Of a stretch of 64,000 nt of DNA, positions 1-64,000 are shown one piece after another. The stretch comes from Geodermatophilus dictyosporus (GTDB taxonomy: Bacteria; Actinomycetota; Actinomycetes; Mycobacteriales; Geodermatophilaceae), in assembly GCF_900115505.1 (NCBI RefSeq), contig NZ_FOWQ01000010.1, forward strand, positions 1 through 64,000, read 5' to 3'. Every line of letters begins with the position of its first letter. The first letter of the stretch is position 1. Both the position numbers and the translations under genes were made by a program. The notes beneath the pieces are model-generated. The model was not told the origin of the DNA. It did no database searches and saw only the letters and a program-made list of their open reading frames with translations.

Positions 1-738
1 CTGGACCCCGACGGTCCCGAACCCGACCCCACCGAGGGCCGCCGGCTGATGCTGGCCCGGCACGCCGACGGGACGCTCAGCGGCCGCTTCGAGCTCGACG
101 CGGTCGGTGGGGAGAAGCTGCAGGCCGCACTGGAGTCCTTCGTGCAGGCCGACCGGCCGGCCGGGGACGAGCGCAGCCGCGCCCAGCGGCTGGGGGATGC
201 GCTGGTGCAGCTGTGCGACACCGCGCTGGCCGCCGGGTCGCTGCCGGTGCTGCGCACGGTCAAGCCGCACGTCGCGGTGGTGATCGGCCTCGAGGACCTG
301 GCCGGCCCCGCCACCGGCCGCGCGGCCGGGCGGATGGGCTTCGGCGCGGTCATCTCCGCCGCCCGCGCCCGCTGGATCGCCTGCGACGGCACCATCAGCC
401 GCGTGGTGTTCGGCCCCGACGGGGTGCCGCTGGACCTCGGGCGCGAGCAGCGGCTGGCCGACCGGCACCTGCGCCGGGCGGTGGAGCTGCGCGACGGCGG
501 CTGCGTGTTCACCGGCTGCGGAGCGCCCACCTGGTGGGCGGAAGTCCACCACCTGGTGCACTGGCTCGACGGCGGCGAGACCAACCTGGCGAACTCGGCG
601 CTGCTGTGCGAGCGGCACCACACCAAGGTGCACCACGGCTTCCGCGTCGAACGACAACCGGACGGACGGTGGCGCACCTGGCGACCCGACGGCACCGAGA
701 TCGGCGTCCCCGAACCCCTGCTCCCTCGCGCCGCCTGA
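1..738 (+). CDS. DUF222/HNH endonuclease, 5' end outside window
   Basis: The reading frame is open from base 1, so the start lies upstream of the window. The visible 245 residues are the end of the DUF222 region followed by a C-terminal HNH nuclease domain. The HNH motif is seen as CVFTGC, then VHHLVHWLDGG, then NLANSALLCERHH, which supplies the paired His, the Asn and the metal-binding His of a beta-beta-alpha-metal fold. DUF222-HNH proteins occur in many copies in actinobacterial genomes. Their substrate is not established; DNA cleavage is inferred from the fold. No partner gene is visible. Confidence 0.9.
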   Translation: MDPDGPEPDPTEGRRLMLARHADGTLSGRFELDAVGGEKLQAALESFVQADRPAGDERSRAQRLGDALVQLCDTALAAGSLPVLRTVKPHVAVVIGLEDLAGPATGRAAGRMGFGAVISAARARWIACDGTISRVVFGPDGVPLDLGREQRLADRHLRRAVELRDGGCVFTGCGAPTWWAEVHHLVHWLDGGETNLANSALLCERHHTKVHHGFRVERQPDGRWRTWRPDGTEIGVPEPLLPRAA

Positions 739-773
739 CCGGGCTGCTCTGCGCGCGGGAGGCGGAGTCCGTC

Positions 774-1196
774 TCAGTACCGGACGCCGAGGTGCTCCGC
801 CGCGCAGCCCGTGCAGAGGCCGGTGTTGTCGTGCACGTGCTCGCGGCCGTTGACCCGCCGGCAGACCGGACACCAGCGGAACGTCCGCCGCCGCCTGCGG
901 GCGACCTCCTCGGCCGCCTCGGCCAGCTCCGCCCGCTCGTAGAGCACCTCGTCGGAGGAGAACCGGCGGTCGGCCACGAACTCCCACACGAGGTCGTTCC
1001 CGGCCCACCGCGGCTCGGGACGGGCCAGCGTGAAGCCGAAGCCATCCCAGCCGACCGCCACCTGCGCCGGCTCGCCGCTCACGAACCACCGCTCGTGCTC
1101 CGGTCCGGGCACCTCGGCCCAGCCGTCGCCCAGCGCCCGCACCAGCACGTCGGTCGCGACACCGACCAGCGTGGCCAACTCCGCGGTGTCAGACAC
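774..1196 (-). CDS. Hypothetical protein with C-terminal zinc-ribbon-like cysteines
   Basis: A 140-residue protein starting at GTG. Its start overlaps the stop of the upstream RecB-like nuclease gene by 8 bp, so the two are probably cotranscribed and translationally coupled. The C-terminus holds CPVC and, about 20 residues later, CTGC, a likely structural zinc ribbon. The N-terminal two thirds (WAEVPGPEHERWFVSGEP, WDGFGFTLARPEPRW) matches no family I recognise. The coupling suggests an accessory role for the nuclease/helicase, but this is inference only. Confidence 0.7.
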   Translation of the reverse strand: MSDTAELATLVGVATDVLVRALGDGWAEVPGPEHERWFVSGEPAQVAVGWDGFGFTLARPEPRWAGNDLVWEFVADRRFSSDEVLYERAELAEAAEEVARRRRRTFRWCPVCRRVNGREHVHDNTGLCTGCAAEHLGVRY

Positions 1197-4100
1197 CCGC
1201 CATCTCCGCCAGCCGGCACAGCGCGTTGACCTGCCGCAACTGCTCCGGCGTCCGCACCTGCGCGTCGAGCAGCAGCGGGCTCATCACCACCACCGCGAGC
1301 GCCTTGGCCCGCGAGACCGCGACGTTGAGCCGGTTGAGGTCGTAGAGGAACGACACACCGCGCGGGGCGTCGTCGGCCGACGTCGATGTCGTCGAGTACA
1401 CGACCACCGGCGCCTCCTGGCCCTGGAACCGGTCGACGGTGCCCACCCGCGCGCCGTCGGGCAGCAGCGAGCGGATCAGCGCCACCTGGTTGTTGTACGG
1501 CGCGACGACGAGCACGTCGTCCGGCCCGATCGGCCGCTCGGCGCCCTCGGCGTCCACCCAGCCGACGCCCTGCAGCGACCGCCAGACGGCCGCGACCTCG
1601 GCCGCCTCCTCCCGGGACGACGCCGACGCCGACAGCGAGTGGGCCACGGAGCGCACCGCCAGGCCGCTGCCCGACACCAGCCCGCCCGGGCGCACGGTGA
1701 TCCGCTCCCGCAGCGGCGCCGACTCGAGCCGGCCCTCGTACGCCAGGTCGGACACGAACGCCGTCAGCGCCGGGTGCATCCGGTAGGTCGTGTCGAGGAA
1801 GACGCCCCGGCCCTCCGGCACGGTCGGGTGGCCCTCCAGCAGGTGCTCGAGCGCCGAGAGCCCCGAGTCGCCGGGGTGCACGCCCTGCGAGGGCTGGGCG
1901 AGCTGCTGGGGGTCGCCGAGCAGCACCAGCGACCGCGCGGATCGCGCCACCGCGACGGCGTTGGCCAGCGAGAACTGCCCGGCCTCGTCGACGACGAGCA
2001 CGTCGACGGCCTCGGCGAGGTCGGGCTGCGTCCAGAACCACGCCGTCCCGCCGACCAGCGACACGTCGCCGTCGAGCAGCCGGGAGGCGACCTCCCTGCC
2101 GTCCCTCGACCACTCGACGCCGGGCGCGCCGCAGGCCTGCTTCTCGTCGCACTTCTGCAGCGCGGGCCGCCCGACCGCCGACAGCACGTTGCCGATGACG
2201 GCGTGCGAGGTGGCGGTGACGCCGACCTTCTTGCCGGCGTCGAGCAGCGCGCGGATGAGGTGCGAGGCCGCCCGCGTCTTGCCGCTGCCGGGCGGGCCCT
2301 GGACGGCGAGCACCTCGCCGTCGAGTGCGAGCCCGATGCGGACGACGGCGTCGCCGGCCTGCTCGTCGGGACGGCGCAGGCAGTCGGCCGGCACCCGCCG
2401 CGCCAGCAGCGCCTGCCCGAGACAGGGCTGCCCGCCCAGGACGGCCTCGGCGGTGGCCGCGATCGCCCCGCGCATGCCCTTGTCGTCGATCGGCCCCTCC
2501 GGGCCGAGCGCCCGCGGGGAGGGCTCCTTCGTCGACTTCACGACGACGCGACCGGCGACGGCGTCCAGCTCGCGGATCTCCCCGACCCGGACGCGGGTGT
2601 CGACGTCCACGACCTTCGACCCGACCGACAGCTTGGTGTCCTGCGTCGGGAACCCGAGCGCGTAGAGCTTCGACCGCTTCTCGGTGCCCACCTCGACCGG
2701 CGCCGACAGCCCACCGAGCACCGTGCCGTCCTCGACCAGGGCGGCGTCGTCGAGGTCCTTGCGGCTGAAGAACTCCCACCAGCCGGGGCGGGCCTCGCGG
2801 CGGTGCCACTGGACGAGGTCGGCGAGCAGGTCGTGGCCGGCCTCCTGCAGCCGGCCGACCAGCGCCAGCTCGGCGAGCTCGGTCTCCGACCGCTCGGCCG
2901 GGCCGGTCGCCTCCGAGACGAGCGGGCGGTCCTGGCCGCCGAACTCGCGCTCCAGCTCCTCGCGCTGCGTCTCCAGCCAGTCGTGCAGCTCGCGGGTGGA
3001 GTCGACGTCGTCCTTGTTGTAGAGCTCGATGTCCCGCAGGCGCTGGGGGTCGCGGTCGGCGAGCCACTTCTCGTAGGCGATGACGCTGCCCATGGCGTCG
3101 GCGACGTCGCCGGTGTGCTGCCGGCCGTAGAACGCCTCGACCTTCTTGATCGAGTAGGAGCCCTTGCTGATCCGCATCGACTGCTTGACGACCGGATACA
3201 GGTCGACGAACCGCTCGGCGCGCAGCAGCTCGTCGAGCTCGGCCTCGCGGACGCCGTAGCGGCCGGTGAGCCGCTTGAGCGCGCTGACCTCGTAGGCGGC
3301 GTAGTGGTAGACGTGCATGCCGGCGTCCACCCGCCAGGCGGCGAGGACGAGGTCGATCAGGTCGCGAACCATCTGCTTCTCGGCGGCGGGGTCGTGCGCC
3401 CACAGCGCGGTGAAGCTGCCGTCGCGCCGCCCGATGCCGGCGAGGTACTCCAGGCCGGCGCCGTCGGCAGAGTGCGGGTCGCCCTCGAAGTCGAGGTAGA
3501 GGTCGCCGTGGCTGGGCTCGGGCAGCCGGAGCAGGCCGGTGCTCTTCGCCGGCGGTAGCAGGGTGCGGGTGGGGACGCCGGTGGCGCGCTCGCGCAGCTG
3601 CTCGCGGGCCTGCTCCTGGACGCGGGTGCGGGTGGCCGCGCCGATGCGCGCGGCCCGCAGCGCCGCGTCGTCGGCGCTGGCGAGCTGCTCGAGGGTGGTG
3701 ATCCCGGCGGCGCGCAGGGCGGCGCGGGTGTCGGCGCGCATGCCGGCGACGAGGCTCAGGTCATCGGCCGCGAGCAGCTCGCCGTCGCAGCGCGGCTTCC
3801 AGGTGCACTGGCTGCAGTAGGGCGTCGGGACCGGCTCGGTGGCCGGCGGGTCGGCGACGAAGGCGTCCAGCTTGGCGCGGGCGCGGCGGGCGTAGGCGGC
3901 GACGTCGACCAGCCGCCACGGGTGGGCCACGCCATCGCCGGTGACCACGCAGACGCGGTCGGGTTGCTGGCCCTGGAGGACGGCGAGCCGCTCGGCGTAG
4001 GTGGCCATCTGCAGCAGCGCGGGCACCTTGACGCGGCGGGCGAGCTTGGCGTCGGCGACCTCGTAGGACCAGTCCCCCAGCGCCGACGGGGTGGGCACCT

Positions 4101-4461
4101 TCAGGAGGAAGTCGGCCGCGCCGGCCCACACGCCGTCGGTGAACTGCGCCTGGTGGACGACGTCGACGCCGGCCCGCATGGCCTGCAGGGTCTCGGCCTC
4201 GGCCTCCCGGCGGCCGCGCGCGTCGAGGCGGACGGGGATGCGCACGATGCTGCGCCCCTCGGCCTCCAGCGCGTCGAGGTAGCGCAGCTCGTGCTCGGTG
4301 CCGAGGTCGGCGATGAGCTCGGCGTGGTCGCCCGGGCCCTCGGCGAGCGGCGCGAGCCGGCCGTCGGCGACGGCGAGGTCGAGCGTCGTGAGGTGGGCGC
4401 AGGCCTGGTGGCGGGTCAGGTCGGTGGGGCTCAGGACCAGGGAGCCGTCGGTGCGGTACAT
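1189..4461 (-). CDS. TM0106-type RecB-like nuclease fused to superfamily 1 helicase
   Basis: A 1090-residue protein. The N-terminal part is a RecB-like PD-(D/E)XK domain: WAGAADF near residue 113 and EVADAKL near 134-140 supply Asp and D-x-K. Cys21 together with Cys216, Cys219 and Cys225 (CSQCTWKPRC) suggests an AddB-like iron-sulfur cluster. A central RNase H-like or exonuclease-like segment (LYLDFEGDPH) follows. The C-terminal helicase has Walker A GPPGSGKT near residue 720 and a DEAG box near 825 (VVDEAGQFS), and ends in a UvrD/Dna2-like motif region (ATTSTS-like TSTSADDAPRG, LNVAVSRAK). The family is believed to act on DNA ends or flaps; the physiological role is unproven. The 140-residue zinc-ribbon gene follows with an 8-bp overlap. 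Confidence 0.9.
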   Translation of the reverse strand: MYRTDGSLVLSPTDLTRHQACAHLTTLDLAVADGRLAPLAEGPGDHAELIADLGTEHELRYLDALEAEGRSIVRIPVRLDARGRREAEAETLQAMRAGVDVVHQAQFTDGVWAGAADFLLKVPTPSALGDWSYEVADAKLARRVKVPALLQMATYAERLAVLQGQQPDRVCVVTGDGVAHPWRLVDVAAYARRARAKLDAFVADPPATEPVPTPYCSQCTWKPRCDGELLAADDLSLVAGMRADTRAALRAAGITTLEQLASADDAALRAARIGAATRTRVQEQAREQLRERATGVPTRTLLPPAKSTGLLRLPEPSHGDLYLDFEGDPHSADGAGLEYLAGIGRRDGSFTALWAHDPAAEKQMVRDLIDLVLAAWRVDAGMHVYHYAAYEVSALKRLTGRYGVREAELDELLRAERFVDLYPVVKQSMRISKGSYSIKKVEAFYGRQHTGDVADAMGSVIAYEKWLADRDPQRLRDIELYNKDDVDSTRELHDWLETQREELEREFGGQDRPLVSEATGPAERSETELAELALVGRLQEAGHDLLADLVQWHRREARPGWWEFFSRKDLDDAALVEDGTVLGGLSAPVEVGTEKRSKLYALGFPTQDTKLSVGSKVVDVDTRVRVGEIRELDAVAGRVVVKSTKEPSPRALGPEGPIDDKGMRGAIAATAEAVLGGQPCLGQALLARRVPADCLRRPDEQAGDAVVRIGLALDGEVLAVQGPPGSGKTRAASHLIRALLDAGKKVGVTATSHAVIGNVLSAVGRPALQKCDEKQACGAPGVEWSRDGREVASRLLDGDVSLVGGTAWFWTQPDLAEAVDVLVVDEAGQFSLANAVAVARSARSLVLLGDPQQLAQPSQGVHPGDSGLSALEHLLEGHPTVPEGRGVFLDTTYRMHPALTAFVSDLAYEGRLESAPLRERITVRPGGLVSGSGLAVRSVAHSLSASASSREEAAEVAAVWRSLQGVGWVDAEGAERPIGPDDVLVVAPYNNQVALIRSLLPDGARVGTVDRFQGQEAPVVVYSTTSTSADDAPRGVSFLYDLNRLNVAVSRAKALAVVVMSPLLLDAQVRTPEQLRQVNALCRLAEMAGV

Positions 4462-4527
4462 CGAGACGGGACGGTCTCATGCGGGCGGCGGAATCGGGGT
4501 GACCCGCGCCGGAGGGAGGATGCGTGC

Positions 4528-5931
4528 GTGACCGCTGGACTGCACCGCTCGCACCGGGTGGCCGGGGCCCTGGTCGGGTCGGCCGTGGGGGACGCGCTGG
4601 GCGCGCCGTTCGAGTTCGGCCCGCCCGGGGCGTTCTCGGCGCGCTTCCCCGCGCCCGCCCGGGGCGCGGCCACCGAGATGTGCGGCGGCGGGTCGCTGGA
4701 CCGGGAGCCGGGCGAGTTCACCGACGACACGCAGATGGCGCTGCTGGTGGCGCGGTCGCTGGTCGAGCGGGATGGGCTGGACGAAGCCGACCTGTTCGAG
4801 CGGTTCGCGACCTGGGCGGCGACCGGCCCGCCGGACATCGGCGTACAGACCCGCGCGGTGTTCGACTCGGGGCTGCCGTGGGACCGCGCGGCGGCCGAGC
4901 ACTTCGCCCGCACCGGGCGGGCGGCGGGCAACGGCTCGCTGATGCGGACGACGCCGGCGGCGATCTGGTTCTCCCGGTCCGGCACCGCGGCCACGGTGGA
5001 CGCCGCCCGGCGGATCTCGGCGCTGACCCACGGCGACCCCGCTGCTGGCGAGGGTTGCGCGGTGTTCCACGAGCTGCTGCGGGTGGCGCTCGACGGCGGT
5101 GACCCGCTGGCCGCCGTCCCCGCGGTGCTGGAGCTGGTCGCCCCTTCGGAACGCGAGCGGTGGGCGACCGTGCTGGCCCCGGACTGGGAGCCGTCGAAGG
5201 CGACGGAGTCGAACGGGGCGGTGTGGCCGACGCTCGGGCAGGCGCTGTGGGCGCTGCGGCACGGGCGTGACTTCGCCGAGGTGCTGCGGCTGGTGGTCGA
5301 CCTCGGCGGCGACACCGACACGGGAGCCTGCGTGGCCGGCGGGCTGGCCGGGGCGGTGTACGGGATGGGCGGCATCCCGATGCGGTGGGCGTCGGTGGTG
5401 CACGGCCGCGTCCCCGGGCACGGCGAGCGGGTCTGGCGGCTGGCCGACCTGCTGCGGCTGGCCGCCGACCTCGACGGCAAGGAGTTCTTCCAGGCGGAGA
5501 CGGGCGTGATCCCGAAGGTGGGTCCGGCGGAGGTGCTGCCGGGGATCTGGGCGGGCAACCTCGACGGCGCCCGCTGGAGCGAGGAGGACTTCGCCGTCAT
5601 CAGCCTGTGCCGGCTGGCCGAACCGTTCCCGCACACGTTGCACCGGATGGCCTACCTGACCGACAACAACCACAACGTGGACGTCGACGTCGTGCTGGCC
5701 GACGTGCTCGACGACCTCGCCGCGCTGCACGCCGAGGGCCACCGGGTGCTCGTGCACTGCCACGGCGGGGCGTCGCGGACCGGGCTGGTGCTGCGCGCCT
5801 GGCTGGTGCGCGAGCAGGGCATGACGCCGGCCGAGGCGACGGCGCACGTGGCCGAGCGGTGGCCCCACCTCGGGTTGTGGAACGACAGCTTCACCGCCGC
5901 GCTGGAGCGACTGGCCGCCAGCAGGCAGTAG
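4528..5931 (+). CDS. ADP-ribosylglycohydrolase fused to dual-specificity phosphatase domain
   Basis: A GTG start at 4528 is supported by the purine-rich ribosome-binding site GGAGGGAGGA at 4511-4520. The 467-residue product has two domains. Residues about 1-320 are an ADP-ribosylglycohydrolase (DraG/ARH-like): GSAVGDALGAPFE, the metal-ligand motif FTDDTQMALL and the late LGGDTDTGACVAGGLAGAVYG motif. Residues about 340-467 are a dual-specificity/tyrosine phosphatase-like domain with the full CX5R loop, HCHGGASRTG, with the nucleophilic Cys near residue 411. The protein could remove ADP-ribose from a macromolecule and also dephosphorylate a linked substrate. This coupling is inference. It is divergent from the RecB-like nuclease gene. 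Confidence 0.88.
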   Translation: MTAGLHRSHRVAGALVGSAVGDALGAPFEFGPPGAFSARFPAPARGAATEMCGGGSLDREPGEFTDDTQMALLVARSLVERDGLDEADLFERFATWAATGPPDIGVQTRAVFDSGLPWDRAAAEHFARTGRAAGNGSLMRTTPAAIWFSRSGTAATVDAARRISALTHGDPAAGEGCAVFHELLRVALDGGDPLAAVPAVLELVAPSERERWATVLAPDWEPSKATESNGAVWPTLGQALWALRHGRDFAEVLRLVVDLGGDTDTGACVAGGLAGAVYGMGGIPMRWASVVHGRVPGHGERVWRLADLLRLAADLDGKEFFQAETGVIPKVGPAEVLPGIWAGNLDGARWSEEDFAVISLCRLAEPFPHTLHRMAYLTDNNHNVDVDVVLADVLDDLAALHAEGHRVLVHCHGGASRTGLVLRAWLVREQGMTPAEATAHVAERWPHLGLWNDSFTAALERLAASRQ

Positions 5932-6025
5932 CGGTCCGACCCGTTCGGGCGACTCCTCACTCGACGGTCGATCTTGTGCCGGATACTCCTCCGGCTGCTG
6001 ACGAGCCGACGAGAGGACCGCGCAC

Positions 6026-6943
6026 ATGACCCAGCCGGCGGACGGGAGCCATCCCCGGCCTGGGCAGCCGCCGCGGGGCGGTCCGCGGTCGCGATGGGGC
6101 CCGCCCGGTCAGTCGCCGTCCTGGGGTCCGGTACCGTCGTGGGGTCCGCCGCCGGGCACCCCGGCCGGGCCACCGGTGTGGGGTCCGCCGCCGGGACCAC
6201 CTCCCGCGCCGCCCCTGGGTCCGCCGCCCGGGTGGCAGCCACCGCCACAGCCGTTCGGGAGCCCGCCGCCGAAGCGGCCGTACTCGATCCCGGGGGCGAT
6301 CGGTGCCACGCTCCTCGTGCTGTTCCTGCTGAGCGCGGTCATCTCGGACATCACCTCGGACGACGAGTCGTCCGAGGCGGCGTCCGACACGACGGAGTCG
6401 TACTCCGCGCCCCCCGCCACGGGCGCGCCCACCTCCCCGGTGCTGCCTCCTGAGCCGGAGCCGCCGGGCTTCGGGGACGGGACGTACCTCGTCGGTACCG
6501 AGGTCCACCCAGGCCTCTACCGGTCCGACGGCGCGCACTACTGCTCCTGGAAACGGCTCAGCGACCTGAGTGGCGACTACGACGCCGTCCTGGCGTGGGA
6601 CTACTTCGTCGAGGGACAGGTCTACGTCGAGGTCCTGCCCACCGACGTGGCGTTCACCACGGACGACTGCGGCCGATGGACAGCAGTGACCAGCGGCGGT
6701 CCCGACGTCAGCGGCGCCTTCGACGACGGCACTTACCTCGTCGGGAGCGAGATCCAGCCGGGCACCTATCGCTCGACCGGGGGCTCGGGCTGCTCCTGGA
6801 AGCGCCTCGCGGATCTGACCGGTGACTACGACGCCATCCTCGCCTCGGACCACTTCGTCGACGGGCAGGCCTACGTCGAGATCTCCCCGACCGACGTTGC
6901 CTTCTCCACGGACGACTGCGGCACCTGGAGCCGCGTCAGCTGA
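6026..6943 (+). CDS. Pro-rich single-pass membrane protein with two extracellular repeats
   Basis: A 305-residue protein. Residues 1-90 are very rich in Pro, Gly and Trp. A single transmembrane helix lies near 93-113 (IGATLLVLFLLSAVIS). A Ser/Thr/Glu linker follows, then two tandem copies of a domain of about 73 residues at roughly 148-222 and 232-305. Each copy has the pattern DGTYLVG, PG-YRS, a single CSWKRL, SGDYDA or TGDYDA, and TDDCG near the end, so each carries one likely disulfide. Expected topology is cytoplasmic Pro-rich tail and exported repeats. Function unknown; ligand binding or envelope sensing is possible. A stem-loop overlaps the stop codon. Confidence 0.82.
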   Translation: MTQPADGSHPRPGQPPRGGPRSRWGPPGQSPSWGPVPSWGPPPGTPAGPPVWGPPPGPPPAPPLGPPPGWQPPPQPFGSPPPKRPYSIPGAIGATLLVLFLLSAVISDITSDDESSEAASDTTESYSAPPATGAPTSPVLPPEPEPPGFGDGTYLVGTEVHPGLYRSDGAHYCSWKRLSDLSGDYDAVLAWDYFVEGQVYVEVLPTDVAFTTDDCGRWTAVTSGGPDVSGAFDDGTYLVGSEIQPGTYRSTGGSGCSWKRLADLTGDYDAILASDHFVDGQAYVEISPTDVAFSTDDCGTWSRVS

Positions 6944-6964
6944 CGGGCACCCTGTGGCCCGTCA
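6941..6964 (+). terminator. Stem-loop at stop codon of repeat-domain protein
   Basis: TGACGGGC at 6941-6948 pairs perfectly with GCCCGTCA at 6957-6964 around an 8-base loop. The stem starts in the TGA stop of the upstream gene. No U-tract follows, as is usual in actinobacteria. It may also serve the convergent SnoaL-like gene. Confidence 0.55.
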
Positions 6965-6994
6965 CGCCCTCCAGTTCCTCGGCGCGCGGAGCGC

Positions 6995-7426
6995 TCAGGC
7001 CATGGCGGGTGCCGGGACGGCGCCCAGCTGGACCATCAGGCCGAGGAAGTCGGCGGTCGTCCAGCGCTCGACCACCTGATCGCCGCGGAACCGCATGATC
7101 GTGACGCCGCCGATCTCGTAGGGTCGGCCCGTCGCAGGCACGCCCATGAAGTCGCCGTGGTGCTCACCGCTCACGACGAAGCGGCAGGCGAACATGTCGC
7201 CGTCCGTGAGCTGCTGGTGGAACTCGAGGTGCGGGTTCGGGCGGCCCGGTGCCCCCATGGCCGACCAGAACTGCCCGTAGAACGCCGCCACGGCCGCCTT
7301 GTCCATCGGACCCGGCTCGACGCCGTGGAACCGCAGGTCCTCGGCGTACAGCTCGAGGTAGCCGGGCAGGTCCCCGGCGTTCCACCGCTGCCGCGCCCGT
7401 TCGGCCAGTTCGGCGGGAGTGGTCAT
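6995..7426 (-). CDS. SnoaL-like / NTF2-fold polyketide-cyclase-type protein
   Basis: A 143-residue protein beginning MTTPAELAERARQRW. The pattern of an N-terminal helix, a LELYAEDLRFHG strand, FYGQFWSAMG, a central beta sheet and a VVERWTTADFLGLM C-terminus is the NTF2-like SnoaL ester-cyclase fold (about 130-150 residues). The conserved pocket could bind a small hydrophobic substrate, but this fold hosts many enzymes and non-enzymes, so no reaction is assigned. It stands alone, convergent with the membrane repeat protein. Confidence 0.82.
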   Translation of the reverse strand: MTTPAELAERARQRWNAGDLPGYLELYAEDLRFHGVEPGPMDKAAVAAFYGQFWSAMGAPGRPNPHLEFHQQLTDGDMFACRFVVSGEHHGDFMGVPATGRPYEIGGVTIMRFRGDQVVERWTTADFLGLMVQLGAVPAPAMA

Positions 7427-7524
7427 GGCTCCTCCTGGACGTCCCGACCCCGCAGCCTCCAGGGGGACCTTGGCAGCCCAGCCGTGCCGGCTCCCAGAGG
7501 CGTTCGTCCCCCGGAGCCGGTCGG

Positions 7525-7896
7525 TCAGCGTGCCGTGACGCGCAACCGCTCGGCGATGACCTCGACGGCGACGGAGCCCGCCGAGACGTCCATGACCAGC
7601 GCGAAGGCGGCGTCGTCGTCCAGGTCCGGCGCGTGCCCGTTGACGTCGAGGAACACGACCGCGGCGAGCCAGGCCAGTCGCTTGTTGCCGTCGACCAGCG
7701 GGTGGTTCTTGGCCAGCGAGTGCAGGAGGGCCGCTGCCTTGAGCGGGAGCGTCGGGTAGGCGTCCCGGCCGAATGCCTGCGCGCGCGGTCTGCCGGCGGA
7801 GGAGTCGAGCAGCCCGACGTCGGCCACCGGTCCGGCGCCGAGGATCCGCACGAGCAGGAGGAGGTCCTCCAGGTCGAGGTACTCGATCTCCGTCAC
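7525..7896 (-). CDS. doc: Doc-family (Fic fold) toxin of a type II toxin-antitoxin pair
   Basis: A 123-residue protein with the Fic/Doc core HPLVDGNKRLAW (residues about 64-75), which positions the catalytic His and the phosphate-binding GNKR loop. Known Doc proteins phosphorylate elongation factor Tu and halt translation. Length fits the family (about 125). It starts with an overlap of 4 bp after the upstream antitoxin stop, the usual antitoxin-toxin coupling. The ELDLLLL N-terminus and LHSLAKNHPLVDGNKR region are typical of death-on-curing proteins. Confidence 0.9.
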   Translation of the reverse strand: MTEIEYLDLEDLLLLVRILGAGPVADVGLLDSSAGRPRAQAFGRDAYPTLPLKAAALLHSLAKNHPLVDGNKRLAWLAAVVFLDVNGHAPDLDDDAAFALVMDVSAGSVAVEVIAERLRVTAR

Positions 7897-8093
7897 ACGG
7901 TGCCGAGGCGGTGGAGCACGTCACCCCACCGGCTCGCCAGCCGCTCGGCGCTCTCGGTCACCCGCGTGGAGTGGCCGCTACGGGCATAGCGCTCGAGCAC
8001 GGCACGCCGGATGACCTCCTGCCGGGAAGCGCCCTCGGCCTCGGCGAGCGCGGTGAGCGCCCTGTCGAGTTCCTCGTCGGTGCGGAGCGTCAT
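7893..8093 (-). CDS. Ribbon-helix-helix antitoxin partner of Doc toxin
   Basis: About 66 residues when started at the ATG at 8093 (MTLRTDEELDRALTALAEAEG). An upstream in-frame start at 8126 would run through the operator-like repeats and is less likely. The N-terminus is a MetJ/Arc ribbon-helix-helix (TLRTDEELDRAL, SRQEVIRRAVLERYAR) that should bind the promoter as a dimer. The C-terminal extension (RVTESAERLASRWGDVLHRLG) should bind Doc. It overlaps doc by 4 bp. Confidence 0.85.
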   Translation of the reverse strand: MTLRTDEELDRALTALAEAEGASRQEVIRRAVLERYARSGHSTRVTESAERLASRWGDVLHRLGTV

Positions 8094-8100
8094 CGCCACC

Positions 8101-8124
8101 GATACATGATACCGCCGTGATACC
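8101..8124. promoter_or_regulatory. Direct repeats upstream of Doc toxin-antitoxin pair, candidate operator
   Basis: TGATACC occurs at 8107-8113 and again at 8118-8124, an exact 11-bp period, with a related GATACAT at 8101-8107. One-turn spacing immediately upstream of the antitoxin start is what a ribbon-helix-helix autorepressor would bind. This AT-rich patch stands out from the GC-rich surroundings and probably also includes the promoter. Confidence 0.55.
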
Positions 8125-8138
8125 AATGCTGTCCTGCG

Positions 8139-9530
8139 TCAGACCGCGACCCGGTCGCTCGGACGGCGACGGGCGGTGCGGACGGTCCGCGCGGCCGAGC
8201 GGGCCAGCCGGATCGGGCCGGTGTCCCAGATGCTGCCGGGCTCCTCGACCGGCGGCGCCGGCTGCGACGTCGCCGGACGGGCCGGCGCCGTCGCCTCGAC
8301 CCGCGCGGCGGCGAGGGCGGCCTGCTGCCGCGCGACGATGACCGCCTTCTGCCGGTCGAGGCGCTCCTGCTCAGCCATCACGAGCAGCTCCTCCTTGGCC
8401 TCGGCCACAGTGCGCCGCGACTGCTGCTGCATCTCCTCAATGTCGACGTCGCCGGAGTCGCGCAGCGCCGCGAGCTGGTCGTAGGCGGTGGGCGGGCCGA
8501 AGTTCAGCAGCACCTTCATGAGCACCGGCAGGATCTCCACGCACATGAACAGCAGCGAGAGCATGAACTTCGCCGCGGCCAGGGTGGCGTTGCGGTCGCT
8601 GAGCCGGTCGAGCGCCTCCAGCCGCAGCAGGATGCCGCCGGAGCCCTCGTTGGTGGCGTCGAAGGCGGCCTGCAGCCGGTCGAGCTCGGCCGTCAGCCGG
8701 GCCAGCTCGGCGGAGTCGGTGGCCAGCGCGGCGGCGGCGAGGTCGGCGCTGCGCGACTCGGCGCCGTCGGCGGAGTCGAGGGCGGCGTCCAGCTCGCCGC
8801 GGGCGCTGGCGACGACGGCGGCCTGGGCGTCGGCGGCGGCGCGGGCCTGGACGTAGGCCTCGCCGGTGCCGGCGTCGCCGGTGCCACAGGTGCCGTCGAG
8901 CTCGCACTGGGCGCGGGCCTCGAGGTCGCGCTGGGTGGCCAGCGCGGCGTCGTAGGCGGCCTGCCTGGCGGTGACGTCGGCCTGGACGGCGATCAGCGCG
9001 GGGTCGGACTGCCCGCCGGTGGCCACGACGTCCTGCTCGCGCGTGACCTTCTCCTGCAGCTCGTCGAGGCCCGCGAAACGCGCGTCGGACTCCAGCGACT
9101 GCCGGTAGGCGTCGGCGGCCTCGGCCTGCATGACGGTGATCTCGGCGTCGATCTCCTTGTGGAACACCTGCAGCGTCAGCGGGGTGGCGACGACGACGCC
9201 GAGGATCAGCGCCAGCCCCACGCGCGGGACGGCGAGGGCGAGGTTCCGCTTGAGCGAGGCGTCGTGCGCCATGCCGACGAGCAGCATCCGGTCGAGGTTG
9301 ACCACGACGGCGCCCCAGCCGAGGCCGAGCACCAGCGCGAACGGCCACCACACGCCGAGGGCCATGTGCAGCGCGAACGCCGCCGAGGCGACGGCGAGGC
9401 CGCCGGTACTGAGCAGGACGCCACCGAGGGCGGCGAACTTCGGCCGCGCGCCCGGCGCCGCCTCGAGCAGGTCGGGCCGCGCGCCACCGAGGACCGCGAG
9501 GCGGTCCTGCAGCCGTCGTCGTCCAGCCAT
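8139..9530 (-). CDS. DUF4407 membrane protein with periplasmic coiled coil (paralogue 1)
   Basis: A 463-residue protein starting MAGRRRLQDRLAVLGG. Transmembrane helices lie at about 38-90 (GGVLLSTGGLAVASAAFALHM then FALVLGLGWGAVVVNLDR) and about 110-130 (VGLALILGVVVATPLTL). A coiled-coil region of about 190 residues with CELDGTCG follows, then a C-terminal helix (LSLLFMCVEILPVLMKVLL) and a charged cytoplasmic tail. NLDR after the second helix is a DUF4407 hallmark. Function unknown. Two further copies occur at 14.8 and 18.7 kb. Confidence 0.87.
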   Translation of the reverse strand: MAGRRRLQDRLAVLGGARPDLLEAAPGARPKFAALGGVLLSTGGLAVASAAFALHMALGVWWPFALVLGLGWGAVVVNLDRMLLVGMAHDASLKRNLALAVPRVGLALILGVVVATPLTLQVFHKEIDAEITVMQAEAADAYRQSLESDARFAGLDELQEKVTREQDVVATGGQSDPALIAVQADVTARQAAYDAALATQRDLEARAQCELDGTCGTGDAGTGEAYVQARAAADAQAAVVASARGELDAALDSADGAESRSADLAAAALATDSAELARLTAELDRLQAAFDATNEGSGGILLRLEALDRLSDRNATLAAAKFMLSLLFMCVEILPVLMKVLLNFGPPTAYDQLAALRDSGDVDIEEMQQQSRRTVAEAKEELLVMAEQERLDRQKAVIVARQQAALAAARVEATAPARPATSQPAPPVEEPGSIWDTGPIRLARSAARTVRTARRRPSDRVAV

Positions 9531-9686
9531 GCGAGAGCCACTCCCCCGAACGACGGGGGTCTGACCGCCGCTCCCCTGGCTCATCGGCAGTCCCGATCGT
9601 GGTCGGGACCCCTCCGCCGTCGCGCTCGTCACACCCGTCCCACGCCTCGGCTTGACCGTGGCCCGGCCGCGCGGTCGGCTGGCGCC

Positions 9687-10103
9687 ATGACCGAGCAGCA
9701 GGCCGACGGCTGGCACCAGCCGCTGCGGCACGTCCGGGCCGACGAGCTCACCGGGGACACCGGCCAGACCAGCGGCATGGACCGGCGGGAGGCGATCTCG
9801 GCGAAGACGGTCGGTTCCCAGCGGGTGTGGATGGGACAGACGCACGTGGCGCCGCGGACGTCGTCCGGCGACCACCACCACGGCGACTCCGAGACCGCCA
9901 TCCACGTGCTGCGCGGCCACCCGGTGTTCGTCTTCGCGCAGGACGGTGAGGAGGTGCGGCTGGCCACCGGGCCGGGCGACTACGTCTTCGTGCCGCCGTA
10001 CACCCCGCACCGCGAGGAGAACCCGACCGACGAGGAGGCCGTGGTCGTGATCGCCCGCAGCAGCCAGGAGGCGATCGTGGTCAACCTGCCCGGGCTGACC
10101 TGA
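9687..10103 (+). CDS. Cupin-domain protein
   Basis: A 138-residue protein with a single double-stranded beta-helix cupin. Motif 1 is seen as SSGDHHHGDSETAIHVLRG, with His residues and Glu as metal ligands; motif 2 is GDYVFVPPYTPHREEN. Such single cupins bind a metal and act as dioxygenases, isomerases or sugar-binding proteins, so the reaction is undefined. It is divergent from the DUF4407 gene, with 156 bp between them that contain a 7-bp inverted repeat at 9590-9609. Confidence 0.85.
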   Translation: MTEQQADGWHQPLRHVRADELTGDTGQTSGMDRREAISAKTVGSQRVWMGQTHVAPRTSSGDHHHGDSETAIHVLRGHPVFVFAQDGEEVRLATGPGDYVFVPPYTPHREENPTDEEAVVVIARSSQEAIVVNLPGLT

Positions 10104-10239
10104 CCGCGCACGGTCACCACAGCCGTCACGCTCCGGAACCGTCCGTCTCCGCTCTGGCGTGTCCTTAGTTCTGCTGTCTAACCTCCCCCAACCGGTCCTG
10201 ACCGGGACCGTAACCGACAGCAGATCGAGGGAGATCTGG

Positions 10240-11100
10240 ATGCGGAAGACCGTGACCACGGTGGCGCTGACATCGGCGCTGGTGCTCGCCGGGGGGACCG
10301 CCGCACAGGCGATCACGGGCAACTTCACCGACGACCACGAGCACGAGTACGTGGGCCTCGCCGTCTTCTACGACGCCGACGGCAACGTGTCCCACCGCTG
10401 CTCCGGCAGCCTGCTCACCGACCGGGTGTTCGTGACCGCCGGGCACTGCGTGACCCTGGACGACGAGGGCACCGTGGCCACCAGCGCGCGCGTGTACTTC
10501 GAGCAGGACGTCCAGGCCGACGTGCCGGACTACCCGGAGTCCGGCGGGGTCGAGTCGCACACCATCTACTCGTACGGCTACACCGGCCTCGACGAGATCC
10601 CGGAGAGCAGGGACGCCGGGCTGATGCTGCTCGACGACCCGGTGCAGAGCGTGTACCCGGAGATCGACGAGTACGCGAAGCTGGCCACCGAGGGCGCGCT
10701 CGACCGGTACAAGGCGGCCCACCCGGGCAACTCGGCCACGACGACGATCTCCGGGTACGGCGTGCAGGAGAGCAACGGCAGCCAGACCAAGCGGGTCGCC
10801 TACCGCGAGCGGCTGACCGCCGAGAGCTTCATCATCGGGCTCAACGGCACCAACGCCGGCGGCTACAACGTCAAGCTGTCGACCAACCCGGGCAACGGCC
10901 AGGGGGGCACCTGCTTCGGCGACTCCGGCGGCCCGATCCTCATCGGCGACACGGTGACCGCGGTCAACTCGTTCGTGATGAACGGCGCCTGCGCCGGCAC
11001 CGGGTTCGCCTATCGGGTCGACACGGCCGACGTGCTCGCCTGGATCGCCGAGACGGCCGGCAGCGAGGCGGGCGAGATCCAGTACGACACCGTCGCCTGA
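10240..11100 (+). CDS. Secreted trypsin-like serine protease
   Basis: A 286-residue protein. The ATG at 10240 follows CGAGGGAG and opens a clean signal peptide (MRKTVTTVALTSALVLAGG, cleavage near AQA). The chymotrypsin-fold triad is complete: TAGHC (His), RDAGLMLLDD (Asp) and GDSGGP (Ser). It is expected to be released by Sec export and act outside the cell. Family known as S1; substrate unknown. No inhibitor or chaperone gene is adjacent. It ends just before a strong shared terminator. Confidence 0.92.
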   Translation: MRKTVTTVALTSALVLAGGTAAQAITGNFTDDHEHEYVGLAVFYDADGNVSHRCSGSLLTDRVFVTAGHCVTLDDEGTVATSARVYFEQDVQADVPDYPESGGVESHTIYSYGYTGLDEIPESRDAGLMLLDDPVQSVYPEIDEYAKLATEGALDRYKAAHPGNSATTTISGYGVQESNGSQTKRVAYRERLTAESFIIGLNGTNAGGYNVKLSTNPGNGQGGTCFGDSGGPILIGDTVTAVNSFVMNGACAGTGFAYRVDTADVLAWIAETAGSEAGEIQYDTVA

Positions 11101-11111
11101 CGGTCCCGACC

Positions 11112-11156
11112 GGAGGCCGTCCCGCCGTGGCTCGTTGCCGCGGCGGGGCGGCCTCC
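11112..11156. terminator. Strong bidirectional stem-loop terminator
   Basis: GGAGGCCGTCCCGCCG at 11112-11127 pairs with CGGCGGGGCGGCCTCC at 11141-11156. This is a 16-bp stem with a single wobble pair and a 13-base loop. It sits between convergent genes (the protease and the antitoxin at 11194), so it can serve both. Confidence 0.75.
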
Positions 11157-11193
11157 GTCACGTCGTCCTCCGTTGCGAGGGGCGACGGCCCCG

Positions 11194-11424
11194 TCACAGG
11201 TGGCCGCGGAATCCGAGGATCTCCTCGGCAATCAGCTTGGTCCCGGTCGTCCCGACGCGGTGCTCGACCCGGTCCCAGAGGTCCTCAGGGGCCGGCCGCC
11301 GGACCACCTCGATCAGCTGTGCGCGCACGTACTGCTCCAGCGACTGCCCCGCACGGGCGGCTCGCACGGCCAGCTCGTCACGCGTCTCGTCCGGCACGTC
11401 GTGGATCGTCAACGGCACGGGCAC
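11194..11424 (-). CDS. FitA/VapB-like antitoxin without an adjacent cognate toxin
   Basis: A 76-residue protein. The N-terminus (PLTIHDVPDETRDELAVRAARAGQSLEQYVRAQLIEV) is the FitA-like ribbon-helix-helix of VapB antitoxins, normally followed by a PIN toxin on the same strand. Downstream there is only a terminator, so its toxin is missing. It lies 18 bp after the DUF5615 toxin-like gene and may have been captured into that operon or be the remnant of a second pair. Confidence 0.72.
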   Translation of the reverse strand: MPVPLTIHDVPDETRDELAVRAARAGQSLEQYVRAQLIEVVRRPAPEDLWDRVEHRVGTTGTKLIAEEILGFRGHL

Positions 11425-11442
11425 ACGTGCAGGGTGCGCTGC

Positions 11443-11787
11443 TCACAGCCACTCGACGACCCCTCGGCGCGCCTCGTCACCTCCAGCCCGCGCGTCGAGC
11501 CAGGCCTGCAGCGCCGCCAGGAGTCGCGGCAGACCGCTCGGGGCGCGTGACCACCGACGGCCGTTGACCAGCAGCAGGCCGGCGTGCGCGTCGAGATCCA
11601 AGGGTGCGTAGTCGCGGACGTTCTCGGTGACGACGATGCGTCCGGTCTCCTGGGCCGAGCGCGCCACCTCGACGTCCTCCCGGCCGACGAGGTCCGGCAG
11701 CTCGACGACGGCGACGACGTCGTGCCCCGCGGCGCGCAGCTGCTCGGCGAGCCTCCTCGGGTACATCTCGTCGAGCAGCAGCCTCAC
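11443..11787 (-). CDS. DUF5615 PIN-like toxin candidate
   Basis: A 114-residue protein beginning MRLLLDEMYPRRLAEQLRAAGHDV. The LLLDE start, VVAVVELPDLVGREDVEVARSA and IVVTENVRDYAPLD are the marks of DUF5615 (Mut7-C-like PIN-fold) proteins, with acidic residues placed for metal binding. Such proteins are regarded as VapC-like RNase toxins. The start overlaps the stop of the upstream antitoxin-like gene by 4 bp, supporting a toxin-antitoxin pair. Confidence 0.82.
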   Translation of the reverse strand: MRLLLDEMYPRRLAEQLRAAGHDVVAVVELPDLVGREDVEVARSAQETGRIVVTENVRDYAPLDLDAHAGLLLVNGRRWSRAPSGLPRLLAALQAWLDARAGGDEARRGVVEWL

Positions 11788-12218
11788 CGGCCGGGACCGG
11801 CCAGGACCTCCTGCTGGCGGCGCCAGGCCGCCTCCGCCTCCTCCACCGCCTGCTCGTTCGCGGTGATCCGCGCGTCGATCTCGTCCCGGTGGTCGGCGTA
11901 GTAGGCGACGGCAGCAGCCACCTGTGCCGGGGACAGCGACATCGTCTCGGCGACCGTGGCCACGACGTCCGCAGGCCGTTCCTCCTGGACGGCCCGGAGC
12001 GTGCGGATCACCTCGTCGACGTCCGGCCCCTCGATCAGGCCGGCCCGCCGGCCGCTCGCTCCGTCCCGGAACGTGATCCCCGGGTGGGCCTCGCGGCGCA
12101 GCGCCTCATCCAGCAGCCGTTCGATGGTCGACGACACCGAGACACCCCGTCGCCCGGCCAGGTCGGCAAGGCGGCGCAGGACGTCGTCGGACAGCCGCAC
12201 GGACCTCGGGCTACTCAT
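11784..12218 (-). CDS. Antitoxin-like DNA-binding protein partner of DUF5615 protein
   Basis: A 144-residue protein beginning MSSPRSVRLSDDVLRRLADLAGRRGVSVSSTIERLLDEALRRE when read from 12218. That stretch is a ribbon-helix-helix. The middle resembles a DUF433-like helical segment (ETMSLSPAQVAAAVAYYADHRDEIDARI), a common partner of DUF5615 toxins. The tail is a charged helix. It is likely a DNA-binding autorepressor and toxin neutraliser. It overlaps the toxin by 4 bp. Confidence 0.8.
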   Translation of the reverse strand: MSSPRSVRLSDDVLRRLADLAGRRGVSVSSTIERLLDEALRREAHPGITFRDGASGRRAGLIEGPDVDEVIRTLRAVQEERPADVVATVAETMSLSPAQVAAAVAYYADHRDEIDARITANEQAVEEAEAAWRRQQEVLAGPGR

Positions 12219-12400
12219 GAATACATCGTAGTCATCCTGGGAGCGGTGTCCGTTCTGGCGCGCCACGGAGTCCCGTCGTCCGCCAGGGAGGCGAGTGGCC
12301 GCACCAGCACCACGGGTCCCTCGTCGGCGCGCCGGAACATCGCCGTCCGCCTCCACCAGCCAGCCTCCCGGGGACATCCGTCCGTCCGTGGGAGACACCC

Positions 12401-13612
12401 GTGCCCGACACCGCCGCTGCACGCGAGCTGTTCAACCGCTCGCGGGCCCCCGAGATCGCTGCGTCCGTCGACGACCGGCTGGTCCGTGAGCCCTGCCGGT
12501 CCGACCGCTTCGCCCAGTTCGGGGACGCCGACACCGTGCTGCTCGTTGCCGGCGACCAGGAGGAGCGGGCCGTCGAACTGGCGCTGGCGTACGGCGTGGC
12601 CTGGGCCGACGGGCGCCGCCTGCTCCTGGCACTGCCGGAGCGGTTCCGCACCGCCACCGCCCAGCGCATCCCGTGGCTGCGCTCCGCCGCCCGCCCGACG
12701 CTGTGGCTGCACGACGGCCGGCGCGCCGTCCCGGCACCCGAGCGCAGCCGCGAGGACACCGTCGCGGCCGTGACCGCCTCCCTCGGCGGGTCGACACCCG
12801 AGGACGAGTTCCGGCGGGCGGCCACCGCGCTGCACCTACGCGAGAGGAGCGACTGGGTCACCGAGCTGGTGGACCTGGCCACGCGCGACGACCGCCTCGA
12901 CCCAGCGCACACCCAGTCGGAGCGGTCCTGGCACCACCGCGGCCAGCGGGTGCTCTCGGTCGTGCGCACCAGTGGCGGCGTCCGCGTCCGGGCGGGCATC
13001 CACCACTCCGCCGACCCTGAACGGAACACCTGGGCGGTGGACGGTCCGCTGTCGGCGGCCGAGCTCGGGGGGATCCGCGAGGTGGTGGACGCCGCGATCG
13101 CCTCGCGCTCGAGCGGGGACGACCCGGCCGTCCGGCGCGACGACGAGCACCTGCTGCAGGCCGTGCTGCGCCGCTCCCCCGCGGTGGTCGGCATCGAGCA
13201 GCAGGCGATGCGAGAGGTCCCGGCCTGGCGGCCGACGGACACCACCCGCGGGTGGGCGCGCGGGTACGTGGACCTGGTCGGCCTCGACGGCAACGGGGAC
13301 GTGCTGGTCACCGAGACGAAGCTGGAGAAGAACGCCGACCCGCTCTTCCTGCTGCAGGGACTCGACTACCTGGTCTGGGCGCAGGCCTACCGATCCGCGC
13401 TCACCGGCCGGCTGGGCGCGGCCGACGGCGCCCGGATCCGCCTGGCGCTGGTGGTGGGGGCCCGCTCGGACGGCGCTCCGCACCTGCCCGCGTACACGCG
13501 CGCGCTGGCCGCCGCCCTGGACGACGACGTCCCGTGGACCGCCCGGGTGGTGCGCGGCTGGGCCGAGCCCGACCCGCGCCCGGTCGGCGAACCGCTCGAC
13601 CTCCTCCCCTGA
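12401..13612 (+). CDS. PD-(D/E)XK nuclease-like protein
   Basis: A 403-residue protein starting at GTG (VPDTAAARELFNRSRAP). The N-terminal half is helical and unrecognised. Near residues 290-310 the sequence GYVDLVGLDGNGDVLVTETK fits the PD-(D/E)XK core, with Asp, a beta-turn and E-T-K, followed by a helical QGLDYLVWAQAYR segment like the usual Q-containing motif helix. Nuclease activity is therefore plausible but not shown. It is followed 28 bp later by a DUF6308-like helix-hairpin-helix gene on the same strand, which suggests a two-gene DNA-processing unit. Confidence 0.7.
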   Translation: MPDTAAARELFNRSRAPEIAASVDDRLVREPCRSDRFAQFGDADTVLLVAGDQEERAVELALAYGVAWADGRRLLLALPERFRTATAQRIPWLRSAARPTLWLHDGRRAVPAPERSREDTVAAVTASLGGSTPEDEFRRAATALHLRERSDWVTELVDLATRDDRLDPAHTQSERSWHHRGQRVLSVVRTSGGVRVRAGIHHSADPERNTWAVDGPLSAAELGGIREVVDAAIASRSSGDDPAVRRDDEHLLQAVLRRSPAVVGIEQQAMREVPAWRPTDTTRGWARGYVDLVGLDGNGDVLVTETKLEKNADPLFLLQGLDYLVWAQAYRSALTGRLGAADGARIRLALVVGARSDGAPHLPAYTRALAAALDDDVPWTARVVRGWAEPDPRPVGEPLDLLP

Positions 13613-13640
13613 CGACCCACCACACCGATCCGGAGTCCCC

Positions 13641-14306
13641 GTGAGCTACCGCCTGCCCGAGGCCCTGCAGACCGACGACGACACCCGCGCCCTCGCCTTC
13701 CTGCGCGAGTACTACGGCCGGGACGGGGGCTCGGCCTACACCGGGTCCTACTTCGACGGCTGGGGTGGGCAGCAGGACCCCGACCGCTTCACGGCCGAGG
13801 ACGTCGTCGCCGTCACCTTCCTGTCCGTGGTCGTCCCGCCGATGGCCGCCCACCGCCTGCTGCACACGGAGGCGGAGCGGTTCTGCCGGCTGCTCCGCGA
13901 CATCGGCCCGGACCGCGACTTCGCGCAGGAGGCCGAGCCGGTGCACCGCGACTGGCCGGGCTGGCGGCTCGAGACCGCCCTCCGGGAGCTCTCCGGGGTC
14001 GGGCGGACCATCGCGACCAAGCTCTGCGCGCGCAAGCGGCCCGGGCTGCTGCCGATCTACGACTCCGTCGTCGGCGAGGTGACCAGCGCGCAGTCGTGGC
14101 AGTGGGAGCCGCTGCGGCAGGTACTGCGGGCGGACGACGGAGCGCTGCAGACCCGGCTGCTCGGACTGCGCGACGCCGCGGGGTTGGACGCGTCGGTGTC
14201 CGCCCTGCGGGTCTACGACGTCATCGCCTGGATGGAGGGCAAGAAGAGGGGCGTTCAGCCGACCGACCCCGACGACCAGCTGGGTGCCGCGGTTACCGGA
14301 TCGTGA
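13641..14306 (+). CDS. DUF6308-like protein with helix-hairpin-helix core
   Basis: A 221-residue protein with GTG start. The segment LRELSGVGRTIATKLCARKRPGLLPIYDSVV resembles the helix-hairpin-helix and following region of base-excision glycosylases. The C-terminus (SALRVYDVIAWMEGKKRG) recurs in the gene at 55649 (RLRLHDVLVWLAGSLRM), so the two are probably paralogues of the DUF6308 type (name from memory). No obvious catalytic Asp or Lys can be assigned. It is downstream of a PD-(D/E)XK-like gene and probably cotranscribed. Confidence 0.72.
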   Translation: MSYRLPEALQTDDDTRALAFLREYYGRDGGSAYTGSYFDGWGGQQDPDRFTAEDVVAVTFLSVVVPPMAAHRLLHTEAERFCRLLRDIGPDRDFAQEAEPVHRDWPGWRLETALRELSGVGRTIATKLCARKRPGLLPIYDSVVGEVTSAQSWQWEPLRQVLRADDGALQTRLLGLRDAAGLDASVSALRVYDVIAWMEGKKRGVQPTDPDDQLGAAVTGS

Positions 14307-14318
14307 GGCCCCGCGGCG

Positions 14319-14681
14319 TCACACGACCTCCCAGGTGTATGACGCGGACACCGCGTCGGTGATCACGACTCGGATGGCCATCGGTTCGTCGTCCTCCGTG
14401 CGTCCGGCGCACAGGTACTGCGCGCCGGCGACGACGTGCATCTGCTGGGTGCAGGAGACCTCGGCGGCGACGCCGAAGGTGTCCTCGAACTGCGAGGCGA
14501 TGTCCCTCTCGGCACGGTCTGGGTCCAGCACCGAGGGGACACCGAAGGCCTGGTCGGCATAGGTCGCGATGCCCTGGACCGGATGCGCGCACGCCGCCGC
14601 GCCGAGGGACAGCCCCAAGCCGATGACGACGAGCCTCCGGCACCGCGCCGGAGACCTCACGCCGGCTCGCTTCTCGACCAT
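14319..14681 (-). CDS. DUF4333-like small lipoprotein
   Basis: A 120-residue protein. The N-terminal signal LVVIGLGLSLGAAAC is a lipobox with the lipidated Cys near residue 31. The mature part (LDPDRAERDIASQFEDTFG, VSCTQQMHVVAGAQYLCAG, TDAVSASYTWEV) follows the DUF4333 pattern, with two Cys that probably form a disulfide. It should be anchored outside the cell. Role unknown. It converges with the DUF6308-like gene with a 12-bp gap. Confidence 0.8.
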   Translation of the reverse strand: MVEKRAGVRSPARCRRLVVIGLGLSLGAAACAHPVQGIATYADQAFGVPSVLDPDRAERDIASQFEDTFGVAAEVSCTQQMHVVAGAQYLCAGRTEDDEPMAIRVVITDAVSASYTWEVV

Positions 14682-14835
14682 GGATGAACGCACGGGCTCC
14701 CGCTCCTGAGTCGGACAGTCGACCGTGGATACAACGCCGTCGGCCGGATCGCGCTGCGGCACGCCATCGGCTCGGTCCGGTCCGACCTGCGACAGAGGAA
14801 GCGCATCTTCACAGCCACCCGGTCAGCGCGGACGT

Positions 14836-16200
14836 CTACAGGCGCTTGACGAAGTCCGTCTCGTGGCCGTTGACCCGGCGGGTGCCGGCGAGCTGCTCCT
14901 TGCGCCAGCGCTCGACGCCGTGACGGGTCACCTCGAGCTGTGCATCGAGCACCATCCCGGTCGCTCGTGACTCGGCCTCCAGCGTGCGCGCCGCCCGGGC
15001 CTCGGCCGCGGCGAGCCCCGACCGCGCCAGCACCTCGGCTTCCTCGTACTCGGCCTGCATCCGCAGCCGGACCCGCTCCTCGACCTTCTCCTCCTCCAGC
15101 GCGAGCAGCCGCTCGTAGAGGGACGGCGGAGCCAGCGCCAGCATCGTCTTGAAGATGATCGGCAGGCACTCGATCGCCGTCATGAAGGCGAACAGCAGCC
15201 AGTGCGCCGTCGCCAGCGTCGGGTTGTCCTCACCCATGCGGCCGAGCGCCGTCAGCCGGGCGAGGATGCCGTCGCTGGTACCGACCGCCGCCTCGTGCGC
15301 GGCGACCTCGGCGTCCCGGGCCTCCTGGGTGCCGGCGACCAGGGTCTCCAGCCGGTCGAGCTCGGTCTGCTGGGTGGCGGTGTTCTGCGCCTCCTCGGCG
15401 ACCAGTTGCTCGAGCGTCCGCGCCTCGAGCGCCTCCAGCTGCTGCGCCAGGTCGTCCCGCTCGGCGCGCAGGCGGTCGCGATCGGCGCGCCGGGCGTCGG
15501 TGGCCGGCCCGAAGCCCGGGTCACCCGTCCCGCCGGACCCGTCGATCTCGGCGTTGTAGGCGGCCTCGGCGGTGTTGTAGCGCGCATCGACGTCGTCCAG
15601 GCGCTGCCGCAGGTCGGCGACGGCGGGGTCCTCGTCGACGTCGGCCTGCGTGACGCCATCGGCGATGTCGGCCTCCAGCACGGCGATCTGCTCGCGCAGC
15701 GCCGGCAGCTCGGCGTAGCGGCTGTCCTCGGCGAGCTGCCGGGTGAAGGCGTCCTCCTGCTCGGCGGCCATCTCCCGCACCTCGGTGCCGATCTCGGCGC
15801 TGAAGACGGCCAGCGTCAGCGGCGTCGAGACGACGGCGCCGATGAGGACGGCGAGCAGCACGCGCGGCGTCGCCATGGCCAGGGTGCCGGCCTTGCTCTT
15901 CAGCCGCGGCGAGGAGACGACGAGCCAGCGGTCGAGGTTGAGGATGACCAGGCCCCACACCAGGCCGCCGGCGATCGCGACCGGCCACCACAGGTGCAGC
16001 GCCAGGTGGAGCGCGTAGCTCGCCGACACCACCGCCAGCCCCGCGGTGGAGACGAGGACGGCGCCCATCGCGACCTGCTTGCCGCGCTCCTTGGGCGCCT
16101 CGCGCAGCACCTCGCGGTTGGCGCCGGCGACGGTGAGCAGTTGCTCGGTGACGACGGCGCGGCTGACCAGGCGGCGGGCCGCCGCCTTCCAGGAGCTCAC
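14836..16200 (-). CDS. DUF4407 membrane protein with coiled coil (paralogue 2)
   Basis: A 454-residue protein starting at GTG 16200. It overlaps the stop of the upstream gene by 4 bp, giving an operon. Transmembrane helices are at about 44-95 (VLVSTAGLAVVSASYALHL, VAIAGGLVWGLVILNLDRW) and about 118-138. A long Ala/Glu/Gln coiled coil follows, then a helix in LLFAFMTAIECLPIIFKTML. The C-terminal tail (YERLLALEEEKVEERVRLRMQ) is nearly identical in the truncated copy at 18745-19272. Function unknown; a tethered envelope or scaffold role is inference. Confidence 0.87.
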   Translation of the reverse strand: MSSWKAAARRLVSRAVVTEQLLTVAGANREVLREAPKERGKQVAMGAVLVSTAGLAVVSASYALHLALHLWWPVAIAGGLVWGLVILNLDRWLVVSSPRLKSKAGTLAMATPRVLLAVLIGAVVSTPLTLAVFSAEIGTEVREMAAEQEDAFTRQLAEDSRYAELPALREQIAVLEADIADGVTQADVDEDPAVADLRQRLDDVDARYNTAEAAYNAEIDGSGGTGDPGFGPATDARRADRDRLRAERDDLAQQLEALEARTLEQLVAEEAQNTATQQTELDRLETLVAGTQEARDAEVAAHEAAVGTSDGILARLTALGRMGEDNPTLATAHWLLFAFMTAIECLPIIFKTMLALAPPSLYERLLALEEEKVEERVRLRMQAEYEEAEVLARSGLAAAEARAARTLEAESRATGMVLDAQLEVTRHGVERWRKEQLAGTRRVNGHETDFVKRL

Positions 16201-17084
16201 TTGGGGTCCTTCCGGCCGGCGCTGCGGCGCAGGCTGTCGACGAGGGAGGAGGGCACGCCCACGACGCGGGGCGAGGTCTCGAGCCGCGGGCGCAGCGCCT
16301 CCTGGGTGGCCAGGAAGTCGTCGAGCCGCCGGGTGACCGACGACGGGGCGCCGACGGTCGCCGCGACGTCGCAGTGCAGGGACACCGGCGGCGGCGCGCT
16401 CACGGTCGGCAGGTCGAGCTGCGGCACGGTGACGGCGGCGACCACCGGCGTGGCCGCGGGCGTCGTGGTGAACCGGTTGCGGCCGGCGACGTCGATGCGC
16501 CGGCTGGTGTCGATCCGGACCGTCGCCTCGCCGCACGGCGGGTGGCCGCCGCGGCCGTCGACGACGACGTCGAGCGCGTGCTCGAAGCACCAGGTGACCA
16601 GCACGCGCGACCCGGGCCGGACGATCGTGTGGCTCACCGACAGCGCGCGCAGCACGGGCACCTGGCCGTCGTGCGGGCCGCCGTCCGCGGGGACGCCGTG
16701 CCGGCAGGCGACGGACCGCGACTCGCCGTCCGCCGTGCCGGACGCGCGTCGCTGGGCGTCCTCCTCGCGCCAGTCGCGGATCCAACGGTCGGTCCACGGG
16801 AGGGAGGAGTCCGGTCGCCGCGCTCCCCCACCGCTGCTCGCGCGGCGCACCGGACCGCCGCCGGTCCACCGCCACGCCCGCGCGCGCAGCCAGGCGAGCA
16901 GCAGGAGGAGGAAGAAGGACCAGAGGAAGGCCTCGGCGAGGTCCTTGAGGAAGCCGGCGACGCGGTCGGGCTGGAGGGAGCCGCTCCACTCGGTGTTGCC
17001 ATCCAGCGCGACGAAGCCGGCGAGCAGCAGGACGACCGCCCAGCCGACGACGAGCGGATCCCGGTGCAGCGGTTCCCGGAACAC
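16197..17084 (-). CDS. Hypothetical membrane protein cotranscribed with DUF4407 gene
   Basis: A 295-residue protein read from GTG 17084, which follows a GGGGGAG ribosome-binding site. An upstream start at 17195 lacks such a site. Two transmembrane helices lie at about 12-32 (LVVGWAVVLLLAGFVALDG) and 48-70 (FLWSFFLLLLLAWLR). The remainder is soluble with several Cys/His (VACRHG, VTWCFEHALD, HPPCGEATV, SLHCDV) but no motif I recognise. The gene order and overlap with DUF4407 paralogue 2 suggest that the two membrane proteins act together. Confidence 0.75.
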   Translation of the reverse strand: MFREPLHRDPLVVGWAVVLLLAGFVALDGNTEWSGSLQPDRVAGFLKDLAEAFLWSFFLLLLLAWLRARAWRWTGGGPVRRASSGGGARRPDSSLPWTDRWIRDWREEDAQRRASGTADGESRSVACRHGVPADGGPHDGQVPVLRALSVSHTIVRPGSRVLVTWCFEHALDVVVDGRGGHPPCGEATVRIDTSRRIDVAGRNRFTTTPAATPVVAAVTVPQLDLPTVSAPPPVSLHCDVAATVGAPSSVTRRLDDFLATQEALRPRLETSPRVVGVPSSLVDSLRRSAGRKDPK

Positions 17085-17304
17085 GTCTCCCCCAGCCGCG
17101 GGTGACGCCCGCCCGTCCGACCATCCGGACTCCGCCGTTCCGGAGTCCTCGTGGTTCGTACCGGGCGCGGCCGACACGAGGCAGCGCCTCCTCACCCGTC
17201 CGGGTCAGGCGCGGCCAGGAGCTCAAGGACCTGGGAGCAACCTCACGGCCTCGGCTGGGTAGGGGCTGCCTGCTCGTTCGTCCGCCGCGGCCGGAGGACC
17301 GACC

Positions 17305-17826
17305 ATGGGCTCGACCGGGGACCGCCCGATCCTGCTGCTCGACGTCGACGGCGTGCTCAACGCGCCGCGGCGGGAGCTGCCCGAGGGCTGGCGACGGGCC
17401 ACGTTCAACGGCTTCCTGCTGTCGTGGGACCCCACGATTACCGCGCGGCTACGAGAGCTGCACGAGTCGGGCCGGGTGGAGATCCAGTGGCTGACCACCT
17501 GGACCACGGACGCCGACCGGCTGCTGGCCGAACCGATGGGGCTGCCGCGGGGGCTCACAACCCACGCCCGCGCCGACTCCGCGCCCACCGGCTTCCTCGG
17601 GGTGTTCGGCGGCGCCTCGGGCTGGTGGAAGCTCGACGCCGCCCGCGAGGTCGCCGAGTCGGAGCCGGACCGGCGGATCGTGTGGGTCGACGACGACCTG
17701 GCCGAGCAGGCCGCCGACACCGGCGACTGGCTGGCCGCGAACCCGCACGTGCTGGTGGTGGCCCCGGACCTCTATGTCGGACTCACCCACGAGCAGCTCG
17801 ACCGGGTCGAGGAGTGGCTCGGGTAG
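17305..17826 (+). CDS. HAD-like hydrolase superfamily protein
   Basis: A 173-residue protein. The N-terminal [10 protein letters not shown] is HAD motif I with the nucleophile and acid Asp pair. [10 protein letters not shown] supplies motif II, and [13 protein letters not shown] is the motif IV-like acidic pair. No cap domain is evident. These small actinobacterial HAD proteins are annotated as hydrolases of unknown substrate. It is followed 11 bp later by the beta-lactamase gene. Confidence 0.82.
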
Positions 17827-17836
17827 AACGGCGGGC

Positions 17837-18748
17837 GTGCGCCGCGCCCCGCTGACCGGTCTCGTGTGCGTGCTCGTCGCCCTGGCGGGGTGCGGCTCGC
17901 CGTCGGCGCCCACTCCCCCGGCCGCCTCGACCGCTTCGTCCGCCACGAGCACACCAGCCCCCGACGTGTCCGCGGAGTTCGCCGCCCTCGAGGCACGCTT
18001 CGACGCCCGGCTCGGCGTCTTCGCCGTCGACACCGGTTCGGGCGCCATACTCGAGCACCGGGCCGACGAGCGGTTCGCCTACGCCAGCACGATCAAGGCG
18101 CTGGCGGCCGGCGCGCTGCTGACCCGGACGTCGCCGGCTGACCTGCAGCGGCCGGTGCCCGTCACCCCCGCGGACCTGACGACGGCGTACTCGCCGGTGA
18201 CGGAGACCCGGGTCGGCGGGAGCATGACGCTCGCGGAGCTGTGCGACGCCGCCGTGCGCTTCAGCGACAACACCGCGCTCAACCTGCTGCTGCGCGAGCT
18301 CGGTGGGCCGGCCGGGCTCGACGCGGCGCTGGAGGCCATCGGCGACGACGTCACCGAGGTCGCGCGCACCGAGCCGGAGCTCAACAGCGCCGTCCCCGGC
18401 GAAACCCGCGATACGACGACGCCCCGTGCGCTGGCCGGGTCGCTGCGCGCCTACGCGGTGGACGGACCGGGCATCACCGAGGAGGACCGCGCGCAGCTCC
18501 TGGACTGGCTGCGGCGCAACACCACCGGCGACGCGCTCATCCGTGCCGGCGTGCCCGCCGACTGGGACGTCGGCGACAAGACCGGCACCGGCGCGTACGG
18601 CACCCGCAACGACGTCGCCGTGCTCACCCCGCCCGGGCGGGCGCCGATCGTGCTGGCGGTGATGTCGAGCCGGGACGAGCCGGACGCCGACCCCGACGAC
18701 GCGCTGGTCGCGGAGGCGGCGCGGGTCGTCGTCGCCGCACTCGACTAG
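17837..18748 (+). CDS. Class A serine beta-lactamase, lipoprotein
   Basis: A 303-residue protein starting at GTG. The signal ends in a lipobox (VALAGC, Cys19), so the enzyme is probably tethered outside the membrane. All class A motifs are present: S84-T-I-K87 (acyl-enzyme Ser), S143-D-N145, E179-P-E-L-N183 (deacylating Glu of the omega loop) and K248-T-G250. It should hydrolyse beta-lactams; spectrum cannot be read from sequence. No regulator (blaI/blaR or ampR) is adjacent. Its stop codon overlaps the end of the DUF4407 remnant. Confidence 0.93.
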
Positions 18749-19272
18749 CGCTTGGTGAGGACGGTGCCGTTCATGTGCCGTGAGCGGGCGAGCTGCTCGT
18801 CGCGCCAGCGGTCGACGCCGTCGCGGGTGACGTCGAGCTGGGCCTCGAACACCATCCCGGTCGCCCGCGACTCGGCCTCCAGCGTGCGCGCCGCCGGCGC
18901 CTCGGCGGATGCGAGCGCCGAGCGCGCCAGCACCTCGGCCTCCTCGTACTCGGTCTGCATGCGCAGCCGCACCCGCTCCTCGACCTTCTCGTCGCCGAGG
19001 GCGAGCAGGCGCTCGTAGAGGGAGGGCGGGGCGAGCGCGAGCATCGTCTTGAACAGGATCGGCAGGCACTCGATCGCCGTCATGAACCAGAACAGCAGCC
19101 GGTGCGCCGTCGCCAGGGTCGGGTTGCCCTTTAGGCGGGACATCGCGGTGAGCCGCGCGAGGAGCCCGTCGCTGTCGTTGACGGTGGCGTTGTCTGCAGG
19201 TCCACAAGCTCCGCCTGCTGGTCGATCGTCTCCGCCTCCGTCCTGGACCTGGTCGAGGACCTGCGGCTGCAC
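18745..19272 (-). pseudogene. Truncated DUF4407 paralogue 3, remnant at island edge
   Basis: The open frame encodes a C-terminal piece only. From DGLLARLTAMSRLKGNPTLATAH to the end it follows DUF4407 paralogue 2 closely, with the final transmembrane helix and the YERLLALGDEKVEERVRLRMQ tail. The N-terminal membrane helices and most of the coiled coil are missing. Just upstream of the conserved part the coiled-coil pattern continues only in another frame (ETIDQQAELVDLQ), indicating a frameshift. The gene breaks off where GC content falls, so it probably marks the left junction of the acquired region. Confidence 0.75.
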
Positions 19273-19621
19273 CTGGCCCCGCTGCCGGGTCAGCGTGTCC
19301 GCTTCGCCGTCAGATGTTCACGCGCTTCCGCCCAAGCCGATGACGCCGCCGAGGAAGTCGTGGAGACCTTCGCGGCTCCGCGGAGGCGCCGCAGAAGCTG
19401 CGGTGTCCCCGCGCAGGGAGGGCGATGGCCCGCAACCGCGGATTAGCACCCTCTTGTCGTTCATCACCTGGCGCCGCTGGCAAGTCGCCGTCGGCGAACC
19501 AGTGGCGCTTGCCCGAGACCCGCCACACCCCCTACCGACCCGTCCTATGAGGACACGGGCGGTTACCCTGAGCAACCCCAGCGCTTCGCAACGTCATTCC
19601 AGTCGCAAAGGAGATGCTTGA
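19273..19621. other. Junction region without supported gene
   Basis: A stretch of 349 bp between the DUF4407 remnant and the DUF262 gene. Overlapping short frames exist on the minus strand but none shows a family motif, coding-like composition or a ribosome-binding site. Composition changes from very GC-rich to mixed within it. A ribosome-binding site for the next gene (AAAGGAG) ends about 8 bases before 19622. I see no tRNA or integrase site here. Confidence 0.5.
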
Positions 19622-21118
19622 ATGGCACAGTCGGCCCTCCCCTCCGCCACAGTGACTCCTAAGAGTCTTCCAATCGGCCATATGTTGGATGAAGGCCGCT
19701 GCTTTCGCGTCCCAAGGTACCAGCGAGCCTACGCTTGGGAATTGGACGACGTTGACGACCTCTGCGATGACATCGAGGCTGTCGTCGCGACCCAAGACGG
19801 ACGTGGCACCCTCAAGGGGAGTCACTTCTTCGGCACCCTGGTGACGGTTCTCGTGCCGGAGACTGCGGCTAGTCGAAGCCACTACCACGAGGTTGTCGAC
19901 GGTCAACAGCGGCTGACAACCTTCTGCTTGTTCCTGCGCGCTATAGCCATGCGCGCCACACAGGAAGCGGAGAGTGCAAAGGCGGAGCAGGATCGCACAG
20001 CTAAGAGCTTCAGTACTCTTGCTCAGGAAACAGAGAGCTTTCTCCGATACAACGACTTCGACGTCGCAGCCGGCACTGTCAGTCAGCAACCTCGCCTTTC
20101 TCTTTCACTTGTCGATGACCCCTATTTTCAGGACTTGCTGAGCAAGGAGTCGCTTGATTCCGCTAGTCGAGACAGCCACAAGCGACTTCTTGCAGCCTTC
20201 AATCGCCTAGACGAACGACTCATCGAGCCGATTGCGACCGAGTCGACCTATAAGGCCAAACTGAAGAGGCTTACCGCAATCAGAGATTCCCTGTTGGTTC
20301 GAGGCTACGTCATCCACGTGACAAGTAACGACCGAGCCAGCGGCTACACCCTCTTCAGCGTCTTGAACAACCGCGGCCAGGACCTGACAAACGCCGACCT
20401 CCTCAGGAATCACACATTGGAAGCGCTTAATGCATTCCCCAAGGCTCAGGAGAAGGCGGCTCGGGCGTGGGACCGTATTGCCGGAAGCGCAAATGTGGAT
20501 GCATTTCTTAGGGCCTACTACCCGTCCGTCGCTGGACGACGAGCGAGTCAAGACAAGTTGTTCGAGGATGTTCGACAACTCCGCTTCCCCAAGCGACCAC
20601 AAATCACGGCGGACGCAGATGACTACGTCGCGACGGTCGAGCGACTTGGCGCGGAACTCGATGTATACAAGTCCCTTATGACTGGCGACTGGCCTTTTGC
20701 AAGTCCCGTAGCGAGCTTGTGGCAACGCGACCGCCTTCGCCGTCTAATTATTAGCCTGCGACACGAACTCGCAATCCCCCTCCTGCTCTCGGCCTCCACC
20801 GCGGCAGACGAGACCGGCTTTGCGGACCTAGTCCATATGCTAGAACTGTTCGCCTTCAGATACAAGAATATCTGCAACGCGCATGCCACGCCCGCAGCCA
20901 ACGCCTATTACCGCGCCGCTAGAGCTGCGCGGACCAGCCATGCCACTCGCAAGCCGGTGTCATGGAAGGATTTGCGAGCTGATCTGCGCGACCTGCTTAA
21001 CACTCGAGCGGGAGCGGCCATCTTCGCATCCCAGCTCGACGAACTTTCGTACGAGTACCAGAGCGACAAGACCCTACTGCGGGAGCTTCTAACCACCATC
21101 GAGGACTATCACACCTAG
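19622..21118 (+). CDS. DUF262 (GmrS-like) domain protein, N-terminal part of an amber-split GmrSD gene
   Basis: A 498-residue open frame ending at TAG 21116-21118. The DUF262 (ParB-like nucleotidase) signature is complete: VPRYQRAYAWE, HFFGTLV, VVDGQQRLTT near residue 90 and LFSVLNNRGQDLTNADLLRN. In GmrSD type IV restriction enzymes this domain is followed in one chain by a DUF1524 HNH domain that cuts modified phage DNA. Here the DUF1524 domain continues in the same frame after the stop. The start has an AAGGAG site 8 bases upstream. GC is clearly lower than in the flanks, suggesting transfer. Confidence 0.85.
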   Translation: MAQSALPSATVTPKSLPIGHMLDEGRCFRVPRYQRAYAWELDDVDDLCDDIEAVVATQDGRGTLKGSHFFGTLVTVLVPETAASRSHYHEVVDGQQRLTTFCLFLRAIAMRATQEAESAKAEQDRTAKSFSTLAQETESFLRYNDFDVAAGTVSQQPRLSLSLVDDPYFQDLLSKESLDSASRDSHKRLLAAFNRLDERLIEPIATESTYKAKLKRLTAIRDSLLVRGYVIHVTSNDRASGYTLFSVLNNRGQDLTNADLLRNHTLEALNAFPKAQEKAARAWDRIAGSANVDAFLRAYYPSVAGRRASQDKLFEDVRQLRFPKRPQITADADDYVATVERLGAELDVYKSLMTGDWPFASPVASLWQRDRLRRLIISLRHELAIPLLLSASTAADETGFADLVHMLELFAFRYKNICNAHATPAANAYYRAARAARTSHATRKPVSWKDLRADLRDLLNTRAGAAIFASQLDELSYEYQSDKTLLRELLTTIEDYHT

Positions 21119-21160
21119 CTGCAAAATACAGCCACTAAGCGTCGTGCGGACACCAGCCAG

Positions 21161-21493
21161 GTGATCGACCTGGCGCAGGCTACGCTTGAACACGTATACC
21201 CGCAGAACCCGCCAAGTACAGCACAGGTCGACTCCACCCTGGAGCGCCACAAGCACTCATTGGCAAACCTCAGCTTCTGGCCTCCCCAGGAAAACAGTCA
21301 GGCAGGAAATCGCCCCTTCGCACAGAAGAGATCGGCTTACGCAAACAGTAGGGTGAGCTTGAATCGTGACCTTAGCGCCCTGGCCAGCTGGGACGCGACG
21401 GAGCTTTCCAAGCGCCGCTCGCAACTTAAGAGCTGGGCGGAAAGGTCTTTATGTTATGAGCCACTTTCGGTGGGTGGGTGGGTGGGTGAGTGA
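21161..21493 (+). pseudogene. DUF1524 (GmrD-like HNH) portion of the same split gene
   Basis: This frame is exactly in register with the DUF262 gene; only the TAG at 21116 separates them (LQNTATKRRADTS then VIDLAQA). It carries DUF1524 features: TLEHVYPQNP with the catalytic His, and LANLSFWPPQENSQAGNRPF followed by AQKRSAYANS, the usual NLTLL...N..F..K...Y pattern. No good ribosome-binding site precedes the internal ATG at 21161. It is therefore either a dead 3' part or made by readthrough. Its stop overlaps the (GGGT)4 tract. Confidence 0.75.
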
Positions 21494-21514
21494 GTATCTA
21501 ACCACCCACCCACC
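21469..21514 (+). repeat. (GGGT)4 quadruplex motif and perfect GGTGGGTGGGTGG hairpin
   Basis: Four G3 runs with single-T loops occupy 21472-21486. This is the minimal and very stable intramolecular quadruplex arrangement. CCACCCACCCACC at 21502-21514 is the perfect complement of the GGTGGGTGGGTGG arm, so the RNA or single strand could instead form a 13-bp hairpin with a loop of about 20 bases. It covers the stop codon of the DUF1524 frame and may act as its terminator. Confidence 0.75.
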
Positions 21515-21584
21515 AAAGAGGAAATCCGACGAGACGGATTGGCCTCCTCGGCAGGGTCGGACGCGCAGGCTTCAGCTTCCTTCC

Positions 21585-22435
21585 ATGGTCACCGTACTGA
21601 ACCGTGGTGACAGCCGCAGCTGGTTAGATCTGCAGCGAACTGCCGATTGGGTCAACGACGCGCTTGGTTCGGACTACGCGGCTCTGGGTGTCACATTCGG
21701 CGGCATGCTGCACGTCGACGACGTCGAGCGGTTGCGGCTCATTCAACCGGCTGCGCGACCAGGCACGGAAGAACGGACCAGCGCTCGTCTGCGTCGAAAG
21801 GCCGCGATGTTGCACTTCTCGCTGTTCGCCTCGCGGACCCCGTTCAGCAGCATGGAGGAGTTGCTAGCTCGGCTGCTGGCCACTTGCGGCCGCGCCGAGG
21901 AGCTCGTCGAGCTAGATGGCGTCCTACCCGAGCGGATCCACCTAGTGGCGCGCCCGCTCAGCGCTGCCGGCGACCGTCCACTACACGTCCATGCGCGCTA
22001 CGGCCGCGACGTGGCGCTATCGGCCTTCCGGCTTGAGGGCCTTAACAGGCCATGCGGCTCCGGCGTGCGCTGGGTGTCCGGCGATGGCGCAGACGTCTTT
22101 TTCGTCACGCTGCCGAAGACGGCGGCGTACTTCTCTCCTACCACGATGCACGCCGACGACGCCATCACGCCGACACTGATCGGCGGGAGTCGCAGAACGC
22201 GATGGCCAAGCGATCACAGCCGGGGCAGCGCGACGTCAACCACCGGCATCGGGCACGTCCGTGCATCTCTCGTCCGCGAGTTCAAGACGGCGGACGGCAC
22301 GCTTGGCACACGCCCTACCTTTACGCCGGACCGACGTCCTACGTCTCCCACACAGGCGAGCGGCCAAAGCGCATCCTTTGGGACCTTGAGGACGAGCTAC
22401 CGGCGGTTATATTCCACGCAGCCAAGGTCGCATGA
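21585..22435 (+). pseudogene. Degraded C-terminal part of a DUF3427-type helicase, frameshifted
   Basis: Read from MVTVLNRGDSRSWLDLQ, the region carries DUF3427 marks: LHVHARYGRDVALSAF, ADVFFVTLPKTAAYFSPTTMH and ITPTLI. It then requires frame changes to remain homologous: near 22180 (ESQNAMAKRSQPGQR lies in another frame), back near 22262 (LVREFKTADGTLGT), and again near 22308 (PYLYAGPTSYVSHTGERPK, WDLEDELPA) to a stop at 22435. The expected upstream PLD/DEAD helicase domains are absent. It is a dead fragment of a superfamily 2 helicase found in defence loci. Confidence 0.75.
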
Positions 22436-22524
22436 CAATTTAACCAAGTGAAGTGGTGTTACCGGAGCTAGTGTGAGAGCCAACGCTTCAACTCTACAAT
22501 TACCGCCAAGGAGGTCGCTCGGAG

Positions 22525-23244
22525 ATGAACGAAGGAGCATACAAACCCAAGGAGACCGTATCCGTCGACGAGTTGCTGGGACTTCTCTCCCCTCCGGAGC
22601 GGAGCACTGAAGATCCCTTCGCTCATCAACTCGCTCCTCAATCCACGTCCGCAAGCTATAGGGAGATGTGGCAGGGCGTCTCCTTAAAGCCTGCCGTCAT
22701 TGCAACGGTAAGACAGATGGGGACTGTAGCGCCTCTGACTAATCAGTCGGTGCGGGAGGAGTTAAGTCTTACGAGAGATGAAGCCCTCGAGGTCTTGCGC
22801 GTCCTCACACGGGACGGATATGTCGAGAGGCGTGGTTCAAAAAGAGGGACACACTACGTCCTCCGCAATCACGAGGCCCTTGAGGGGCGGCGCCTCAATC
22901 TATCCCCGACGCCAGCGCCCTCAATCCCGAAGCTTGCGGAAGTGCGAAATGATTTTGACATGCGGGTCCGCGCGGCGACGAATCGCGCATCTGCCTTGCT
23001 TGGGGAGTGGTACGTTGCACGACTCGAGAGGTTGGGGCCTTTGAGTTTCGCCCAAGAAACTCTGCAACGAGAAAAGCCACTGAGAAGTTTGAAGCGCCTG
23101 CATAGGGAGGGCATGCTTGAATCCAGCATAGAGGCGATCGCGATTGATCCCGCATACTCCCATCTTTTCTCGGACGTGGAGATAAAGACCGCCCGCCTTC
23201 GACTCCTTGAGCTGGGTGCCGTCCGCCGAGGACACAACGGATGA
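22525..23244 (+). CDS. Hypothetical winged-helix protein
   Basis: A 239-residue protein with a strong AAGGAGG site at 22508-22514 before the ATG. Residues about 55-115 look like a winged helix-turn-helix (VIATVRQMGTVAPLTNQSVREELSLTRDEALEVLRVLTRDGYVERRG in part). The C-terminal half is charged and helical with a second possible helix-turn-helix. GC is low and codon use differs from the backbone. It converges on dndE and could regulate the dnd cluster or belong to the left remnant block; neither is shown. Confidence 0.65.
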   Translation: MNEGAYKPKETVSVDELLGLLSPPERSTEDPFAHQLAPQSTSASYREMWQGVSLKPAVIATVRQMGTVAPLTNQSVREELSLTRDEALEVLRVLTRDGYVERRGSKRGTHYVLRNHEALEGRRLNLSPTPAPSIPKLAEVRNDFDMRVRAATNRASALLGEWYVARLERLGPLSFAQETLQREKPLRSLKRLHREGMLESSIEAIAIDPAYSHLFSDVEIKTARLRLLELGAVRRGHNG

Positions 23245-23424
23245 ATCTGCGACGTGCTGTCGAATGTCGACCTGGCGACGTTGCAGTCCACGCAGGTCTC
23301 ACCACCGGACTGCGAGGACCGTAACTGTCTGCGGTCCAGTGGATGCCATGCACTTCCGAGGGACGACCTTCACTACCGTCCCCACTCCGGAGGAGCGCTC
23401 GCCGGACTGTATGCGTTCGAGGTC

Positions 23425-23859
23425 CTACCGATCTGACGCGGATGTGAGTGCTAGGCGCCCAAGGCTTGATACATCCTTGATCGTCGGGTCCCCGACAAGA
23501 TAGGACATGCCGCGAGCAACATGGCCCCGGAGCAATGCATCCGCCTCGGATGCCGATAGGCTGTCGCCAGAAGACGCGGAACGTTCGAGTAGTAGAGACC
23601 ACCACAACAGTCCGCTAGCGCCGGCGAAGACTGCCCACTCGATCTCCGTCGCGGTATCCGTCGCTGGCGCAGGCGGCGGAGCCGATTCTAGCAGGGAGCG
23701 ACATAGCGCCCACCTACAAAGCACGTTCATGTGCCTAATGCCGGTGCGACGCTTCAAAGTCGCGACCTGCTCCCGCGTTTGCTTGGACAACCGAAGCGAC
23801 GGTGGCGGACTAGGAGGCGGCCCGCCGGGCATCTCGGTCTCTACGCTTGATTTCATCAT
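23425..23859 (-). CDS. dndE: DNA sulfur modification protein DndE
   Basis: A 144-residue protein. The core RLSKQTREQVATLKRRTGIRHMNVLCRWALCRSLLE, then EIEWAVFAG and LLRGHVARGMSYLVGDP, is the DndE family. DndE binds nicked double-stranded DNA through a basic surface and is needed for phosphorothioation. The N-terminal segment is Pro-rich. It starts with a 4-bp overlap after dndD; an ATG pair at 23857-23859 and 23854-23856 offers two starts. It is the last gene of dndBCDE. A run of 180 bp without a gene separates it from the convergent winged-helix gene. Confidence 0.93.
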   Translation of the reverse strand: MMKSSVETEMPGGPPPSPPPSLRLSKQTREQVATLKRRTGIRHMNVLCRWALCRSLLESAPPPAPATDTATEIEWAVFAGASGLLWWSLLLERSASSGDSLSASEADALLRGHVARGMSYLVGDPTIKDVSSLGRLALTSASDR

Positions 23860-25865
23860 GCGACCTCTCCACTCGACTCGGTCACGTAGCCGGTCTCGAT
23901 GCGAGAACTGCGTGTCGTGGCGTCATGCACTAGGTGGACGGTATGGCTGACGGAGGATCCAAGCCGTCGAATCGCTTCCTCATCAACCTCAGCGTCTGTG
24001 GACAACACGATCACCTGATGGGAAGCGTTAGGCAGATAGTTGTCCACGAAGGTTCTGCGATGACTTCGGTCGAGGCGCCCTAGCGGCGTGTCGATTACGA
24101 CGGGCAGCGGCCGGCCTGCGGCCTTCGCCAGGCCCCACAACAGGCTGACGGCAATCATCTGACGCTCGCCGGCTGAGAGCTTGGACGGAAGGATGTCCTT
24201 GCCAGCGGCGTCGATAAGCGTCAGCTTGTGCGTTGTAGGGTCAATCTCGACAGCCTTGAGGAGCCTGTCCTTCCGGAGCAGACTCTGTGCGGCCTCAAGA
24301 ACATGGGCTTCGATCTGCTGAGCATGCCGCGCCGTGGCGATCCCCCGAAGCTGTCGAAGCGTGGCTCGAGCTTTCTCTGAATGACGGAGCAGCCGCTCGC
24401 CATCTTCCGCCGCCAAGCCGGTTCGGGCAGCTCTCTCGAGCTCAATCTTTCGCTTCGCCTCCGCCCGCGTCAGCTCAGCGAGGACCGCGGCGTGCGCCTC
24501 ATGCGCACCGGCAAGAGCGTGGCTGGCTGCCTGCTCCGCCTCCGTGGCGCGCTCACGCTCGAGTACCAGCTCGTGAACGGCTTCTGCGTTGGGGACAGAG
24601 GCCAACTCCACATCGGCACGGTCGACAGCCTCGACCGCCTGCTCCCAATTCGCGAGGAGCTCCTCCACGGACTTGCGGAGCCTCGCCATCCCGCCGCTTG
24701 CAAGGTCCCGCAGCATTTCGGCGCTCTCTGGCGTAACTGCGAACACCGGCTCGACGTGAACCTGCGACCTGCGCTGCCTATCCTCAGTGAGGCTTGTTTC
24801 GACAACCCTTAGGGCCTCTCCCTGAACACTCCCCTCCTTGACGAGGTTGCTCAGGAGGGCAAGAAGCTCCTCGTCGCGGCTCGTCAGCGCCTGCACCACC
24901 CGACGGTCGTTCTCCTGGGTTTGCAGAGCGGACGCCCGTTGCGCGGTGGCCTTCACTAGATCGGGCACTAGGAGTAGGGGCGTGAAGTCTGCCATGGCCT
25001 CGATCAGGCGCGTTTCCGCGAGTCCTCGCGCCACCCGGGCATCCCGGACCTGCTCTTCGATTGCCAGCCGGCTCTCGTGCGACCGTCCACCTTCACGCTG
25101 AAACCGCTCTTCGGCAGCCTGCTTGCGCTCCGTGGCCCTGGCCAACTGTTGCGCCGCCTGGTCGACCTCCTGACGCGCGTCCCGCTCGCGCCCGCGCGTG
25201 CTGTCGAGTGCCGCCTCGAGGTTGCGGAGGTACCGCTCGTCCTCCTCGTCCTTAACGGCTTCGGTGCGCTTACGACGTTCGAGTACTTCAAGGTCCGCGA
25301 CGAGGCGGTCAACGAGGTTCAGTCCCAGGAGTCCGCCGATCGCGGTCTCGAGGAGCCCTCGGCTGACATCGAGGTCAGCGAAGGCTTCGATCTGCTCGCC
25401 GTCGAAAAAGAAGAGTTGGGCCACACCACGGGGTACGAACGCTTCGACGTGCTCGACCCACCGCTCCGACAGCGCCGCGGACGGCAACCCCTCGACTTCG
25501 ACAAGCACGTCCTCACGGATCTTGCCGTTACGGGCCTCCCACCAGGTGCGGCGGATGCGCAGCGGTCGAAATACACCGTCCATGTGCGCCCGAAAGGCCA
25601 GCTCGACTGCGGCTCCGACAGCCGGGTCCTGGGCGTCGTTGATCGCAGCCCGCAGGTAGGCCTCATAACTCATGCCGCGTCGACTACCCGCAGGAGCCAA
25701 TGCACCGAAGAGCGCGAGCTGCAGCGCTTCGAGCACGGTCGTCTTGCCCGTGCCGTTCAAGGCACCGATCAGGATGACCGGACGGTCTTGCTGGGGCGTC
25801 AGCGGCAGGACCTGGCGACCGGCGAAGGCGCCGAAGTCCTTGAGGACCAGTTCATCGAGGATCAC
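23856..25865 (-). CDS. dndD: DNA sulfur modification ATPase DndD
   Basis: A 669-residue SMC/Rad50-like ATPase starting at GTG 25865, overlapping dndC by 4 bp. Walker A is GALNGTGKT at residues 34-42. The ABC signature is LSAGERQM near 565, and Walker B is PVVIDTPLGRLD near 590, followed by a D-loop and switch (VIVLSTDAEVDEEA). The middle is a long coiled coil without a CxxC hook. DndD ATPase activity is required for sulfur insertion, probably by nicking or opening DNA. It works with DndC and DndE. Confidence 0.94.
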   Translation of the reverse strand: MILDELVLKDFGAFAGRQVLPLTPQQDRPVILIGALNGTGKTTVLEALQLALFGALAPAGSRRGMSYEAYLRAAINDAQDPAVGAAVELAFRAHMDGVFRPLRIRRTWWEARNGKIREDVLVEVEGLPSAALSERWVEHVEAFVPRGVAQLFFFDGEQIEAFADLDVSRGLLETAIGGLLGLNLVDRLVADLEVLERRKRTEAVKDEEDERYLRNLEAALDSTRGRERDARQEVDQAAQQLARATERKQAAEERFQREGGRSHESRLAIEEQVRDARVARGLAETRLIEAMADFTPLLLVPDLVKATAQRASALQTQENDRRVVQALTSRDEELLALLSNLVKEGSVQGEALRVVETSLTEDRQRRSQVHVEPVFAVTPESAEMLRDLASGGMARLRKSVEELLANWEQAVEAVDRADVELASVPNAEAVHELVLERERATEAEQAASHALAGAHEAHAAVLAELTRAEAKRKIELERAARTGLAAEDGERLLRHSEKARATLRQLRGIATARHAQQIEAHVLEAAQSLLRKDRLLKAVEIDPTTHKLTLIDAAGKDILPSKLSAGERQMIAVSLLWGLAKAAGRPLPVVIDTPLGRLDRSHRRTFVDNYLPNASHQVIVLSTDAEVDEEAIRRLGSSVSHTVHLVHDATTRSSRIETGYVTESSGEVA

Positions 25866-27436
25866 GGCGTCGCCTCAACCTCATGCTCGTCCCTGCGCTG
25901 AAGCCAGCCCGGTATGGCCTCGGCGTCCTCTGCGGCCTCAGCAAGCTTCTCCTTACGTCGCCGTGCTCTTGCAGCAGCGTCCTCAGCATCGTCATAGAAG
26001 CCCTTGTGGAGCGCGGACTCCAGGGCACCGAAGAGTCCACTGCGGCGCACCATGAGTCGGTGACGCTGCTCGACGTCGAGGAGCTCTCGCACCATCTCGA
26101 AGTGCACTCGATCGCCAGCACAGAGCTCGGCGAGGATCTCCACCTCGGTGCGCCCGAGTGCGAGTCGTTCGCTCAGCTCCGGACCGGTGTAGGACTGGCC
26201 GGTCGCTTCTTCGTAAATTCTCGGGAGGGCGTCCTCGAACTCGTGCTTGTCCACGACCCAGATCCGCCGGATCTCCTCGAGCTCGGCTGGGGTGATCAGC
26301 TGGATGTCCTTGACGTTCTCAGGACCGTGGGTGCGGATCTCCGTTTGAGCGGCAAGCAGCCGGCGCAGCCAGTCGTGCCGAGCTGACTGGAGGTAGGGGC
26401 CGTGGATCGGCTCGTCGTTGAAGAGCTGAACCCGGCCGTTCATGCGTCGGAAGTCCCGCAGCTCCCGGTCGTCGCCGAGGTCGAGTGCGTTGCGCAGTTC
26501 GAGAAGGGGACTCATCCACTCCTTGTCCGCGTCATTCGTGATCATCGCCGTCATGGACTTGTCCTGATCGACGAGCGTGCACGTCCAGCAGCCGAAACGG
26601 CTGGAGCCACAGGATGGTGTCGTCGAATCAACGACCAGAGGACACTCGCCGTCCGAGCTGGCGCCTTGATAGAGGGTGAGCAAGTCCCTATTCGAGTAAC
26701 CCCACGGGTTGTCCACCTGCATGAGGAAGGTCCAGACGTCGTCGTTCGTCCAGTCCTCGATCGGCGAGTAGACGAGTGAGTTCGGAAGGCTGACGTTCGG
26801 CGAGAGGCGGTCTCGGATTCGTCCGGCAGCAGCCGCAGCAGCCATCGTCTTCGCTCGAGCCTGCGATTCGGCCTTGCGGACACCGAGCACGAGGATGGCC
26901 TCGCCGTGGCTCCGTACGACCGAGCGGATGAAGTTGTTGCTCGGCTTGATCTTGAGACGCTCGGTGCACCAGCGGAACTTCGGCCGTGGTGCTGGATAGC
27001 CACGTCCTATGAGGTTGACCCAGAAGCTGTCCTCAACCGCGGGCGTCAGGCGGTGGGGCTCGATCGGCAAACCCTGCGCCACAGCGGTCTCGCCGAGCAC
27101 ATCGAGGCTCCGGCCAACCCAGGCAGCCACGATGGGGTTCTCGACGAGCGTGTCAGTCGTGATGACGTAGACCGTCTTTCGACGCTGTCCGTCAGGGATC
27201 CGTGAGAGGGCGAGCCACACCAGCTGGAGTACGGCGGTGGAGTCCTTGCCGCCGGAGTAGCCGACCACCCAGGGCACGTCGTCCTCGAGGTACAGGCGTG
27301 CCGTTTCATCGACGAGCGCATCGACCGCAGCTCGCATGCCGTCGACGAAGGCGGACCGACGAGTCAAGCCAACGGCGACGGGCTTCGTCCGTCGGTCCGC
27401 CGGTCCTGTCGTCACGGTCTCCGGGCTGGTCGTCAC
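25862..27436 (-). CDS. dndC: DNA sulfur modification protein DndC, PP-loop ATP pyrophosphatase with Fe-S cluster
   Basis: A 524-residue protein related to PAPS reductase. The PP-loop SGGKDS is at residues 61-66. Cys265, Cys276, Cys283 and Cys286 (PSCGSSRFGCWTC region) match the 4Fe-4S ligands of DndC. It activates the DNA backbone or carries sulfur from the desulfurase to DNA. The GTG start at 27436 overlaps the dndB stop by 4 bp. Length is typical of the family. Confidence 0.95.
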   Translation of the reverse strand: MTTSPETVTTGPADRRTKPVAVGLTRRSAFVDGMRAAVDALVDETARLYLEDDVPWVVGYSGGKDSTAVLQLVWLALSRIPDGQRRKTVYVITTDTLVENPIVAAWVGRSLDVLGETAVAQGLPIEPHRLTPAVEDSFWVNLIGRGYPAPRPKFRWCTERLKIKPSNNFIRSVVRSHGEAILVLGVRKAESQARAKTMAAAAAAGRIRDRLSPNVSLPNSLVYSPIEDWTNDDVWTFLMQVDNPWGYSNRDLLTLYQGASSDGECPLVVDSTTPSCGSSRFGCWTCTLVDQDKSMTAMITNDADKEWMSPLLELRNALDLGDDRELRDFRRMNGRVQLFNDEPIHGPYLQSARHDWLRRLLAAQTEIRTHGPENVKDIQLITPAELEEIRRIWVVDKHEFEDALPRIYEEATGQSYTGPELSERLALGRTEVEILAELCAGDRVHFEMVRELLDVEQRHRLMVRRSGLFGALESALHKGFYDDAEDAAARARRRKEKLAEAAEDAEAIPGWLQRRDEHEVEATP

Positions 27437-28665
27437 GACTCACTCCTCGATGCAGTGTCTGATGCAGTGCTGAGACCTGCGCTGGTCAGTGCTTCTTCAG
27501 CGCGTCGTTCGTCCGGCGGCAAGTCCATACCGAGGTGCTGACGAATCACGGCCGTCGTGAGCAGTACGTTGGTCTGTCCCTTGACCACGCGTCCTCCCAC
27601 GAGTGCGCGGCCCTCCCAGAGCGGGTTCTGCCGGCTCCAGTCGAGCGTGCGAAGGGCCCGCAACGTGGCCTGCCAGGCATCGATGTCCCGGTTCTCTCGA
27701 AGCATCGTGTTGCCTACGCGCGCCAGAGCGGCGAGCGTGATGCCGTGCGTGTGGATGAAATCGGCACGGACCTCGGGAGACCTCATCGCACGGTCACGGA
27801 CGCCCTGCCACTCGGGGAGTTGCTCGTCAACCGCCCGCCACCAGCCATCAGCCAGCGCGAACGCTCCGTCCTGGTCCACATCACTGAGTCCCTCGAGCAG
27901 CGTCCGCGTCGCTCCGTGGATGGCCGAGAGGGTGAACAGCTTGCGTGAGGCCTTGGCGAGACTCGAGCTCTCCATCTCGACGAAGCCGCGAAAGACCGGA
28001 CACCGGAGCACGAGGAGCCTCGAGAGACTCGCGTGCAGGTCTCGATGGTCGTAGAGAACACCGATCGACTTGGACGGGCGCACGGCGTGGCGGTTCAGGT
28101 CGGCGAACATCTGTTGGCACCGCTGCAGGCCGACGTCCAGGTAGAAGACGACGGCGATCATCTCTTGTCCCAGCTCGGGAAGCTGCTGGATCGCCTCTTT
28201 GATGGCGGCATGACGATGCTGCCCGTCGTTGATGACGAAGCGGGACTCCATCGGGATGCGGAGGTTGCCCAACAAGCTCGTCTGCGGTCCGTCTCCGACG
28301 GCATCAAATCGGACGGTGCCGTCGATGCTCGCCGTCAACGCGGAGAAGGTGTAACCGGTCGGGTTCTCCACCATGTACCGGACCATCTCGGGGAGGCGCC
28401 CCTTATTGAGGCTTCGCTGCGCGCGGAGCTCGGGGGCTAGTTCGTCCCCGTCGAAGAGGAAGAGCTTGGCGATGACCTTCAGTGGGATCATCGTCACGAA
28501 GAACGTCGTGCCGGCCTGGACACCGCGGATGGCGGGCAGCACATACTCGTAGCCCGACTCGCCACCGTCTCCTAGCTCCCCGACGGGGTCGGGGCCCCCT
28601 TCAACCGGTCCAGTGCTCCGGGCGTCCCGGGGCGCCTTCGTGCCACTGTCCATAGTGCCTGCCAT
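27433..28665 (-). CDS. dndB: DNA sulfur modification regulator DndB
   Basis: The start at 28665 (MAGTMDSGTKAPRD) is preferred because GGGGAGGAG lies about 10 bases upstream. A GTG at 28704 is in frame but would place that site inside the gene. The 410-residue product has the DGQHR motif at 147-151 (FVINDGQHRHAAI), the defining feature of the DGQHR/DndB family, and an AGTTFFVTMIPLKVI N-terminus typical of DndB. In Salmonella DndB represses its own operon, so it may bind the palindrome at 28728. First gene of dndBCDE. Confidence 0.93.
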   Translation of the reverse strand: MAGTMDSGTKAPRDARSTGPVEGGPDPVGELGDGGESGYEYVLPAIRGVQAGTTFFVTMIPLKVIAKLFLFDGDELAPELRAQRSLNKGRLPEMVRYMVENPTGYTFSALTASIDGTVRFDAVGDGPQTSLLGNLRIPMESRFVINDGQHRHAAIKEAIQQLPELGQEMIAVVFYLDVGLQRCQQMFADLNRHAVRPSKSIGVLYDHRDLHASLSRLLVLRCPVFRGFVEMESSSLAKASRKLFTLSAIHGATRTLLEGLSDVDQDGAFALADGWWRAVDEQLPEWQGVRDRAMRSPEVRADFIHTHGITLAALARVGNTMLRENRDIDAWQATLRALRTLDWSRQNPLWEGRALVGGRVVKGQTNVLLTTAVIRQHLGMDLPPDERRAEEALTSAGLSTASDTASRSES

Positions 28666-28727
28666 GCTCGTGCCGCTCCTCCCCATGCCGCGGCCGCTTG
28701 CCACGACAGACGTTAAGTCGACGACGT

Positions 28728-28753
28728 CGTTACGTCAAAACTTTCACGTAACG
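28728..28753. promoter_or_regulatory. 8+8 bp palindrome between divergent dndB and dndA, candidate DndB operator
   Basis: CGTTACGT and ACGTAACG are perfect inverted repeats separated by 10 bases (CAAAACTTTC). They sit in the only intergenic space between dndB and dndA, in an unusually AT-rich patch. From memory, the Salmonella DndB operator is described as TACG-N10-CGTA; here the TACG and CGTA cores are 12 bases apart. A second, self-complementary ACGACGTCGT lies at 28721-28730. A single site could control both transcription units. Confidence 0.65.
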
Positions 28754-28831
28754 TGTCGCTCTGCGCCGCTAGCATGGCGTCGTCGAGGGACGGGCTCCGC
28801 CGTTGTCCACAGCTCGAGTGGGAGGATCCCC

Positions 28832-29968
28832 ATGCCGGCCTACTGGGACGTCAGCGCCACCACCCCGGTGGACCCGAGGGTGGCCGAGCTGGTCCTCCGG
28901 CTCATGACGGAGGAGTTCGGCAACGCTGGCAGTCGTACTCATGAGTACGGGGCTGCAGCCCTGTCTGAGGTGTCGACCGCACGGCGCCGCATCGCCAGCT
29001 GCCTTGCGGCCACGCCAGAGGAAGTGGTCTTCACCTCTGGAGCCACGGAGGCAGACAACCTCGCCCTCCTCGGCCTTCGGGCGCACGGCGAGACGACGGG
29101 AAGGCGACACGTCGTGACGACAGCCGTCGAGCACAAGGCGGTCCTCGAGCCAGTCGCCGAGCTACAGAAGTCCGGTTTCGACGTGGATGTCATCCCCCCG
29201 AACAGCAACGGGATCGTCGACGCAGAACGGGTGCTCTCTGCTGTTCGAGACGACACGCTGCTCGTCTCCGTCATGCACGCGAACAACGAGACGGGTGCGA
29301 TTCAGCCCATCCCGGACATCAGCGCAGGCCTAGCGGGTCGAGAGGCCCATCTCCACGTCGATGCTGCACAGACGTTCGGCAAGCTGGATGACGAGTTGAG
29401 TCACCCGCGCATCGACCTCATCTCGCTCAGCGGCCACAAGGTGTTCGGCCCCAAGGGCGTTGGCGCCCTCATCACTCGACGTCGCGGCTGGCGGCGACCA
29501 CCCCTCACGCCTCTCACCTTCGGCGGAGGGCAAGAGCGAGGCCTTCGTCCTGGCACGTTGCCTGTTCCCCTCGTGGCAGGACTCGGTCTTGCAGCCCGCC
29601 TGGCTCATGAGGAACGAGCGAGCCGCCATCAAGCCGCTGAGGCGTTGCGAACGACGGTGCTGGAGGCGCTCTCCCCCGCCGAACCCCAATTGAACGGTGA
29701 CCCCGACCGCCGCCTACCGCACATCCTCAACATCTCTTTTCCCGATGCTGACGGGGAGGCTGTCATGCTGGCCTGGCGGGACCTGGTAGCAGTATCGAAC
29801 GGCAGCGCTTGCACGTCGGCCAGTTACCAGCCGAGCCATGTGCTCACCGCAATGCAGCTACCCGAGGCGCGCGTACGGGGCGCCCTCCGTCTGTCCTGGG
29901 CTCACGACGCCGCGGAAGTGGACTGGAGTGAGGCAGCGCGTCGGGTCAACGGTCTCCGCGGCGTCTAG
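28832..29968 (+). CDS. dndA: Cysteine desulfurase DndA (IscS-like)
   Basis: The ATG at 28832 follows GGGAGGA and gives a 378-residue class V aminotransferase fold. Visible are ATEADNLAL, His101 (AVEHK, cofactor stacking), DAAQTFGK, the PLP Lys203 in SGHKVFGPKG, and the catalytic Cys327 in SNGSACTSAS. It removes sulfur from L-cysteine and passes it to DndC. Having its own dndA, rather than borrowing IscS, is one of the two known arrangements. It is transcribed away from dndBCDE and its stop overlaps the end of the convergent methyltransferase gene. Confidence 0.93.
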   Translation: MPAYWDVSATTPVDPRVAELVLRLMTEEFGNAGSRTHEYGAAALSEVSTARRRIASCLAATPEEVVFTSGATEADNLALLGLRAHGETTGRRHVVTTAVEHKAVLEPVAELQKSGFDVDVIPPNSNGIVDAERVLSAVRDDTLLVSVMHANNETGAIQPIPDISAGLAGREAHLHVDAAQTFGKLDDELSHPRIDLISLSGHKVFGPKGVGALITRRRGWRRPPLTPLTFGGGQERGLRPGTLPVPLVAGLGLAARLAHEERASRHQAAEALRTTVLEALSPAEPQLNGDPDRRLPHILNISFPDADGEAVMLAWRDLVAVSNGSACTSASYQPSHVLTAMQLPEARVRGALRLSWAHDAAEVDWSEAARRVNGLRGV

Positions 29969-31434
29969 TCCGCCGGCCTCCTGACGAGGCGGTGTCCCCG
30001 CAGTTCGACGCCACAGCGGGCCAGTTCGTCCTTCCAACCCTTCTCCAGCCCGATCACCTCGGGCCGCTCATACAATCCCGCCCGAACCTCCTGCGCCGTC
30101 AGCCTGCGGTACTTGGGCACGGCAGGGTCATCGGGCGACACGAACTCTTCCTTGCGATGGAGCAGCGGTCGGTTTGCACGCTCCTCATATGAGGTGTGCA
30201 CGGCGTCGAGCGTTGACATGGATACGGCGTACGACCAGGCCAACCGTGGGTGGGGGTCGGTGTCGAAGTCGGGGTAGGCCGACCACGACACCTGACGACC
30301 GCTGTGGTTGAGCTTCAAGACGTCCCAGCCGTCGGGCCGCCCTGCCGCTACGGCGCCACAGTGCTCGTAAAGTCGTAACACAACCGGCATGTGCTCGGTT
30401 GCGCGGCGATGGACGTACAGGGCTGTGGGCGTCAACTTGCCGACGCTGTTGCGCATGGCACCTCTGACATATGAGTCGTCCCTCAGCTTGAGCAGTAGCC
30501 GGTCCGCGCGCGCACAAGCTTCCCGATAGCTGTCAAAGCACGCGCGCAGGTCCAACTGCACGCTCAGCGGCAACTCCGAGGGCTTGGGTCGTCCCACGAA
30601 CGCGGACACCCCCAGGAACAAGAGGGTGTCCAGGATCGCCTTCGTCCGTCCACGCTCCACTCGCTCAGGAGCCGCACCTTGTATCACGAGGCGACGCAGC
30701 TCCCCCTGCCTCACATGGCGGAGTAGTGGCAGCAAGTGGTCGGGATACTCCTCGATCGCAGGCAGACGACCCCGCCGCTCGAAGTAATCGATCACCGCGG
30801 CGAGGGCGGAGGCTTCGTCCTCCCCGGTGAGCCACACTCCTTGACCCGCGACTCGGTGAGCGAGGAACCGGAGTCGTTGACGCTCGCTCTTGAAGGCGTA
30901 GACGACCCCGGGAGCTCCCGCGGCCGTCCGCGCGCCGGTGACGGACTCCACGAGGTCCCTGAGCTCGCGTGGCCTGAAGAGTCGCTGGAAAGTCTGACGA
31001 CTGGTGAGAGTGCCATCGGCGGAAGGCGTACCAGTGAGCTTGTGTCGCTCCCAGGAGAGGCGCGTACTCACGATCAACACCTGGTCAGCGAGCGCCCACG
31101 CTCTACGCAGAGTGTCGTTGCGCTCCCGTGGGTCCTCGATGACGTTGAGCACGTAGACGAGCAAGACCGCGTCATGTCGGGTGGGCACCGTGTCCTTGGC
31201 CCAGTGAGGGTCCCATCCCTGAACGTCGAAGCCCATGGATTGAAGCCGCTCGACGTCACCTCCGCGCCCACTACCGAAGTCGAGAACCGACATCTCGGTC
31301 TGGATGACTCCATCGAGGAGCGCCTGCTTCGTCGGCATGGACAGGCCCTGACGAACCAAGGCCGTTCGGTGCCGGAGAACAGGCTGCCCGCTCACGCGGC
31401 GGCTCGTCGACGAGCGATGACGGACCAAGGACAT
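29965..31434 (-). CDS. DNA phosphorothioation-associated putative methyltransferase
   Basis: Started at 31434 (MSLVRHRSSTSRRVSG) because GAGGAGG is directly upstream; longer in-frame starts at 31503 or 31614 would run into the divergent promoter. The product is 489 residues. RHRTALVRQGLSMPTKQALLDGVI followed by the SAM motif VLDFGSGRGGDVERL (about 49-63) and WDPHW matches the family found beside dnd genes (TIGR04096, from memory). The C-terminal 300 residues (VYVHRRATEHMPVVLRLYE in part) are family-specific. Its substrate is unknown; DNA or sulfur-modified DNA is inferred from context. Confidence 0.88.
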   Translation of the reverse strand: MSLVRHRSSTSRRVSGQPVLRHRTALVRQGLSMPTKQALLDGVIQTEMSVLDFGSGRGGDVERLQSMGFDVQGWDPHWAKDTVPTRHDAVLLVYVLNVIEDPRERNDTLRRAWALADQVLIVSTRLSWERHKLTGTPSADGTLTSRQTFQRLFRPRELRDLVESVTGARTAAGAPGVVYAFKSERQRLRFLAHRVAGQGVWLTGEDEASALAAVIDYFERRGRLPAIEEYPDHLLPLLRHVRQGELRRLVIQGAAPERVERGRTKAILDTLLFLGVSAFVGRPKPSELPLSVQLDLRACFDSYREACARADRLLLKLRDDSYVRGAMRNSVGKLTPTALYVHRRATEHMPVVLRLYEHCGAVAAGRPDGWDVLKLNHSGRQVSWSAYPDFDTDPHPRLAWSYAVSMSTLDAVHTSYEERANRPLLHRKEEFVSPDDPAVPKYRRLTAQEVRAGLYERPEVIGLEKGWKDELARCGVELRGHRLVRRPAD

Positions 31435-31455
31435 CCACCTCCTCAATAGCCACGT

Positions 31456-31516
31456 GCGTCTCAGACGCTCCTCTATGGGGGCACTCCGGCGGCGTCCTGC
31501 CATACGGATGCATCCG
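31456..31516. promoter_or_regulatory. Two palindromes in the divergent promoter of methyltransferase and sigma-like gene
   Basis: GCGTCT-C-AGACGC at 31456-31468 and the perfect 12-bp palindrome CGGATGCATCCG at 31505-31516 lie in the 178 bp between the divergent start codons. A CACGTG hexamer abuts the first. Either could be a regulator site; the neighbouring 745-residue DNA-binding protein is a possible ligand. No -35/-10 pair can be assigned with confidence. Confidence 0.4.
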
Positions 31517-31612
31517 GTCGTCGGAGAATCTGGCACGCCGAACGGTGGGTGGTCGACATGGAGCCCTAGAGAACCTGACGGCATCGCATCGACGGGGATA
31601 CGAGGAAGAACC

Positions 31613-33850
31613 ATGCAGCAGACAAGCTCGTCAGCCGATCAGGACGTCGTCCTGCGATGGATTGACGCCTTCCCCTGGATCGGCGCGCTCAGCGGCGAGG
31701 GCGATGGCGAGGGCGGCTGGTGGCTACTCGCTGTGGATCCACCAGCCAGCACCGCTCGGTGGCAGCGTCTCGGCTGGCTCGCCGAGATGGCGATCGAGCG
31801 CCTGACGCGGTGGACCATCGGGCAGATCTTCCCCGGGCTCCCGGGCAGCACGGACCTCGGCGCACTCAACCTGCCGACCCGGATCCGCAACGCCTGTATG
31901 CGCGAGGGCTACTCGTCCGTGGCGGAGTTGCAGGTCCTCTACCTCGAGGACGTCCTCGGATGGCACTACGTCGGCGTCGGCAGTGTGGAGAGCTTGCTCC
32001 GGACCCTCGGGGACGCGGCGATGACCCGGACAGATCCCCTGCCCGAACGAGCGGCCGGTCCTGCCGCCCAATTGGACCTCCTGGAATGGTCCACTACGGT
32101 TTGGCCGGCTGACTGGACCTTGACGACGCCCACTGTCGCCCCGGTGCTCGATGAGATGCGGCGCTTGGCCACCTTTCAAGCTCTCATCGGGCGAGCGGAC
32201 GAGTCGATGCTTGTCGAGACGCCTTCGGCGCTGCTGCCGTGGGAGCTACGAGAGCTGCAACGGCGGCTCCGCGACCTCAGCGCTACCGACGTCATCGGGG
32301 AGGACGTCGATCTGCTGAGCGCCTCAGCGGTGATCGATGCCGCCCTCCGAGTTTTCGAACCCCGCGTCCTCGCGATCCTCGCTCAACGCTTCTTCGCTGA
32401 CGAACCGCGGACCCTGGACGAGATCGGACGCCAGCTTGAGGTCACACGCGAGCGCGTGCGGCAGCTGGAAGGGAAGGCCCGCGCTCGCCTCATCAGCTTG
32501 ATCGATCAGGGTGGATCACTCGCGGATCTCGCTGCCGTCGTCCGCTCGCGTATCGACGGCTTGTTGCCGTTGGCGGATCTGCTGGTCGACATCCCCGCAC
32601 TAGGTGAACGCGTCCCCGCTGTCGGCTGGCCTGCGTGGCGCGTCATCGACCGGATCGACGACGCCTACGAGATCGAGGACGGTTGGTGCGCAGCCCCGTC
32701 AATGGCCGCCGCTCGCGACAGAACCCATGCGCGACTGCAGGACCTGGCCGACCGTCACGGGGTCGTGCCCCTGGCCGACTACGGTGACCTGAATCAGGTG
32801 CATGCCGCACCTGATCCGCTCGAGACGCTGAGGAACTGGCTCCAGTACTGCGGCTACGTCGTTGACGGGACCTTCGTCTACATCCGCACGCAGTCGGTTG
32901 ATGACCGAGCCGCGGCCATCCTGTCCGTCACCGGCTCACCCCTGTCGGCTCAGGAGCTCGTCGACCGCTTCGAGGTGGAGAGGAGTGCCGGCTCACTACG
33001 CAACGCAATGTCCACGGACGACCGTTTCATCCGGGTCGACCGCGATCGATGGGCCCTCGCTGAGTGGGGTCACGAGGCGTACGGCGGCATCAAGGACGTC
33101 ATTCGACAGCAGGTGGCGCAGGGAGGGGGGTCGGTGCCTCTCACCGCGTTGATCGAGTATGCGACGAGTCGCTACAGCGTCTCAGCGAACAGCGTGACCG
33201 CCTACGCGAACGCCCATCCCTTCGAGACCATCGCCGGCACTGTCCGCCTGTCCCGTGGGGACCGAACCGCGAGGAAGACGCCCAGCCGGACCCGGCGCTT
33301 ATATCGGCGAAGTGACAGCTGGGTCTACCGGATCACCGTGACGAACGACCACCTCCGCGGAAGTGGCTCCGTTGCGCCGATCGCCATCGCCGGCGTTGTG
33401 GACCTTGCACCGGACCGGACGGTCTACCTCGAGTCACCCCTAGGACGGCAAGCGATCGCCTGGACGGGGATTCAGCCCGCTTTCGGGACGATCAGACGAT
33501 TCCTCGCTCGCGATGATGCCGCGCCGGGTGAAGAGTTCTTCTGTGTCATCGCGGACGGCGGATGGTTCGACCTACAGCGTGTGGCTCCGCTCAGCGGAGC
33601 ACCGCTGCAGGCCGCCCTCCGACTGTCAGGGCAGGACGACGCGCTCACCGGGGCCGATGCACTTACCGCCCTGAGTGCCGCCATCGGACTTCCCGAGCAC
33701 TCCACAGCGGTCACGGTCCTCGGTGGCTTCCGCGAGCGCGGCGACCAAGACATCGCGGACCTGCTCACGTCAGCTCGTCACCTGCTCGAAGAGACGCAGT
33801 CCTCTGCGTTCGTGGACGCAGATGTGAACGAGATCCTGGACCTGCTGTGA
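31613..33850 (+). CDS. Large multi-HTH protein with sigma-70 region 4 in the dnd cluster
   Basis: 745 residues from ATG 31613, preceded by GAGGAAG. Residues about 85-135 (LNLPTRIRNACMREGYSSVAELQ, GVGSVESLLRTL) resemble the alpha-subunit C-terminal helix-hairpin-helix. Residues about 265-300 (TLDEIGRQLEVTRERVRQLEGK) are sigma-70 region 4. About 434-490 (LSAQELVDRF, FIRVDRDRWALAEWG) resembles a HARE-HTH winged helix. The remainder is unrecognised. No sigma region 2 is seen, so it is not a complete sigma factor. It starts the operon whose next gene overlaps it by 4 bp. It may regulate the locus or recognise modified DNA; both are inference. Confidence 0.8.
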   Translation: MQQTSSSADQDVVLRWIDAFPWIGALSGEGDGEGGWWLLAVDPPASTARWQRLGWLAEMAIERLTRWTIGQIFPGLPGSTDLGALNLPTRIRNACMREGYSSVAELQVLYLEDVLGWHYVGVGSVESLLRTLGDAAMTRTDPLPERAAGPAAQLDLLEWSTTVWPADWTLTTPTVAPVLDEMRRLATFQALIGRADESMLVETPSALLPWELRELQRRLRDLSATDVIGEDVDLLSASAVIDAALRVFEPRVLAILAQRFFADEPRTLDEIGRQLEVTRERVRQLEGKARARLISLIDQGGSLADLAAVVRSRIDGLLPLADLLVDIPALGERVPAVGWPAWRVIDRIDDAYEIEDGWCAAPSMAAARDRTHARLQDLADRHGVVPLADYGDLNQVHAAPDPLETLRNWLQYCGYVVDGTFVYIRTQSVDDRAAAILSVTGSPLSAQELVDRFEVERSAGSLRNAMSTDDRFIRVDRDRWALAEWGHEAYGGIKDVIRQQVAQGGGSVPLTALIEYATSRYSVSANSVTAYANAHPFETIAGTVRLSRGDRTARKTPSRTRRLYRRSDSWVYRITVTNDHLRGSGSVAPIAIAGVVDLAPDRTVYLESPLGRQAIAWTGIQPAFGTIRRFLARDDAAPGEEFFCVIADGGWFDLQRVAPLSGAPLQAALRLSGQDDALTGADALTALSAAIGLPEHSTAVTVLGGFRERGDQDIADLLTSARHLLEETQSSAFVDADVNEILDLL

Positions 33851-35991
33851 CGGTGATTGGTGCTGTTGCACCGACCGGACTGCGCTCGATAGCCCTCGCC
33901 AGTCGATACCGCAGCGACCGCGAGGACGTCGTCCAGTCCTTCTACGTACCTGCGCTGTCGCAGGCCGTCAGCTACAGCCGGGCGGTCGGCTACTTCACGT
34001 CGACCAGCCTCGCTCTGTTCGCTCGCGGAATCCGCCGACTGGCAGACCGCGGCGGGAAGATGCGGCTCATCGCGTCACCGCACCTGGACGCGGCGGACAT
34101 CGCTGACATCGAGCGGGGCTATGAACTCCGCGAGGTGATGGAACGAGCCATCGTTCGGGAGCTCGCTGCCGCAGACTCAGAACGATTGCTCGATGGGTTG
34201 AGCTTGGTCGGCCAGCTCATCGCCCAGGGCGTCCTCGACATCAAACTCGCTTTCGTCGAGCGCGATGGGCGAGTCGGGCTGTACCACGAAAAGCTCGGCA
34301 TCTTGCGCGACGAGTCTGGCGACCTCGTGGCGTTCACGGGAAGTTCTAACGAGACGATGGGTGGACTCATTGCGAACTTCGAGTCCATCGAAGTTTACCA
34401 GGGTTGGGTTCCAGGAGACGGGTCGCGAGCGCTGCGCCTTGAGGCCGACTTCGACAACCTCTGGGCGAACGACACGTCTCATCTCCAGGTGATGGACTTC
34501 CCCGCGGTGGCACGAGATCGGTTGATCGAGGTCGCCAGGGACCGGCCGGACCGCGCACCCCACGAGAGTGATGAAGCTCTTACGCCGCGTCGCGCCGAGG
34601 TGTCCCACCTCGTCCACCTACGGCTGCCGGCCGGCTTCACGCCCCGGAACTACCAGGGCGAAGCAGTCAAGGGTTGGCTGAGCAACCGAGGCCGCGGCAT
34701 CCTCAAGATGGCGACTGGCACCGGCAAGACCAAGACAGCCCTCGTGGCGGCGACTCACCTGAGTCACGTCCTGCAACGCCGCGAGGAACCCCTCGTCGTC
34801 GTGATCGTCGCGCCGCTCCAGCACCTGGTCGACCAGTGGGTCGATGAGGTGGAGACCTTCGGCGTCCGGCCGGTCGCCATCTATGAATCGAGCCAGCGAT
34901 GGCTGCCGGCCGTCGAGGAGCAGCTGACTGCGTCTCGCCTCGGACAACGGCCGGTCGTCGTCTTCGTCGCGACCAATGCGTCCTTCTCGGGCGCACGCTT
35001 CCAGGAGATCCTCGCCCGGATCGCTCAACCTCTGCTGATCATCGCTGACGAGGCTCACAATCTGGGATCCGCGGCTTATCGCACGGCACTGCCGACGCGC
35101 GCAACGTACCGACTCGCTCTGTCCGCGACACCGGAGAGGTGGCTGGACGACGAGGGGACAGCTGCCCTCACTGAGTACTTCGGTCCTGTCGTCTATGAGC
35201 TCGACCTGGGCCGGGCGATCGAACTCGGGGCCCTGTGCCGCTATCGCTACATCCCTCGACTGGTGGAGCTGACGGATGCAGAGACCATCCTGTACACCGA
35301 CCTCACCGCCCAGATCGCACAACGACTAGCCGCCGGTGAGTCCGTTACGGATGACTCGGATTCGCCCCTCGGCCAGTTGCTCCGTAAGAGAACGGGGGTC
35401 CTCGGGCACGCCGCCGGCAAGCTGACGGCAGTAGGGCAGGACGTCGAACAGCGCACAGGCGCTTGGTTCCAGCTCATCTACTGTGCCGAAGGTCGGCGAC
35501 CCGGCGAGCCAGGCGACCCGCCTGGACCCAGGCAAATTGAGCAGGTCATGGACCTCGTCGGCAATCGACTGGGGCTGAGCGCACATACTTACGTGTCCGA
35601 TACTCCGCGACGCGACCGCAGCGGGCTCCTACGGCGCTTTGGATCCGGCAACGATCTCCGAGCTCTCGTTGCGATGAAGTGCCTTGACGAGGGAGTCGAC
35701 GTACCCGACGCCCGCGTCGCTTACCTATTGGCGAGCAGCAGCAACCCGCGCCAGTTCATCCAACGGCGCGGCAGGATCCTGCGCCGCGCACCTGGGAAGG
35801 AGCAGGCGGAGATCCTCGATTACATCGCTGTCCCAAGGGCGGATGCGCCCGTTAACTTCGATGTGGAGAGAAAGCTCCTCATCCGCGAGTTGGCAAGGGT
35901 GAATGAGTTCGGCCGGCTCGCAGAGAACTACGGAGACACGCTGGCGGCACTTCGTCCCCTCAAAGAGCGCTACCAACTTATGCACCTCTGA
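33847..35991 (+). CDS. PLD-nuclease/DEAH helicase, phosphorothioation-system restriction enzyme
   Basis: 714 residues from GTG 33847, overlapping the preceding stop by 4 bp. The N-terminal phospholipase-D-like domain has YHEKLGILRDESG (HxK near 146) and FTGSSNET, a nuclease signature. The helicase has Walker A MATGTGKTKTA near 288, DEAH (IADEAHNLGSAAYR) near 400, SATPER, a GVDVP motif and QFIQRRGRILR near 640. It resembles the family annotated as DNA phosphorothioation system restriction enzyme (TIGR04095, from memory). It probably cuts unmodified DNA, replacing DndFGH in this locus. Confidence 0.88.
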   Translation: MTVIGAVAPTGLRSIALASRYRSDREDVVQSFYVPALSQAVSYSRAVGYFTSTSLALFARGIRRLADRGGKMRLIASPHLDAADIADIERGYELREVMERAIVRELAAADSERLLDGLSLVGQLIAQGVLDIKLAFVERDGRVGLYHEKLGILRDESGDLVAFTGSSNETMGGLIANFESIEVYQGWVPGDGSRALRLEADFDNLWANDTSHLQVMDFPAVARDRLIEVARDRPDRAPHESDEALTPRRAEVSHLVHLRLPAGFTPRNYQGEAVKGWLSNRGRGILKMATGTGKTKTALVAATHLSHVLQRREEPLVVVIVAPLQHLVDQWVDEVETFGVRPVAIYESSQRWLPAVEEQLTASRLGQRPVVVFVATNASFSGARFQEILARIAQPLLIIADEAHNLGSAAYRTALPTRATYRLALSATPERWLDDEGTAALTEYFGPVVYELDLGRAIELGALCRYRYIPRLVELTDAETILYTDLTAQIAQRLAAGESVTDDSDSPLGQLLRKRTGVLGHAAGKLTAVGQDVEQRTGAWFQLIYCAEGRRPGEPGDPPGPRQIEQVMDLVGNRLGLSAHTYVSDTPRRDRSGLLRRFGSGNDLRALVAMKCLDEGVDVPDARVAYLLASSSNPRQFIQRRGRILRRAPGKEQAEILDYIAVPRADAPVNFDVERKLLIRELARVNEFGRLAENYGDTLAALRPLKERYQLMHL

Positions 35992-36017
35992 CCCATCTCA
36001 CGAAGAAGGACGAACCA

Positions 36018-36182
36018 ATGACACAGAGCCGTCGCACCGAGCAAGAGGTGCTGCAGCAATTGTCCGCCGAGGAGAGGCTCCTCCTGAAGCGCGTATTGGA
36101 GATCGAACGAGCGAAGCTCCACATTACGGCTCACGATCCGACGGACGACATCATCCGAGCGGTCAAGGAGATCATCCCGTGA
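36018..36182 (+). CDS. Small helical protein of 54 residues in restriction operon
   Basis: ATG 36018 follows GAAGAAGGA and the frame ends at TGA 36180-36182, overlapping the next GTG by 4 bp. The product (MTQSRRTEQEVLQQLSAEER then LLLKRVLEIERAKLH) is predicted to be two helices with a short acidic link (DPTDDIIRAVKEIIP). No family is recognised. Tight coupling to the Rad50-like ATPase gene suggests a subunit of that complex, as with small adaptors of SMC proteins; this is inference. Confidence 0.75.
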   Translation: MTQSRRTEQEVLQQLSAEERLLLKRVLEIERAKLHITAHDPTDDIIRAVKEIIP

Positions 36183-38236
36183 GACTCCACGAGATCACTC
36201 TCAAGAACTTCCGCCAGTTCGCGGGCGAGCAGAGACTTCCACTGACCTCGGACGGGCTTCGACCCGTGTCGCTGGTCTTCGGCGGCAACGGCGCAGGCAA
36301 GACCACCCTCCTGAACGCCTTCACGTGGGCTCTGTACGGCACTGTCTCCGAGGACGTCGAGGAGCAGCAGCGCATGGTGAGCGACGGCGTGTGGCGCCAG
36401 ACGCCGATCGGGCTGAGCGTCGAGCTGTCCGTGGAACTCCTCTTCGACCATGACGGACTCAGGTATCGACTCCTGCGGACCGCAGATGTGCGGAAGGAGT
36501 CGGACGATCAGAGGCAGCCGACCGGCGTTCTGCACCTGTGGCAGACGCTCCACGACGGCTCCACCGAGGTGGTTAACGCACCTCAGGAGCGGGTTCTCAG
36601 CATCCTGCCCATGGGTGTCAGCCGCTTCTTCTTCTTCAACGGTGAGCGCATCGAGAAGCTGGTGCAGAAGGGCGCTTACAGCGAGGTGCAGGAGGACATC
36701 AAAGTCCTCCTCGACCTCGAGCAGGTCGAACGCGCCCTGCAGCATCTGCCTCGAGTGGACCGCCGACTCAGCGCCGACCTGAAGCGGCACGGCGGAGACC
36801 GAGCAAACGAGATCCAGACCGCCATCGAGGCACTGCAGGACCAAGAAGGCGCAACTCGCGAAGAGCTCTCGGTGATCGAAAGGGACCTGGCCCTCCTCAT
36901 GGAGGAGCGCGAGCAGGTTACCGATCTGCTCCGCCAAAACGCCAGTGTCGCTCCCCTACAGCGAGAGCGTGACACCGTTGCTCAGGAGCTGGAAGAGGCC
37001 CGCTCCGCCCGGCGGACGGCAGAAGCTCAGCGGTCGACGATCATCGCCACGCGGGGCTTCATCGCCTTCACCGGTCGGCTGTCAGGCACCACGATCGCCA
37101 TGGCCGAGAAGTTGTACGAACGGGGGGCACTTCCCGCACCCCTCAAGCGGGAGTTCGTCGATCAACTCCTCGAGCAGCAGGCATGCATCTGCGGCACCTC
37201 CTTGGCAGACCACTCCCCGGCGCGGCACGCCGTCCAGGACTGGAGGCAACGAGCGGGGCTGCAGGCGGTGGAGACCGCATGGCAACGTCTACACGGGCAG
37301 CTCGACCAGCTAGACAAGGCTCGCGACCAACTCCAGGAAGACCTTCAGCAGGTCGCCGGGCGCATGGTCGTCGAAAGCGACCGTGTCGAGCGCCTAGAGG
37401 CACGGAAGTCCGAGCTCGACCGGCAGCTCAAAGACAGCCGGCTGGAGGAAGTCCAGGAGCTCGAGAGCAAGCGCCTGGGCCTGGAAGCGCAGATCGCCAG
37501 CAAGCAGCAGCGACTCGGCCTCCTGCAAGCCACCCTCGAGTCCATCGCGAAGCAGCTGGGCCAGAAGGAGACGGAGCGGACCCGTGCCGCGGTGACCGAC
37601 GAGCTGGCGACCAAGGCTCGCTCACGGTCGGAACTCGTACAGGCAGTACGCCGAGCGTTGAATGAGATCCTCACGATCCGCGCCGACGACATGCGGCGGC
37701 GGTTGGATCGCAAGCTCAAGGACGTCTTTGCGAGCATCTCCTTCAAGCCGTACGTACCCCAGCTCAGCGAGCGCTTCGAGTTGTCACTCACCCAGATGGT
37801 CGACGGAGTGGAACTTCCGGTCCCCAAGTCCACGGGAGAGAACCAGATCCTGAGCTTGTCCTTCGTCGCGGCGGTGTCCGAACTCGCTCGTGAGATCAGA
37901 AAGGGCAGACGAGCCGAAGGTGAGAGTTCTGAGGACGCGGGCGCTTACCCCATCGTGATGGATGCAGCCTTCGGCTCTCTGGACGAGAACTACCAGCGGG
38001 AGGTGTCGCGTGCGCTCGCGGAGATGGCGCCTCAGTTGGTCGTGTTCGTAAGCAAGAGCCAAGGCATGGGACATGTCGTCGAGAATCTGCTACCGCACGT
38101 CAGTCATCTCGGCGTCATCGTCACTCACACCTCGCAGCCCGACGTCGGCGAGACGATCGAGCTCGAAGGCATGACGTACCCCTACATCATGTCAGGGGTT
38201 GAGATGAACCGCGCAGAACTGAAGGTGATCCGATGA
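36179..38236 (+). CDS. Second DndD/Rad50-like ATPase
   Basis: 685 residues from GTG 36179. Walker A is GGNGAGKT at 35-42. A long coiled coil is interrupted near residue 336 by ACICGTSL, a CxC element in the position of a zinc hook. The signature is ENQILSLSFVAAVSELARE near 554, and Walker B is PIVMDAAFGSLDE near 591. It differs from DndD in the hook and in Walker B, so it is not a simple duplicate. It lies between a 54-residue gene and a dnd-associated protein 4-like gene, overlapping both by 4 bp, and probably forms the ATPase core of a restriction or surveillance complex. Confidence 0.87.
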   Translation: MRLHEITLKNFRQFAGEQRLPLTSDGLRPVSLVFGGNGAGKTTLLNAFTWALYGTVSEDVEEQQRMVSDGVWRQTPIGLSVELSVELLFDHDGLRYRLLRTADVRKESDDQRQPTGVLHLWQTLHDGSTEVVNAPQERVLSILPMGVSRFFFFNGERIEKLVQKGAYSEVQEDIKVLLDLEQVERALQHLPRVDRRLSADLKRHGGDRANEIQTAIEALQDQEGATREELSVIERDLALLMEEREQVTDLLRQNASVAPLQRERDTVAQELEEARSARRTAEAQRSTIIATRGFIAFTGRLSGTTIAMAEKLYERGALPAPLKREFVDQLLEQQACICGTSLADHSPARHAVQDWRQRAGLQAVETAWQRLHGQLDQLDKARDQLQEDLQQVAGRMVVESDRVERLEARKSELDRQLKDSRLEEVQELESKRLGLEAQIASKQQRLGLLQATLESIAKQLGQKETERTRAAVTDELATKARSRSELVQAVRRALNEILTIRADDMRRRLDRKLKDVFASISFKPYVPQLSERFELSLTQMVDGVELPVPKSTGENQILSLSFVAAVSELAREIRKGRRAEGESSEDAGAYPIVMDAAFGSLDENYQREVSRALAEMAPQLVVFVSKSQGMGHVVENLLPHVSHLGVIVTHTSQPDVGETIELEGMTYPYIMSGVEMNRAELKVIR

Positions 38237-38703
38237 CGGCGCCACTGCTCGACGTCCGAATCAGGCGACCAAAGCAGCACGAGAGACTGCTGCAGGAACT
38301 TCGGGACGAGGCCGGCTTTCCGACGTTTCGCGATGGTCTACTCTTCGCCGCGGCCTTGGGTGTCCGACACGAACGCCGAGAGCCCTTCACTGAGACGGCC
38401 GGCGATCCCATTCGGTACGAGACCCTGACTGTCCCGGCCTTCGCGGAAGCCTTCGTCAGCATGCTGGCTGCGAATGAGGTGCCGGACGATCCCGAGGTCA
38501 TGGACGACCGACGTCTCGAGGAGAGGGTGCGGATCTTCGAGGAGTACGCCCACGGCGGACTCAGCTATCTCCAAGGGGAGATAAACGTAAGGCACCAACC
38601 CATCTCGGCGATCGTTTGCGACGAGGTGACCAATGCCCTGACGGAGAGTGAAGGTGCGGAGGCCGCATCGGTCGAAGAACTCCTTGGCGGAGTGAGTTGG
38701 TGA
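38233..38703 (+). CDS. dnd system-associated protein 4-like
   Basis: 156 residues, overlapping the ATPase stop by 4 bp. The pattern VRIRRPKQHERLLQELRDE, FRDGLLFAAALGVRHERREPF, GDPIRYET, LEERVRIFEEYAHGGLSYLQGE resembles dnd-associated protein 4 (TIGR04062, from memory). It is also weakly reminiscent of DndE in its YAHGGLSYL segment. A role as DNA-binding partner of the adjacent ATPase, as DndE is to DndD, is inferred. It is the last gene of the five-gene overlap block. Confidence 0.75.
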   Translation: MTAPLLDVRIRRPKQHERLLQELRDEAGFPTFRDGLLFAAALGVRHERREPFTETAGDPIRYETLTVPAFAEAFVSMLAANEVPDDPEVMDDRRLEERVRIFEEYAHGGLSYLQGEINVRHQPISAIVCDEVTNALTESEGAEAASVEELLGGVSW

Positions 38704-38707
38704 CCCC

Positions 38708-38806
38708 TCAGTCCGCTGACTTGCTCTCCCCCCATGTCGCGTCCCGACTCCTGTCCCGGATGCCATACATCGCGCGGTCCGCCATGAGGGCGGAGGTGAG
38801 GTCAGA
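38708..38806 (-). pseudogene. Possible tail of a GGDEF-domain gene, remnant
   Basis: Read on the minus strand the segment gives LTSALMADRAMYGIRDRSR and ends at a stop at 38708. ADRAMYG plus a basic tail is the C-terminal signature of GGDEF domains, and the diguanylate cyclase at 42.3 kb has [13 protein letters not shown]. The 17 bases 38766-38782 are identical to 42361-42377. It is too short for certainty and shares its edge with the start of the nuclease gene. Confidence 0.4.
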
Positions 38807-39490
38807 GTGAAGGACGTGCTGACATGGAGTGATCGACTCGCTCAGATGACGGATGAGTGGTCGGAGCTCCGTGACTCATCCGCTGCCGACGCCATGAAGA
38901 TCGCCGGGTGGGAGCAAGACCTGCGCACGATGACGGTGGAGGAGCATGCCCTCCGCCGTGCAGGACGGTGGCGCTCAGGTCCGCGCACGCTCCTCGCCGC
39001 ACTCGGCCTACAACAGCGGGAGTTGGCACTCACCGCAGGACTAGCTTGGATCCTCAATCCCGAGGGCCATCACGGACTCGGGTCGCTGTTCGTGAAGGAG
39101 TTTGCCGTCCTCTGCGGAGCTGATGCACCCGACGGCGGTCCCGTCACCATCACCGTGGAGGAGACCCGTGAGGACACCCGGGCAGACCTGGTGCTGCGGT
39201 GCTCGACGTTCACGCTCGTACTCGAGTGCAAGGTGTGGGCCCTCGAGCAGCCCGATCAGTGTCGAAGGCTGGCGAACCTCTGGGCAGACGAAGACCCCGT
39301 TCTGGTCTTCCTGACGCCACGCGGGCTGGCACCAGTCACAGCCGGCGACACGGAGGAGCGGTGGCGATGCCTGACGTGGGCGGATGTGACCAACAGGCTG
39401 CGCGCAGCGACTCTCGAAGCGCCACAGCCGGCGTACGGCGTCCTCGACTATCTCGAGACCCTGGCCAACGACCTTGGGAGGACCATATGA
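38807..39490 (+). CDS. PD-(D/E)XK nuclease family protein
   Basis: 227 residues from GTG 38807 with GGAGG about 10 bases upstream. A helical N-terminus (RTLLAALGLQQRELALTAGLAWILNPEGHHGLG) precedes the nuclease core: TREDTRADLVLRCSTFTLVLECKVWALEQPDQCRRLAN, i.e. Asp, E-x-K and the following Gln helix. It resembles the PDDEXK_4 type (PF14281, from memory). Its stop overlaps the start of the next gene (ATGA), so they form a pair. It may add a second nuclease to the island; modification dependence is unknown. Confidence 0.82.
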   Translation: MKDVLTWSDRLAQMTDEWSELRDSSAADAMKIAGWEQDLRTMTVEEHALRRAGRWRSGPRTLLAALGLQQRELALTAGLAWILNPEGHHGLGSLFVKEFAVLCGADAPDGGPVTITVEETREDTRADLVLRCSTFTLVLECKVWALEQPDQCRRLANLWADEDPVLVFLTPRGLAPVTAGDTEERWRCLTWADVTNRLRAATLEAPQPAYGVLDYLETLANDLGRTI

Positions 39491-40101
39491 CCAACCCCGC
39501 TGGCGCGGACGCGAAGACCGACTTCTACTTCCGGCACCGAGCCGTCATCGAGGAGTGGGCCGCGCTCCGAGCCACGGCCAGGGCCGAGTTCAACCTCGGA
39601 TTGAGGTCTTCCCTCTCTGTCTTCGAACCCACGGACGTTAGCGAGGGCGTCATCACCATCGATGAGACTGGGCCGTGGTCCAAGATTGGGCTGGCTGACC
39701 CGGAGTGGGGACAGCGAGGATGGCCTCTGGCCATCGTGCTCGGCTGGAACACGGGTCAGGTGCTCGACCCCATGGGACATGGCCTGCCGTGGGTAGGCCT
39801 CTTTGTGGCTGACAGTCCGGACCGTGCCGCGCGGTCCAAGCAGATCGCGACAGCCCTGGGGATGCCTGCACGAGCCCTCGGTTGGACCGCCCCCAGGGAG
39901 GACGGGTACCCGTTGTGGCGGCACGTCGAGCAGCCAACCGGGTCAGAGACCATGCAGGCCTGGCTGCGAGACTGCCGGCAAGCGCTCAATGAAGGCTGGG
40001 CCAGCATGGCGCCAGCCGTCACGGACTTCTGCCGCAGCAATGAGAGGAAGCCGGAAGCTGTATCGGACTCATTCGAGTCCGATAGACGTACCCGAGCCTG
40101 A
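39487..40101 (+). CDS. Hypothetical protein coupled to PD-(D/E)XK nuclease
   Basis: 204 residues starting within the stop codon of the nuclease gene. It begins MTNPAGADAKTDFYFRHRAV; the middle (LADPEWGQRGWPLAIVLGW, GLPWVGLFVADS) looks like a mixed alpha/beta domain, and the end is basic. I do not recognise a family. The coupling suggests a specificity, inhibitor or immunity partner for the nuclease. A stem-loop follows. Confidence 0.7.
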   Translation: MTNPAGADAKTDFYFRHRAVIEEWAALRATARAEFNLGLRSSLSVFEPTDVSEGVITIDETGPWSKIGLADPEWGQRGWPLAIVLGWNTGQVLDPMGHGLPWVGLFVADSPDRAARSKQIATALGMPARALGWTAPREDGYPLWRHVEQPTGSETMQAWLRDCRQALNEGWASMAPAVTDFCRSNERKPEAVSDSFESDRRTRA

Positions 40102-40111
40102 CCGCTGTCGC

Positions 40112-40136
40112 GGGCTCAACCACACGGGTTGAGCCC
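40112..40136 (+). terminator. Stem-loop after nuclease pair
   Basis: GGGCTCAACC at 40112-40121 pairs perfectly with GGTTGAGCCC at 40127-40136 around a 5-base loop, beginning 10 bases after the stop of the preceding gene. No T-run follows. It separates this gene from the convergent hydrolase gene. Confidence 0.65.
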
Positions 40137-40204
40137 ACGATCAGCAATGCGAAACGCCCTCGTCCTTCGCGATCGTGCAGTCGTGCGACCTCTGCGCTGA
40201 GCAA

Positions 40205-42175
40205 CTACTTCGTGTCGGCCGGAGGACGCCCAGACTCAAGGGCCTGCCTAACCTGCGACACGGCGCTGCTGACCTCCGTACTCAGGGAGTCGAGAGCTTC
40301 GACCGCGCGCTCGAGCCGCGACACCTTCGCCGCCCAGTCCTTGGCCACCCGACTGCCTGGCGCCACCTGCTCATGCACGTTCCACTCACCGCGGGCGATG
40401 TCCAGAGCGTTCATGAGGGTCGTGCGCACCAAGCCCTCCGAACTGTCGAACGACAGTTGCAGTTGCGCGTGGACGATGGCGAGCATGCCGGTGAGCATCA
40501 CCGTGAGGGAGTCGGGCGCCGCGGCCGCCAGTTCACTCGCGGACTGTCCGGCCAGCCTTTGGGCCTGAGCTCCCTCGCCATCCTGGAGGGTGTCCGCAAC
40601 GCCCAAGGACGCCAAGGACGCTCCGGTCCCGGTGAGGATCCCGAAAGTGATGAGCCCACCGACCATCCCGCCAGGTCCGAAGCCGGCCAGAGTGGAGGTC
40701 ACGATCGCCGCCCCGGCCAGGCCCGCCGGGGCTGCCGCAGCGAGGCCGACACCGGTGGCCGCGAGCAGGACGACACCCGTTGCTATAAGCACGGTGCCCC
40801 AGGGGAAGCCGCCGCCTGCCATCCGGGACTCAGCCCACTTCAGTGAGTCGGCGACTTGCTGGGCAAATGCCTTGTCAGCGAGGTTCCCGCGTCGATTGCG
40901 GATGAGGTTCATTGTGCTCTCGAGCGCCTCACGACGTACGTCCATAGCGAACTGGATGTCGAACGGAGGAACGACGGGAAGCAGCATCAGGCCGATGGCG
41001 TAGGACAGCAGGTCCTCATCCCGCCACTTGCCATTCAGCAGGCTCGCAGCGTCGCGGGTCAGACACTCGTGGTCGGGGTAGCGCCCGTCGGCGAGCGGGT
41101 TGTCATCAAGGCGGCTGTCCGAGACGTCCGCACCCATCTTCTGGAGTTCAGCTAGCTGCTCGTCCCTGGCGCGGCGCCGGGCGGCGATGTCGAGGACGAC
41201 GCGCTCCGCGACCTCTCGTCGAGCCGTGTCCAGCCTGGCCTTATCCGCCCAGCGGTTCACATGGAGCCCGTTGGAGATCTGGAGGCTGAAGGCAGTGCTC
41301 AATAGAAGCGGGTCCCATGAGTCATGGATGCGACGGCTCGGCCTCGCGTCTGTGAGGCCCGAGGAGGCGGCACGATGTGCGCCACCGAAAGCGACGTACC
41401 CGACGGCGGCGGCCACCGATGGATGTGACATGTATCCCGCTGCTGCATGGGTGAAAGACAGGTCAGCATGCAAGTCGATCACCTGAGGAACGGCGGCCGA
41501 CAGGCCTCGACCGCCGCACACGCCATCCAGGGGGGCGGCCACGTTGAGCCATCTTTCGACTCGGCTGTAGGGGAAGAGGTCCTTCGTCAGGCGAGCATTG
41601 GAGCGGTAGCGGGCAAAGCCGAGCGGGCTGCCGATCGTGACCAGCAGGTCGATCTTGAGCCCTTGAGGAAGCCGGTGCAGCAAGTCGGCCATGACGACAC
41701 TGCCGAGACTGTGCGCGACAACGATGACGCGTCCCTCGTCCGGCAGCTGATTCAGCACCTGACTCCACACCGAGTACCTGGCAGAGCGATCCGCCATGTA
41801 AGCGGCTACCTCGGGAAACCGGAGAAACTCCCCAACCTCCGCAACTGGGTCCACAACAGAGTCCGGGAGGAGGCGGAGTCCGCGGGCGCACTGATCGCCG
41901 AAGGGACGAATGAACCGCTCGAGTTCCTTCTGACGAGCGGTGTGTTCGAGGGTCTGACGGACCAACGCCTCGCCCTTTAAGGGCTGGTAGGTGCCAGGCG
42001 GCTCGGTGGGATCGGCGGCCTTCGCGACCGCATACGATGGAGTGCGAATCGTGTCCCCAAAAGCCGTGCGGATCTCCGGGTACCCGAGCTCACTCAATCG
42101 AACGTTCAGCGGGTCGAGCCAGCGCTCCTGGCTCTCGATGCCGCCGACACCATGAAGAAGAACAAGCGTGACCAA
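40205..42175 (-). CDS. Membrane-associated alpha/beta-hydrolase fold protein
   Basis: 656 residues from a TTG start (no ATG or GTG is available upstream of the LVLLHGVGG oxyanion region). The hydrolase domain has HGVGG and the nucleophile elbow AHSLGS near residue 150, then VTIGSPLG, as in lipases. After about residue 440 there is a Gly/Ala-rich hydrophobic block (WGTVLIATGVVLLAATGVGLAA, then GGLITFGILTGTGASLASLG) that could form membrane helices. The C-terminus is a coiled coil. Large alpha/beta hydrolases with membrane parts occur in defence islands, but this protein has no named family that I can give. Confidence 0.78.
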   Translation of the reverse strand: MVTLVLLHGVGGIESQERWLDPLNVRLSELGYPEIRTAFGDTIRTPSYAVAKAADPTEPPGTYQPLKGEALVRQTLEHTARQKELERFIRPFGDQCARGLRLLPDSVVDPVAEVGEFLRFPEVAAYMADRSARYSVWSQVLNQLPDEGRVIVVAHSLGSVVMADLLHRLPQGLKIDLLVTIGSPLGFARYRSNARLTKDLFPYSRVERWLNVAAPLDGVCGGRGLSAAVPQVIDLHADLSFTHAAAGYMSHPSVAAAVGYVAFGGAHRAASSGLTDARPSRRIHDSWDPLLLSTAFSLQISNGLHVNRWADKARLDTARREVAERVVLDIAARRRARDEQLAELQKMGADVSDSRLDDNPLADGRYPDHECLTRDAASLLNGKWRDEDLLSYAIGLMLLPVVPPFDIQFAMDVRREALESTMNLIRNRRGNLADKAFAQQVADSLKWAESRMAGGGFPWGTVLIATGVVLLAATGVGLAAAAPAGLAGAAIVTSTLAGFGPGGMVGGLITFGILTGTGASLASLGVADTLQDGEGAQAQRLAGQSASELAAAAPDSLTVMLTGMLAIVHAQLQLSFDSSEGLVRTTLMNALDIARGEWNVHEQVAPGSRVAKDWAAKVSRLERAVEALDSLSTEVSSAVSQVRQALESGRPPADTK

Positions 42176-42311
42176 CGCGCTGCCTCGTCTGACTCGTGCA
42201 CAAGAGTGCGGACCGTCGTGGAACGCCCTGGGATGGACCTCGGCCTACTGGCATGTGCAACGGCTCAGACGACGAGCCCCTCAAGCCCAGCGCTGGTGAC
42301 GCTAAACGGTC

Positions 42312-43556
42312 TCAGCCGTCAACCATGTGAAGCACGCCGCGGCCGCGTTCCTTGGCGCCGTACATCGCGCGGTCCGCAAGCGAGAGCACCTCGTCCAGCG
42401 TCGTCCCGGGCGCGGCCATCGCGAGCCCGATGGAGGCCGACACCCGCACCGTCCGCCGTCCCACCTCGACCTCGTCCACCAGCACCGCGGCCAGCCCGTG
42501 CCCGATGGCCTCCGCCGTAGGAGCGTCCACCCCGGGCAGGACCGCCACGAACTCGTCCCCGCCCAGCCGGCCGACCACCGCCCCCGGCAGCTCCTTCTCC
42601 ACGTACCGGCGCATCCGCTCCGCGAGCCGGACGAGCAGCTGGTCCCCCACCGCGTGCCCGCCGCGGTCGTTGACCTCCTTGAACCGGTCGACGTCCACGA
42701 ACAGCACCGCTCCCCCGGCGGCCAGCGCCGCGCGGCCGGTGTCGAGCAGGTGGCTGCGGTTGGCCAGCCCGGTCAGCGGGTCCTGCCGGGCCGACCGCAG
42801 CAGCGCCTGCTTCCAGCCGTCGGCCTTGGTGGCCACTGCCGTCAGCCGGTCCACCGTCTCCTGCAGCCGCTGCTCCTGGTCGGCGTCCGCCTCATCGGCC
42901 AGGCCGGCCGTCGCCGAGGCCAGCAGGTCGAGCGTGTCCTCCAGCGGCCGCCCGGCCGCCACCGCCTCCAGCGTGCGCCCCTGCGCCGCCAGCAGCCCGG
43001 CGTCCCACCGGTGCCAGGCCACCTGCCGCCGCAGCGACAGCACGCTGCGCACCAGCCGGACCTGGATCTCCAGCACCGCCTGCTCCGCCGGCGTGAACTC
43101 CCGCGGCTCGTCGTCGAACACGCCCAGCGAGCCGAGCACGAAGCCGTCCTCGTCGATCAGCGGCACCCCGAGGTAGGAGCGGATCGCCCCGGCCACCACC
43201 GCCGGGTTGTCGCGGAACACCGGGTGCTCCGCCGCGTCGGCCACCTCCAGCGGCGCCCGCAGCGCCACCACGTACGCGCAGAACGACAGCTCGTCGGGCA
43301 CGTGCGAGTACGGCGCCCCCGCGCCCTTCTCGGCCGGGTAGCACTGCTCGTCCGGGCCGACCAGGTTGATCATCGCGATCGGCGCGTCCACCGTCCCGGC
43401 CATGTAGGCGACGACGGCGTCGAGGTCCTCGATCCCGGCGTGCCCCGGCACCCGGTAGCTGGCGATCGCGGCCAGCCGCGCCTCCTCGGCCACCGCCGGC
43501 CGCGGATTGGGCAGCTCGGTCACGGGCAGGCGGGGCGTCGGGATCAGGGCGCTCAC
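42312..43556 (-). CDS. GAF-GGDEF diguanylate cyclase
   Basis: 414 residues from GTG 43556. A GAF domain spans about 25-170 ([67 protein letters not shown]). After a helical linker comes a GGDEF domain with the intact active site [11 protein letters not shown] near residue 336 and DPLTGLANR at its start. The residues five before GGDEF do not form RxxD, so product inhibition at the I-site is not expected. It should make cyclic di-GMP in response to a GAF ligand. It ends next to the island edge. Confidence 0.9.
42357..42377. repeat. Near-exact repeat of 38762-38782 inside GGDEF gene
   Basis: TACATCGCGCGGTCCGC at 42361-42377 is identical to 38766-38782, and the flanking GCC extends the match to 20 of 21. 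In the gene it encodes ADRAMY on the minus strand. The two copies bracket 3.6 kb holding the PD-(D/E)XK pair and the hydrolase. An exact 17-mer can occur by chance in DNA this GC-rich. Confidence 0.45.
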
Positions 43557-43624
43557 GCGCGGCCACGCTAGCTGCCGAGCGTCACCAGCGGAACACGTTC
43601 CGGCACGGCACCGCGCCGGACCAC

Positions 43625-44878
43625 TCAGGCGGACGACCTCGGTGCGCCCATCCCCGGGTCGATCCGCACCGGTCCCGACGCCGACGGCTCGACGTCGAAG
43701 TCGAAGATCCCGGTCGGGATGTAGACGGTGGCGCAGGAGTTGGGGATGTCGACGACACCCGACAGCCGGCCCTCGATCGGCGCCGACCCCAGCAGCAGGT
43801 ACGCCTGCTCCGGGCTGTAGCCGAACTTGGTCAGGTAGTCGATCGCGTGCAGGCAGGCCCGCTGGTAGGAGAGGTCGGAGTCCAGGTAGCGCTGCTCGTC
43901 GTCCAGCGTCACCGAGGTGCCCGAAAAGGCCAGCCACCGGTCGTAGCGCGGCTCGACGTTGCCGGGCAGGAAGATCGCGTTCTCCGCCACCCCGTACGTC
44001 TCCATCCCGCCCTTGAGCAGGTCGACGTGCAGGTCGATGAAGCCGCCCATCTCGATCGCGCCGCAGAAGGTGATCTCGCCGTCGCCCTGGGAGAAGTGCA
44101 GGTCGCCCACCGACAGGTTCGCCCCCGGCACGAACACCGGGTAGAACACCCGGCTGCCGCGGGTGAAGTTCTTGATGTCCTGGTTGCCGCCGTTCTCCCG
44201 CGGCGGCGCGGTCCGCGCGGCCGCGGCGGCGACCCGGTCGAAGTCCGCGCCGGACAGCGACCCCAGGATCGCGTCGTCCGGCAGCGGCGGCAGGGCCAGC
44301 GGCGGGTTGCGGTCGGGGTCGGTGGCGATCAGCGCGCCCTCCCGCCGGTTCCAGCGCGCCAACAGGTCCGCCGACGGCGCGGTGCCCATCAGCCCGGGGT
44401 GGGTGATCCCGGTGTAGGACACCCCGGGCACGTGCCGCGACGTCGCCGTCTGCCCGCGGAAGTCCCAGATCGCCTTGTACGCATCGGGGAACTGGTCGGT
44501 GAGGAACCCGCCGCCATTGGTCCTGGAGAAGATGCCGGTGTAGCCCCAGCCCTGGCCGGCCAGCGGGCCGGAGTCCTCCTGCGGGATGGGGCCCAGGTCG
44601 AGGATGTCGACCAGCAGCAGGTCGCTGGGCTCGGCTCCCTCCACCGCGATCGGCCCGGACAGTGCGTGCACCCGGGACAGCGGCGCGTCGCGGACGTCGT
44701 CGGCCGAGTCGTCGTTGTGGATGGCGCCGTCGAACCACTCGCGGCAGTGCACCCGGAAGACGTCGCCCGGGCGCACCGTCACCGCCGGCGGGATGTCGGG
44801 GTGCCAGCGGTTGTGGCCGACCAGCTCCTGGTCGGTGAACGACCTGCTGGAGTCGAGGGGGAAGACGACCTCGGGCAC
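43625..44878 (-). CDS. Acetamidase/formamidase family protein
   Basis: 417 residues beginning [18 protein letters not shown]. Family hallmarks are seen: [79 protein letters not shown] and [22 protein letters not shown]. Such enzymes hydrolyse formamide or short aliphatic amides to ammonia and the acid. Length is typical (about 400-420). The FmdB-like zinc-ribbon gene directly upstream on the same strand is the usual partner. Confidence 0.92.
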
Positions 44879-44893
44879 GGCGGACCTCCAGGA

Positions 44894-45172
44894 TCAGGGA
44901 CGGGGCAGGCGGGCGAGCGCCGGGTTCGTGGCCCGGGGCGGCGGACGACGGGACGGCGGGGCGGAGACCACCGCGGGCTCGTCGGCGGTCCGCACGGTGC
45001 GGTCGATCAGCGCCCGATTGCGGGCCGACCCCAACGACAGGCGCGGCGCGGTGAAGACCCGGGGCGCGGGCGCCGCGCAGTCGGGACAGGGCTCGGACTC
45101 GGCCGCGGTGCCGATCGGCCGGGCGACCTCCAGCAGGCCGTGCTCGGCGCACCGGTACTGGTAGACGGCCAC
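44894..45172 (-). CDS. FmdB-family zinc-ribbon protein
   Basis: 92 residues from GTG 45172, preceded by GGAAGGGG. The N-terminus YQYRCAEHG and [15 protein letters not shown] is the zinc ribbon of the FmdB putative regulatory family, commonly found beside fmdA. The C-terminus is basic and Pro/Arg-rich ([19 protein letters not shown]), which may contact nucleic acid. It ends 15 bp before the acetamidase start. Confidence 0.87.
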
Positions 45173-45377
45173 GCGGTCCCCTTCCGCTCCGACCCGGAGC
45201 CTCGGGGGACACGTGGCGCCGGGCCAAGCCCCGTGGCCCACGACCCGTCCCCCGACCTGCGCGTGCTCACCCGGTGGCACGGGCGGCTCACCCCACGGCG
45301 TCGGGGCCGTCCGCCTCTGTCGCCGCGGACGCCGCCGGCCCCACGCTCCGGACGCCACCGGATCTCAGGAGGGCGAC

Positions 45378-45818
45378 GTGACCGCTGCCACCCGGGCCCG
45401 ACCAGCCATCGCGGGCTTCCACCACTTCTCGATCACGGCCACGGACCTCGACGCAAGCGTCGCCTGGTACCAGCGAGTGCTCGGACTCGAGCCGCTCCCG
45501 ATGACGTTCCCCCACTACGGCGCGGAGGAGTCCGGGCACGCCGTCGTCCTCCTCGAACCTGCCCAGAGGTGGGCGATCGGGATCCACCGCCACGTCGCCA
45601 ACCCCGGCACGCCAGCCAGCGAGACGGTGACCGGCCTGGACCACTTCGCGCTGGCGGTGTCCTCACGCGAAGACCTCGACGCGTGGGCCTCCTGGCTCGA
45701 CGCGCAGGGCGTGGCGCACTCCGGCGTCACCGACACCACCGACCCCATGCCCTACTCGGTCCTCGTGTTCCGCGACCCGGACAACATCCAGCTGGAGCTG
45801 GTGCACCTGCCGGGCTGA
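45378..45818 (+). CDS. VOC (glyoxalase/bleomycin-resistance) superfamily protein
   Basis: 146 residues from GTG 45378, after AGGAGGG. Two beta-alpha-beta-beta-beta modules are seen: GFHHFSITATDLDASVAWYQRVLGLEPL and GLDHFALAVSSREDLDAWASWL, ending in FRDPDNIQLELV. His and Glu at the expected places can bind a metal. It may be a dioxygenase, isomerase or resistance protein; the substrate is not evident. Ten bases later begins a lipoprotein gene. Confidence 0.88.
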   Translation: MTAATRARPAIAGFHHFSITATDLDASVAWYQRVLGLEPLPMTFPHYGAEESGHAVVLLEPAQRWAIGIHRHVANPGTPASETVTGLDHFALAVSSREDLDAWASWLDAQGVAHSGVTDTTDPMPYSVLVFRDPDNIQLELVHLPG

Positions 45819-45827
45819 GCCACGGGG

Positions 45828-46805
45828 GTGTCGCGCGCCGCCGCGACCGCACTGGTCGTCCTGCTCGCGGCCGCCTGCACCGCCGGACCCAACCCGCCGG
45901 GCGCCCGGGCGACCATCGAGACCGTCGACCTCGACAATGCACTCGGCACGGACGTCACCGTCCTCGACCTCGTCCCCACCCCCGGCGGCCCGCCCGTGGC
46001 CCTGGTCAGCGGCGCCGGCCGCAGCTGGCTCGTCGCCCCGGCGACCGGCGTGGTCCGCGAGATCCCCGCCGCAGAGCCGGGCAGCCGGCTGGTCATCACC
46101 CACGACGACACGCCGCTCGTCGTCGGCACCGCGCTGACGCGGGTCGGCGGCGAGGTCCTCCCGCTGCCGCTGGGCGGACCCCCGACCGCCGCCCTCATCG
46201 GCGACACCCTCTACGTGGCCAGGGACACCCGGCTGGCCGCCGTCGACGCCGGCACCGGGGAGGTCCGGGCCACCGCCACCGCGCCCGCTCCGGTCACCCA
46301 CCTCGCCGAGGCACCGGACGGCGGCCTCGCCGTGCTCGTCGACCACCCCAACGGGGTCGTCCTGCTGTGGCTCACCCCCGACCTCCGCCCGGACGGCGAT
46401 CCGGTCGCCGTCGTCCCCGAGCAGGTCAGCACGCCCACCGACCTGGAGGTCACCGCCGACGGCACGGTCGTCGTCACCGCCTACGTCGGCCGGGCGCTGG
46501 ACGCCGGGCGGCTGGTCACGGTCGTCGACGGCGCGGTGCCCACCGCGGTCGACTTGGCAGGCACCGACGACACTGCCCTCGACGTCGCCGTCGACGGCCG
46601 GTCCGCCTACGTCGTGCTGTCCGCCGCCTACCACCCGGCCGAGCTGACGGCGGTCGACCTGGTCACCGGCGAGGTCACCGGGGTCGCCGGGCTGTGCGGC
46701 GGTGCCGGCGCCTTCGGGGCCGTCGCCGCGGACGGTGACACCCTCACCGTCGTCGGCTCCTGCACCGGCGCCGACCCGCACACCACCGCCTTCCTCGTCG
46801 GCTGA
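45828..46805 (+). CDS. Lipoprotein with beta-propeller-like repeats (paralogue A)
   Basis: 325 residues from GTG. The signal ends in LLAAAC, a lipobox. The mature part has repeating segments of about 40 residues with VAVDAGTGEV-like turns (RLAAVDAGTGEVRA, LTAVDLVTGEV), typical of propeller or YVTN-type surface proteins. The end CGGAGAFGAVAADGDTLTVVGSC also ends its paralogue at 52640. Two Cys near the C-terminus may form a disulfide. Role unknown; extracellular binding is likely. Confidence 0.8.
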   Translation: MSRAAATALVVLLAAACTAGPNPPGARATIETVDLDNALGTDVTVLDLVPTPGGPPVALVSGAGRSWLVAPATGVVREIPAAEPGSRLVITHDDTPLVVGTALTRVGGEVLPLPLGGPPTAALIGDTLYVARDTRLAAVDAGTGEVRATATAPAPVTHLAEAPDGGLAVLVDHPNGVVLLWLTPDLRPDGDPVAVVPEQVSTPTDLEVTADGTVVVTAYVGRALDAGRLVTVVDGAVPTAVDLAGTDDTALDVAVDGRSAYVVLSAAYHPAELTAVDLVTGEVTGVAGLCGGAGAFGAVAADGDTLTVVGSCTGADPHTTAFLVG

Positions 46806-46880
46806 CCGGGCCGTCCGCCCCTGGCCCGCCGCCCTCGCCGGCGGGACGCTCCGGACCCACCGGAGAGGGAGGTCGGCACC

Positions 46881-48425
46881 GTGTACGTCACCCAGGGTCT
46901 GCACCGACACGTCCAGCAGCGCCCGCACGACATCGCCACCGTCTGCGCCGGCCGCACCCGCACCCACGCCGAGTCGGTCGACCGGATCGCCCGCCTGGCG
47001 GCCGCGCTGCAGGAGCTCGGCATCCGGGACGGCGAGCGCGCGGCGATCCTGTCGCTGAACTCCGACCGCTACTCCGAGTTCCTCGGGGCGACGCTGTGGG
47101 CCGGCGGCGTCCTCGTCCCGGTCAACATCCGCTGGAGCGTCCCCGAGATCGCCGACTCCCTCGCCGAGGTCGACGCCCGCGTCCTCGTCGTCGACGACGT
47201 CTTCGCGGCGTGCGTCGACGGCATCCGGGCGGCGCACGCCGGGCTGCGGCACGTCGTCCACGCGGGCGACGGCCCGACCCCCGACGGCACGCTCGCCTTC
47301 GAGGAGCTGATCGGGACGCACGACCCCGTCGAGGACGCCCGCCGCGGCGGCGCCGACCTGGCCGGCGTCTTCTACACCGGCGGTACCACCGGCCGGTCCA
47401 AGGGCGTCATGCTCAGCCACGACAACCTGCTGACGTCGTCCATGGGCGGGCTGTCCTCCGTCCACTTCCCGCCCGGCCTGGTCGGCCTGCACTCCGCGCC
47501 GATGTTCCACCTCGCCGCGTTCTCCAACTGGGTCGGCGCCACCGTCGTCGGCGGCACGCAGGTGATGATCCCGGTGTTCGACCCGGTCGCCGTGCTGACC
47601 GCCGTCCAGGAGCACGGCGTCACCGACGTGCTGCTGGTGCCCACGATGGTCCAGCTGGTGGTCGACCACCCGCGGGTCGACGAGTTCGACCTGACCAGTG
47701 TGCGCCTGGTCCTCTACGGCGCCTCCCCGATGTCCGACGCCCTGCTCGGCCGGGCGATGAAGGCCTTCCCCAACGCCCGCTTCATGCAGGCCTACGGCAT
47801 GACCGAGCTCGCCCCGGCGGCCACCGTGCTCACCCCCGAGGACCACGAGGACCCGCGGCACCGGCGCTCCGTCGGGCGCGCCGCCCCGCACACCGAGGTG
47901 CGCGTCGTCGGCCCGGACGACGCCGAGCTGCCCCGTCGCGAGGTCGGCGAGGTCGTCGTCCGCGGCGGCAACGTGATGCTCGGCTACTGGGACCGGCCGC
48001 AGGAGACCGCCGAGGCGCTGCGCGGCGGGTGGATGCACACCGGCGACGCCGGGTGGATGGACGACGACGGCTACCTCTACCTCACCGACCGCCTCAAGGA
48101 CATGATCATCTCCGGCGGGGAGAACGTGTACTCGGTCGAGGTGGAGAACGTCCTCGCTCAGCACCCGGCGGTGGCCACCTGCGCGGTCATCGGCGTCCCC
48201 GACGAGACGTGGGGCGAGCGGGTGCACGCCGTCGTCGTCCCGGCGGCCGGCGCCACCGTCACCCTCGAGGAGCTGCGGGACTTCTGCGCCGACCGGCTCG
48301 CCGGCTACAAGACGCCGCGGTCGATGGACGTCGTCGACGCGCTGCCGCTCTCCCCCGTGGGCAAGGTGCTCAAGCGGACGCTGCGCGAGCCCTACTGGGC
48401 CGGGCAGGACCGTGGCGTCCACTGA
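46881..48425 (+). CDS. AMP-binding acyl-CoA synthetase (long-chain-type)
   Basis: 514 residues from GTG with GGGAGG upstream. The ANL-superfamily motifs are complete: YTGGTTGRSKGVMLSH (P-loop), YGMTE, GGWMHTGDAGWMDDDGYLYLTDR, the hinge KDMIISGGENVYSVEVE, and the C-terminal Lys in SPVGKVLKRTLR. It activates a fatty or aromatic acid with ATP and CoA; chain length cannot be read. The ABC1 kinase gene starts 14 bases before its stop, so the two are coupled. Confidence 0.92.
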   Translation: MYVTQGLHRHVQQRPHDIATVCAGRTRTHAESVDRIARLAAALQELGIRDGERAAILSLNSDRYSEFLGATLWAGGVLVPVNIRWSVPEIADSLAEVDARVLVVDDVFAACVDGIRAAHAGLRHVVHAGDGPTPDGTLAFEELIGTHDPVEDARRGGADLAGVFYTGGTTGRSKGVMLSHDNLLTSSMGGLSSVHFPPGLVGLHSAPMFHLAAFSNWVGATVVGGTQVMIPVFDPVAVLTAVQEHGVTDVLLVPTMVQLVVDHPRVDEFDLTSVRLVLYGASPMSDALLGRAMKAFPNARFMQAYGMTELAPAATVLTPEDHEDPRHRRSVGRAAPHTEVRVVGPDDAELPRREVGEVVVRGGNVMLGYWDRPQETAEALRGGWMHTGDAGWMDDDGYLYLTDRLKDMIISGGENVYSVEVENVLAQHPAVATCAVIGVPDETWGERVHAVVVPAAGATVTLEELRDFCADRLAGYKTPRSMDVVDALPLSPVGKVLKRTLREPYWAGQDRGVH

Positions 48426-49758
48426 CGGGGACGGCCGGCCGACCAGCAGCCGGCTCGCCCGCACCGCCCGGCTCGCCGCGCTGCCCGCGGCCTACGCCGG
48501 GCGCACCGCCCTCGGCCTCGGCAAGCGGATCGGCGGCCGCCCCGCCGAGGTGGTCGCCGCGCAGGTGCAGCAGCGGACCGCCGAGCAGCTGTTCGCCACC
48601 CTCGGCCAGCTCAAGGGCGGCGCGATGAAGGTCGGCCAGGCGATGTCGGCGATGGAGGCCGCGCTGCCCGAGCAGCTGGTCGGCCCCTACCGCGAGGCGC
48701 TCGTCCGGCTGCAGGACGCCGCCCCCGCCATGCCGGCGCCGATGGTGCACGAGCAGCTCACCCGGTCCCTCGGCGAGAGCTGGCGGGAGTGGTTCCGCGC
48801 CTTCGACGACCGGCCGGTGGCGGCGGCCAGCGTCGGGCAGGTGCACCGCGCCACCTGGTCCGACGGCAGCCCTGTGGCGGTGAAGGTCCAGTACCCGGGT
48901 GCCGGCGACGCACTGGTCGCCGACCTGAACGTGCTGCAGCGGGCGGCGCCGCTCATGCAGGCGGCCATGCCCGGCCTCGACGCCCGGCAGCTGATCGCCG
49001 AGCTGCGCGACCGGCTCGTCGAGGAGGTCGACTACGTCGCGGAGGCCGACGCGCAGACCGCCTTCGCCGACGCCTACCGCGACGACCCCGACGTCTACGT
49101 CCCCGAGGTGCTCGCCGGCGAGGACCGCGTGCTGGTGAGCCGGTGGGTCGACGGGACGCCGCTGTCGCGGGTCATCGCCGACGGCGCCCCGGGCGACCGG
49201 GACCGCGCCGGCCTGCTGCTCGTGCGCCTGTTCTGCTCCGCTCCCGAGCGCGCGCGGCGGCTGCACGGCGACCCGCACCCCGGCAACTTCCGGCTGCTCC
49301 CCGACGGCCGGCTCGCCGTCCTCGACTTCGGCGCCACCGAGGCCCTGCCCGACGGCTGGCCGGCCCGGCTCGGGCCCCTCCTGGCCGCCGGCCGGGACGG
49401 CGACGCCGCGGCTCTGCACCGCATCGCCGCCTCCGCGCAGCTGCTGCGCCCCGAGGAGGTCACCCCACGAGCCCTCATGGACCTGCTCGCCCCCTACCTG
49501 CAGCCGCTGCGCAGCCCCACGTACCGGTTCACCCGCGCCTGGGTGCAGGAGCAGACCCGGGTCACGTCCGACCCGTTCAGCGCCGCCTCCCGCACCCAGC
49601 GCCGGCTGGCCATCCCGCCACGCCACCTGCTGCTGCAGCGCGTGGCCGTGGGCCTGGTCGGCGTCCTCTGCTCGCTGGGCGCCACGGTGCCCGTCGACGG
49701 CGAGGTCCGCCGTTGGCTGCCCGGCTACGCGGACGCGACCCCCGCCGCGAGGAGCTGA
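48412..49758 (+). CDS. ABC1/AarF-family (UbiB-like) atypical kinase
   Basis: 448 residues starting at GTG 48412 inside the end of the synthetase gene. The family-specific KGGAMKVGQAMS (KxGQ-type) motif, the A-rich loop VAAASVGQVHRATW, the Lys in VAVKVQYPG, HGDPHPGNF and LDFGATE are all seen. UbiB relatives are membrane-linked ATPases/kinases that assist isoprenoid-quinone or lipid metabolism. The substrate is not known. The next gene follows after 3 bp. Confidence 0.92.
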   Translation: MASTDGDGRPTSSRLARTARLAALPAAYAGRTALGLGKRIGGRPAEVVAAQVQQRTAEQLFATLGQLKGGAMKVGQAMSAMEAALPEQLVGPYREALVRLQDAAPAMPAPMVHEQLTRSLGESWREWFRAFDDRPVAAASVGQVHRATWSDGSPVAVKVQYPGAGDALVADLNVLQRAAPLMQAAMPGLDARQLIAELRDRLVEEVDYVAEADAQTAFADAYRDDPDVYVPEVLAGEDRVLVSRWVDGTPLSRVIADGAPGDRDRAGLLLVRLFCSAPERARRLHGDPHPGNFRLLPDGRLAVLDFGATEALPDGWPARLGPLLAAGRDGDAAALHRIAASAQLLRPEEVTPRALMDLLAPYLQPLRSPTYRFTRAWVQEQTRVTSDPFSAASRTQRRLAIPPRHLLLQRVAVGLVGVLCSLGATVPVDGEVRRWLPGYADATPAARS

Positions 49759-49761
49759 GCC

Positions 49762-50733
49762 GTGCGGACTCCGTTCACTGCACTGGTCGGCTGCCGGGTC
49801 CCGATCCAGCAGGCCCCGATGGGGACCGTCTCCTCCCCCGACCTCGCGGTCGCGGTCGCCGAGGCCGGCGGCGTCGGCACCCTCACTGCCCTCGGCCTGC
49901 CGCCCGCGGTGCTGCTGCGACGGCTCGACGAGGTGCGCGGGCGCACCTCCGGCGCGCTGTCGGCCAACGTCGTCACCCCGGACGTCGACGACGACCTGCT
50001 CACCGCCGTCGCCGAGCGGGTGCGACTGGTCGACTTCTTCTGGTTCGACCCCGCGCCCCGGTTGGTGGAGCTCGCGCACCGGTCGGGGGCGCTGGTCGGC
50101 TGGCAGGTCGGGTCGGCGGCGGAGGCGCGCGCCGCGGTGGACGCCGGCTGTGACGTCGTCACGGTTCAGGGCGTCGAGGCCGGCGGCCACGTCCGCGGCG
50201 CCACTCCCCTGCTCCCCCTGCTGCGGGAGGTGCTCGGCGCGGTCGACGTCCCCGTCCTCGCCGCCGGGGGCATCAGCGACGGGCGGTCGTTCGCCGGGGT
50301 GCTGGCGGCCGGCGCGGCCGGTGCCCGGATCGGCACCCGCTTCCTCGCCACGACCGAGTCCGGCGCCCACCCCGCGTACAAGCAGGCCGTCGTCGACGCC
50401 ACGGGCGACTGCACCGTCATCACCGGCGCGTTCGCCGTCGACTGCCCCCTGTGCGCCAGCAGCCCGCGGGCCCGGGTGCTGCGCGCCGCGGTGGAGCGGC
50501 TCGCCGAGCTCGACGACGACGTCGCTGCCACGATCGGCCGCAACCGGGTCCCCGTGCCGCGCGCGTCCGGCATGCCGCCCGTGGCCGGCGCCGAGGGCCG
50601 GCTCGACGCGATGGCCATGTACGCGGGCGCCGCCGTCGGCTCGGTGACCGACATCCGGCCCGCCGCCGAGGTGGTCGCCGAGCTGGTCGCCGCGGCCGAG
50701 CAGCGCTGGCCCGTGCCCGGTCCCACCGGCTAG
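49762..50733 (+). CDS. Nitronate monooxygenase / NAD(P)H-dependent flavin oxidoreductase
   Basis: 323 residues from GTG. A TIM barrel for FMN: PIQQAPMGTVSSPDLAVAVAEAGGVGTL at the N-terminus, VTVQGVEAGGHVRG, LAAGGISDGRSFAGVLAAGAAGARIGTRFLAT. The HVRG/GTRFL motifs are those of nitronate monooxygenases and FabK-like enoyl reductases. It may oxidise alkyl nitronates or reduce a quinone. It ends the synthetase operon and overlaps the convergent DUF2332 gene by 4 bp. Confidence 0.9.
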   Translation: MRTPFTALVGCRVPIQQAPMGTVSSPDLAVAVAEAGGVGTLTALGLPPAVLLRRLDEVRGRTSGALSANVVTPDVDDDLLTAVAERVRLVDFFWFDPAPRLVELAHRSGALVGWQVGSAAEARAAVDAGCDVVTVQGVEAGGHVRGATPLLPLLREVLGAVDVPVLAAGGISDGRSFAGVLAAGAAGARIGTRFLATTESGAHPAYKQAVVDATGDCTVITGAFAVDCPLCASSPRARVLRAAVERLAELDDDVAATIGRNRVPVPRASGMPPVAGAEGRLDAMAMYAGAAVGSVTDIRPAAEVVAELVAAAEQRWPVPGPTG

Positions 50734-51767
50734 GAGTCCGCGAGCCAGGACAGCAGCCGTCCCCGCGACCAGCAGCGGCCCACGGCCTCGGCGTGCAGCA
50801 CCGACCCGCCGAGCACCGCCACGCCGATCGTGCTGTGGCCGGAGGCCCGGCGGTCGCCCAGCGTCGGGACCGCCGGTGCCACGCCGACCCCCTCAACCGA
50901 CACCCACGCCACCGCCCGACCGGCCGCCGCCTCGTCCAGCCGGTGCAGGAAGCGCAGCCGGCTCTCCAGCGGGTACCGCGACAGCGCCCACGTCGTGGTG
51001 ACGACGGGCAGCGCGCCGTCGGGCACCCGGCCGACGGCGTCGGGCAGCACCTCGACGGCGTCCCCGCGCACCAGCTGCGGAGGGTCGGCCCTCATCAGCG
51101 CGAGCTCCGCCTCGAGCCGCGCGGCCCGCTCCGCCTGGTCCGGCGCCACGCAGGCGCGCAGCCACCGGGCGTCGTCCGCGTCGGTCACGTCGACCGGGTC
51201 GGGGTCGACGGCGACCCGCGCGACGACCTCGGGCACCGCCGTCGCCGGCACGGGCCGGTTCCCCACCACCGACGCCGACAGCTGCACCGGCGACGACGGG
51301 TCGCCCAGCACCTGCCCGGTGCTGTACGTGATGCCGAGGCGGTCCAGGTGGTGGTCGAGCCCGACGGAACCGACGTCGACCAGCCCGACCGCGTCCGCGC
51401 CCGCCCGCCGCGCCGCCTCGACGACGGCCGGGTACAGCACGGCGCAGCGGGCGGTCTCGACGGTCCGCACCGGACGTCGCGCGGCGACCGCGTCGGGCGT
51501 CCGCAGCAGCGTGTCGACCGCCGCAACGGCGGCGGCCTCGCCGTCCCCGGCCGCGTAGGCCGCGGCGAGCGCCGGAGCACGTCCGGCCAGGACCAGGTCG
51601 TGCAGCGCGGCGAGGACTCCCGCGGGCTGCCGTGCCCGCGCCGTCTCCAGCGCCCGCAGGGCCTCGGCCGACCCGCTCAGCGCGACGGTGACCCGCGCGG
51701 ACAGCGGCGACGTCCCCTCGGCCTCGGCGAAGCGCCGGTACACCTCGGCGAGGTCGCGGGCGGGCAT
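50730..51767 (-). CDS. DUF2332 family protein, methyltransferase-like
   Basis: 345 residues. The N-terminus MPARDLAEVYRRFAEAEGTSPLS and later GADAVGLVDVGSVGLDHHLDRLGITYSTGQVLGDPSSPVQL, plus the RLRFLHRLDEAAAGRAVAWVSVEGVG segment, follow DUF2332. The VGLVDVGSVGL stretch resembles a SAM-binding loop, though the family reaction is not established. It lies 4 bp downstream of the enoyl-CoA hydratase gene on the same strand, so the two are likely cotranscribed. Confidence 0.85.
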   Translation of the reverse strand: MPARDLAEVYRRFAEAEGTSPLSARVTVALSGSAEALRALETARARQPAGVLAALHDLVLAGRAPALAAAYAAGDGEAAAVAAVDTLLRTPDAVAARRPVRTVETARCAVLYPAVVEAARRAGADAVGLVDVGSVGLDHHLDRLGITYSTGQVLGDPSSPVQLSASVVGNRPVPATAVPEVVARVAVDPDPVDVTDADDARWLRACVAPDQAERAARLEAELALMRADPPQLVRGDAVEVLPDAVGRVPDGALPVVTTTWALSRYPLESRLRFLHRLDEAAAGRAVAWVSVEGVGVAPAVPTLGDRRASGHSTIGVAVLGGSVLHAEAVGRCWSRGRLLSWLADS

Positions 51768-51771
51768 GCGC

Positions 51772-52515
51772 TCAGCGGGCCTGCCGGCGCATCGACCACA
51801 TCTGCGCGGGGCGCTCGAACTGGCTGGCGACCTCCCAGCTCACCGCGCCGTTGACGACCTCCCGCCGGAAGTTGCCCACGGCCACCCGCGCCAGCTCCGG
51901 GTCGGCGGCCACGCGGCCGGCCAGCTCCAGCGCGCGCGACTCGACGTCGGCGTCGTCCACCGACTCCCACGCCAGCCCCAGCTCGACGGCCTTGGTGCCG
52001 TTGATCTCCTCGCCGAAGAGGGCCATCGCCGCCGCGGCCTCGCGGCCGATCAGCCGCGACAGGATGACGAAGTGCCCGCCGCCGGGGTGCATGCCGCGCT
52101 TGAGGAAGCCGGCCAGCAGCCGCGCGTCGTTCGCGACGATCCGCAGGTCGGCGGCCAGCAGCATGTTCATCCCGGCGCCGACGGCCGATCCGCGCACGGC
52201 GGCGATGGTGGGGACGCGCACCTGGCCCAGCCGGTAGAAGGAGTCGTAGATCCGGCTCATGCCGTCGTAGGCGTCCGGCGCCGCGGGGTCCTTGCCCGCG
52301 CTGGTGAGCGTCGCGACGTCCCCGCCCGCGCAGAACGACCTGCCCACCGCCCGCACGACGAGCGCGCCGACCTCCGGCTGGGCGTCCACCTCTTCCAGGA
52401 CGCCGATCAGCTCGGACGCCATCTGCGGCGTCAGCGCGTTGCGGCGGTCGGGCGCGTTGAGCGTCACCACCGCCACGCCGCCGTCGACCTCGAGCAGGAC
52501 CTCGGCGTCAGCCAC
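51772..52515 (-). CDS. Enoyl-CoA hydratase/isomerase family protein
   Basis: 247 residues of the crotonase fold. VAVVTLNAPDRRNALTPQM, GRSFCAGGDVATL (the oxyanion-hole CAGGD) and VRGSAVGAGMNMLLAADLRI are visible. The second catalytic Glu region reads FLKRGMHPGGGHFVILSRLIG; here the usual Glu positions are partly replaced (HPGGG), so the exact reaction is uncertain. It probably acts in fatty-acid or aromatic degradation, in line with the acyl-CoA synthetase nearby. Confidence 0.9.
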   Translation of the reverse strand: MADAEVLLEVDGGVAVVTLNAPDRRNALTPQMASELIGVLEEVDAQPEVGALVVRAVGRSFCAGGDVATLTSAGKDPAAPDAYDGMSRIYDSFYRLGQVRVPTIAAVRGSAVGAGMNMLLAADLRIVANDARLLAGFLKRGMHPGGGHFVILSRLIGREAAAAMALFGEEINGTKAVELGLAWESVDDADVESRALELAGRVAADPELARVAVGNFRREVVNGAVSWEVASQFERPAQMWSMRRQAR

Positions 52516-52639
52516 GAGCGCACCTCCACGTCAGGGGCCCGGCACCGCTGCCGGCCCGCCAGGGCATCAGACCACGGCGCCCGGTTGCCGCCCCCGCCGG
52601 GACGGACCCACACTCGGCCCCCGACTCCCGGAGCCCCGC

Positions 52640-53698
52640 ATGCCGTCCGCCCGCCGCGCCACCTGTGTCCTCGTCGCGGTGGTGGCGACCGGGTGCACCA
52701 CGGTCGAGGGCGAGCCCAGCCCGGCGCCGCGGACGTTCACCGAGTTCCTCGGCACGGTCGCCCTCGACACCGTCTCCCCCGCCGGCGTCGACGTCCTCGA
52801 CCTCGCGCCCGCTCCCGACGGCGGCACGCTGGCGCTGCTCGCCGACACCGCCGACCCGCGCGTCGGCTACCTGACGACCGTCGGCGCGGACGGCCTCGGC
52901 GACGTCCGCCGGCTCGACGACGTCGGCACGCAGCTGTCCACCACCGCCGACGGCACCGTCCTCGTCACGGGCCCCGGCCGGCTCACCCGGATCACCCCCG
53001 GCCAGGAGCCCGCCGTCGTCGAGCTCGACGTCGGCGGCGATCCCGCGGCCCTCTCCCCCGACGGCCGCCGCCTCTACGTCGCCACCGACCGCCGGCTCGC
53101 GGCGGTCGACGCCGGCACCGGGGACGTCGTCGCCAGCACCGACCTCGGCGAGGGGCTCACCGTGGCCGCGCTCGCCGTCGGCGCGGACGGCGGGCCGATC
53201 GCACTGCTCAGCGACGCCCGCGCCCCCGACCTGGCCGACGTCGCCGTCCTCGGGACCTGGGACGCCGACCTGCAGGGGACCGGCCTCGTCGAACTCGCCC
53301 CCGACGAGCCGGCCAGCATCCCGTCGGCGCTGGAGGTCGCCGACGACGGCACCGCCGTCGCCACCCTCACCGCCGGCGGTGACGAGCCCTTCCGCGTGGT
53401 CACCGTGGCCGACGGCGAGGTGACCGCCTCGCACGCCATCCCCGGCACCGACCGCACCCCCGCCGACCTCGCCGTCTCCCCCGACGGGCGGGTCGCCTAC
53501 CTGACGGTGGTCGGCTTCGAGGTCGAGTCCGGCGTGGTCAGCCTCGACCTGGCCGGCGGCGGCCAGCTGGCCGCAGTACAACTGTGCGAGGGCCAGGGCG
53601 CCTTCGGCCGGGTGGAGCTCGCCGGGGACGCGCTCACCGTCGTCGGCTCCTGCATCACCAGCGCCCCGCCGTCGACCACCGCGTTCATCGTCCGCTGA
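52640..53698 (+). CDS. Lipoprotein with beta-propeller-like repeats (paralogue B)
   Basis: 352 residues from ATG 52640 with a lipobox (VVATGC). The mature part has propeller-like repeats (RRLYVATDRRLAAVDAGTGDVVAS, VSPDGRVAYLTVVGF) and the end CEGQGAFGRVELAGDALTVVGSC, matching paralogue A at 45828. The opening LDTVSPAGVDVLDLAPAPDGG parallels that gene's LGTDVTVLDLVPTPGG. The two flank the lipid-metabolism genes, suggesting a local duplication. Function unknown. Confidence 0.8.
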   Translation: MPSARRATCVLVAVVATGCTTVEGEPSPAPRTFTEFLGTVALDTVSPAGVDVLDLAPAPDGGTLALLADTADPRVGYLTTVGADGLGDVRRLDDVGTQLSTTADGTVLVTGPGRLTRITPGQEPAVVELDVGGDPAALSPDGRRLYVATDRRLAAVDAGTGDVVASTDLGEGLTVAALAVGADGGPIALLSDARAPDLADVAVLGTWDADLQGTGLVELAPDEPASIPSALEVADDGTAVATLTAGGDEPFRVVTVADGEVTASHAIPGTDRTPADLAVSPDGRVAYLTVVGFEVESGVVSLDLAGGGQLAAVQLCEGQGAFGRVELAGDALTVVGSCITSAPPSTTAFIVR

Positions 53699-53759
53699 CC
53701 CTCGCCAGATGGGTGTGACGTGCGCCACGATGAGGCCCTTCCGACCCTGAGGAGGACCC

Positions 53760-54938
53760 ATGGACCGGCTGCGTTTCGGCACCTTCCTGGCCCCGTTCCA
53801 CCCCGCCGGGGAGAACCCGACGCTCGCGCTGCAGCGCGACCTCGAGCTCGTCGAGCACCTCGACCGGCTCGGCTACGACGAGGCGTGGATCGGTGAGCAC
53901 CACTCGGCCGGCACCGAGATCATCGCCTCGCCGGAGATCTTCATCGCCGCCGCCGCCGAGCGGACGAAGCACATCAAGCTGGGCACCGGCGTCACCTCGA
54001 TCGCCTACCACAACCCGCTCTGGGTGGCCGAGCGCATGGTCCTGCTCGACCACCTCACCCGCGGGCGGGTGATGCTCGGCTGCGGTCCGGGCTCGCTGCC
54101 CACCGACTCGATGATGCTGGGCCTGACCCCCACCGACACCCGCGAGCTCCTCGCGGTCGACCTCGACATCATCATGCGGCTGCTGCGCGGTGAGACGGTC
54201 ACCGAGCAGACCAAGACGCACACTCTGGTCAACGCCCGGCTGCACCTGCGGCCCTACACCCAGCCCTGCTTCGACATCGCCGTCGCCGCCGTCGCCTCCC
54301 CCACCGGGCCGCGGATGGCCGGCACGCACGGCATCGGGCTGCTCTCGATCGGCGCGACCCTCAGCAAGGACGGCTTCGACGCCCTGGCCCACCACTGGAA
54401 CGTCGTCGAGGAGCGGGCGGCGCACTTCGGCCAGACCGTCTCCCGGCGCGACTGGCGGCTGGTCGGGCTCATGCACATCGCCGAGACCCGCGAACAGGCC
54501 TACGCCGACGTGCAGTTCGGCATCGAGACGTGGTTCCGCTACTTCCAGAAGACGGCGGCCTTCCCGCAGATGGCGGTGGAGGGCGGCGACGCCAAGGAGA
54601 TGATCGACTTCATCAACGAGGCGGGCATCGGCGCCATCGGCACCGTCGAGGACGCCCGCGCGCAGGTGCAGCGGCTGTGGGACCAGTCCGGCGGCTTCGG
54701 CGCGATGCTGCTGCTCGGCCACGAGTGGGCCAACCCGCAGGCCACCAAGCGCTCGTGGGAGCTCATCGCGCAGCACGTCATGCCGCACTTCCAGGGCGGC
54801 GAGATCACCCACGCCCAGGCGACGCTGAGCGCCAAGGAGTACGCCGGCGGCAAGCGCGAGGACTACGCCGCCGCGCAGTTGCAGGCCGTCGCCACGATGA
54901 CCGAGCGGTACGAGAAGGAGAAGGCCGGTCAGAGCTGA
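53760..54938 (+). CDS. LLM-class flavin-dependent monooxygenase
   Basis: 392 residues starting MDRLRFGTFLAPFHPAGENP after GAGGAGG. It is a luciferase-like TIM barrel: LVEHLDRLGYDEAWIGEHHSAGTEIIASPEIFIAAAAERT, TSIAYHNPLWVAERMVLLDHLTRGRVMLGCGPG. The pattern resembles limonene 1,2-monooxygenase-type and other F420- or FMN-dependent enzymes; the cofactor needs a reductase not seen here. A terminator with a 16-bp stem follows. Confidence 0.92.
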   Translation: MDRLRFGTFLAPFHPAGENPTLALQRDLELVEHLDRLGYDEAWIGEHHSAGTEIIASPEIFIAAAAERTKHIKLGTGVTSIAYHNPLWVAERMVLLDHLTRGRVMLGCGPGSLPTDSMMLGLTPTDTRELLAVDLDIIMRLLRGETVTEQTKTHTLVNARLHLRPYTQPCFDIAVAAVASPTGPRMAGTHGIGLLSIGATLSKDGFDALAHHWNVVEERAAHFGQTVSRRDWRLVGLMHIAETREQAYADVQFGIETWFRYFQKTAAFPQMAVEGGDAKEMIDFINEAGIGAIGTVEDARAQVQRLWDQSGGFGAMLLLGHEWANPQATKRSWELIAQHVMPHFQGGEITHAQATLSAKEYAGGKREDYAAAQLQAVATMTERYEKEKAGQS

Positions 54939-54942
54939 CGAC

Positions 54943-54979
54943 GCCGGTGGGGTGACGGCCCGCCCGTCACCCCACCGGC
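54943..54979. terminator. Perfect 16-bp stem-loop terminator
   Basis: GCCGGTGGGGTGACGG at 54943-54958 pairs perfectly with CCGTCACCCCACCGGC at 54964-54979 around 5 bases. It starts 5 bases after the monooxygenase stop and lies between convergent genes, so it can end transcription from both sides. Confidence 0.8.
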
Positions 54980-55007
54980 CCCGGCGAGGGTCGCACGTCC
55001 GCGAGGC

Positions 55008-55592
55008 TCAGCCGGGTGGCACCCACCCCGGATCGCGTCCGGTGGCGCCGAGCAGCCGGTCGAGCGCCGGGGCGTCGTCAGGCACGGGGACGCGCGGGCC
55101 GTAGAGATCGGGCGGCCGGTCCTCGTCGCCGAAGGAGTCGGCGAAGGCGCGGCACGCCTCGGCGGCGGCGTCGTCCACGGTGTAGGGCTGCCCCGTGGCG
55201 ACGGCGAGGTCCCACCCGTGGACCACCACCTCGTCGAGCGCGACCACGACGGCCACCTCGGCGGGCATCTCGACACCGCCGGCGGCGGTCGTCCCCTCGT
55301 GCGCCGCCGGGTCCCGCCACGCGGCAGCCAGCGCGTCGAGCTGCGTCGGGACGTACGTGCGCCAGTCGGTGGGCAGGTGCGCGGGGTCGGTGGAGGCGGT
55401 GCCGTCGACGGGCGTCTTCTCCGCGGCCATGCGGAAGGCGTACGCGAGTCCGGCCAGGTGGCCGAGGACCCCGGCCACGGTCGTGCCCTCGCACGGGGTG
55501 GGCGCGGTCAGCTGGTCGTTGCGGACCCCGGCCACCACGCGCGCCACCGCGGTCGCCGCCGGTCCCAGGTCGAGCATCGGCATGTCGGTCAT
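55008..55592 (-). CDS. TIGR03086-type maleylpyruvate isomerase-fold protein
   Basis: 194 residues from ATG 55592 (MTDMPMLDLGPAATAVARVVAGVRNDQL). PTPCEGTTVAGVLGHLAGL supplies the first metal His, and DEVVVHGWDLAVATGQPY the second pair, the DinB-like four-helix metal-binding fold. TIGR03086 proteins are metal-dependent thiol transferases of unknown substrate in mycothiol-using actinobacteria, consistent with this host. It is divergent from the DUF6308-like gene. Confidence 0.88.
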   Translation of the reverse strand: MTDMPMLDLGPAATAVARVVAGVRNDQLTAPTPCEGTTVAGVLGHLAGLAYAFRMAAEKTPVDGTASTDPAHLPTDWRTYVPTQLDALAAAWRDPAAHEGTTAAGGVEMPAEVAVVVALDEVVVHGWDLAVATGQPYTVDDAAAEACRAFADSFGDEDRPPDLYGPRVPVPDDAPALDRLLGATGRDPGWVPPG

Positions 55593-55648
55593 GACCCGCC
55601 GCGCCACCAGGACTCATCGGCCACCGGCGCCCGACGTCCGGGGCGAGA

Positions 55649-56431
55649 ATGGCTCCCGTGACCGGGGGACGGAGGGACGACGCTGCCCTGGTCCTCCCCT
55701 CCGCAGGCCCCGACCCGATCCCGCTGGGCACCGCGCTGGCCGCCGTCCTCGGCTACGCCCGCGGACGCCGCCCGCTCTTCTTCCGCTCCCCCAGCGCGCC
55801 GCACGGCCGCTGGTTCCAGGTGCTCGCCTACGGCTTCGACCGCTTCGACGGCCAGCCGCCCGAGACCGGCGAGCGCCCCACCGACCGCGACGTGCTGCTC
55901 GCCGAGGGCCTGCACGGCCGGCTCGACCGGGCCGGGTGGCGGGCGGTGCGCACCGATCTGGACGAGGTCTGGCCGCTGGTGCACGACCTCCGGGCGCGGG
56001 CCGACGGGCGGGCGTTCTGGGAACTCCCGGACGACGAGTTCTCCGTGCTGGCCGAGCCGGGCACCGTGGGCGCCGTCCTGCGCTCGCTCACCGACCGGCC
56101 GCACGCGCGCCACGTCGCCGCCGCGCTGCACCACCGGCACCCCTCGCTGGTGCCGCTGGTCGACGGCGTCACGCGCCGGCAGCTGTGGGGCCACGTGCGC
56201 GAGGGCGACAGCGGTCCGGAAGCGGTCGTCTCCCGGGAGGTGCACGCCAACGCCGCGGCCCTCGCCAGACTGGAGACGGCGACGGCGACGCTGCTCGGCC
56301 GGCCGGTGACCCGCCTGCGCCTGCACGACGTGCTGGTGTGGCTGGCCGGGTCGCTGCGGATGACGCACGCGGTCGCGGTCGGCCGCGCGCTGGCCGCCGA
56401 GTCGGGGCTGGAGGCCGCGCTCGCGCGGTGA
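55649..56431 (+). CDS. DUF6308-like hypothetical protein (second copy)
   Basis: 260 residues from ATG 55649; a GTG at 55661 (VTGGRRDDAALVL) is also possible. LGRPVTRLRLHDVLVWLAGSLRM matches the C-terminus of the protein at 13641 (DASVSALRVYDVIAWMEG), and YGFDRFDGQPPE with RDVLLAEGLHGRL parallels the FDGWGGQ...AEDVVAVTFL region. Unlike that copy, the helix-hairpin-helix is weak and no nuclease gene is adjacent. Function unknown. Confidence 0.68.
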   Translation: MAPVTGGRRDDAALVLPSAGPDPIPLGTALAAVLGYARGRRPLFFRSPSAPHGRWFQVLAYGFDRFDGQPPETGERPTDRDVLLAEGLHGRLDRAGWRAVRTDLDEVWPLVHDLRARADGRAFWELPDDEFSVLAEPGTVGAVLRSLTDRPHARHVAAALHHRHPSLVPLVDGVTRRQLWGHVREGDSGPEAVVSREVHANAAALARLETATATLLGRPVTRLRLHDVLVWLAGSLRMTHAVAVGRALAAESGLEAALAR

Positions 56432-56498
56432 CGCCCTTCGGGTGGCTCTCCACAGGGTCGGCCCACGGGGTGTCGTGATCTGGCTATCGTGCCGAGCC

Positions 56499-57083
56499 GT
56501 GCGTGATCATCGGGAGCGGACCCGACTGACAGCGGCACTCGTGCTGGGGACGACGCTGCTCGCCGGCTGCTCCGAGGACGCCGCGGCGCCCAGCGAGAGC
56601 CTGCCGTCGGCCACCTCGAGCGCGCCGACCACCGAGGCGCTGCCCGTCGTCGGTCCGGCCGACTTCCCCGTGCCGCCGGAGGCCCGCACCCAGGACACCG
56701 CCGGCGCTGAGGCCTTCCTCCGCTACTGGATCGACCTCCTCGACCGCCAGCGCGCCATCCCCGCCGGCCAGCCGCTGCGCGACCTCGGCCCGGACTGCGG
56801 CGAGTGCCTGCGCATCGCCACGAACTACGACCAGGCGGCTGCTGCCGGCAACAAGTACGTGGGGGGTGAATTGACCCTCAACGACGTCACGACGCCCAGG
56901 TTGGACGGTGACGCAGCGGCCTTCGGGTTCGGCATCCGGCAAGAAGCGGTACAACTCGTCGACAGCGCCGGAACGCCATTGGACGAAGGTCAGCCTGCGG
57001 CACCCAATGTCTTCGGCGGCATTGACCTCCTCTGGTCAGCGGCTCAGCACTCGTGGGTTGTCACGAGTTTTGGCATCGGATGA
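56499..57083 (+). CDS. DUF6318-like lipoprotein
   Basis: 194 residues from GTG 56499 ([24 protein letters not shown]), a lipobox signal; the longer frame upstream has no signal-like start. After a Ser/Thr/Ala linker the domain [55 protein letters not shown] fits DUF6318 (name from memory), with a probable disulfide. It overlaps the next gene by 4 bp. The 3' part is less GC-rich than its start. Confidence 0.75.
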
Positions 57084-57994
57084 AGCCAACCTCAACTCGC
57101 TGTCTGCTTCTCCTGTTGATCCTCATGACACATGCCCTACTGAGCGTCGGCATCGCTGCGGCCGACTGCACGTACGACAGGTGCCCCGAAACCCAACTCG
57201 GCGGCGGGGCTGTGACGACCGAGTACTCCGGTGCCGAGATCGGTGGACTCGTCGGCGACGACGGCAGCGGAGGCGACGGTCTCGGCCCGCTCTACGTCTA
57301 CCGCCTGCGCCAGCCGTGCGGTCTCGTCGAGGAGCGCGGCGACGTCTGCAACGCGCTGGACTTCCAGGCCTGTCCCGCCGATCCGGGCCGGGTGGTCGAG
57401 TACCTGACCGTGCAGCAGCGGCCGGTGGTCCGCACGGACGGCACCGCCGCAGTAGAGATGCCTGCTGGCGCCCAGCCGGGCGACCTGCTCGAGGACTGGA
57501 TCGACCTCCGCACCGAGTGCCTCGACATCACCGCGCTCAACCCGCCGCCGTCACCGGAGGAGGTCTTCAGCTACTTCCAGCGCCTGCCGCTCCCCCAGCT
57601 GACCACCCGGCACGCCCCCCCGGGAGCCGGCCTGTCCGGGCTGCCGGTCGTCTTCTGGACCGACTCGCCCACCACCCAGACCTTCACCGTCGACATCCGC
57701 GGCTTCACCGTCGTCATCGCCGCGGAGGCGCAGCAGTACACCTGGCGCACTGGCGACCCGGCCATGCCGACGCTCACCAGCACCGAGCCCGGCGCCCCCT
57801 ACCCCGACCAGGCGGCCGAGCACCTCTACCGCTCGGGCACCTACACGGCCGGCCTCACCGTGACCTGGGGCGCGACCTTCACCGTCGACGGCAGCGCACC
57901 GGCCGACGTCCCCGGCACCACCACGACCAACGGCCCGCCGGTCACCTTCGACGTCGTCGAGGCCACCGCCGTCCTGACCAACCCCTACGACTGA
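57080..57994 (+). CDS. Secreted protein with PKD-like domain
   Basis: 304 residues from ATG 57080, coupled to the lipoprotein gene. An N-terminal signal ([23 protein letters not shown]) precedes several Cys ([25 protein letters not shown]). The middle [37 protein letters not shown] and the C-terminal [20 protein letters not shown] resemble PKD-type Ig domains. Such proteins sit with DUF6318 lipoproteins in actinobacteria. Role unknown. Confidence 0.75.
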
Positions 57995-57995
57995 C

Positions 57996-58032
57996 GTCGC
58001 ACGGCGCTTGCAGGCTGCTAGCATCGTGCGAC
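57996..58032. promoter_or_regulatory. Inverted repeat directly before antitoxin start, candidate operator
   Basis: GTCGCACG at 57996-58003 and CGTGCGAC at 58025-58032 are perfect complements separated by 21 bases, and the second arm ends at the base before the ATG of the antitoxin at 58033. This spacing of two turns is typical of a VapB-type autoregulated operator. Confidence 0.6.
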
Positions 58033-58254
58033 ATGCGGACCCTGTACCTGCGCAACGTCCCCGACGAGGTCGTCGAGCGCCTCGAGCGCCTCGCGGCCCG
58101 CGAGGCGACGTCCGTCGGTGCGCTCGCCGTCCGCGAGCTGGCGGACGCCTCCCGCCGGGCGGACAACGCGGCGCTCCTGGGTGACCTGCCCGACCTGGGC
58201 GTGTCCCGGGACGAGGTCGTCGCAGACCTGGACGCCGAGCGCGCCGGACGGTGA
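58033..58254 (+). CDS. FitA/VapB-type antitoxin
   Basis: 73 residues beginning [21 protein letters not shown], a ribbon-helix-helix of the FitA/VapB family. The C-terminal tail [25 protein letters not shown] should bind the toxin. It overlaps the PIN toxin start by 4 bp. Confidence 0.85.
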
Positions 58255-58634
58255 TCGTCGCCGACGCCTCGGCCGTCGTCTCCGGCCTGCTCAACGCCGG
58301 ACCGGCCCGCGAGCTCCTCGGCTCCGAACGGGTGCACGTGCCGCACCTGGCCGACGTCGAGGTCGCCAGTGCGCTGCGCCGTGCCGTCGCTGCCGACCGC
58401 ATCACCGCGGCCGAGGGGTGGTCGACGCTCGACACCTGGCGCCGCCTGGGAGTCACCCGCCACGCCGCGCCCGGCCTGCTCGACCGCGTCTGGCAGCTCC
58501 GCGCGAACGTCACGGCCTACGACGCCACCTACGTCGCGCTCGCGGAGGCCCTGGGGTGCGCACTGGTGACGGCGGACGGCCGGCTGACCCGCGCACCCGG
58601 CCTCGCGTGTCCCGTGACGGTGGTCCCCCGCTAG
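58251..58634 (+). CDS. VapC-like PIN-domain RNase toxin
   Basis: 127 residues from GTG 58251. The PIN acidic residues are seen: IVADASAVV (Asp), [11 protein letters not shown] (Glu), [12 protein letters not shown] and [11 protein letters not shown] (Asp, Asp). Length fits VapC. Such toxins cleave tRNA or rRNA; the target is unknown. It pairs with the antitoxin at 58033. Confidence 0.88.
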
Positions 58635-58681
58635 GTCCCGGCGTCCGTTCCACCGCTCGACCCGCCGGGTAGGGCGAGGCG

Positions 58682-60298
58682 ATGACCGAGCACGACGTCG
58701 TCGTCGTCGGCAGCGGCATCAACGCCCTCGTCGCCGCGGCCACCCTCGCGCGGGCCGGCCGGGACGTCGGCGTCTACGAGCGCGCTCCCCGGCTCGGCGG
58801 GGCCATCCGCACCGAGACCGACACCCCGGCCCCCGGGTACACGACCGACCTGCTCTCCTGCTGGCACCCGCTCTTCGTCGGCGGTCCCGCCTACCCGGCG
58901 CTGCAGGACGAGCTCGACCGGCGCGGCGTCGTCTACCGCAACACCGACCTCCCGTCCGCCGCGGTGCTGACCGACGGGTCGACGGCGGTGCTGTCCACCG
59001 ACGCCGACGTCACCGCCGCGGACTTCGAGCGGCTGGCCCCCGGCGACGGCGAGGCGTGGCAGAGCTTCCTCACCGAGTTCGGCAGCCGTGCCGGCCTGGC
59101 GTTCGGCGCGCTCGGCACCGAGCTGGTCTCCCTCGACGGGCTCAGGCTGGCGCTCACGGCGCTGTGGCAGCTGGGTCCGCGCGGCCTGCTGCAGTTCGGC
59201 GCCGAGGGCCTGGAGTCGGCGCGCAGCTGGCTGTCGGGCCGGTTCACCTCGCCCACGGTGCACGGGCTGCTCTCCCCGTGGGTGGGCCACGAGGGCCTCG
59301 GCCCCGACGACGCGTTCAGCGGCTTCATCAACAAGGTCATCGCGCTGGCCCTCGCCCAGGGCGGCTGCCCGGTGCCCGTGGGTGGCGGCGTGCGGCTCGT
59401 CGAGGCGCTGGCCGGCATCGTCACCGACGCCGGCGGCACCGCGCGCACCGACGCGGACGTCGTGCGCATCGAGACGGCGGGTGGGCGGGCCACCGGCGTG
59501 GCCCTGGCCGACGGCGAGCGGATCGGTGCGCGCGAGGCGGTGCTGGCGAGCGTCACCCCGCAGGCGCTGTACCTGCGGCTGCTGCCCGGGTCCGCCGTCC
59601 CCGCCGACGTCCGCGACGCCGCCCGCGGCTACCGGTACGGCCGCGGCGACATGCAGGTTCACCTCGCGCTGTCGGAGCCGCCGCGCTGGGCCGACGACCA
59701 GGACCGGCTCTCCCGGGCGGCCATCGTGCACGTCTCCGGCGGGATGGACGACGTCAGCCGCGCGGTCAACGAGGCGCAGCGGCACCTGCTGCCCGCCCAC
59801 CCGACCATCGTCGCCGGGCAGCCCGCCGCGCTGGACCCTACGCGGGTACCTGCGGGCGCCGGAGCCCTGTGGCTGCAGCTGCAGGAGACGCCGGGCCGCC
59901 CGGTCGGGGACGCCGCCGGGGAGATCGACGTCGGCGACGGCACCTGGACCGAGGACCTCCGCGAGCGCTACGCCGACCGCGTCGTCGACCGGCTCGGCCG
60001 GCACGTGACGAACCTCGACTCCGCGCTCGTCGGCCGCCGCGTCCTGTCCCCGGGTGATCTCGAGGCCTGGAACTCCAACCTGGTCGGCGGCGACCCCTAC
60101 TCGGGCGCCTGCACGCTCGACCAGTTCCTCGTCTGGCGGCCGACGGCGCGCACCCGCGGGCACCGCACCCCCGTGCGGGGCCTGTGGCACATCGGCGCCT
60201 CCACCCACCCGGGGCCGGGGCTCGGCGGGGCCAGCGGCCTGCTCGCCGTGCAGCAGGTGCTCGCCCGCGGCCGCCGTCCCGCGCTGCTGCGGCGATGA
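58682..60298 (+). CDS. Phytoene desaturase-like FAD-dependent oxidoreductase
   Basis: 538 residues beginning VVVGSGINALVAAATLARAGRDVGVYERAPRLGGA, the FAD Rossmann motif and the following R-x-G-G. The C-terminal motif LWHIGASTHPGPGLGGASGLLA is that of carotenoid desaturases/isomerases (CrtI/CrtO type). It may act on a carotenoid or on another polyene; no crtB or crtE is visible beside it, so a carotenoid role is inference. The next gene overlaps by 4 bp. Confidence 0.88.
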   Translation: MTEHDVVVVGSGINALVAAATLARAGRDVGVYERAPRLGGAIRTETDTPAPGYTTDLLSCWHPLFVGGPAYPALQDELDRRGVVYRNTDLPSAAVLTDGSTAVLSTDADVTAADFERLAPGDGEAWQSFLTEFGSRAGLAFGALGTELVSLDGLRLALTALWQLGPRGLLQFGAEGLESARSWLSGRFTSPTVHGLLSPWVGHEGLGPDDAFSGFINKVIALALAQGGCPVPVGGGVRLVEALAGIVTDAGGTARTDADVVRIETAGGRATGVALADGERIGAREAVLASVTPQALYLRLLPGSAVPADVRDAARGYRYGRGDMQVHLALSEPPRWADDQDRLSRAAIVHVSGGMDDVSRAVNEAQRHLLPAHPTIVAGQPAALDPTRVPAGAGALWLQLQETPGRPVGDAAGEIDVGDGTWTEDLRERYADRVVDRLGRHVTNLDSALVGRRVLSPGDLEAWNSNLVGGDPYSGACTLDQFLVWRPTARTRGHRTPVRGLWHIGASTHPGPGLGGASGLLAVQQVLARGRRPALLRR

Positions 60299-60717
60299 GC
60301 GGCGACCTGTTCGGCCTGCAGCGCTTCGTCGACGCCCAGGCCGGCAGCTACGAGCAGGCGCTGGCGGAGCTGCGCGCCGGGCGCAAGACCAGCCACTGGA
60401 TGTGGTTCGTCTTCCCGCAGGTCGCCGGGCTCGGCCGCAGCCCGACGGCGCAGCACTACGCGATCGCCGGCCTCGATGAGGCACGCGCCTACCTCGCGCA
60501 CCCGGTGCTCGGCCCGCGGCTGATCGAGTGCGCACGGGTGCTGACCGAGCTGCCCCGTGCCGACCCGGTGGCGGTGTTCGGCCCGATCGACGCGGTCAAG
60601 CTGCGCTCGTCGATGACCCTGTTCGCGCGCGCGGACCCGGACGAGGCGGCCTTCCGCGCCGTCCTCGAGCGGTACTTCGGCGGCGCGGAGGACGAGGCGA
60701 CGACGGCCCGCCTGTAG
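60295..60717 (+). CDS. DUF1810 family protein
   Basis: 140 residues starting in the stop of the oxidoreductase gene. GLQRFVDAQAGSYEQALAELRAGRKTSHWMWFVFPQ and GLGRSPTAQHYAIAGLDEARAYLAHPVLGPRL are the hallmarks of the DUF1810 (YbiA-unrelated, calpastatin-named) family. SSMTLFARADPD and LERYFGGAEDEATT end the domain. Function unknown. Confidence 0.9.
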   Translation: MSGDLFGLQRFVDAQAGSYEQALAELRAGRKTSHWMWFVFPQVAGLGRSPTAQHYAIAGLDEARAYLAHPVLGPRLIECARVLTELPRADPVAVFGPIDAVKLRSSMTLFARADPDEAAFRAVLERYFGGAEDEATTARL

Positions 60718-60826
60718 TCCCGAGCCCAGTCGTGCTCTGAACACTGCTGTGGTCAGCGCACGACTTGCCACCAGGACAGGTGCCGCCCGGCGCGCGGTGG
60801 CACCGGGTGTCGGCGAGGCTGGGCCG

Positions 60827-61885
60827 GTGAGCGACGACAACAGCGGGTCCGGGTACGTCACCAGCGGGCAGGAGTACGCCCGCGACACCAACTACCTCGA
60901 GGACCGGATCACCGCCGACGGGTCCAGCGGGTGGCCGGTGGAGCCCGGCCGCTACCGGCTGGTCATCGCCCGGGCCTGTCCGTGGGCCAACCGCGCGGCG
61001 ATCGTGCGCCGGCTGCTCGGCCTGGAGCCGGTCATCTCGATGGGCATCTGCGGACCCACCCACGACGAGCGCAGCTGGACCTTCGACCTCGACCCCGACG
61101 GCCGCGACCCGGTGCTGGGCTACGAGCGGCTGCAGGAGGCATTCCTCGCGCGCGACCCGCAGTACCCGCGCGGCATCACGGTGCCGGCGATGGTCGACGT
61201 CCCGACGAAGGCCGTCGTCACCAACGCCTTCATGCAGATGACGCTCGACTTCTCCACCGAGTGGACGGCGCACCACCGCGACGGCGCCCCCGACCTCTAC
61301 CCCGAGAAGCTGCGCGACGAGATGGGCGAGGTCATGCAGCGCGTCTACACCGAGGTCAACAACGGCGTGTACCGCTGCGGCTTCGCCGGCTCGCAGCGTG
61401 CCTACGACCGGGCCTACGACCGGGTGTGGACGGCGCTGGACTGGCTGGAGGAGCGGCTGTCGACGCAGCGGTACCTGATGGGCGACACGATCACCGAGGC
61501 CGACGTCCGGCTGTTCACCACGCTGGCCCGCTTCGACGCCGTCTACCACGGCCACTTCAAGTGCAACCGGCAGAAGCTGACCGAGATGCCGGCGCTCTGG
61601 GGCTACGCGCGCGACCTCTTCCAGACGCCGGGGTTCGGCGACACCACCGACTTCCCGCAGATCAAGGAGCACTACTACGTCGTCCACGCCGACATCAACC
61701 CGACGCAGGTCATCCCGATGGGGCCGGACACGTCGGTCTGGCTGACCCCGCACGGCCGTGAGGAGCTCGGCGGCTCACCCTTCGGCGACGGCACGCCGCC
61801 CGGACCGGTCGCGCCCGGCGAGGAGGTCCCGGCCGACCACGGACCCGGCGGGATCGGCCACCGCCCCGACGGGGAACGGCACTAG
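60827..61885 (+). CDS. Glutathionyl-hydroquinone reductase-like (Xi-class GST) protein
   Basis: 352 residues from GTG 60827. The N-terminus has RACPWANRAAIVRRLLGLE, with the catalytic Cys51 of the CPWA motif, and the C-terminal GST helical domain has YEKLR..MGE..QRVY-like segments (PEKLRDEMGEVMQRVYTEVNNGVYRCGFAGSQ in part) and ADVRLFTTLARFDAVYHGHFKCN. The family reduces S-conjugated hydroquinones with glutathione; in mycothiol-using actinobacteria the thiol partner may be mycothiol (inference). The C-terminal tail is Pro/Gly-rich. Confidence 0.9.
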   Translation: MSDDNSGSGYVTSGQEYARDTNYLEDRITADGSSGWPVEPGRYRLVIARACPWANRAAIVRRLLGLEPVISMGICGPTHDERSWTFDLDPDGRDPVLGYERLQEAFLARDPQYPRGITVPAMVDVPTKAVVTNAFMQMTLDFSTEWTAHHRDGAPDLYPEKLRDEMGEVMQRVYTEVNNGVYRCGFAGSQRAYDRAYDRVWTALDWLEERLSTQRYLMGDTITEADVRLFTTLARFDAVYHGHFKCNRQKLTEMPALWGYARDLFQTPGFGDTTDFPQIKEHYYVVHADINPTQVIPMGPDTSVWLTPHGREELGGSPFGDGTPPGPVAPGEEVPADHGPGGIGHRPDGERH

Positions 61886-61889
61886 CCGC

Positions 61890-62147
61890 TCAGCACCCGC
61901 CTCCGCCGTCGCCCCCGCCGCCACCACCGCCGTCGAAGCCGCCGCCCCAGCCACCGCCGTCGGAACCAAGACCTGCGTGGCCACCGCTGAGGTAGGCCCC
62001 GCCGGCGAGGTAGCCGACGTCGTCCACGCGGGGAGAACGCCGGCCCCGGACGGCGGGACGCCGTCCGGCACGCGCTCGGGAGCGCTGCACGCCGAAGGCC
62101 ACCAGGAGCACCGCTGCCACCACCACGAGGAGCACGACCGCCGTCAT
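61890..62147 (-). CDS. Small Gly-rich membrane protein (copy 1)
   Basis: 85 residues: a single N-terminal transmembrane helix (MTAVVLLVVVAAVLLVAFGV), a basic patch (RSRARAGRRP) and a C-terminal Gly-rich tail (GGGWGGGFDGGGGGGG) ending in Cys. A second, closely similar gene lies upstream on the same strand. Function unknown. The Gly tail makes the frame less certain than average. Confidence 0.6.
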   Translation of the reverse strand: MTAVVLLVVVAAVLLVAFGVQRSRARAGRRPAVRGRRSPRVDDVGYLAGGAYLSGGHAGLGSDGGGWGGGFDGGGGGGGDGGGGC

Positions 62148-62197
62148 GGCGGAACTGTCCCGCGGGGGAGGCCGGTGCGCCAGTGCCGTCCGCCGGG

Positions 62198-62416
62198 TCA
62201 GTCGCCCCCGCCGCCTCCGCCACAGTCGCCGCTGCCGTCGGAACCGCCCCAGCCGCCGCTGTCGGACGAGTGGCCGTCGTGGTCGTAGCCGCCCGATCCG
62301 CCGTCGCCGGCCGAGTGCCGGCCACGGTGGTGACGACGCGGTGCGGCACCCCGCGCCACCCCGACACCCAGGCCGAGAAGGACCGCCAGCACGACCAGGA
62401 CCACGACTGCCGTCAT
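62198..62416 (-). CDS. Small Gly-rich membrane protein (copy 2)
   Basis: 72 residues from ATG 62416 (MTAVVVLVVLAVLLGLGVGVARG), a single transmembrane helix followed by a His-rich basic patch (RRHHRGRHS) and a Gly/Ser/Asp tail (GGWGGSDGSGDCGGGGGGD). It shares the MTAVV helix and Gly-tail layout with copy 1, 50 bp downstream, so the two look like tandem duplicates. Confidence 0.6.
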   Translation of the reverse strand: MTAVVVLVVLAVLLGLGVGVARGAAPRRHHRGRHSAGDGGSGGYDHDGHSSDSGGWGGSDGSGDCGGGGGGD

Positions 62417-62736
62417 GGCGCGCACTGTGCCCGACCGCCGGCGCGTGCGGGGCCTCCCCGATCGTGGGGACCCGTACGGTCGGCAGCGCGGCCGGCGGAG
62501 GCGGCGACCGTCTCGTCGAGCGCCGCCTCCGCCGCCCTCACGTCGGGCGGGGAGGTCAGGGGTCCCGCGCGCGAGCGCAGGCTGCCAGCAGCGGTACCCC
62601 CAACCCCGATACCTCCCCGCCCGGTGGCCCCGGCCCAGTCGCCCAGGTCGGGGTCACGCCAGGGAGGCGTGCACGAGCGACCGGTGCGGGGAGCGGGAGG
62701 ACCGGTCCCGGCGGTCGCGTGCACGCCGGGGAGGGG
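62417..62736. other. Intergenic stretch without supported gene
   Basis: 320 bp. A minus-strand frame (62413-62724) has no family motif and a low-complexity Arg/Gly/Pro composition. No ribosome-binding site or convincing terminator is seen. It probably carries the promoter for the Gly-rich small proteins. Confidence 0.4.
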
Positions 62737-64000
62737 TCAGTCGGGCGAGAAGCCGGGGGTGGCGAGGGTCGGGGACGCGACGTGGTGGACCTGGGCCCCG
62801 CCGCTGGTCGCCGCGGTCACGAACCCGGGCAGGCCGGCCACGAGCACGGCCTCCGGGAAGGCCAGCAGCCCCGAGGACGACGCCGAGGCGACCGGCGCAG
62901 GCGCGGGCGCGGGCGCTGGAGCGGCGGGCAACGGCACCGGGTCGGACGCCGGGCCGCCGGCGGGGACGGTGCCGTCGGCGAGTGACGGTGTGGGCGGCGT
63001 GGACGCGTGGGTGGATCCGACGTTCCCGTCGGACCGCTCGGAGGAGACCCGGGAAGGCGGGTCGGCCACCGGCAGGGTGAGCGCGGCCACGGCCGACAGC
63101 AGCGACTGCTGGACGATCAGCGCAACGGCCGGGCCGGCCGCGGGCGCCACGGCGACAGCTGCCGAAGTGACGACCGGCGCCGCCACCGTGGTGTCCGGCG
63201 GCACGACCTCGGTCACCGGCGCGACGAGTGGCTCCACGGCGTCGGCGTCGGCGACCGGAACGAGGTGCTTGCCCACCGGCGCCGCTGCGACGACCTCGAC
63301 CACCGGCGTCACGGCCTCGGCGACCACGTCGGCCACAGGGAGGTCGACCGGCGCCGGCACCACCGCGTCGACCACCGGCGCGGCGATCTCGGTCGCCGGC
63401 ACGACGATGGGCGCGACCGCGTCGACGATCCCGGTCACCGGCGCCGGCACCACCGCGTCGACGACGGGCGTCAGCGTCGCGACGAGCGGGACGGCCGGCG
63501 TCCGGAACCCGGTGGCCCCCGCCGGCACGCGCTCGACGACGGGTGCCGCCACGTCGACGACCGGCGCCACCGACCCGGTGAGCGGGGCGGCCATCTCGAC
63601 GACCGGTACCCCCGCCGCGACCACGGGAGCCACCGATCGGACCACCGGTGCCACGTCCTCGACGACGGGACTCACCGACCCGATGACGGGTGCTGACACC
63701 TCGACGACCGGCGCCTCTGGCGCGACCACCTCGGCCACGGGCGCCGGAACGGGCGCCACCGCCTCGGCCACCGCCTTGGCCACCGGGGCCATCACCTCGG
63801 CCGCGCGCGCCAGGACGGGCGCTCCTGTCTCGGTGACGGGCGCAGCCACCTCGACGAGCGGCGCGGCCACCTCGACCGCAGGCGCGAGGACCGGCGTCAC
63901 CGCCTCGACGATCGGCGCGGCGACCGTCGGAGGCCTCGCGACCTGGAGTCCGGGCGGACCAGCTCCCAGGACGGGGACGACCGGTCGGGCTCCCGGGCCA
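62737..64000 (-). CDS. Ala/Pro/Val-rich repeat protein, N-terminus beyond window
   Basis: The frame is open to the window end; a GTG at 63900 is only an internal possibility. The visible part (about 420 residues) consists of irregular repeats of the form VAAPVVE, VVDAVVPAPV and APVTEV, 8-14 residues each. A Ser-rich and APAPAPAP linker follows, then a C-terminal hydrophobic stretch (SSGLLAFPEAVLVAGLPGFVTAATSGG). It is probably a secreted or wall-associated low-complexity protein. No sortase motif is seen. Composition is highly biased, so function is unassigned. Confidence 0.7.
   Translation of the reverse strand, partial: GPGARPVVPVLGAGPPGLQVARPPTVAAPIVEAVTPVLAPAVEVAAPLVEVAAPVTETGAPVLARAAEVMAPVAKAVAEAVAPVPAPVAEVVAPEAPVVEVSAPVIGSVSPVVEDVAPVVRSVAPVVAAGVPVVEMAAPLTGSVAPVVDVAAPVVERVPAGATGFRTPAVPLVATLTPVVDAVVPAPVTGIVDAVAPIVVPATEIAAPVVDAVVPAPVDLPVADVVAEAVTPVVEVVAAAPVGKHLVPVADADAVEPLVAPVTEVVPPDTTVAAPVVTSAAVAVAPAAGPAVALIVQQSLLSAVAALTLPVADPPSRVSSERSDGNVGSTHASTPPTPSLADGTVPAGGPASDPVPLPAAPAPAPAPAPVASASSSGLLAFPEAVLVAGLPGFVTAATSGGAQVHHVASPTLATPGFSPD

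Follow-up and report, generated by a model that had tools for sequence, protein, structure and literature searches.

The 64,000-nt stretch of Geodermatophilus dictyosporus DNA analysed here (NZ_FOWQ01000010.1, positions 1 to 64,000; the window) carries a phosphorothioate-based defence locus in which a gene for a "sigma-like" protein, here labelled SigH, stands directly ahead of pbeA. SigH is what is new, an extra protein beside the Pbe attack genes in several actinobacteria; PbeABCD itself is known. What was observed directly is which genes are present, where they could overlap within the operon, how far they are conserved and co-vary, and how varied the partners of SigH relatives are. We consider it probable that SigH is functionally part of the Pbe effector side, and somewhat favor its being a reader subunit rather than a pure regulator. 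The locus as a whole is of the known DndABCDE-PbeABCD type, with sigH as a probable fifth gene of the pbe operon. The published accounts of Pbe disagree on how it tells marked from unmarked DNA and on whether it cuts (2019, PMC6459918; 2024, PMC10853773), and a recurrent pbeA neighbor offers a handle, as its DNA targets could show what Pbe inspects.

A complete Dnd module and its restriction partner

All genes named in the first-pass annotation were recovered close to where it had placed them, with profile scores far beyond chance. Its complete DndA-E set held up, with the five proteins above the NCBIfam curated cut-offs of their families. Four of the genes lie on the minus strand, namely dndE (23425..23859; TIGR03184, 76.8 bits versus a cut-off of 71.85; PF08870, 1.3e-23), dndD, encoding the ABC ATPase of the modification module (23856..25865; TIGR03185, 520 versus 246 bits; Walker A GALNGTGKT), dndC for the PP-loop sulfurtransferase (25862..27436; TIGR03183, 668 versus 290 bits; SGGKDS at residue 61), and dndB (27433..28704 as the longest frame; TIGR03233, 457 versus 328 bits; DGQHR motif). 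The profile match of DndB begins at residue 52 of that frame, and its start is probably near 28653. The cysteine desulfurase gene dndA diverges from dndB on the plus strand (28832..29968, with a corrected ATG start at 28832; TIGR03235, 487.9 versus 480 bits) and its translation contains both SGHK and SACT. Catalytic motifs of these enzymes are the PP-loop of DndC, the lysine and cysteine loop of DndA and the Walker A of DndD. The associated methyltransferase that had been announced is likewise present as a putative DNA phosphorothioation-associated enzyme (dnd_rel_methyl, TIGR04096, 457 bits versus 150) encoded on the minus strand at 29965..31434, with a corrected ATG start at 31434. Judging by family, DndA would supply sulfur, which DndC together with the DndDE pair would insert into host DNA at a short motif; DndB would tune this step, and PbeABCD would block DNA without the sulfur mark.

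The restriction side had been said not to be DndFGH, and this was confirmed: DndF and DndH yielded 0 matches in the whole 4.69-Mb genome in a search whose positive control, a Massilia plasmid, revealed both, which rules out a DndFGH arm elsewhere in the genome as far as DndF and DndH are concerned. DndH also stayed under its cut-off in 118 genomes of the class and in 20 genomes with Pbe loci, in searches that preceded the positive control. The cassette is almost certainly PbeABCD, described in 2019 (Xiong et al., PMC6459918) and re-analysed in 2024 (Rakesh, Aravind, Krishnan, PMC10853773). The proposed "non-canonical restriction module" is thus indeed not DndFGH, but neither is it new. Consequently, the 54-residue protein, the second ATPase and associated protein 4 have already been described; the former two, originally presented as undescribed, are PbeB and PbeC, and the dnd-associated protein 4-like gene was correctly recognized and is pbeD.

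The four genes follow one another on the plus strand as pbeA, encoding an HKD/PLD-type nuclease with an SF2 helicase (33847..35991; PADLOC PbeA, 841 bits), the tiny pbeB (36018..36182; 54 residues, identified by similarity to same-slot ORFs), pbeC for an AAA_23/CxC-type ABC ATPase (36179..38236; PADLOC PbeC, 848 bits; Walker A; CIC at residue 336), and the small pbeD (38233..38703; dnd_assoc_4, TIGR04062, 78.7 bits versus 74.25). The corrected GTG start of pbeA at 33847, to which a GTG at 33853 is an alternative, shares 4 nt with the sigH stop, and overlaps of the same length join the corrected GTG start of pbeC (36179) to the pbeB stop and the corrected ATG start of pbeD (38233) to the pbeC stop. 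PbeA scored 542 bits against TIGR04095, under the NCBIfam cut-off of 600, and its PLDc_2 match of 25.1 fell under the Pfam cut-off of 27. Its residues H145, K147, D153, G163, S164 and N166, the GTGKT motif and residues of the DEAH region are invariant in four aligned sequences; the HKD spacing is longer than in the HKD pattern searched first, which gave no match. Over 49 residues PbeB shares 75% identity with the same-slot ORF of genome G392, and similar ORFs occur in loci L077-L079. A script taking the longest ORF of 35-110 residues in the pbeA-pbeC gap filled this slot in 62 of 63 loci, some plainly spuriously, and left the window's own row empty because the pbeC frame extends back over the gap; the sequence pattern of PbeB is clearly common to closer relatives only. 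A PD-(D/E)XK nuclease gene adjoins pbeD (38807..39490, plus strand; PF14281, 3.4e-10; PADLOC PDC-S26, 4.8e-15) and is at most a candidate member of the system.

The archaeal DndCDEA-PbeABCD system (PMC6459918) has the same modification genes and an identically ordered set of the four pbe genes, its PbeB being 66 aa long (54 here) and its PbeD 152 aa (156 here). Unlike it, the present locus includes dndB and the TIGR04096 methyltransferase, as well as sigH ahead of pbeA. A CxC PbeC, an HKD-SF2 PbeA and a small, rapidly evolving PbeB are features shared with the CxC ABC-ATPase-centred systems of the 2024 re-analysis (PMC10853773). Profile comparison did not recover the homology of PbeD to DndE reported there (hhalign, 9 rows versus 6 rows; probability 0.24, E 0.25).

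SigH combines modules resembling DNA-contact parts of RNA polymerase

The sigH gene (31613..33850, plus strand, start corrected to 31613) lies behind a divergent intergenic region of 178 bp (31435..31612). Its product comprises an alpha-CTD-like HhH segment at about residues 82-132, a SigA-like sigma region 4 at 244-293, a HARE-like wHTH at about 428-487, a second wHTH at 488-545, the latter being our reading of the sequence, and a conserved RGSG region plus tail after the wHTH pair. The sigma-region-4 match is clear (6.5e-11), and its recognition helix is nearly identical to that of SigA. Region 2 of sigma-70 factors is responsible for core binding and −10 recognition. Neither Pfam (E up to 10) nor NCBIfam (E up to 0.001) returned any sigma region of SigH other than region 4, and a sigma-70 family factor was discarded as an identity since region 2 was not detected. 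The alpha-CTD match is weak in the window copy (0.18) and above cut-off in the homologues from G392, L068 and L080, that from G392 matching 1z3e_B at 6.4e-5. The HARE assignment is weak by Pfam, with E values of 0.04 in the window and 0.0052 in L080, neither of which passes the curated cut-off.

Among 11 Pbe-linked SigH copies, the HARE/wHTH part is recognizable in all and the sigma-4 motif [TS]RER[VI]RQ is kept in eight; the copies of L081 and G575, both truncated, and that of G263 have lost this motif and retain HARE/wHTH. Mean identity of the 10 other copies to the window is highest in the two wHTH domains (51% and 41%), followed by sigma region 4 (35%) and the alpha-CTD (26%).

The role of the sigma-like gene had been called undescribed, and we too found neither a published role nor a description of SigH in a literature search limited to open-licence papers. 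The 2019 main text (PMC6459918) nowhere contains "sigma", "helix-turn-helix" or "HTH", and the sole "sigma" passage in the 2024 main text (PMC10853773) refers to a variant of DndH rather than to a protein ahead of pbeA. The latter source also describes restriction nucleases of Dnd loci to which a HARE-HTH is fused, which parallels a HARE-based reader. SigH shares a stretch of sigma region 4 with MzaA, from the MZA defence system (NF041931, 37 bits), and was rejected as an MzaA, with a cut-off of 800 bits and a match of only ~67 residues. Aravind and Iyer (2012) reportedly discussed bacterial proteins with RNA-polymerase alpha and sigma features plus HARE-HTH, a SigH-like combination of domains; that study is not known to have linked them to Pbe.

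sigH often keeps company with pbeA in actinobacteria

In each of ten actinobacterial loci, chosen for having sigH directly ahead of pbeA, an in-frame pbeA start is available that would share 1 or 4 nt with the sigH stop, and Arthrobacter StoSoilB13 has the same sigH-pbeA order; sigH is probably co-translated with the adjoining pbeA. In a census of the class (394 genomes, the own genome included), sigH adjoins the pbe cassette in five of the seven genomes with a strong PbeA (E up to 1e-80), four times directly ahead of pbeA and once convergently beside the gene after pbeC. The other two (G530 and G685) have no sigH beside pbe, and in G685 the slot ahead of pbeA is occupied by an Lsr2-type DNA-binding protein. 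Conversely, 37 of the 43 SigH-positive genomes have no strong PbeA. In a phylum sample of 396 genomes, sigH accompanied three of seven near full-length PbeA, being absent from G207, G388, G366 and G051. When the genome contigs of 80 PbeA loci were searched with the SigH profile at inclusion limits, only five, all actinobacterial, had sigH; L091, L092, L097 and L106 gave weak sigma-4-like matches. Far architectural analogues precede pbeA in L097, L102 and L106, whose translations contain TRER[VI]RQ, and L107 encodes a partial relative of the L106 protein. As to the conserved co-occurrence suggested earlier as support for a distinct subtype, sigH frequently adjoins pbeA in actinobacteria but not in Pbe systems at large.

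Similarity of SigH across eight loci (28 pairs) tracks that of PbeA (rho 0.91) and PbeC (rho 0.89), more weakly that of DndC (rho 0.66, 28 pairs) and not that of DndA (rho 0.08, 21 pairs). The side taken by the dnd block varies: it is found to the left of sigH in three loci (the window, L079 and L192) and to the right of the pbe cassette in eight (L077, L078, L080, L081, G263, G392, G575 and StoSoilB13), and in both arrangements sigH remains with pbeA. In the SigH tree the Pbe-linked copies do not form one clade, and their clustering was no greater than in 67 of 500 shuffles. SigH relatives also stand beside GmrSD (L197), beside REase-ARP with a 4-nt overlap (L199), beside MmeI plus a weak helicase match (L203), and on plasmids with UvrD/PD-(D/E)XK/DUF4011; G392 SigH is in frame with four zinc-binding HNH-like domain repeats, as counted in the translation. 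Other relatives stand alone, some relatives lie among housekeeping genes (L066), and 50,697 phage records gave no SigH match at 1e-5.

Candidate roles of SigH

As the reader subunit that we somewhat favor, SigH would be an accessory protein acting in complex with PbeA through a presumed contact; its alpha-CTD-like and sigma-4 modules may grip DNA, and its HARE/wHTH pair may probe DNA or its modification state. The same protein family would serve other restriction enzymes. In favor of this reading are the possible overlaps, the class census, the co-variation with PbeA, the constancy of the sigH-pbeA pair, the conserved HARE/wHTH part and the varied partners; against it count the PbeA loci that have no sigH, the SigH-positive genomes with no strong PbeA, the weak HARE assignment and the scatter of Pbe-linked copies in the tree. 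In the archaeal system, dndCDEA-pbeABCD alone functions in a heterologous host (PMC6459918), and SigH is therefore not needed for the basic mechanism. Should several restriction enzymes of unrelated kinds indeed be served by this family, bacterial immunity would have a recognition part common to them, a notion of which we found no test in open-licence papers.

A possible but less likely role is that of a control protein of the sigH-pbe operon, binding the 178-bp divergent region through the sigma-4 and alpha-CTD modules, like the control proteins of restriction-modification systems, and delaying or inducing pbe until the host is marked. The position of sigH as first operon gene behind a region with presumed promoters both ways agrees with this, as do the SigA-like recognition helix, the alpha-CTD resemblance and the Lsr2-type protein in the G685 slot. 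On the other hand, L081, G575 and G263 dispense with the sigma-4 motif and keep HARE/wHTH, dnd is already under the control of DndB, and several unrelated nuclease partners plus the HNH-like fusion are less expected of a plain regulator. Inspection by eye of the stretches upstream of sigH in eight loci disclosed no conserved operator motif.

HARE has a link to the delta subunit of RNA polymerase. SigH resembles DNA-contact modules of alpha, sigma and, by HARE, delta, and lacking region 2 it might sit on promoters and start no transcription there. A role in directing PbeABCD on invading DNA, either to promoter-like sequence or to RNA polymerase, is improbable in our estimation. The domain make-up and the sigma-4 motif of most Pbe-linked copies and of the far analogues speak for such steering, which would also fit the archaeal block of viral replication without cleavage (PMC6459918); the loss of sigma 4 in three copies and the archaeal four-gene cassette, described without SigH, speak against it. 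A broader version is also unlikely, in which restriction systems in general would draw on the family for an exchangeable targeting subunit, and SigH of actinobacterial Dnd-Pbe systems, with its near-intact sigma-4 recognition helix and no region 2, would read promoter-like DNA and, via HARE, modification, holding PbeABCD on unmarked invader DNA. If it were true, invaders would be recognized partly by their promoters, and by a family built from DNA-contact parts of RNA polymerase.

The first-pass annotation had instead suggested modification plus restriction by the PLD/DEAH enzyme, cleavage by which is not established: the 2019 authors found viral DNA replication blocked with no cleavage (PMC6459918), and the 2024 re-analysis argues for cleavage (PMC10853773). 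Classical restriction by PbeA with the remaining genes ancillary seems quite unlikely to us. The invariant HKD-type residues and helicase motifs and the 2024 argument favor it, but in the archaeal system defence depends on phosphorothioate and the pbe genes, all four of which contribute, pbeB, pbeC and pbeD as strict requirements and pbeA as a partial one, and neither degradation nor cleavage of viral DNA was reported (PMC6459918).

Turning to the surroundings, the island has a GC content of 0.59-0.66 (0.70-0.78 outside), the window has no tRNA, and a search for boundary repeats over 16-48 kb returned only short, chance-like ones. A GmrSD/SspE-like gene (PADLOC Orf5; 19622..21118, plus strand; PF03235, 2.7e-32; PDLC02695, 6e-145) appears broken by an in-frame stop at 21116-21118, past which sequence that we read as HNH-like runs on. 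GmrSD-like ORFs lie near sigH in L078, L079, L192 and L197 and also in the sigH-free Pbe loci L090, L105 and L126, so that a sigH-GmrSD link is not specific. A decaying island with SigH as a hitch-hiker, to which the low GC and the broken GmrSD gene might point, is very improbable given that the dnd, sigH and pbe frames are all open with catalytic motifs present and that several families share this order of genes together with the possible overlaps of stop and start codons.

Dnd modification genes and a PbeABCD cassette in a putative island

The host genome of the window comprises 4.69 Mb in 16 contigs. Within the window, GC content is 0.59-0.66 at ~20-42 kb vs 0.70-0.78 outside, and because of this drop the Dnd-Pbe locus is predicted to lie in an acquired-looking island. 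The PbeA tree identifies actinobacterial proteins as the nearest named relatives of the window PbeA. As proposed in the first-pass annotation, the DndA-E set proved complete, with dndE, dndD, dndC, and dndB on the minus strand and dndA on the plus strand, all five products scoring above their NCBIfam cut-offs; the associated methyltransferase claimed there is likewise present (29965-31434, TIGR04096, dnd-associated putative methyltransferase). Inspection of the translations revealed in the modification proteins the motifs expected of active enzymes. The absence of DndFGH was borne out genome-wide for DndF and DndH, neither of which matched anywhere in the host genome, with both being detected in a Massilia plasmid used as positive control.

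The restriction side, previously read as a non-canonical module with an undescribed 54-residue protein and second ATPase, is assigned by sequence to PbeABCD, a system published in 2019 that includes both PbeB and PbeC (PMC6459918). The PLD/DEAH protein and the second ATPase were recognized by the PADLOC models of PbeA (841 bits) and PbeC (848 bits), the last cassette gene matches TIGR04062, and the 54-residue protein is identified as PbeB by its position and similarity to close relatives. The window PbeA scored below the cut-offs of NCBIfam TIGR04095 (542 bits, cut-off 600) and of the Pfam PLD domain (25.1 vs 27). In the window, 4-nt overlaps join pbeB to pbeC and pbeC to pbeD. According to PMC6459918, the four pbe genes occur in the same order, encode a second protein of 66 aa and a fourth of 152 aa, and all contribute to defence, pbeA only partly. 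A 2024 paper reinterprets PbeC as an ABC ATPase of the CxC type and treats PbeD as a cognate of DndE (PMC10853773). The CxC motif of the PbeC described there is present in the window protein; the PbeD-DndE relation was undetectable when profiles of the two were compared.

Further nuclease-related genes lie beside the Dnd-Pbe locus. A GmrSD-like gene in the 19622-22451 region (PADLOC Orf5, partial SspE similarity) carries an in-frame stop at 21116-21118, behind which an HNH-like part seems to run on in frame, and the product of a further ORF (21366-22451) is similar to the C-terminal portion of a type IV restriction enzyme model; the region has the appearance of a second restriction gene in decay. 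Directly behind pbeD lies a PD-(D/E)XK nuclease gene (38807-39490; PDDEXK_4, PADLOC PDC-S26).

SigH precedes pbeA in a subset of Pbe loci

The gene before pbeA (31613-33850, plus strand, ATG start at 31613) encodes a 745-aa sigma-like multi-helix-turn-helix protein, here SigH. Consistent with the earlier view that its role is undescribed, our search of open-licence papers found no publication linking such a protein to Pbe. In the genome_contigs collection, 129 PbeA relatives were confirmed, and an iterated SigH profile was run against all ORFs of the best 80 of these loci. The co-occurrence sought since the first-pass annotation was found in part: sigH precedes pbeA directly, above the profile inclusion limits, in several actinobacteria (Arthrobacter, Nocardioides, Nocardia, Streptosporangium, and Streptomyces), but only in 5 of these best 80 loci. 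Two further genomes, G392 and G263, also carry SigH homologues before pbeA. Pfam scanning of upstream ORFs in 52 more of the 80 loci (sets of 10 and 44, two shared) uncovered a distant sigma-4 protein in three (L097, L102, and L106), two of them with an alpha-CTD as well, and, in the 44-locus set, none of SigH's domains among the 25 of 43 families listed. In the remaining 23 loci, a suitable upstream ORF was lacking, or the only one was short or a fragment of pbeA. The PbeA tree unites the SigH-linked rows in a single group of nine (SH-aLRT 99), with L082 as the one row lacking sigH in the stretch examined.

A sample of 396 genomes of the phylum yielded near full-length PbeA (E < 1e-130) in seven, preceded by SigH in the host genome (G000), G392, and G263; the stretches fetched around PbeA of G207, G388, G366, and G051 contained no SigH. 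Among 394 class genomes surveyed, that of the window being one of them (PbeA E <= 1e-80, SigH family E <= 1e-20), PbeA was found in 7 and SigH-family matches in 43. SigH lies beside the cassette in five of the seven PbeA-positive genomes: directly before pbeA in G000, G392, G522, and G575 (truncated, located by profile), and convergent, beside the gene after pbeC, in G484. No SigH appeared in the stretch fetched around PbeA of G530, and G685 has SigH relatives only away from pbeA; the slot before its pbeA is taken by another DNA binder, a protein of 257 aa that contains the DNA-binding domain of Lsr2 (L195, 2666-3436).

Other Pbe loci showed additional genes. A second PLD/SF2 helicase with DUF3427 directly precedes sigH-pbeABCD in Arthrobacter sp. 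AK04 (L077, 4302-7568). Two loci without sigH carry behind pbeC a smaller ORF weakly matching the sigma-4 part of the SigH profile (L091, 14903-16069; L092, 14902-15954). In two loci with no dnd genes in the stretch examined, the product of the gene after pbeD matches radical-SAM weakly, below cut-off (L106, 8919-10379; L107, 6188-7615), and in L106 also has a weak B12-binding match; Pbe may here be paired with a different DNA-modifying enzyme.

SigH goes with the Pbe side

All 10 actinobacterial loci compared, which were selected because sigH precedes pbeA, offer a candidate in-frame pbeA start codon whose overlap with the sigH stop is 1 or 4 nt. In the window, a second candidate GTG for pbeA lies 2 nt behind the sigH stop, and with the distant analogues of L097 and L102 a candidate start follows the upstream stop by 3-4 nt. 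The gene order recurs in StoSoilB13 (L159), where pbeA and pbeC are broken across frames, possibly through assembly error. Across eight loci, SigH similarity followed that of PbeA (rho 0.91), PbeC (0.89), and, less closely, DndC (0.66; 28 pairs each), and was untied to DndA (0.08) and the methyltransferase (0.27; 21 pairs each), although p-values are not to be taken at face value because the pairs are non-independent and some loci have incomplete DndA and methyltransferase frames. In the window, L079, and L192, the dnd block is found to the left of sigH; in L077, L078, L080, L081, G263, G392, G575, and StoSoilB13, it is on the right-hand side of the pbe cassette. This change of side, together with the co-variation, argues that SigH goes with the Pbe side. 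We lean slightly towards the proposal that SigH would serve the Pbe effector as an accessory subunit that reads DNA; its main rival, that SigH would be a control protein of the sigH-pbe operon, appears distinctly less probable.

SigH domains and their conservation

The window SigH matches sigma region 4 (6.5e-11), and this stretch aligns best, recognition helix included, to SigA-type sigma factors. Profile searches reported no other sigma region, which makes it improbable that SigH functions as a sigma factor. Its RNA polymerase alpha-CTD match is weak (0.18), homologues scoring 2.2e-6 (G392), 9.3e-10 (L068), and 2.6e-6 (L080), and the G392 stretch aligns best to RNA polymerase alpha chains (6.4e-5). 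HARE-HTH matches remained below cut-off in both the window (0.04) and L080 (0.0052). The HARE/wHTH pair is the most conserved stretch in 11 Pbe-linked copies: mean identity of the other 10 to the window is 51% and 41% for its two parts, compared with 35% in sigma 4 and 26% in alpha-CTD. Only the two HARE/wHTH parts reach at least 20% identity to the window in all copies, including the truncated ones of L081 and G575. The sigma-4 stretch is degraded in L081, G575, and G263. In G392, four tandem zinc-binding HNH-like repeats share the reading frame of SigH (L064, 11084-12766). This pattern suggests a core that reads DNA or its modification, combined with interchangeable extra DNA-binding parts.

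SigH relatives outside Pbe loci

In the class census, 37 of the 43 SigH-positive genomes lack a strong PbeA, and therefore the family is wider than Pbe. A partial survey of neighbourhoods located relatives ahead of a complete, co-oriented GmrSD gene (G582, L197), overlapping a REase-ARP gene by 4 nt (G556, L199), and, as a split gene, after MmeI and a weak helicase match (G754, L203). Another lies among housekeeping genes with no nuclease recognized (G288, L066); none was recognized adjacent to the relative on two Mycolicibacterium plasmids, and tests of the neighbours in G600 (L198) were uninformative. The tree of SigH sequences, which has 20 rows and long branches, is weak; it scatters Pbe-linked rows over several places, forcing at least three changes, and makes the GmrSD-linked L197 sister to the window's group of six (97/95). 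Partner exchange within the family is likely, but Pbe links were not clearly more clustered than in shuffles (67 of 500 scored as low).

One Microbacterium chocolatum strain has three small plasmids with a SigH relative; on the two examined (L160 and L161) it lies among UvrD helicase, PD-(D/E)XK nuclease, and DUF4011 genes, possibly a separate defence system. In the plasmid records, a Microbacterium relative is annotated as 'sigma factor-like helix-turn-helix DNA-binding protein'. In family f90 (L190, L191, and similar genomes), two SigH-family genes recur as a pair a few kb apart in many genomes, adjoined in L190 by a methyltransferase-domain gene.
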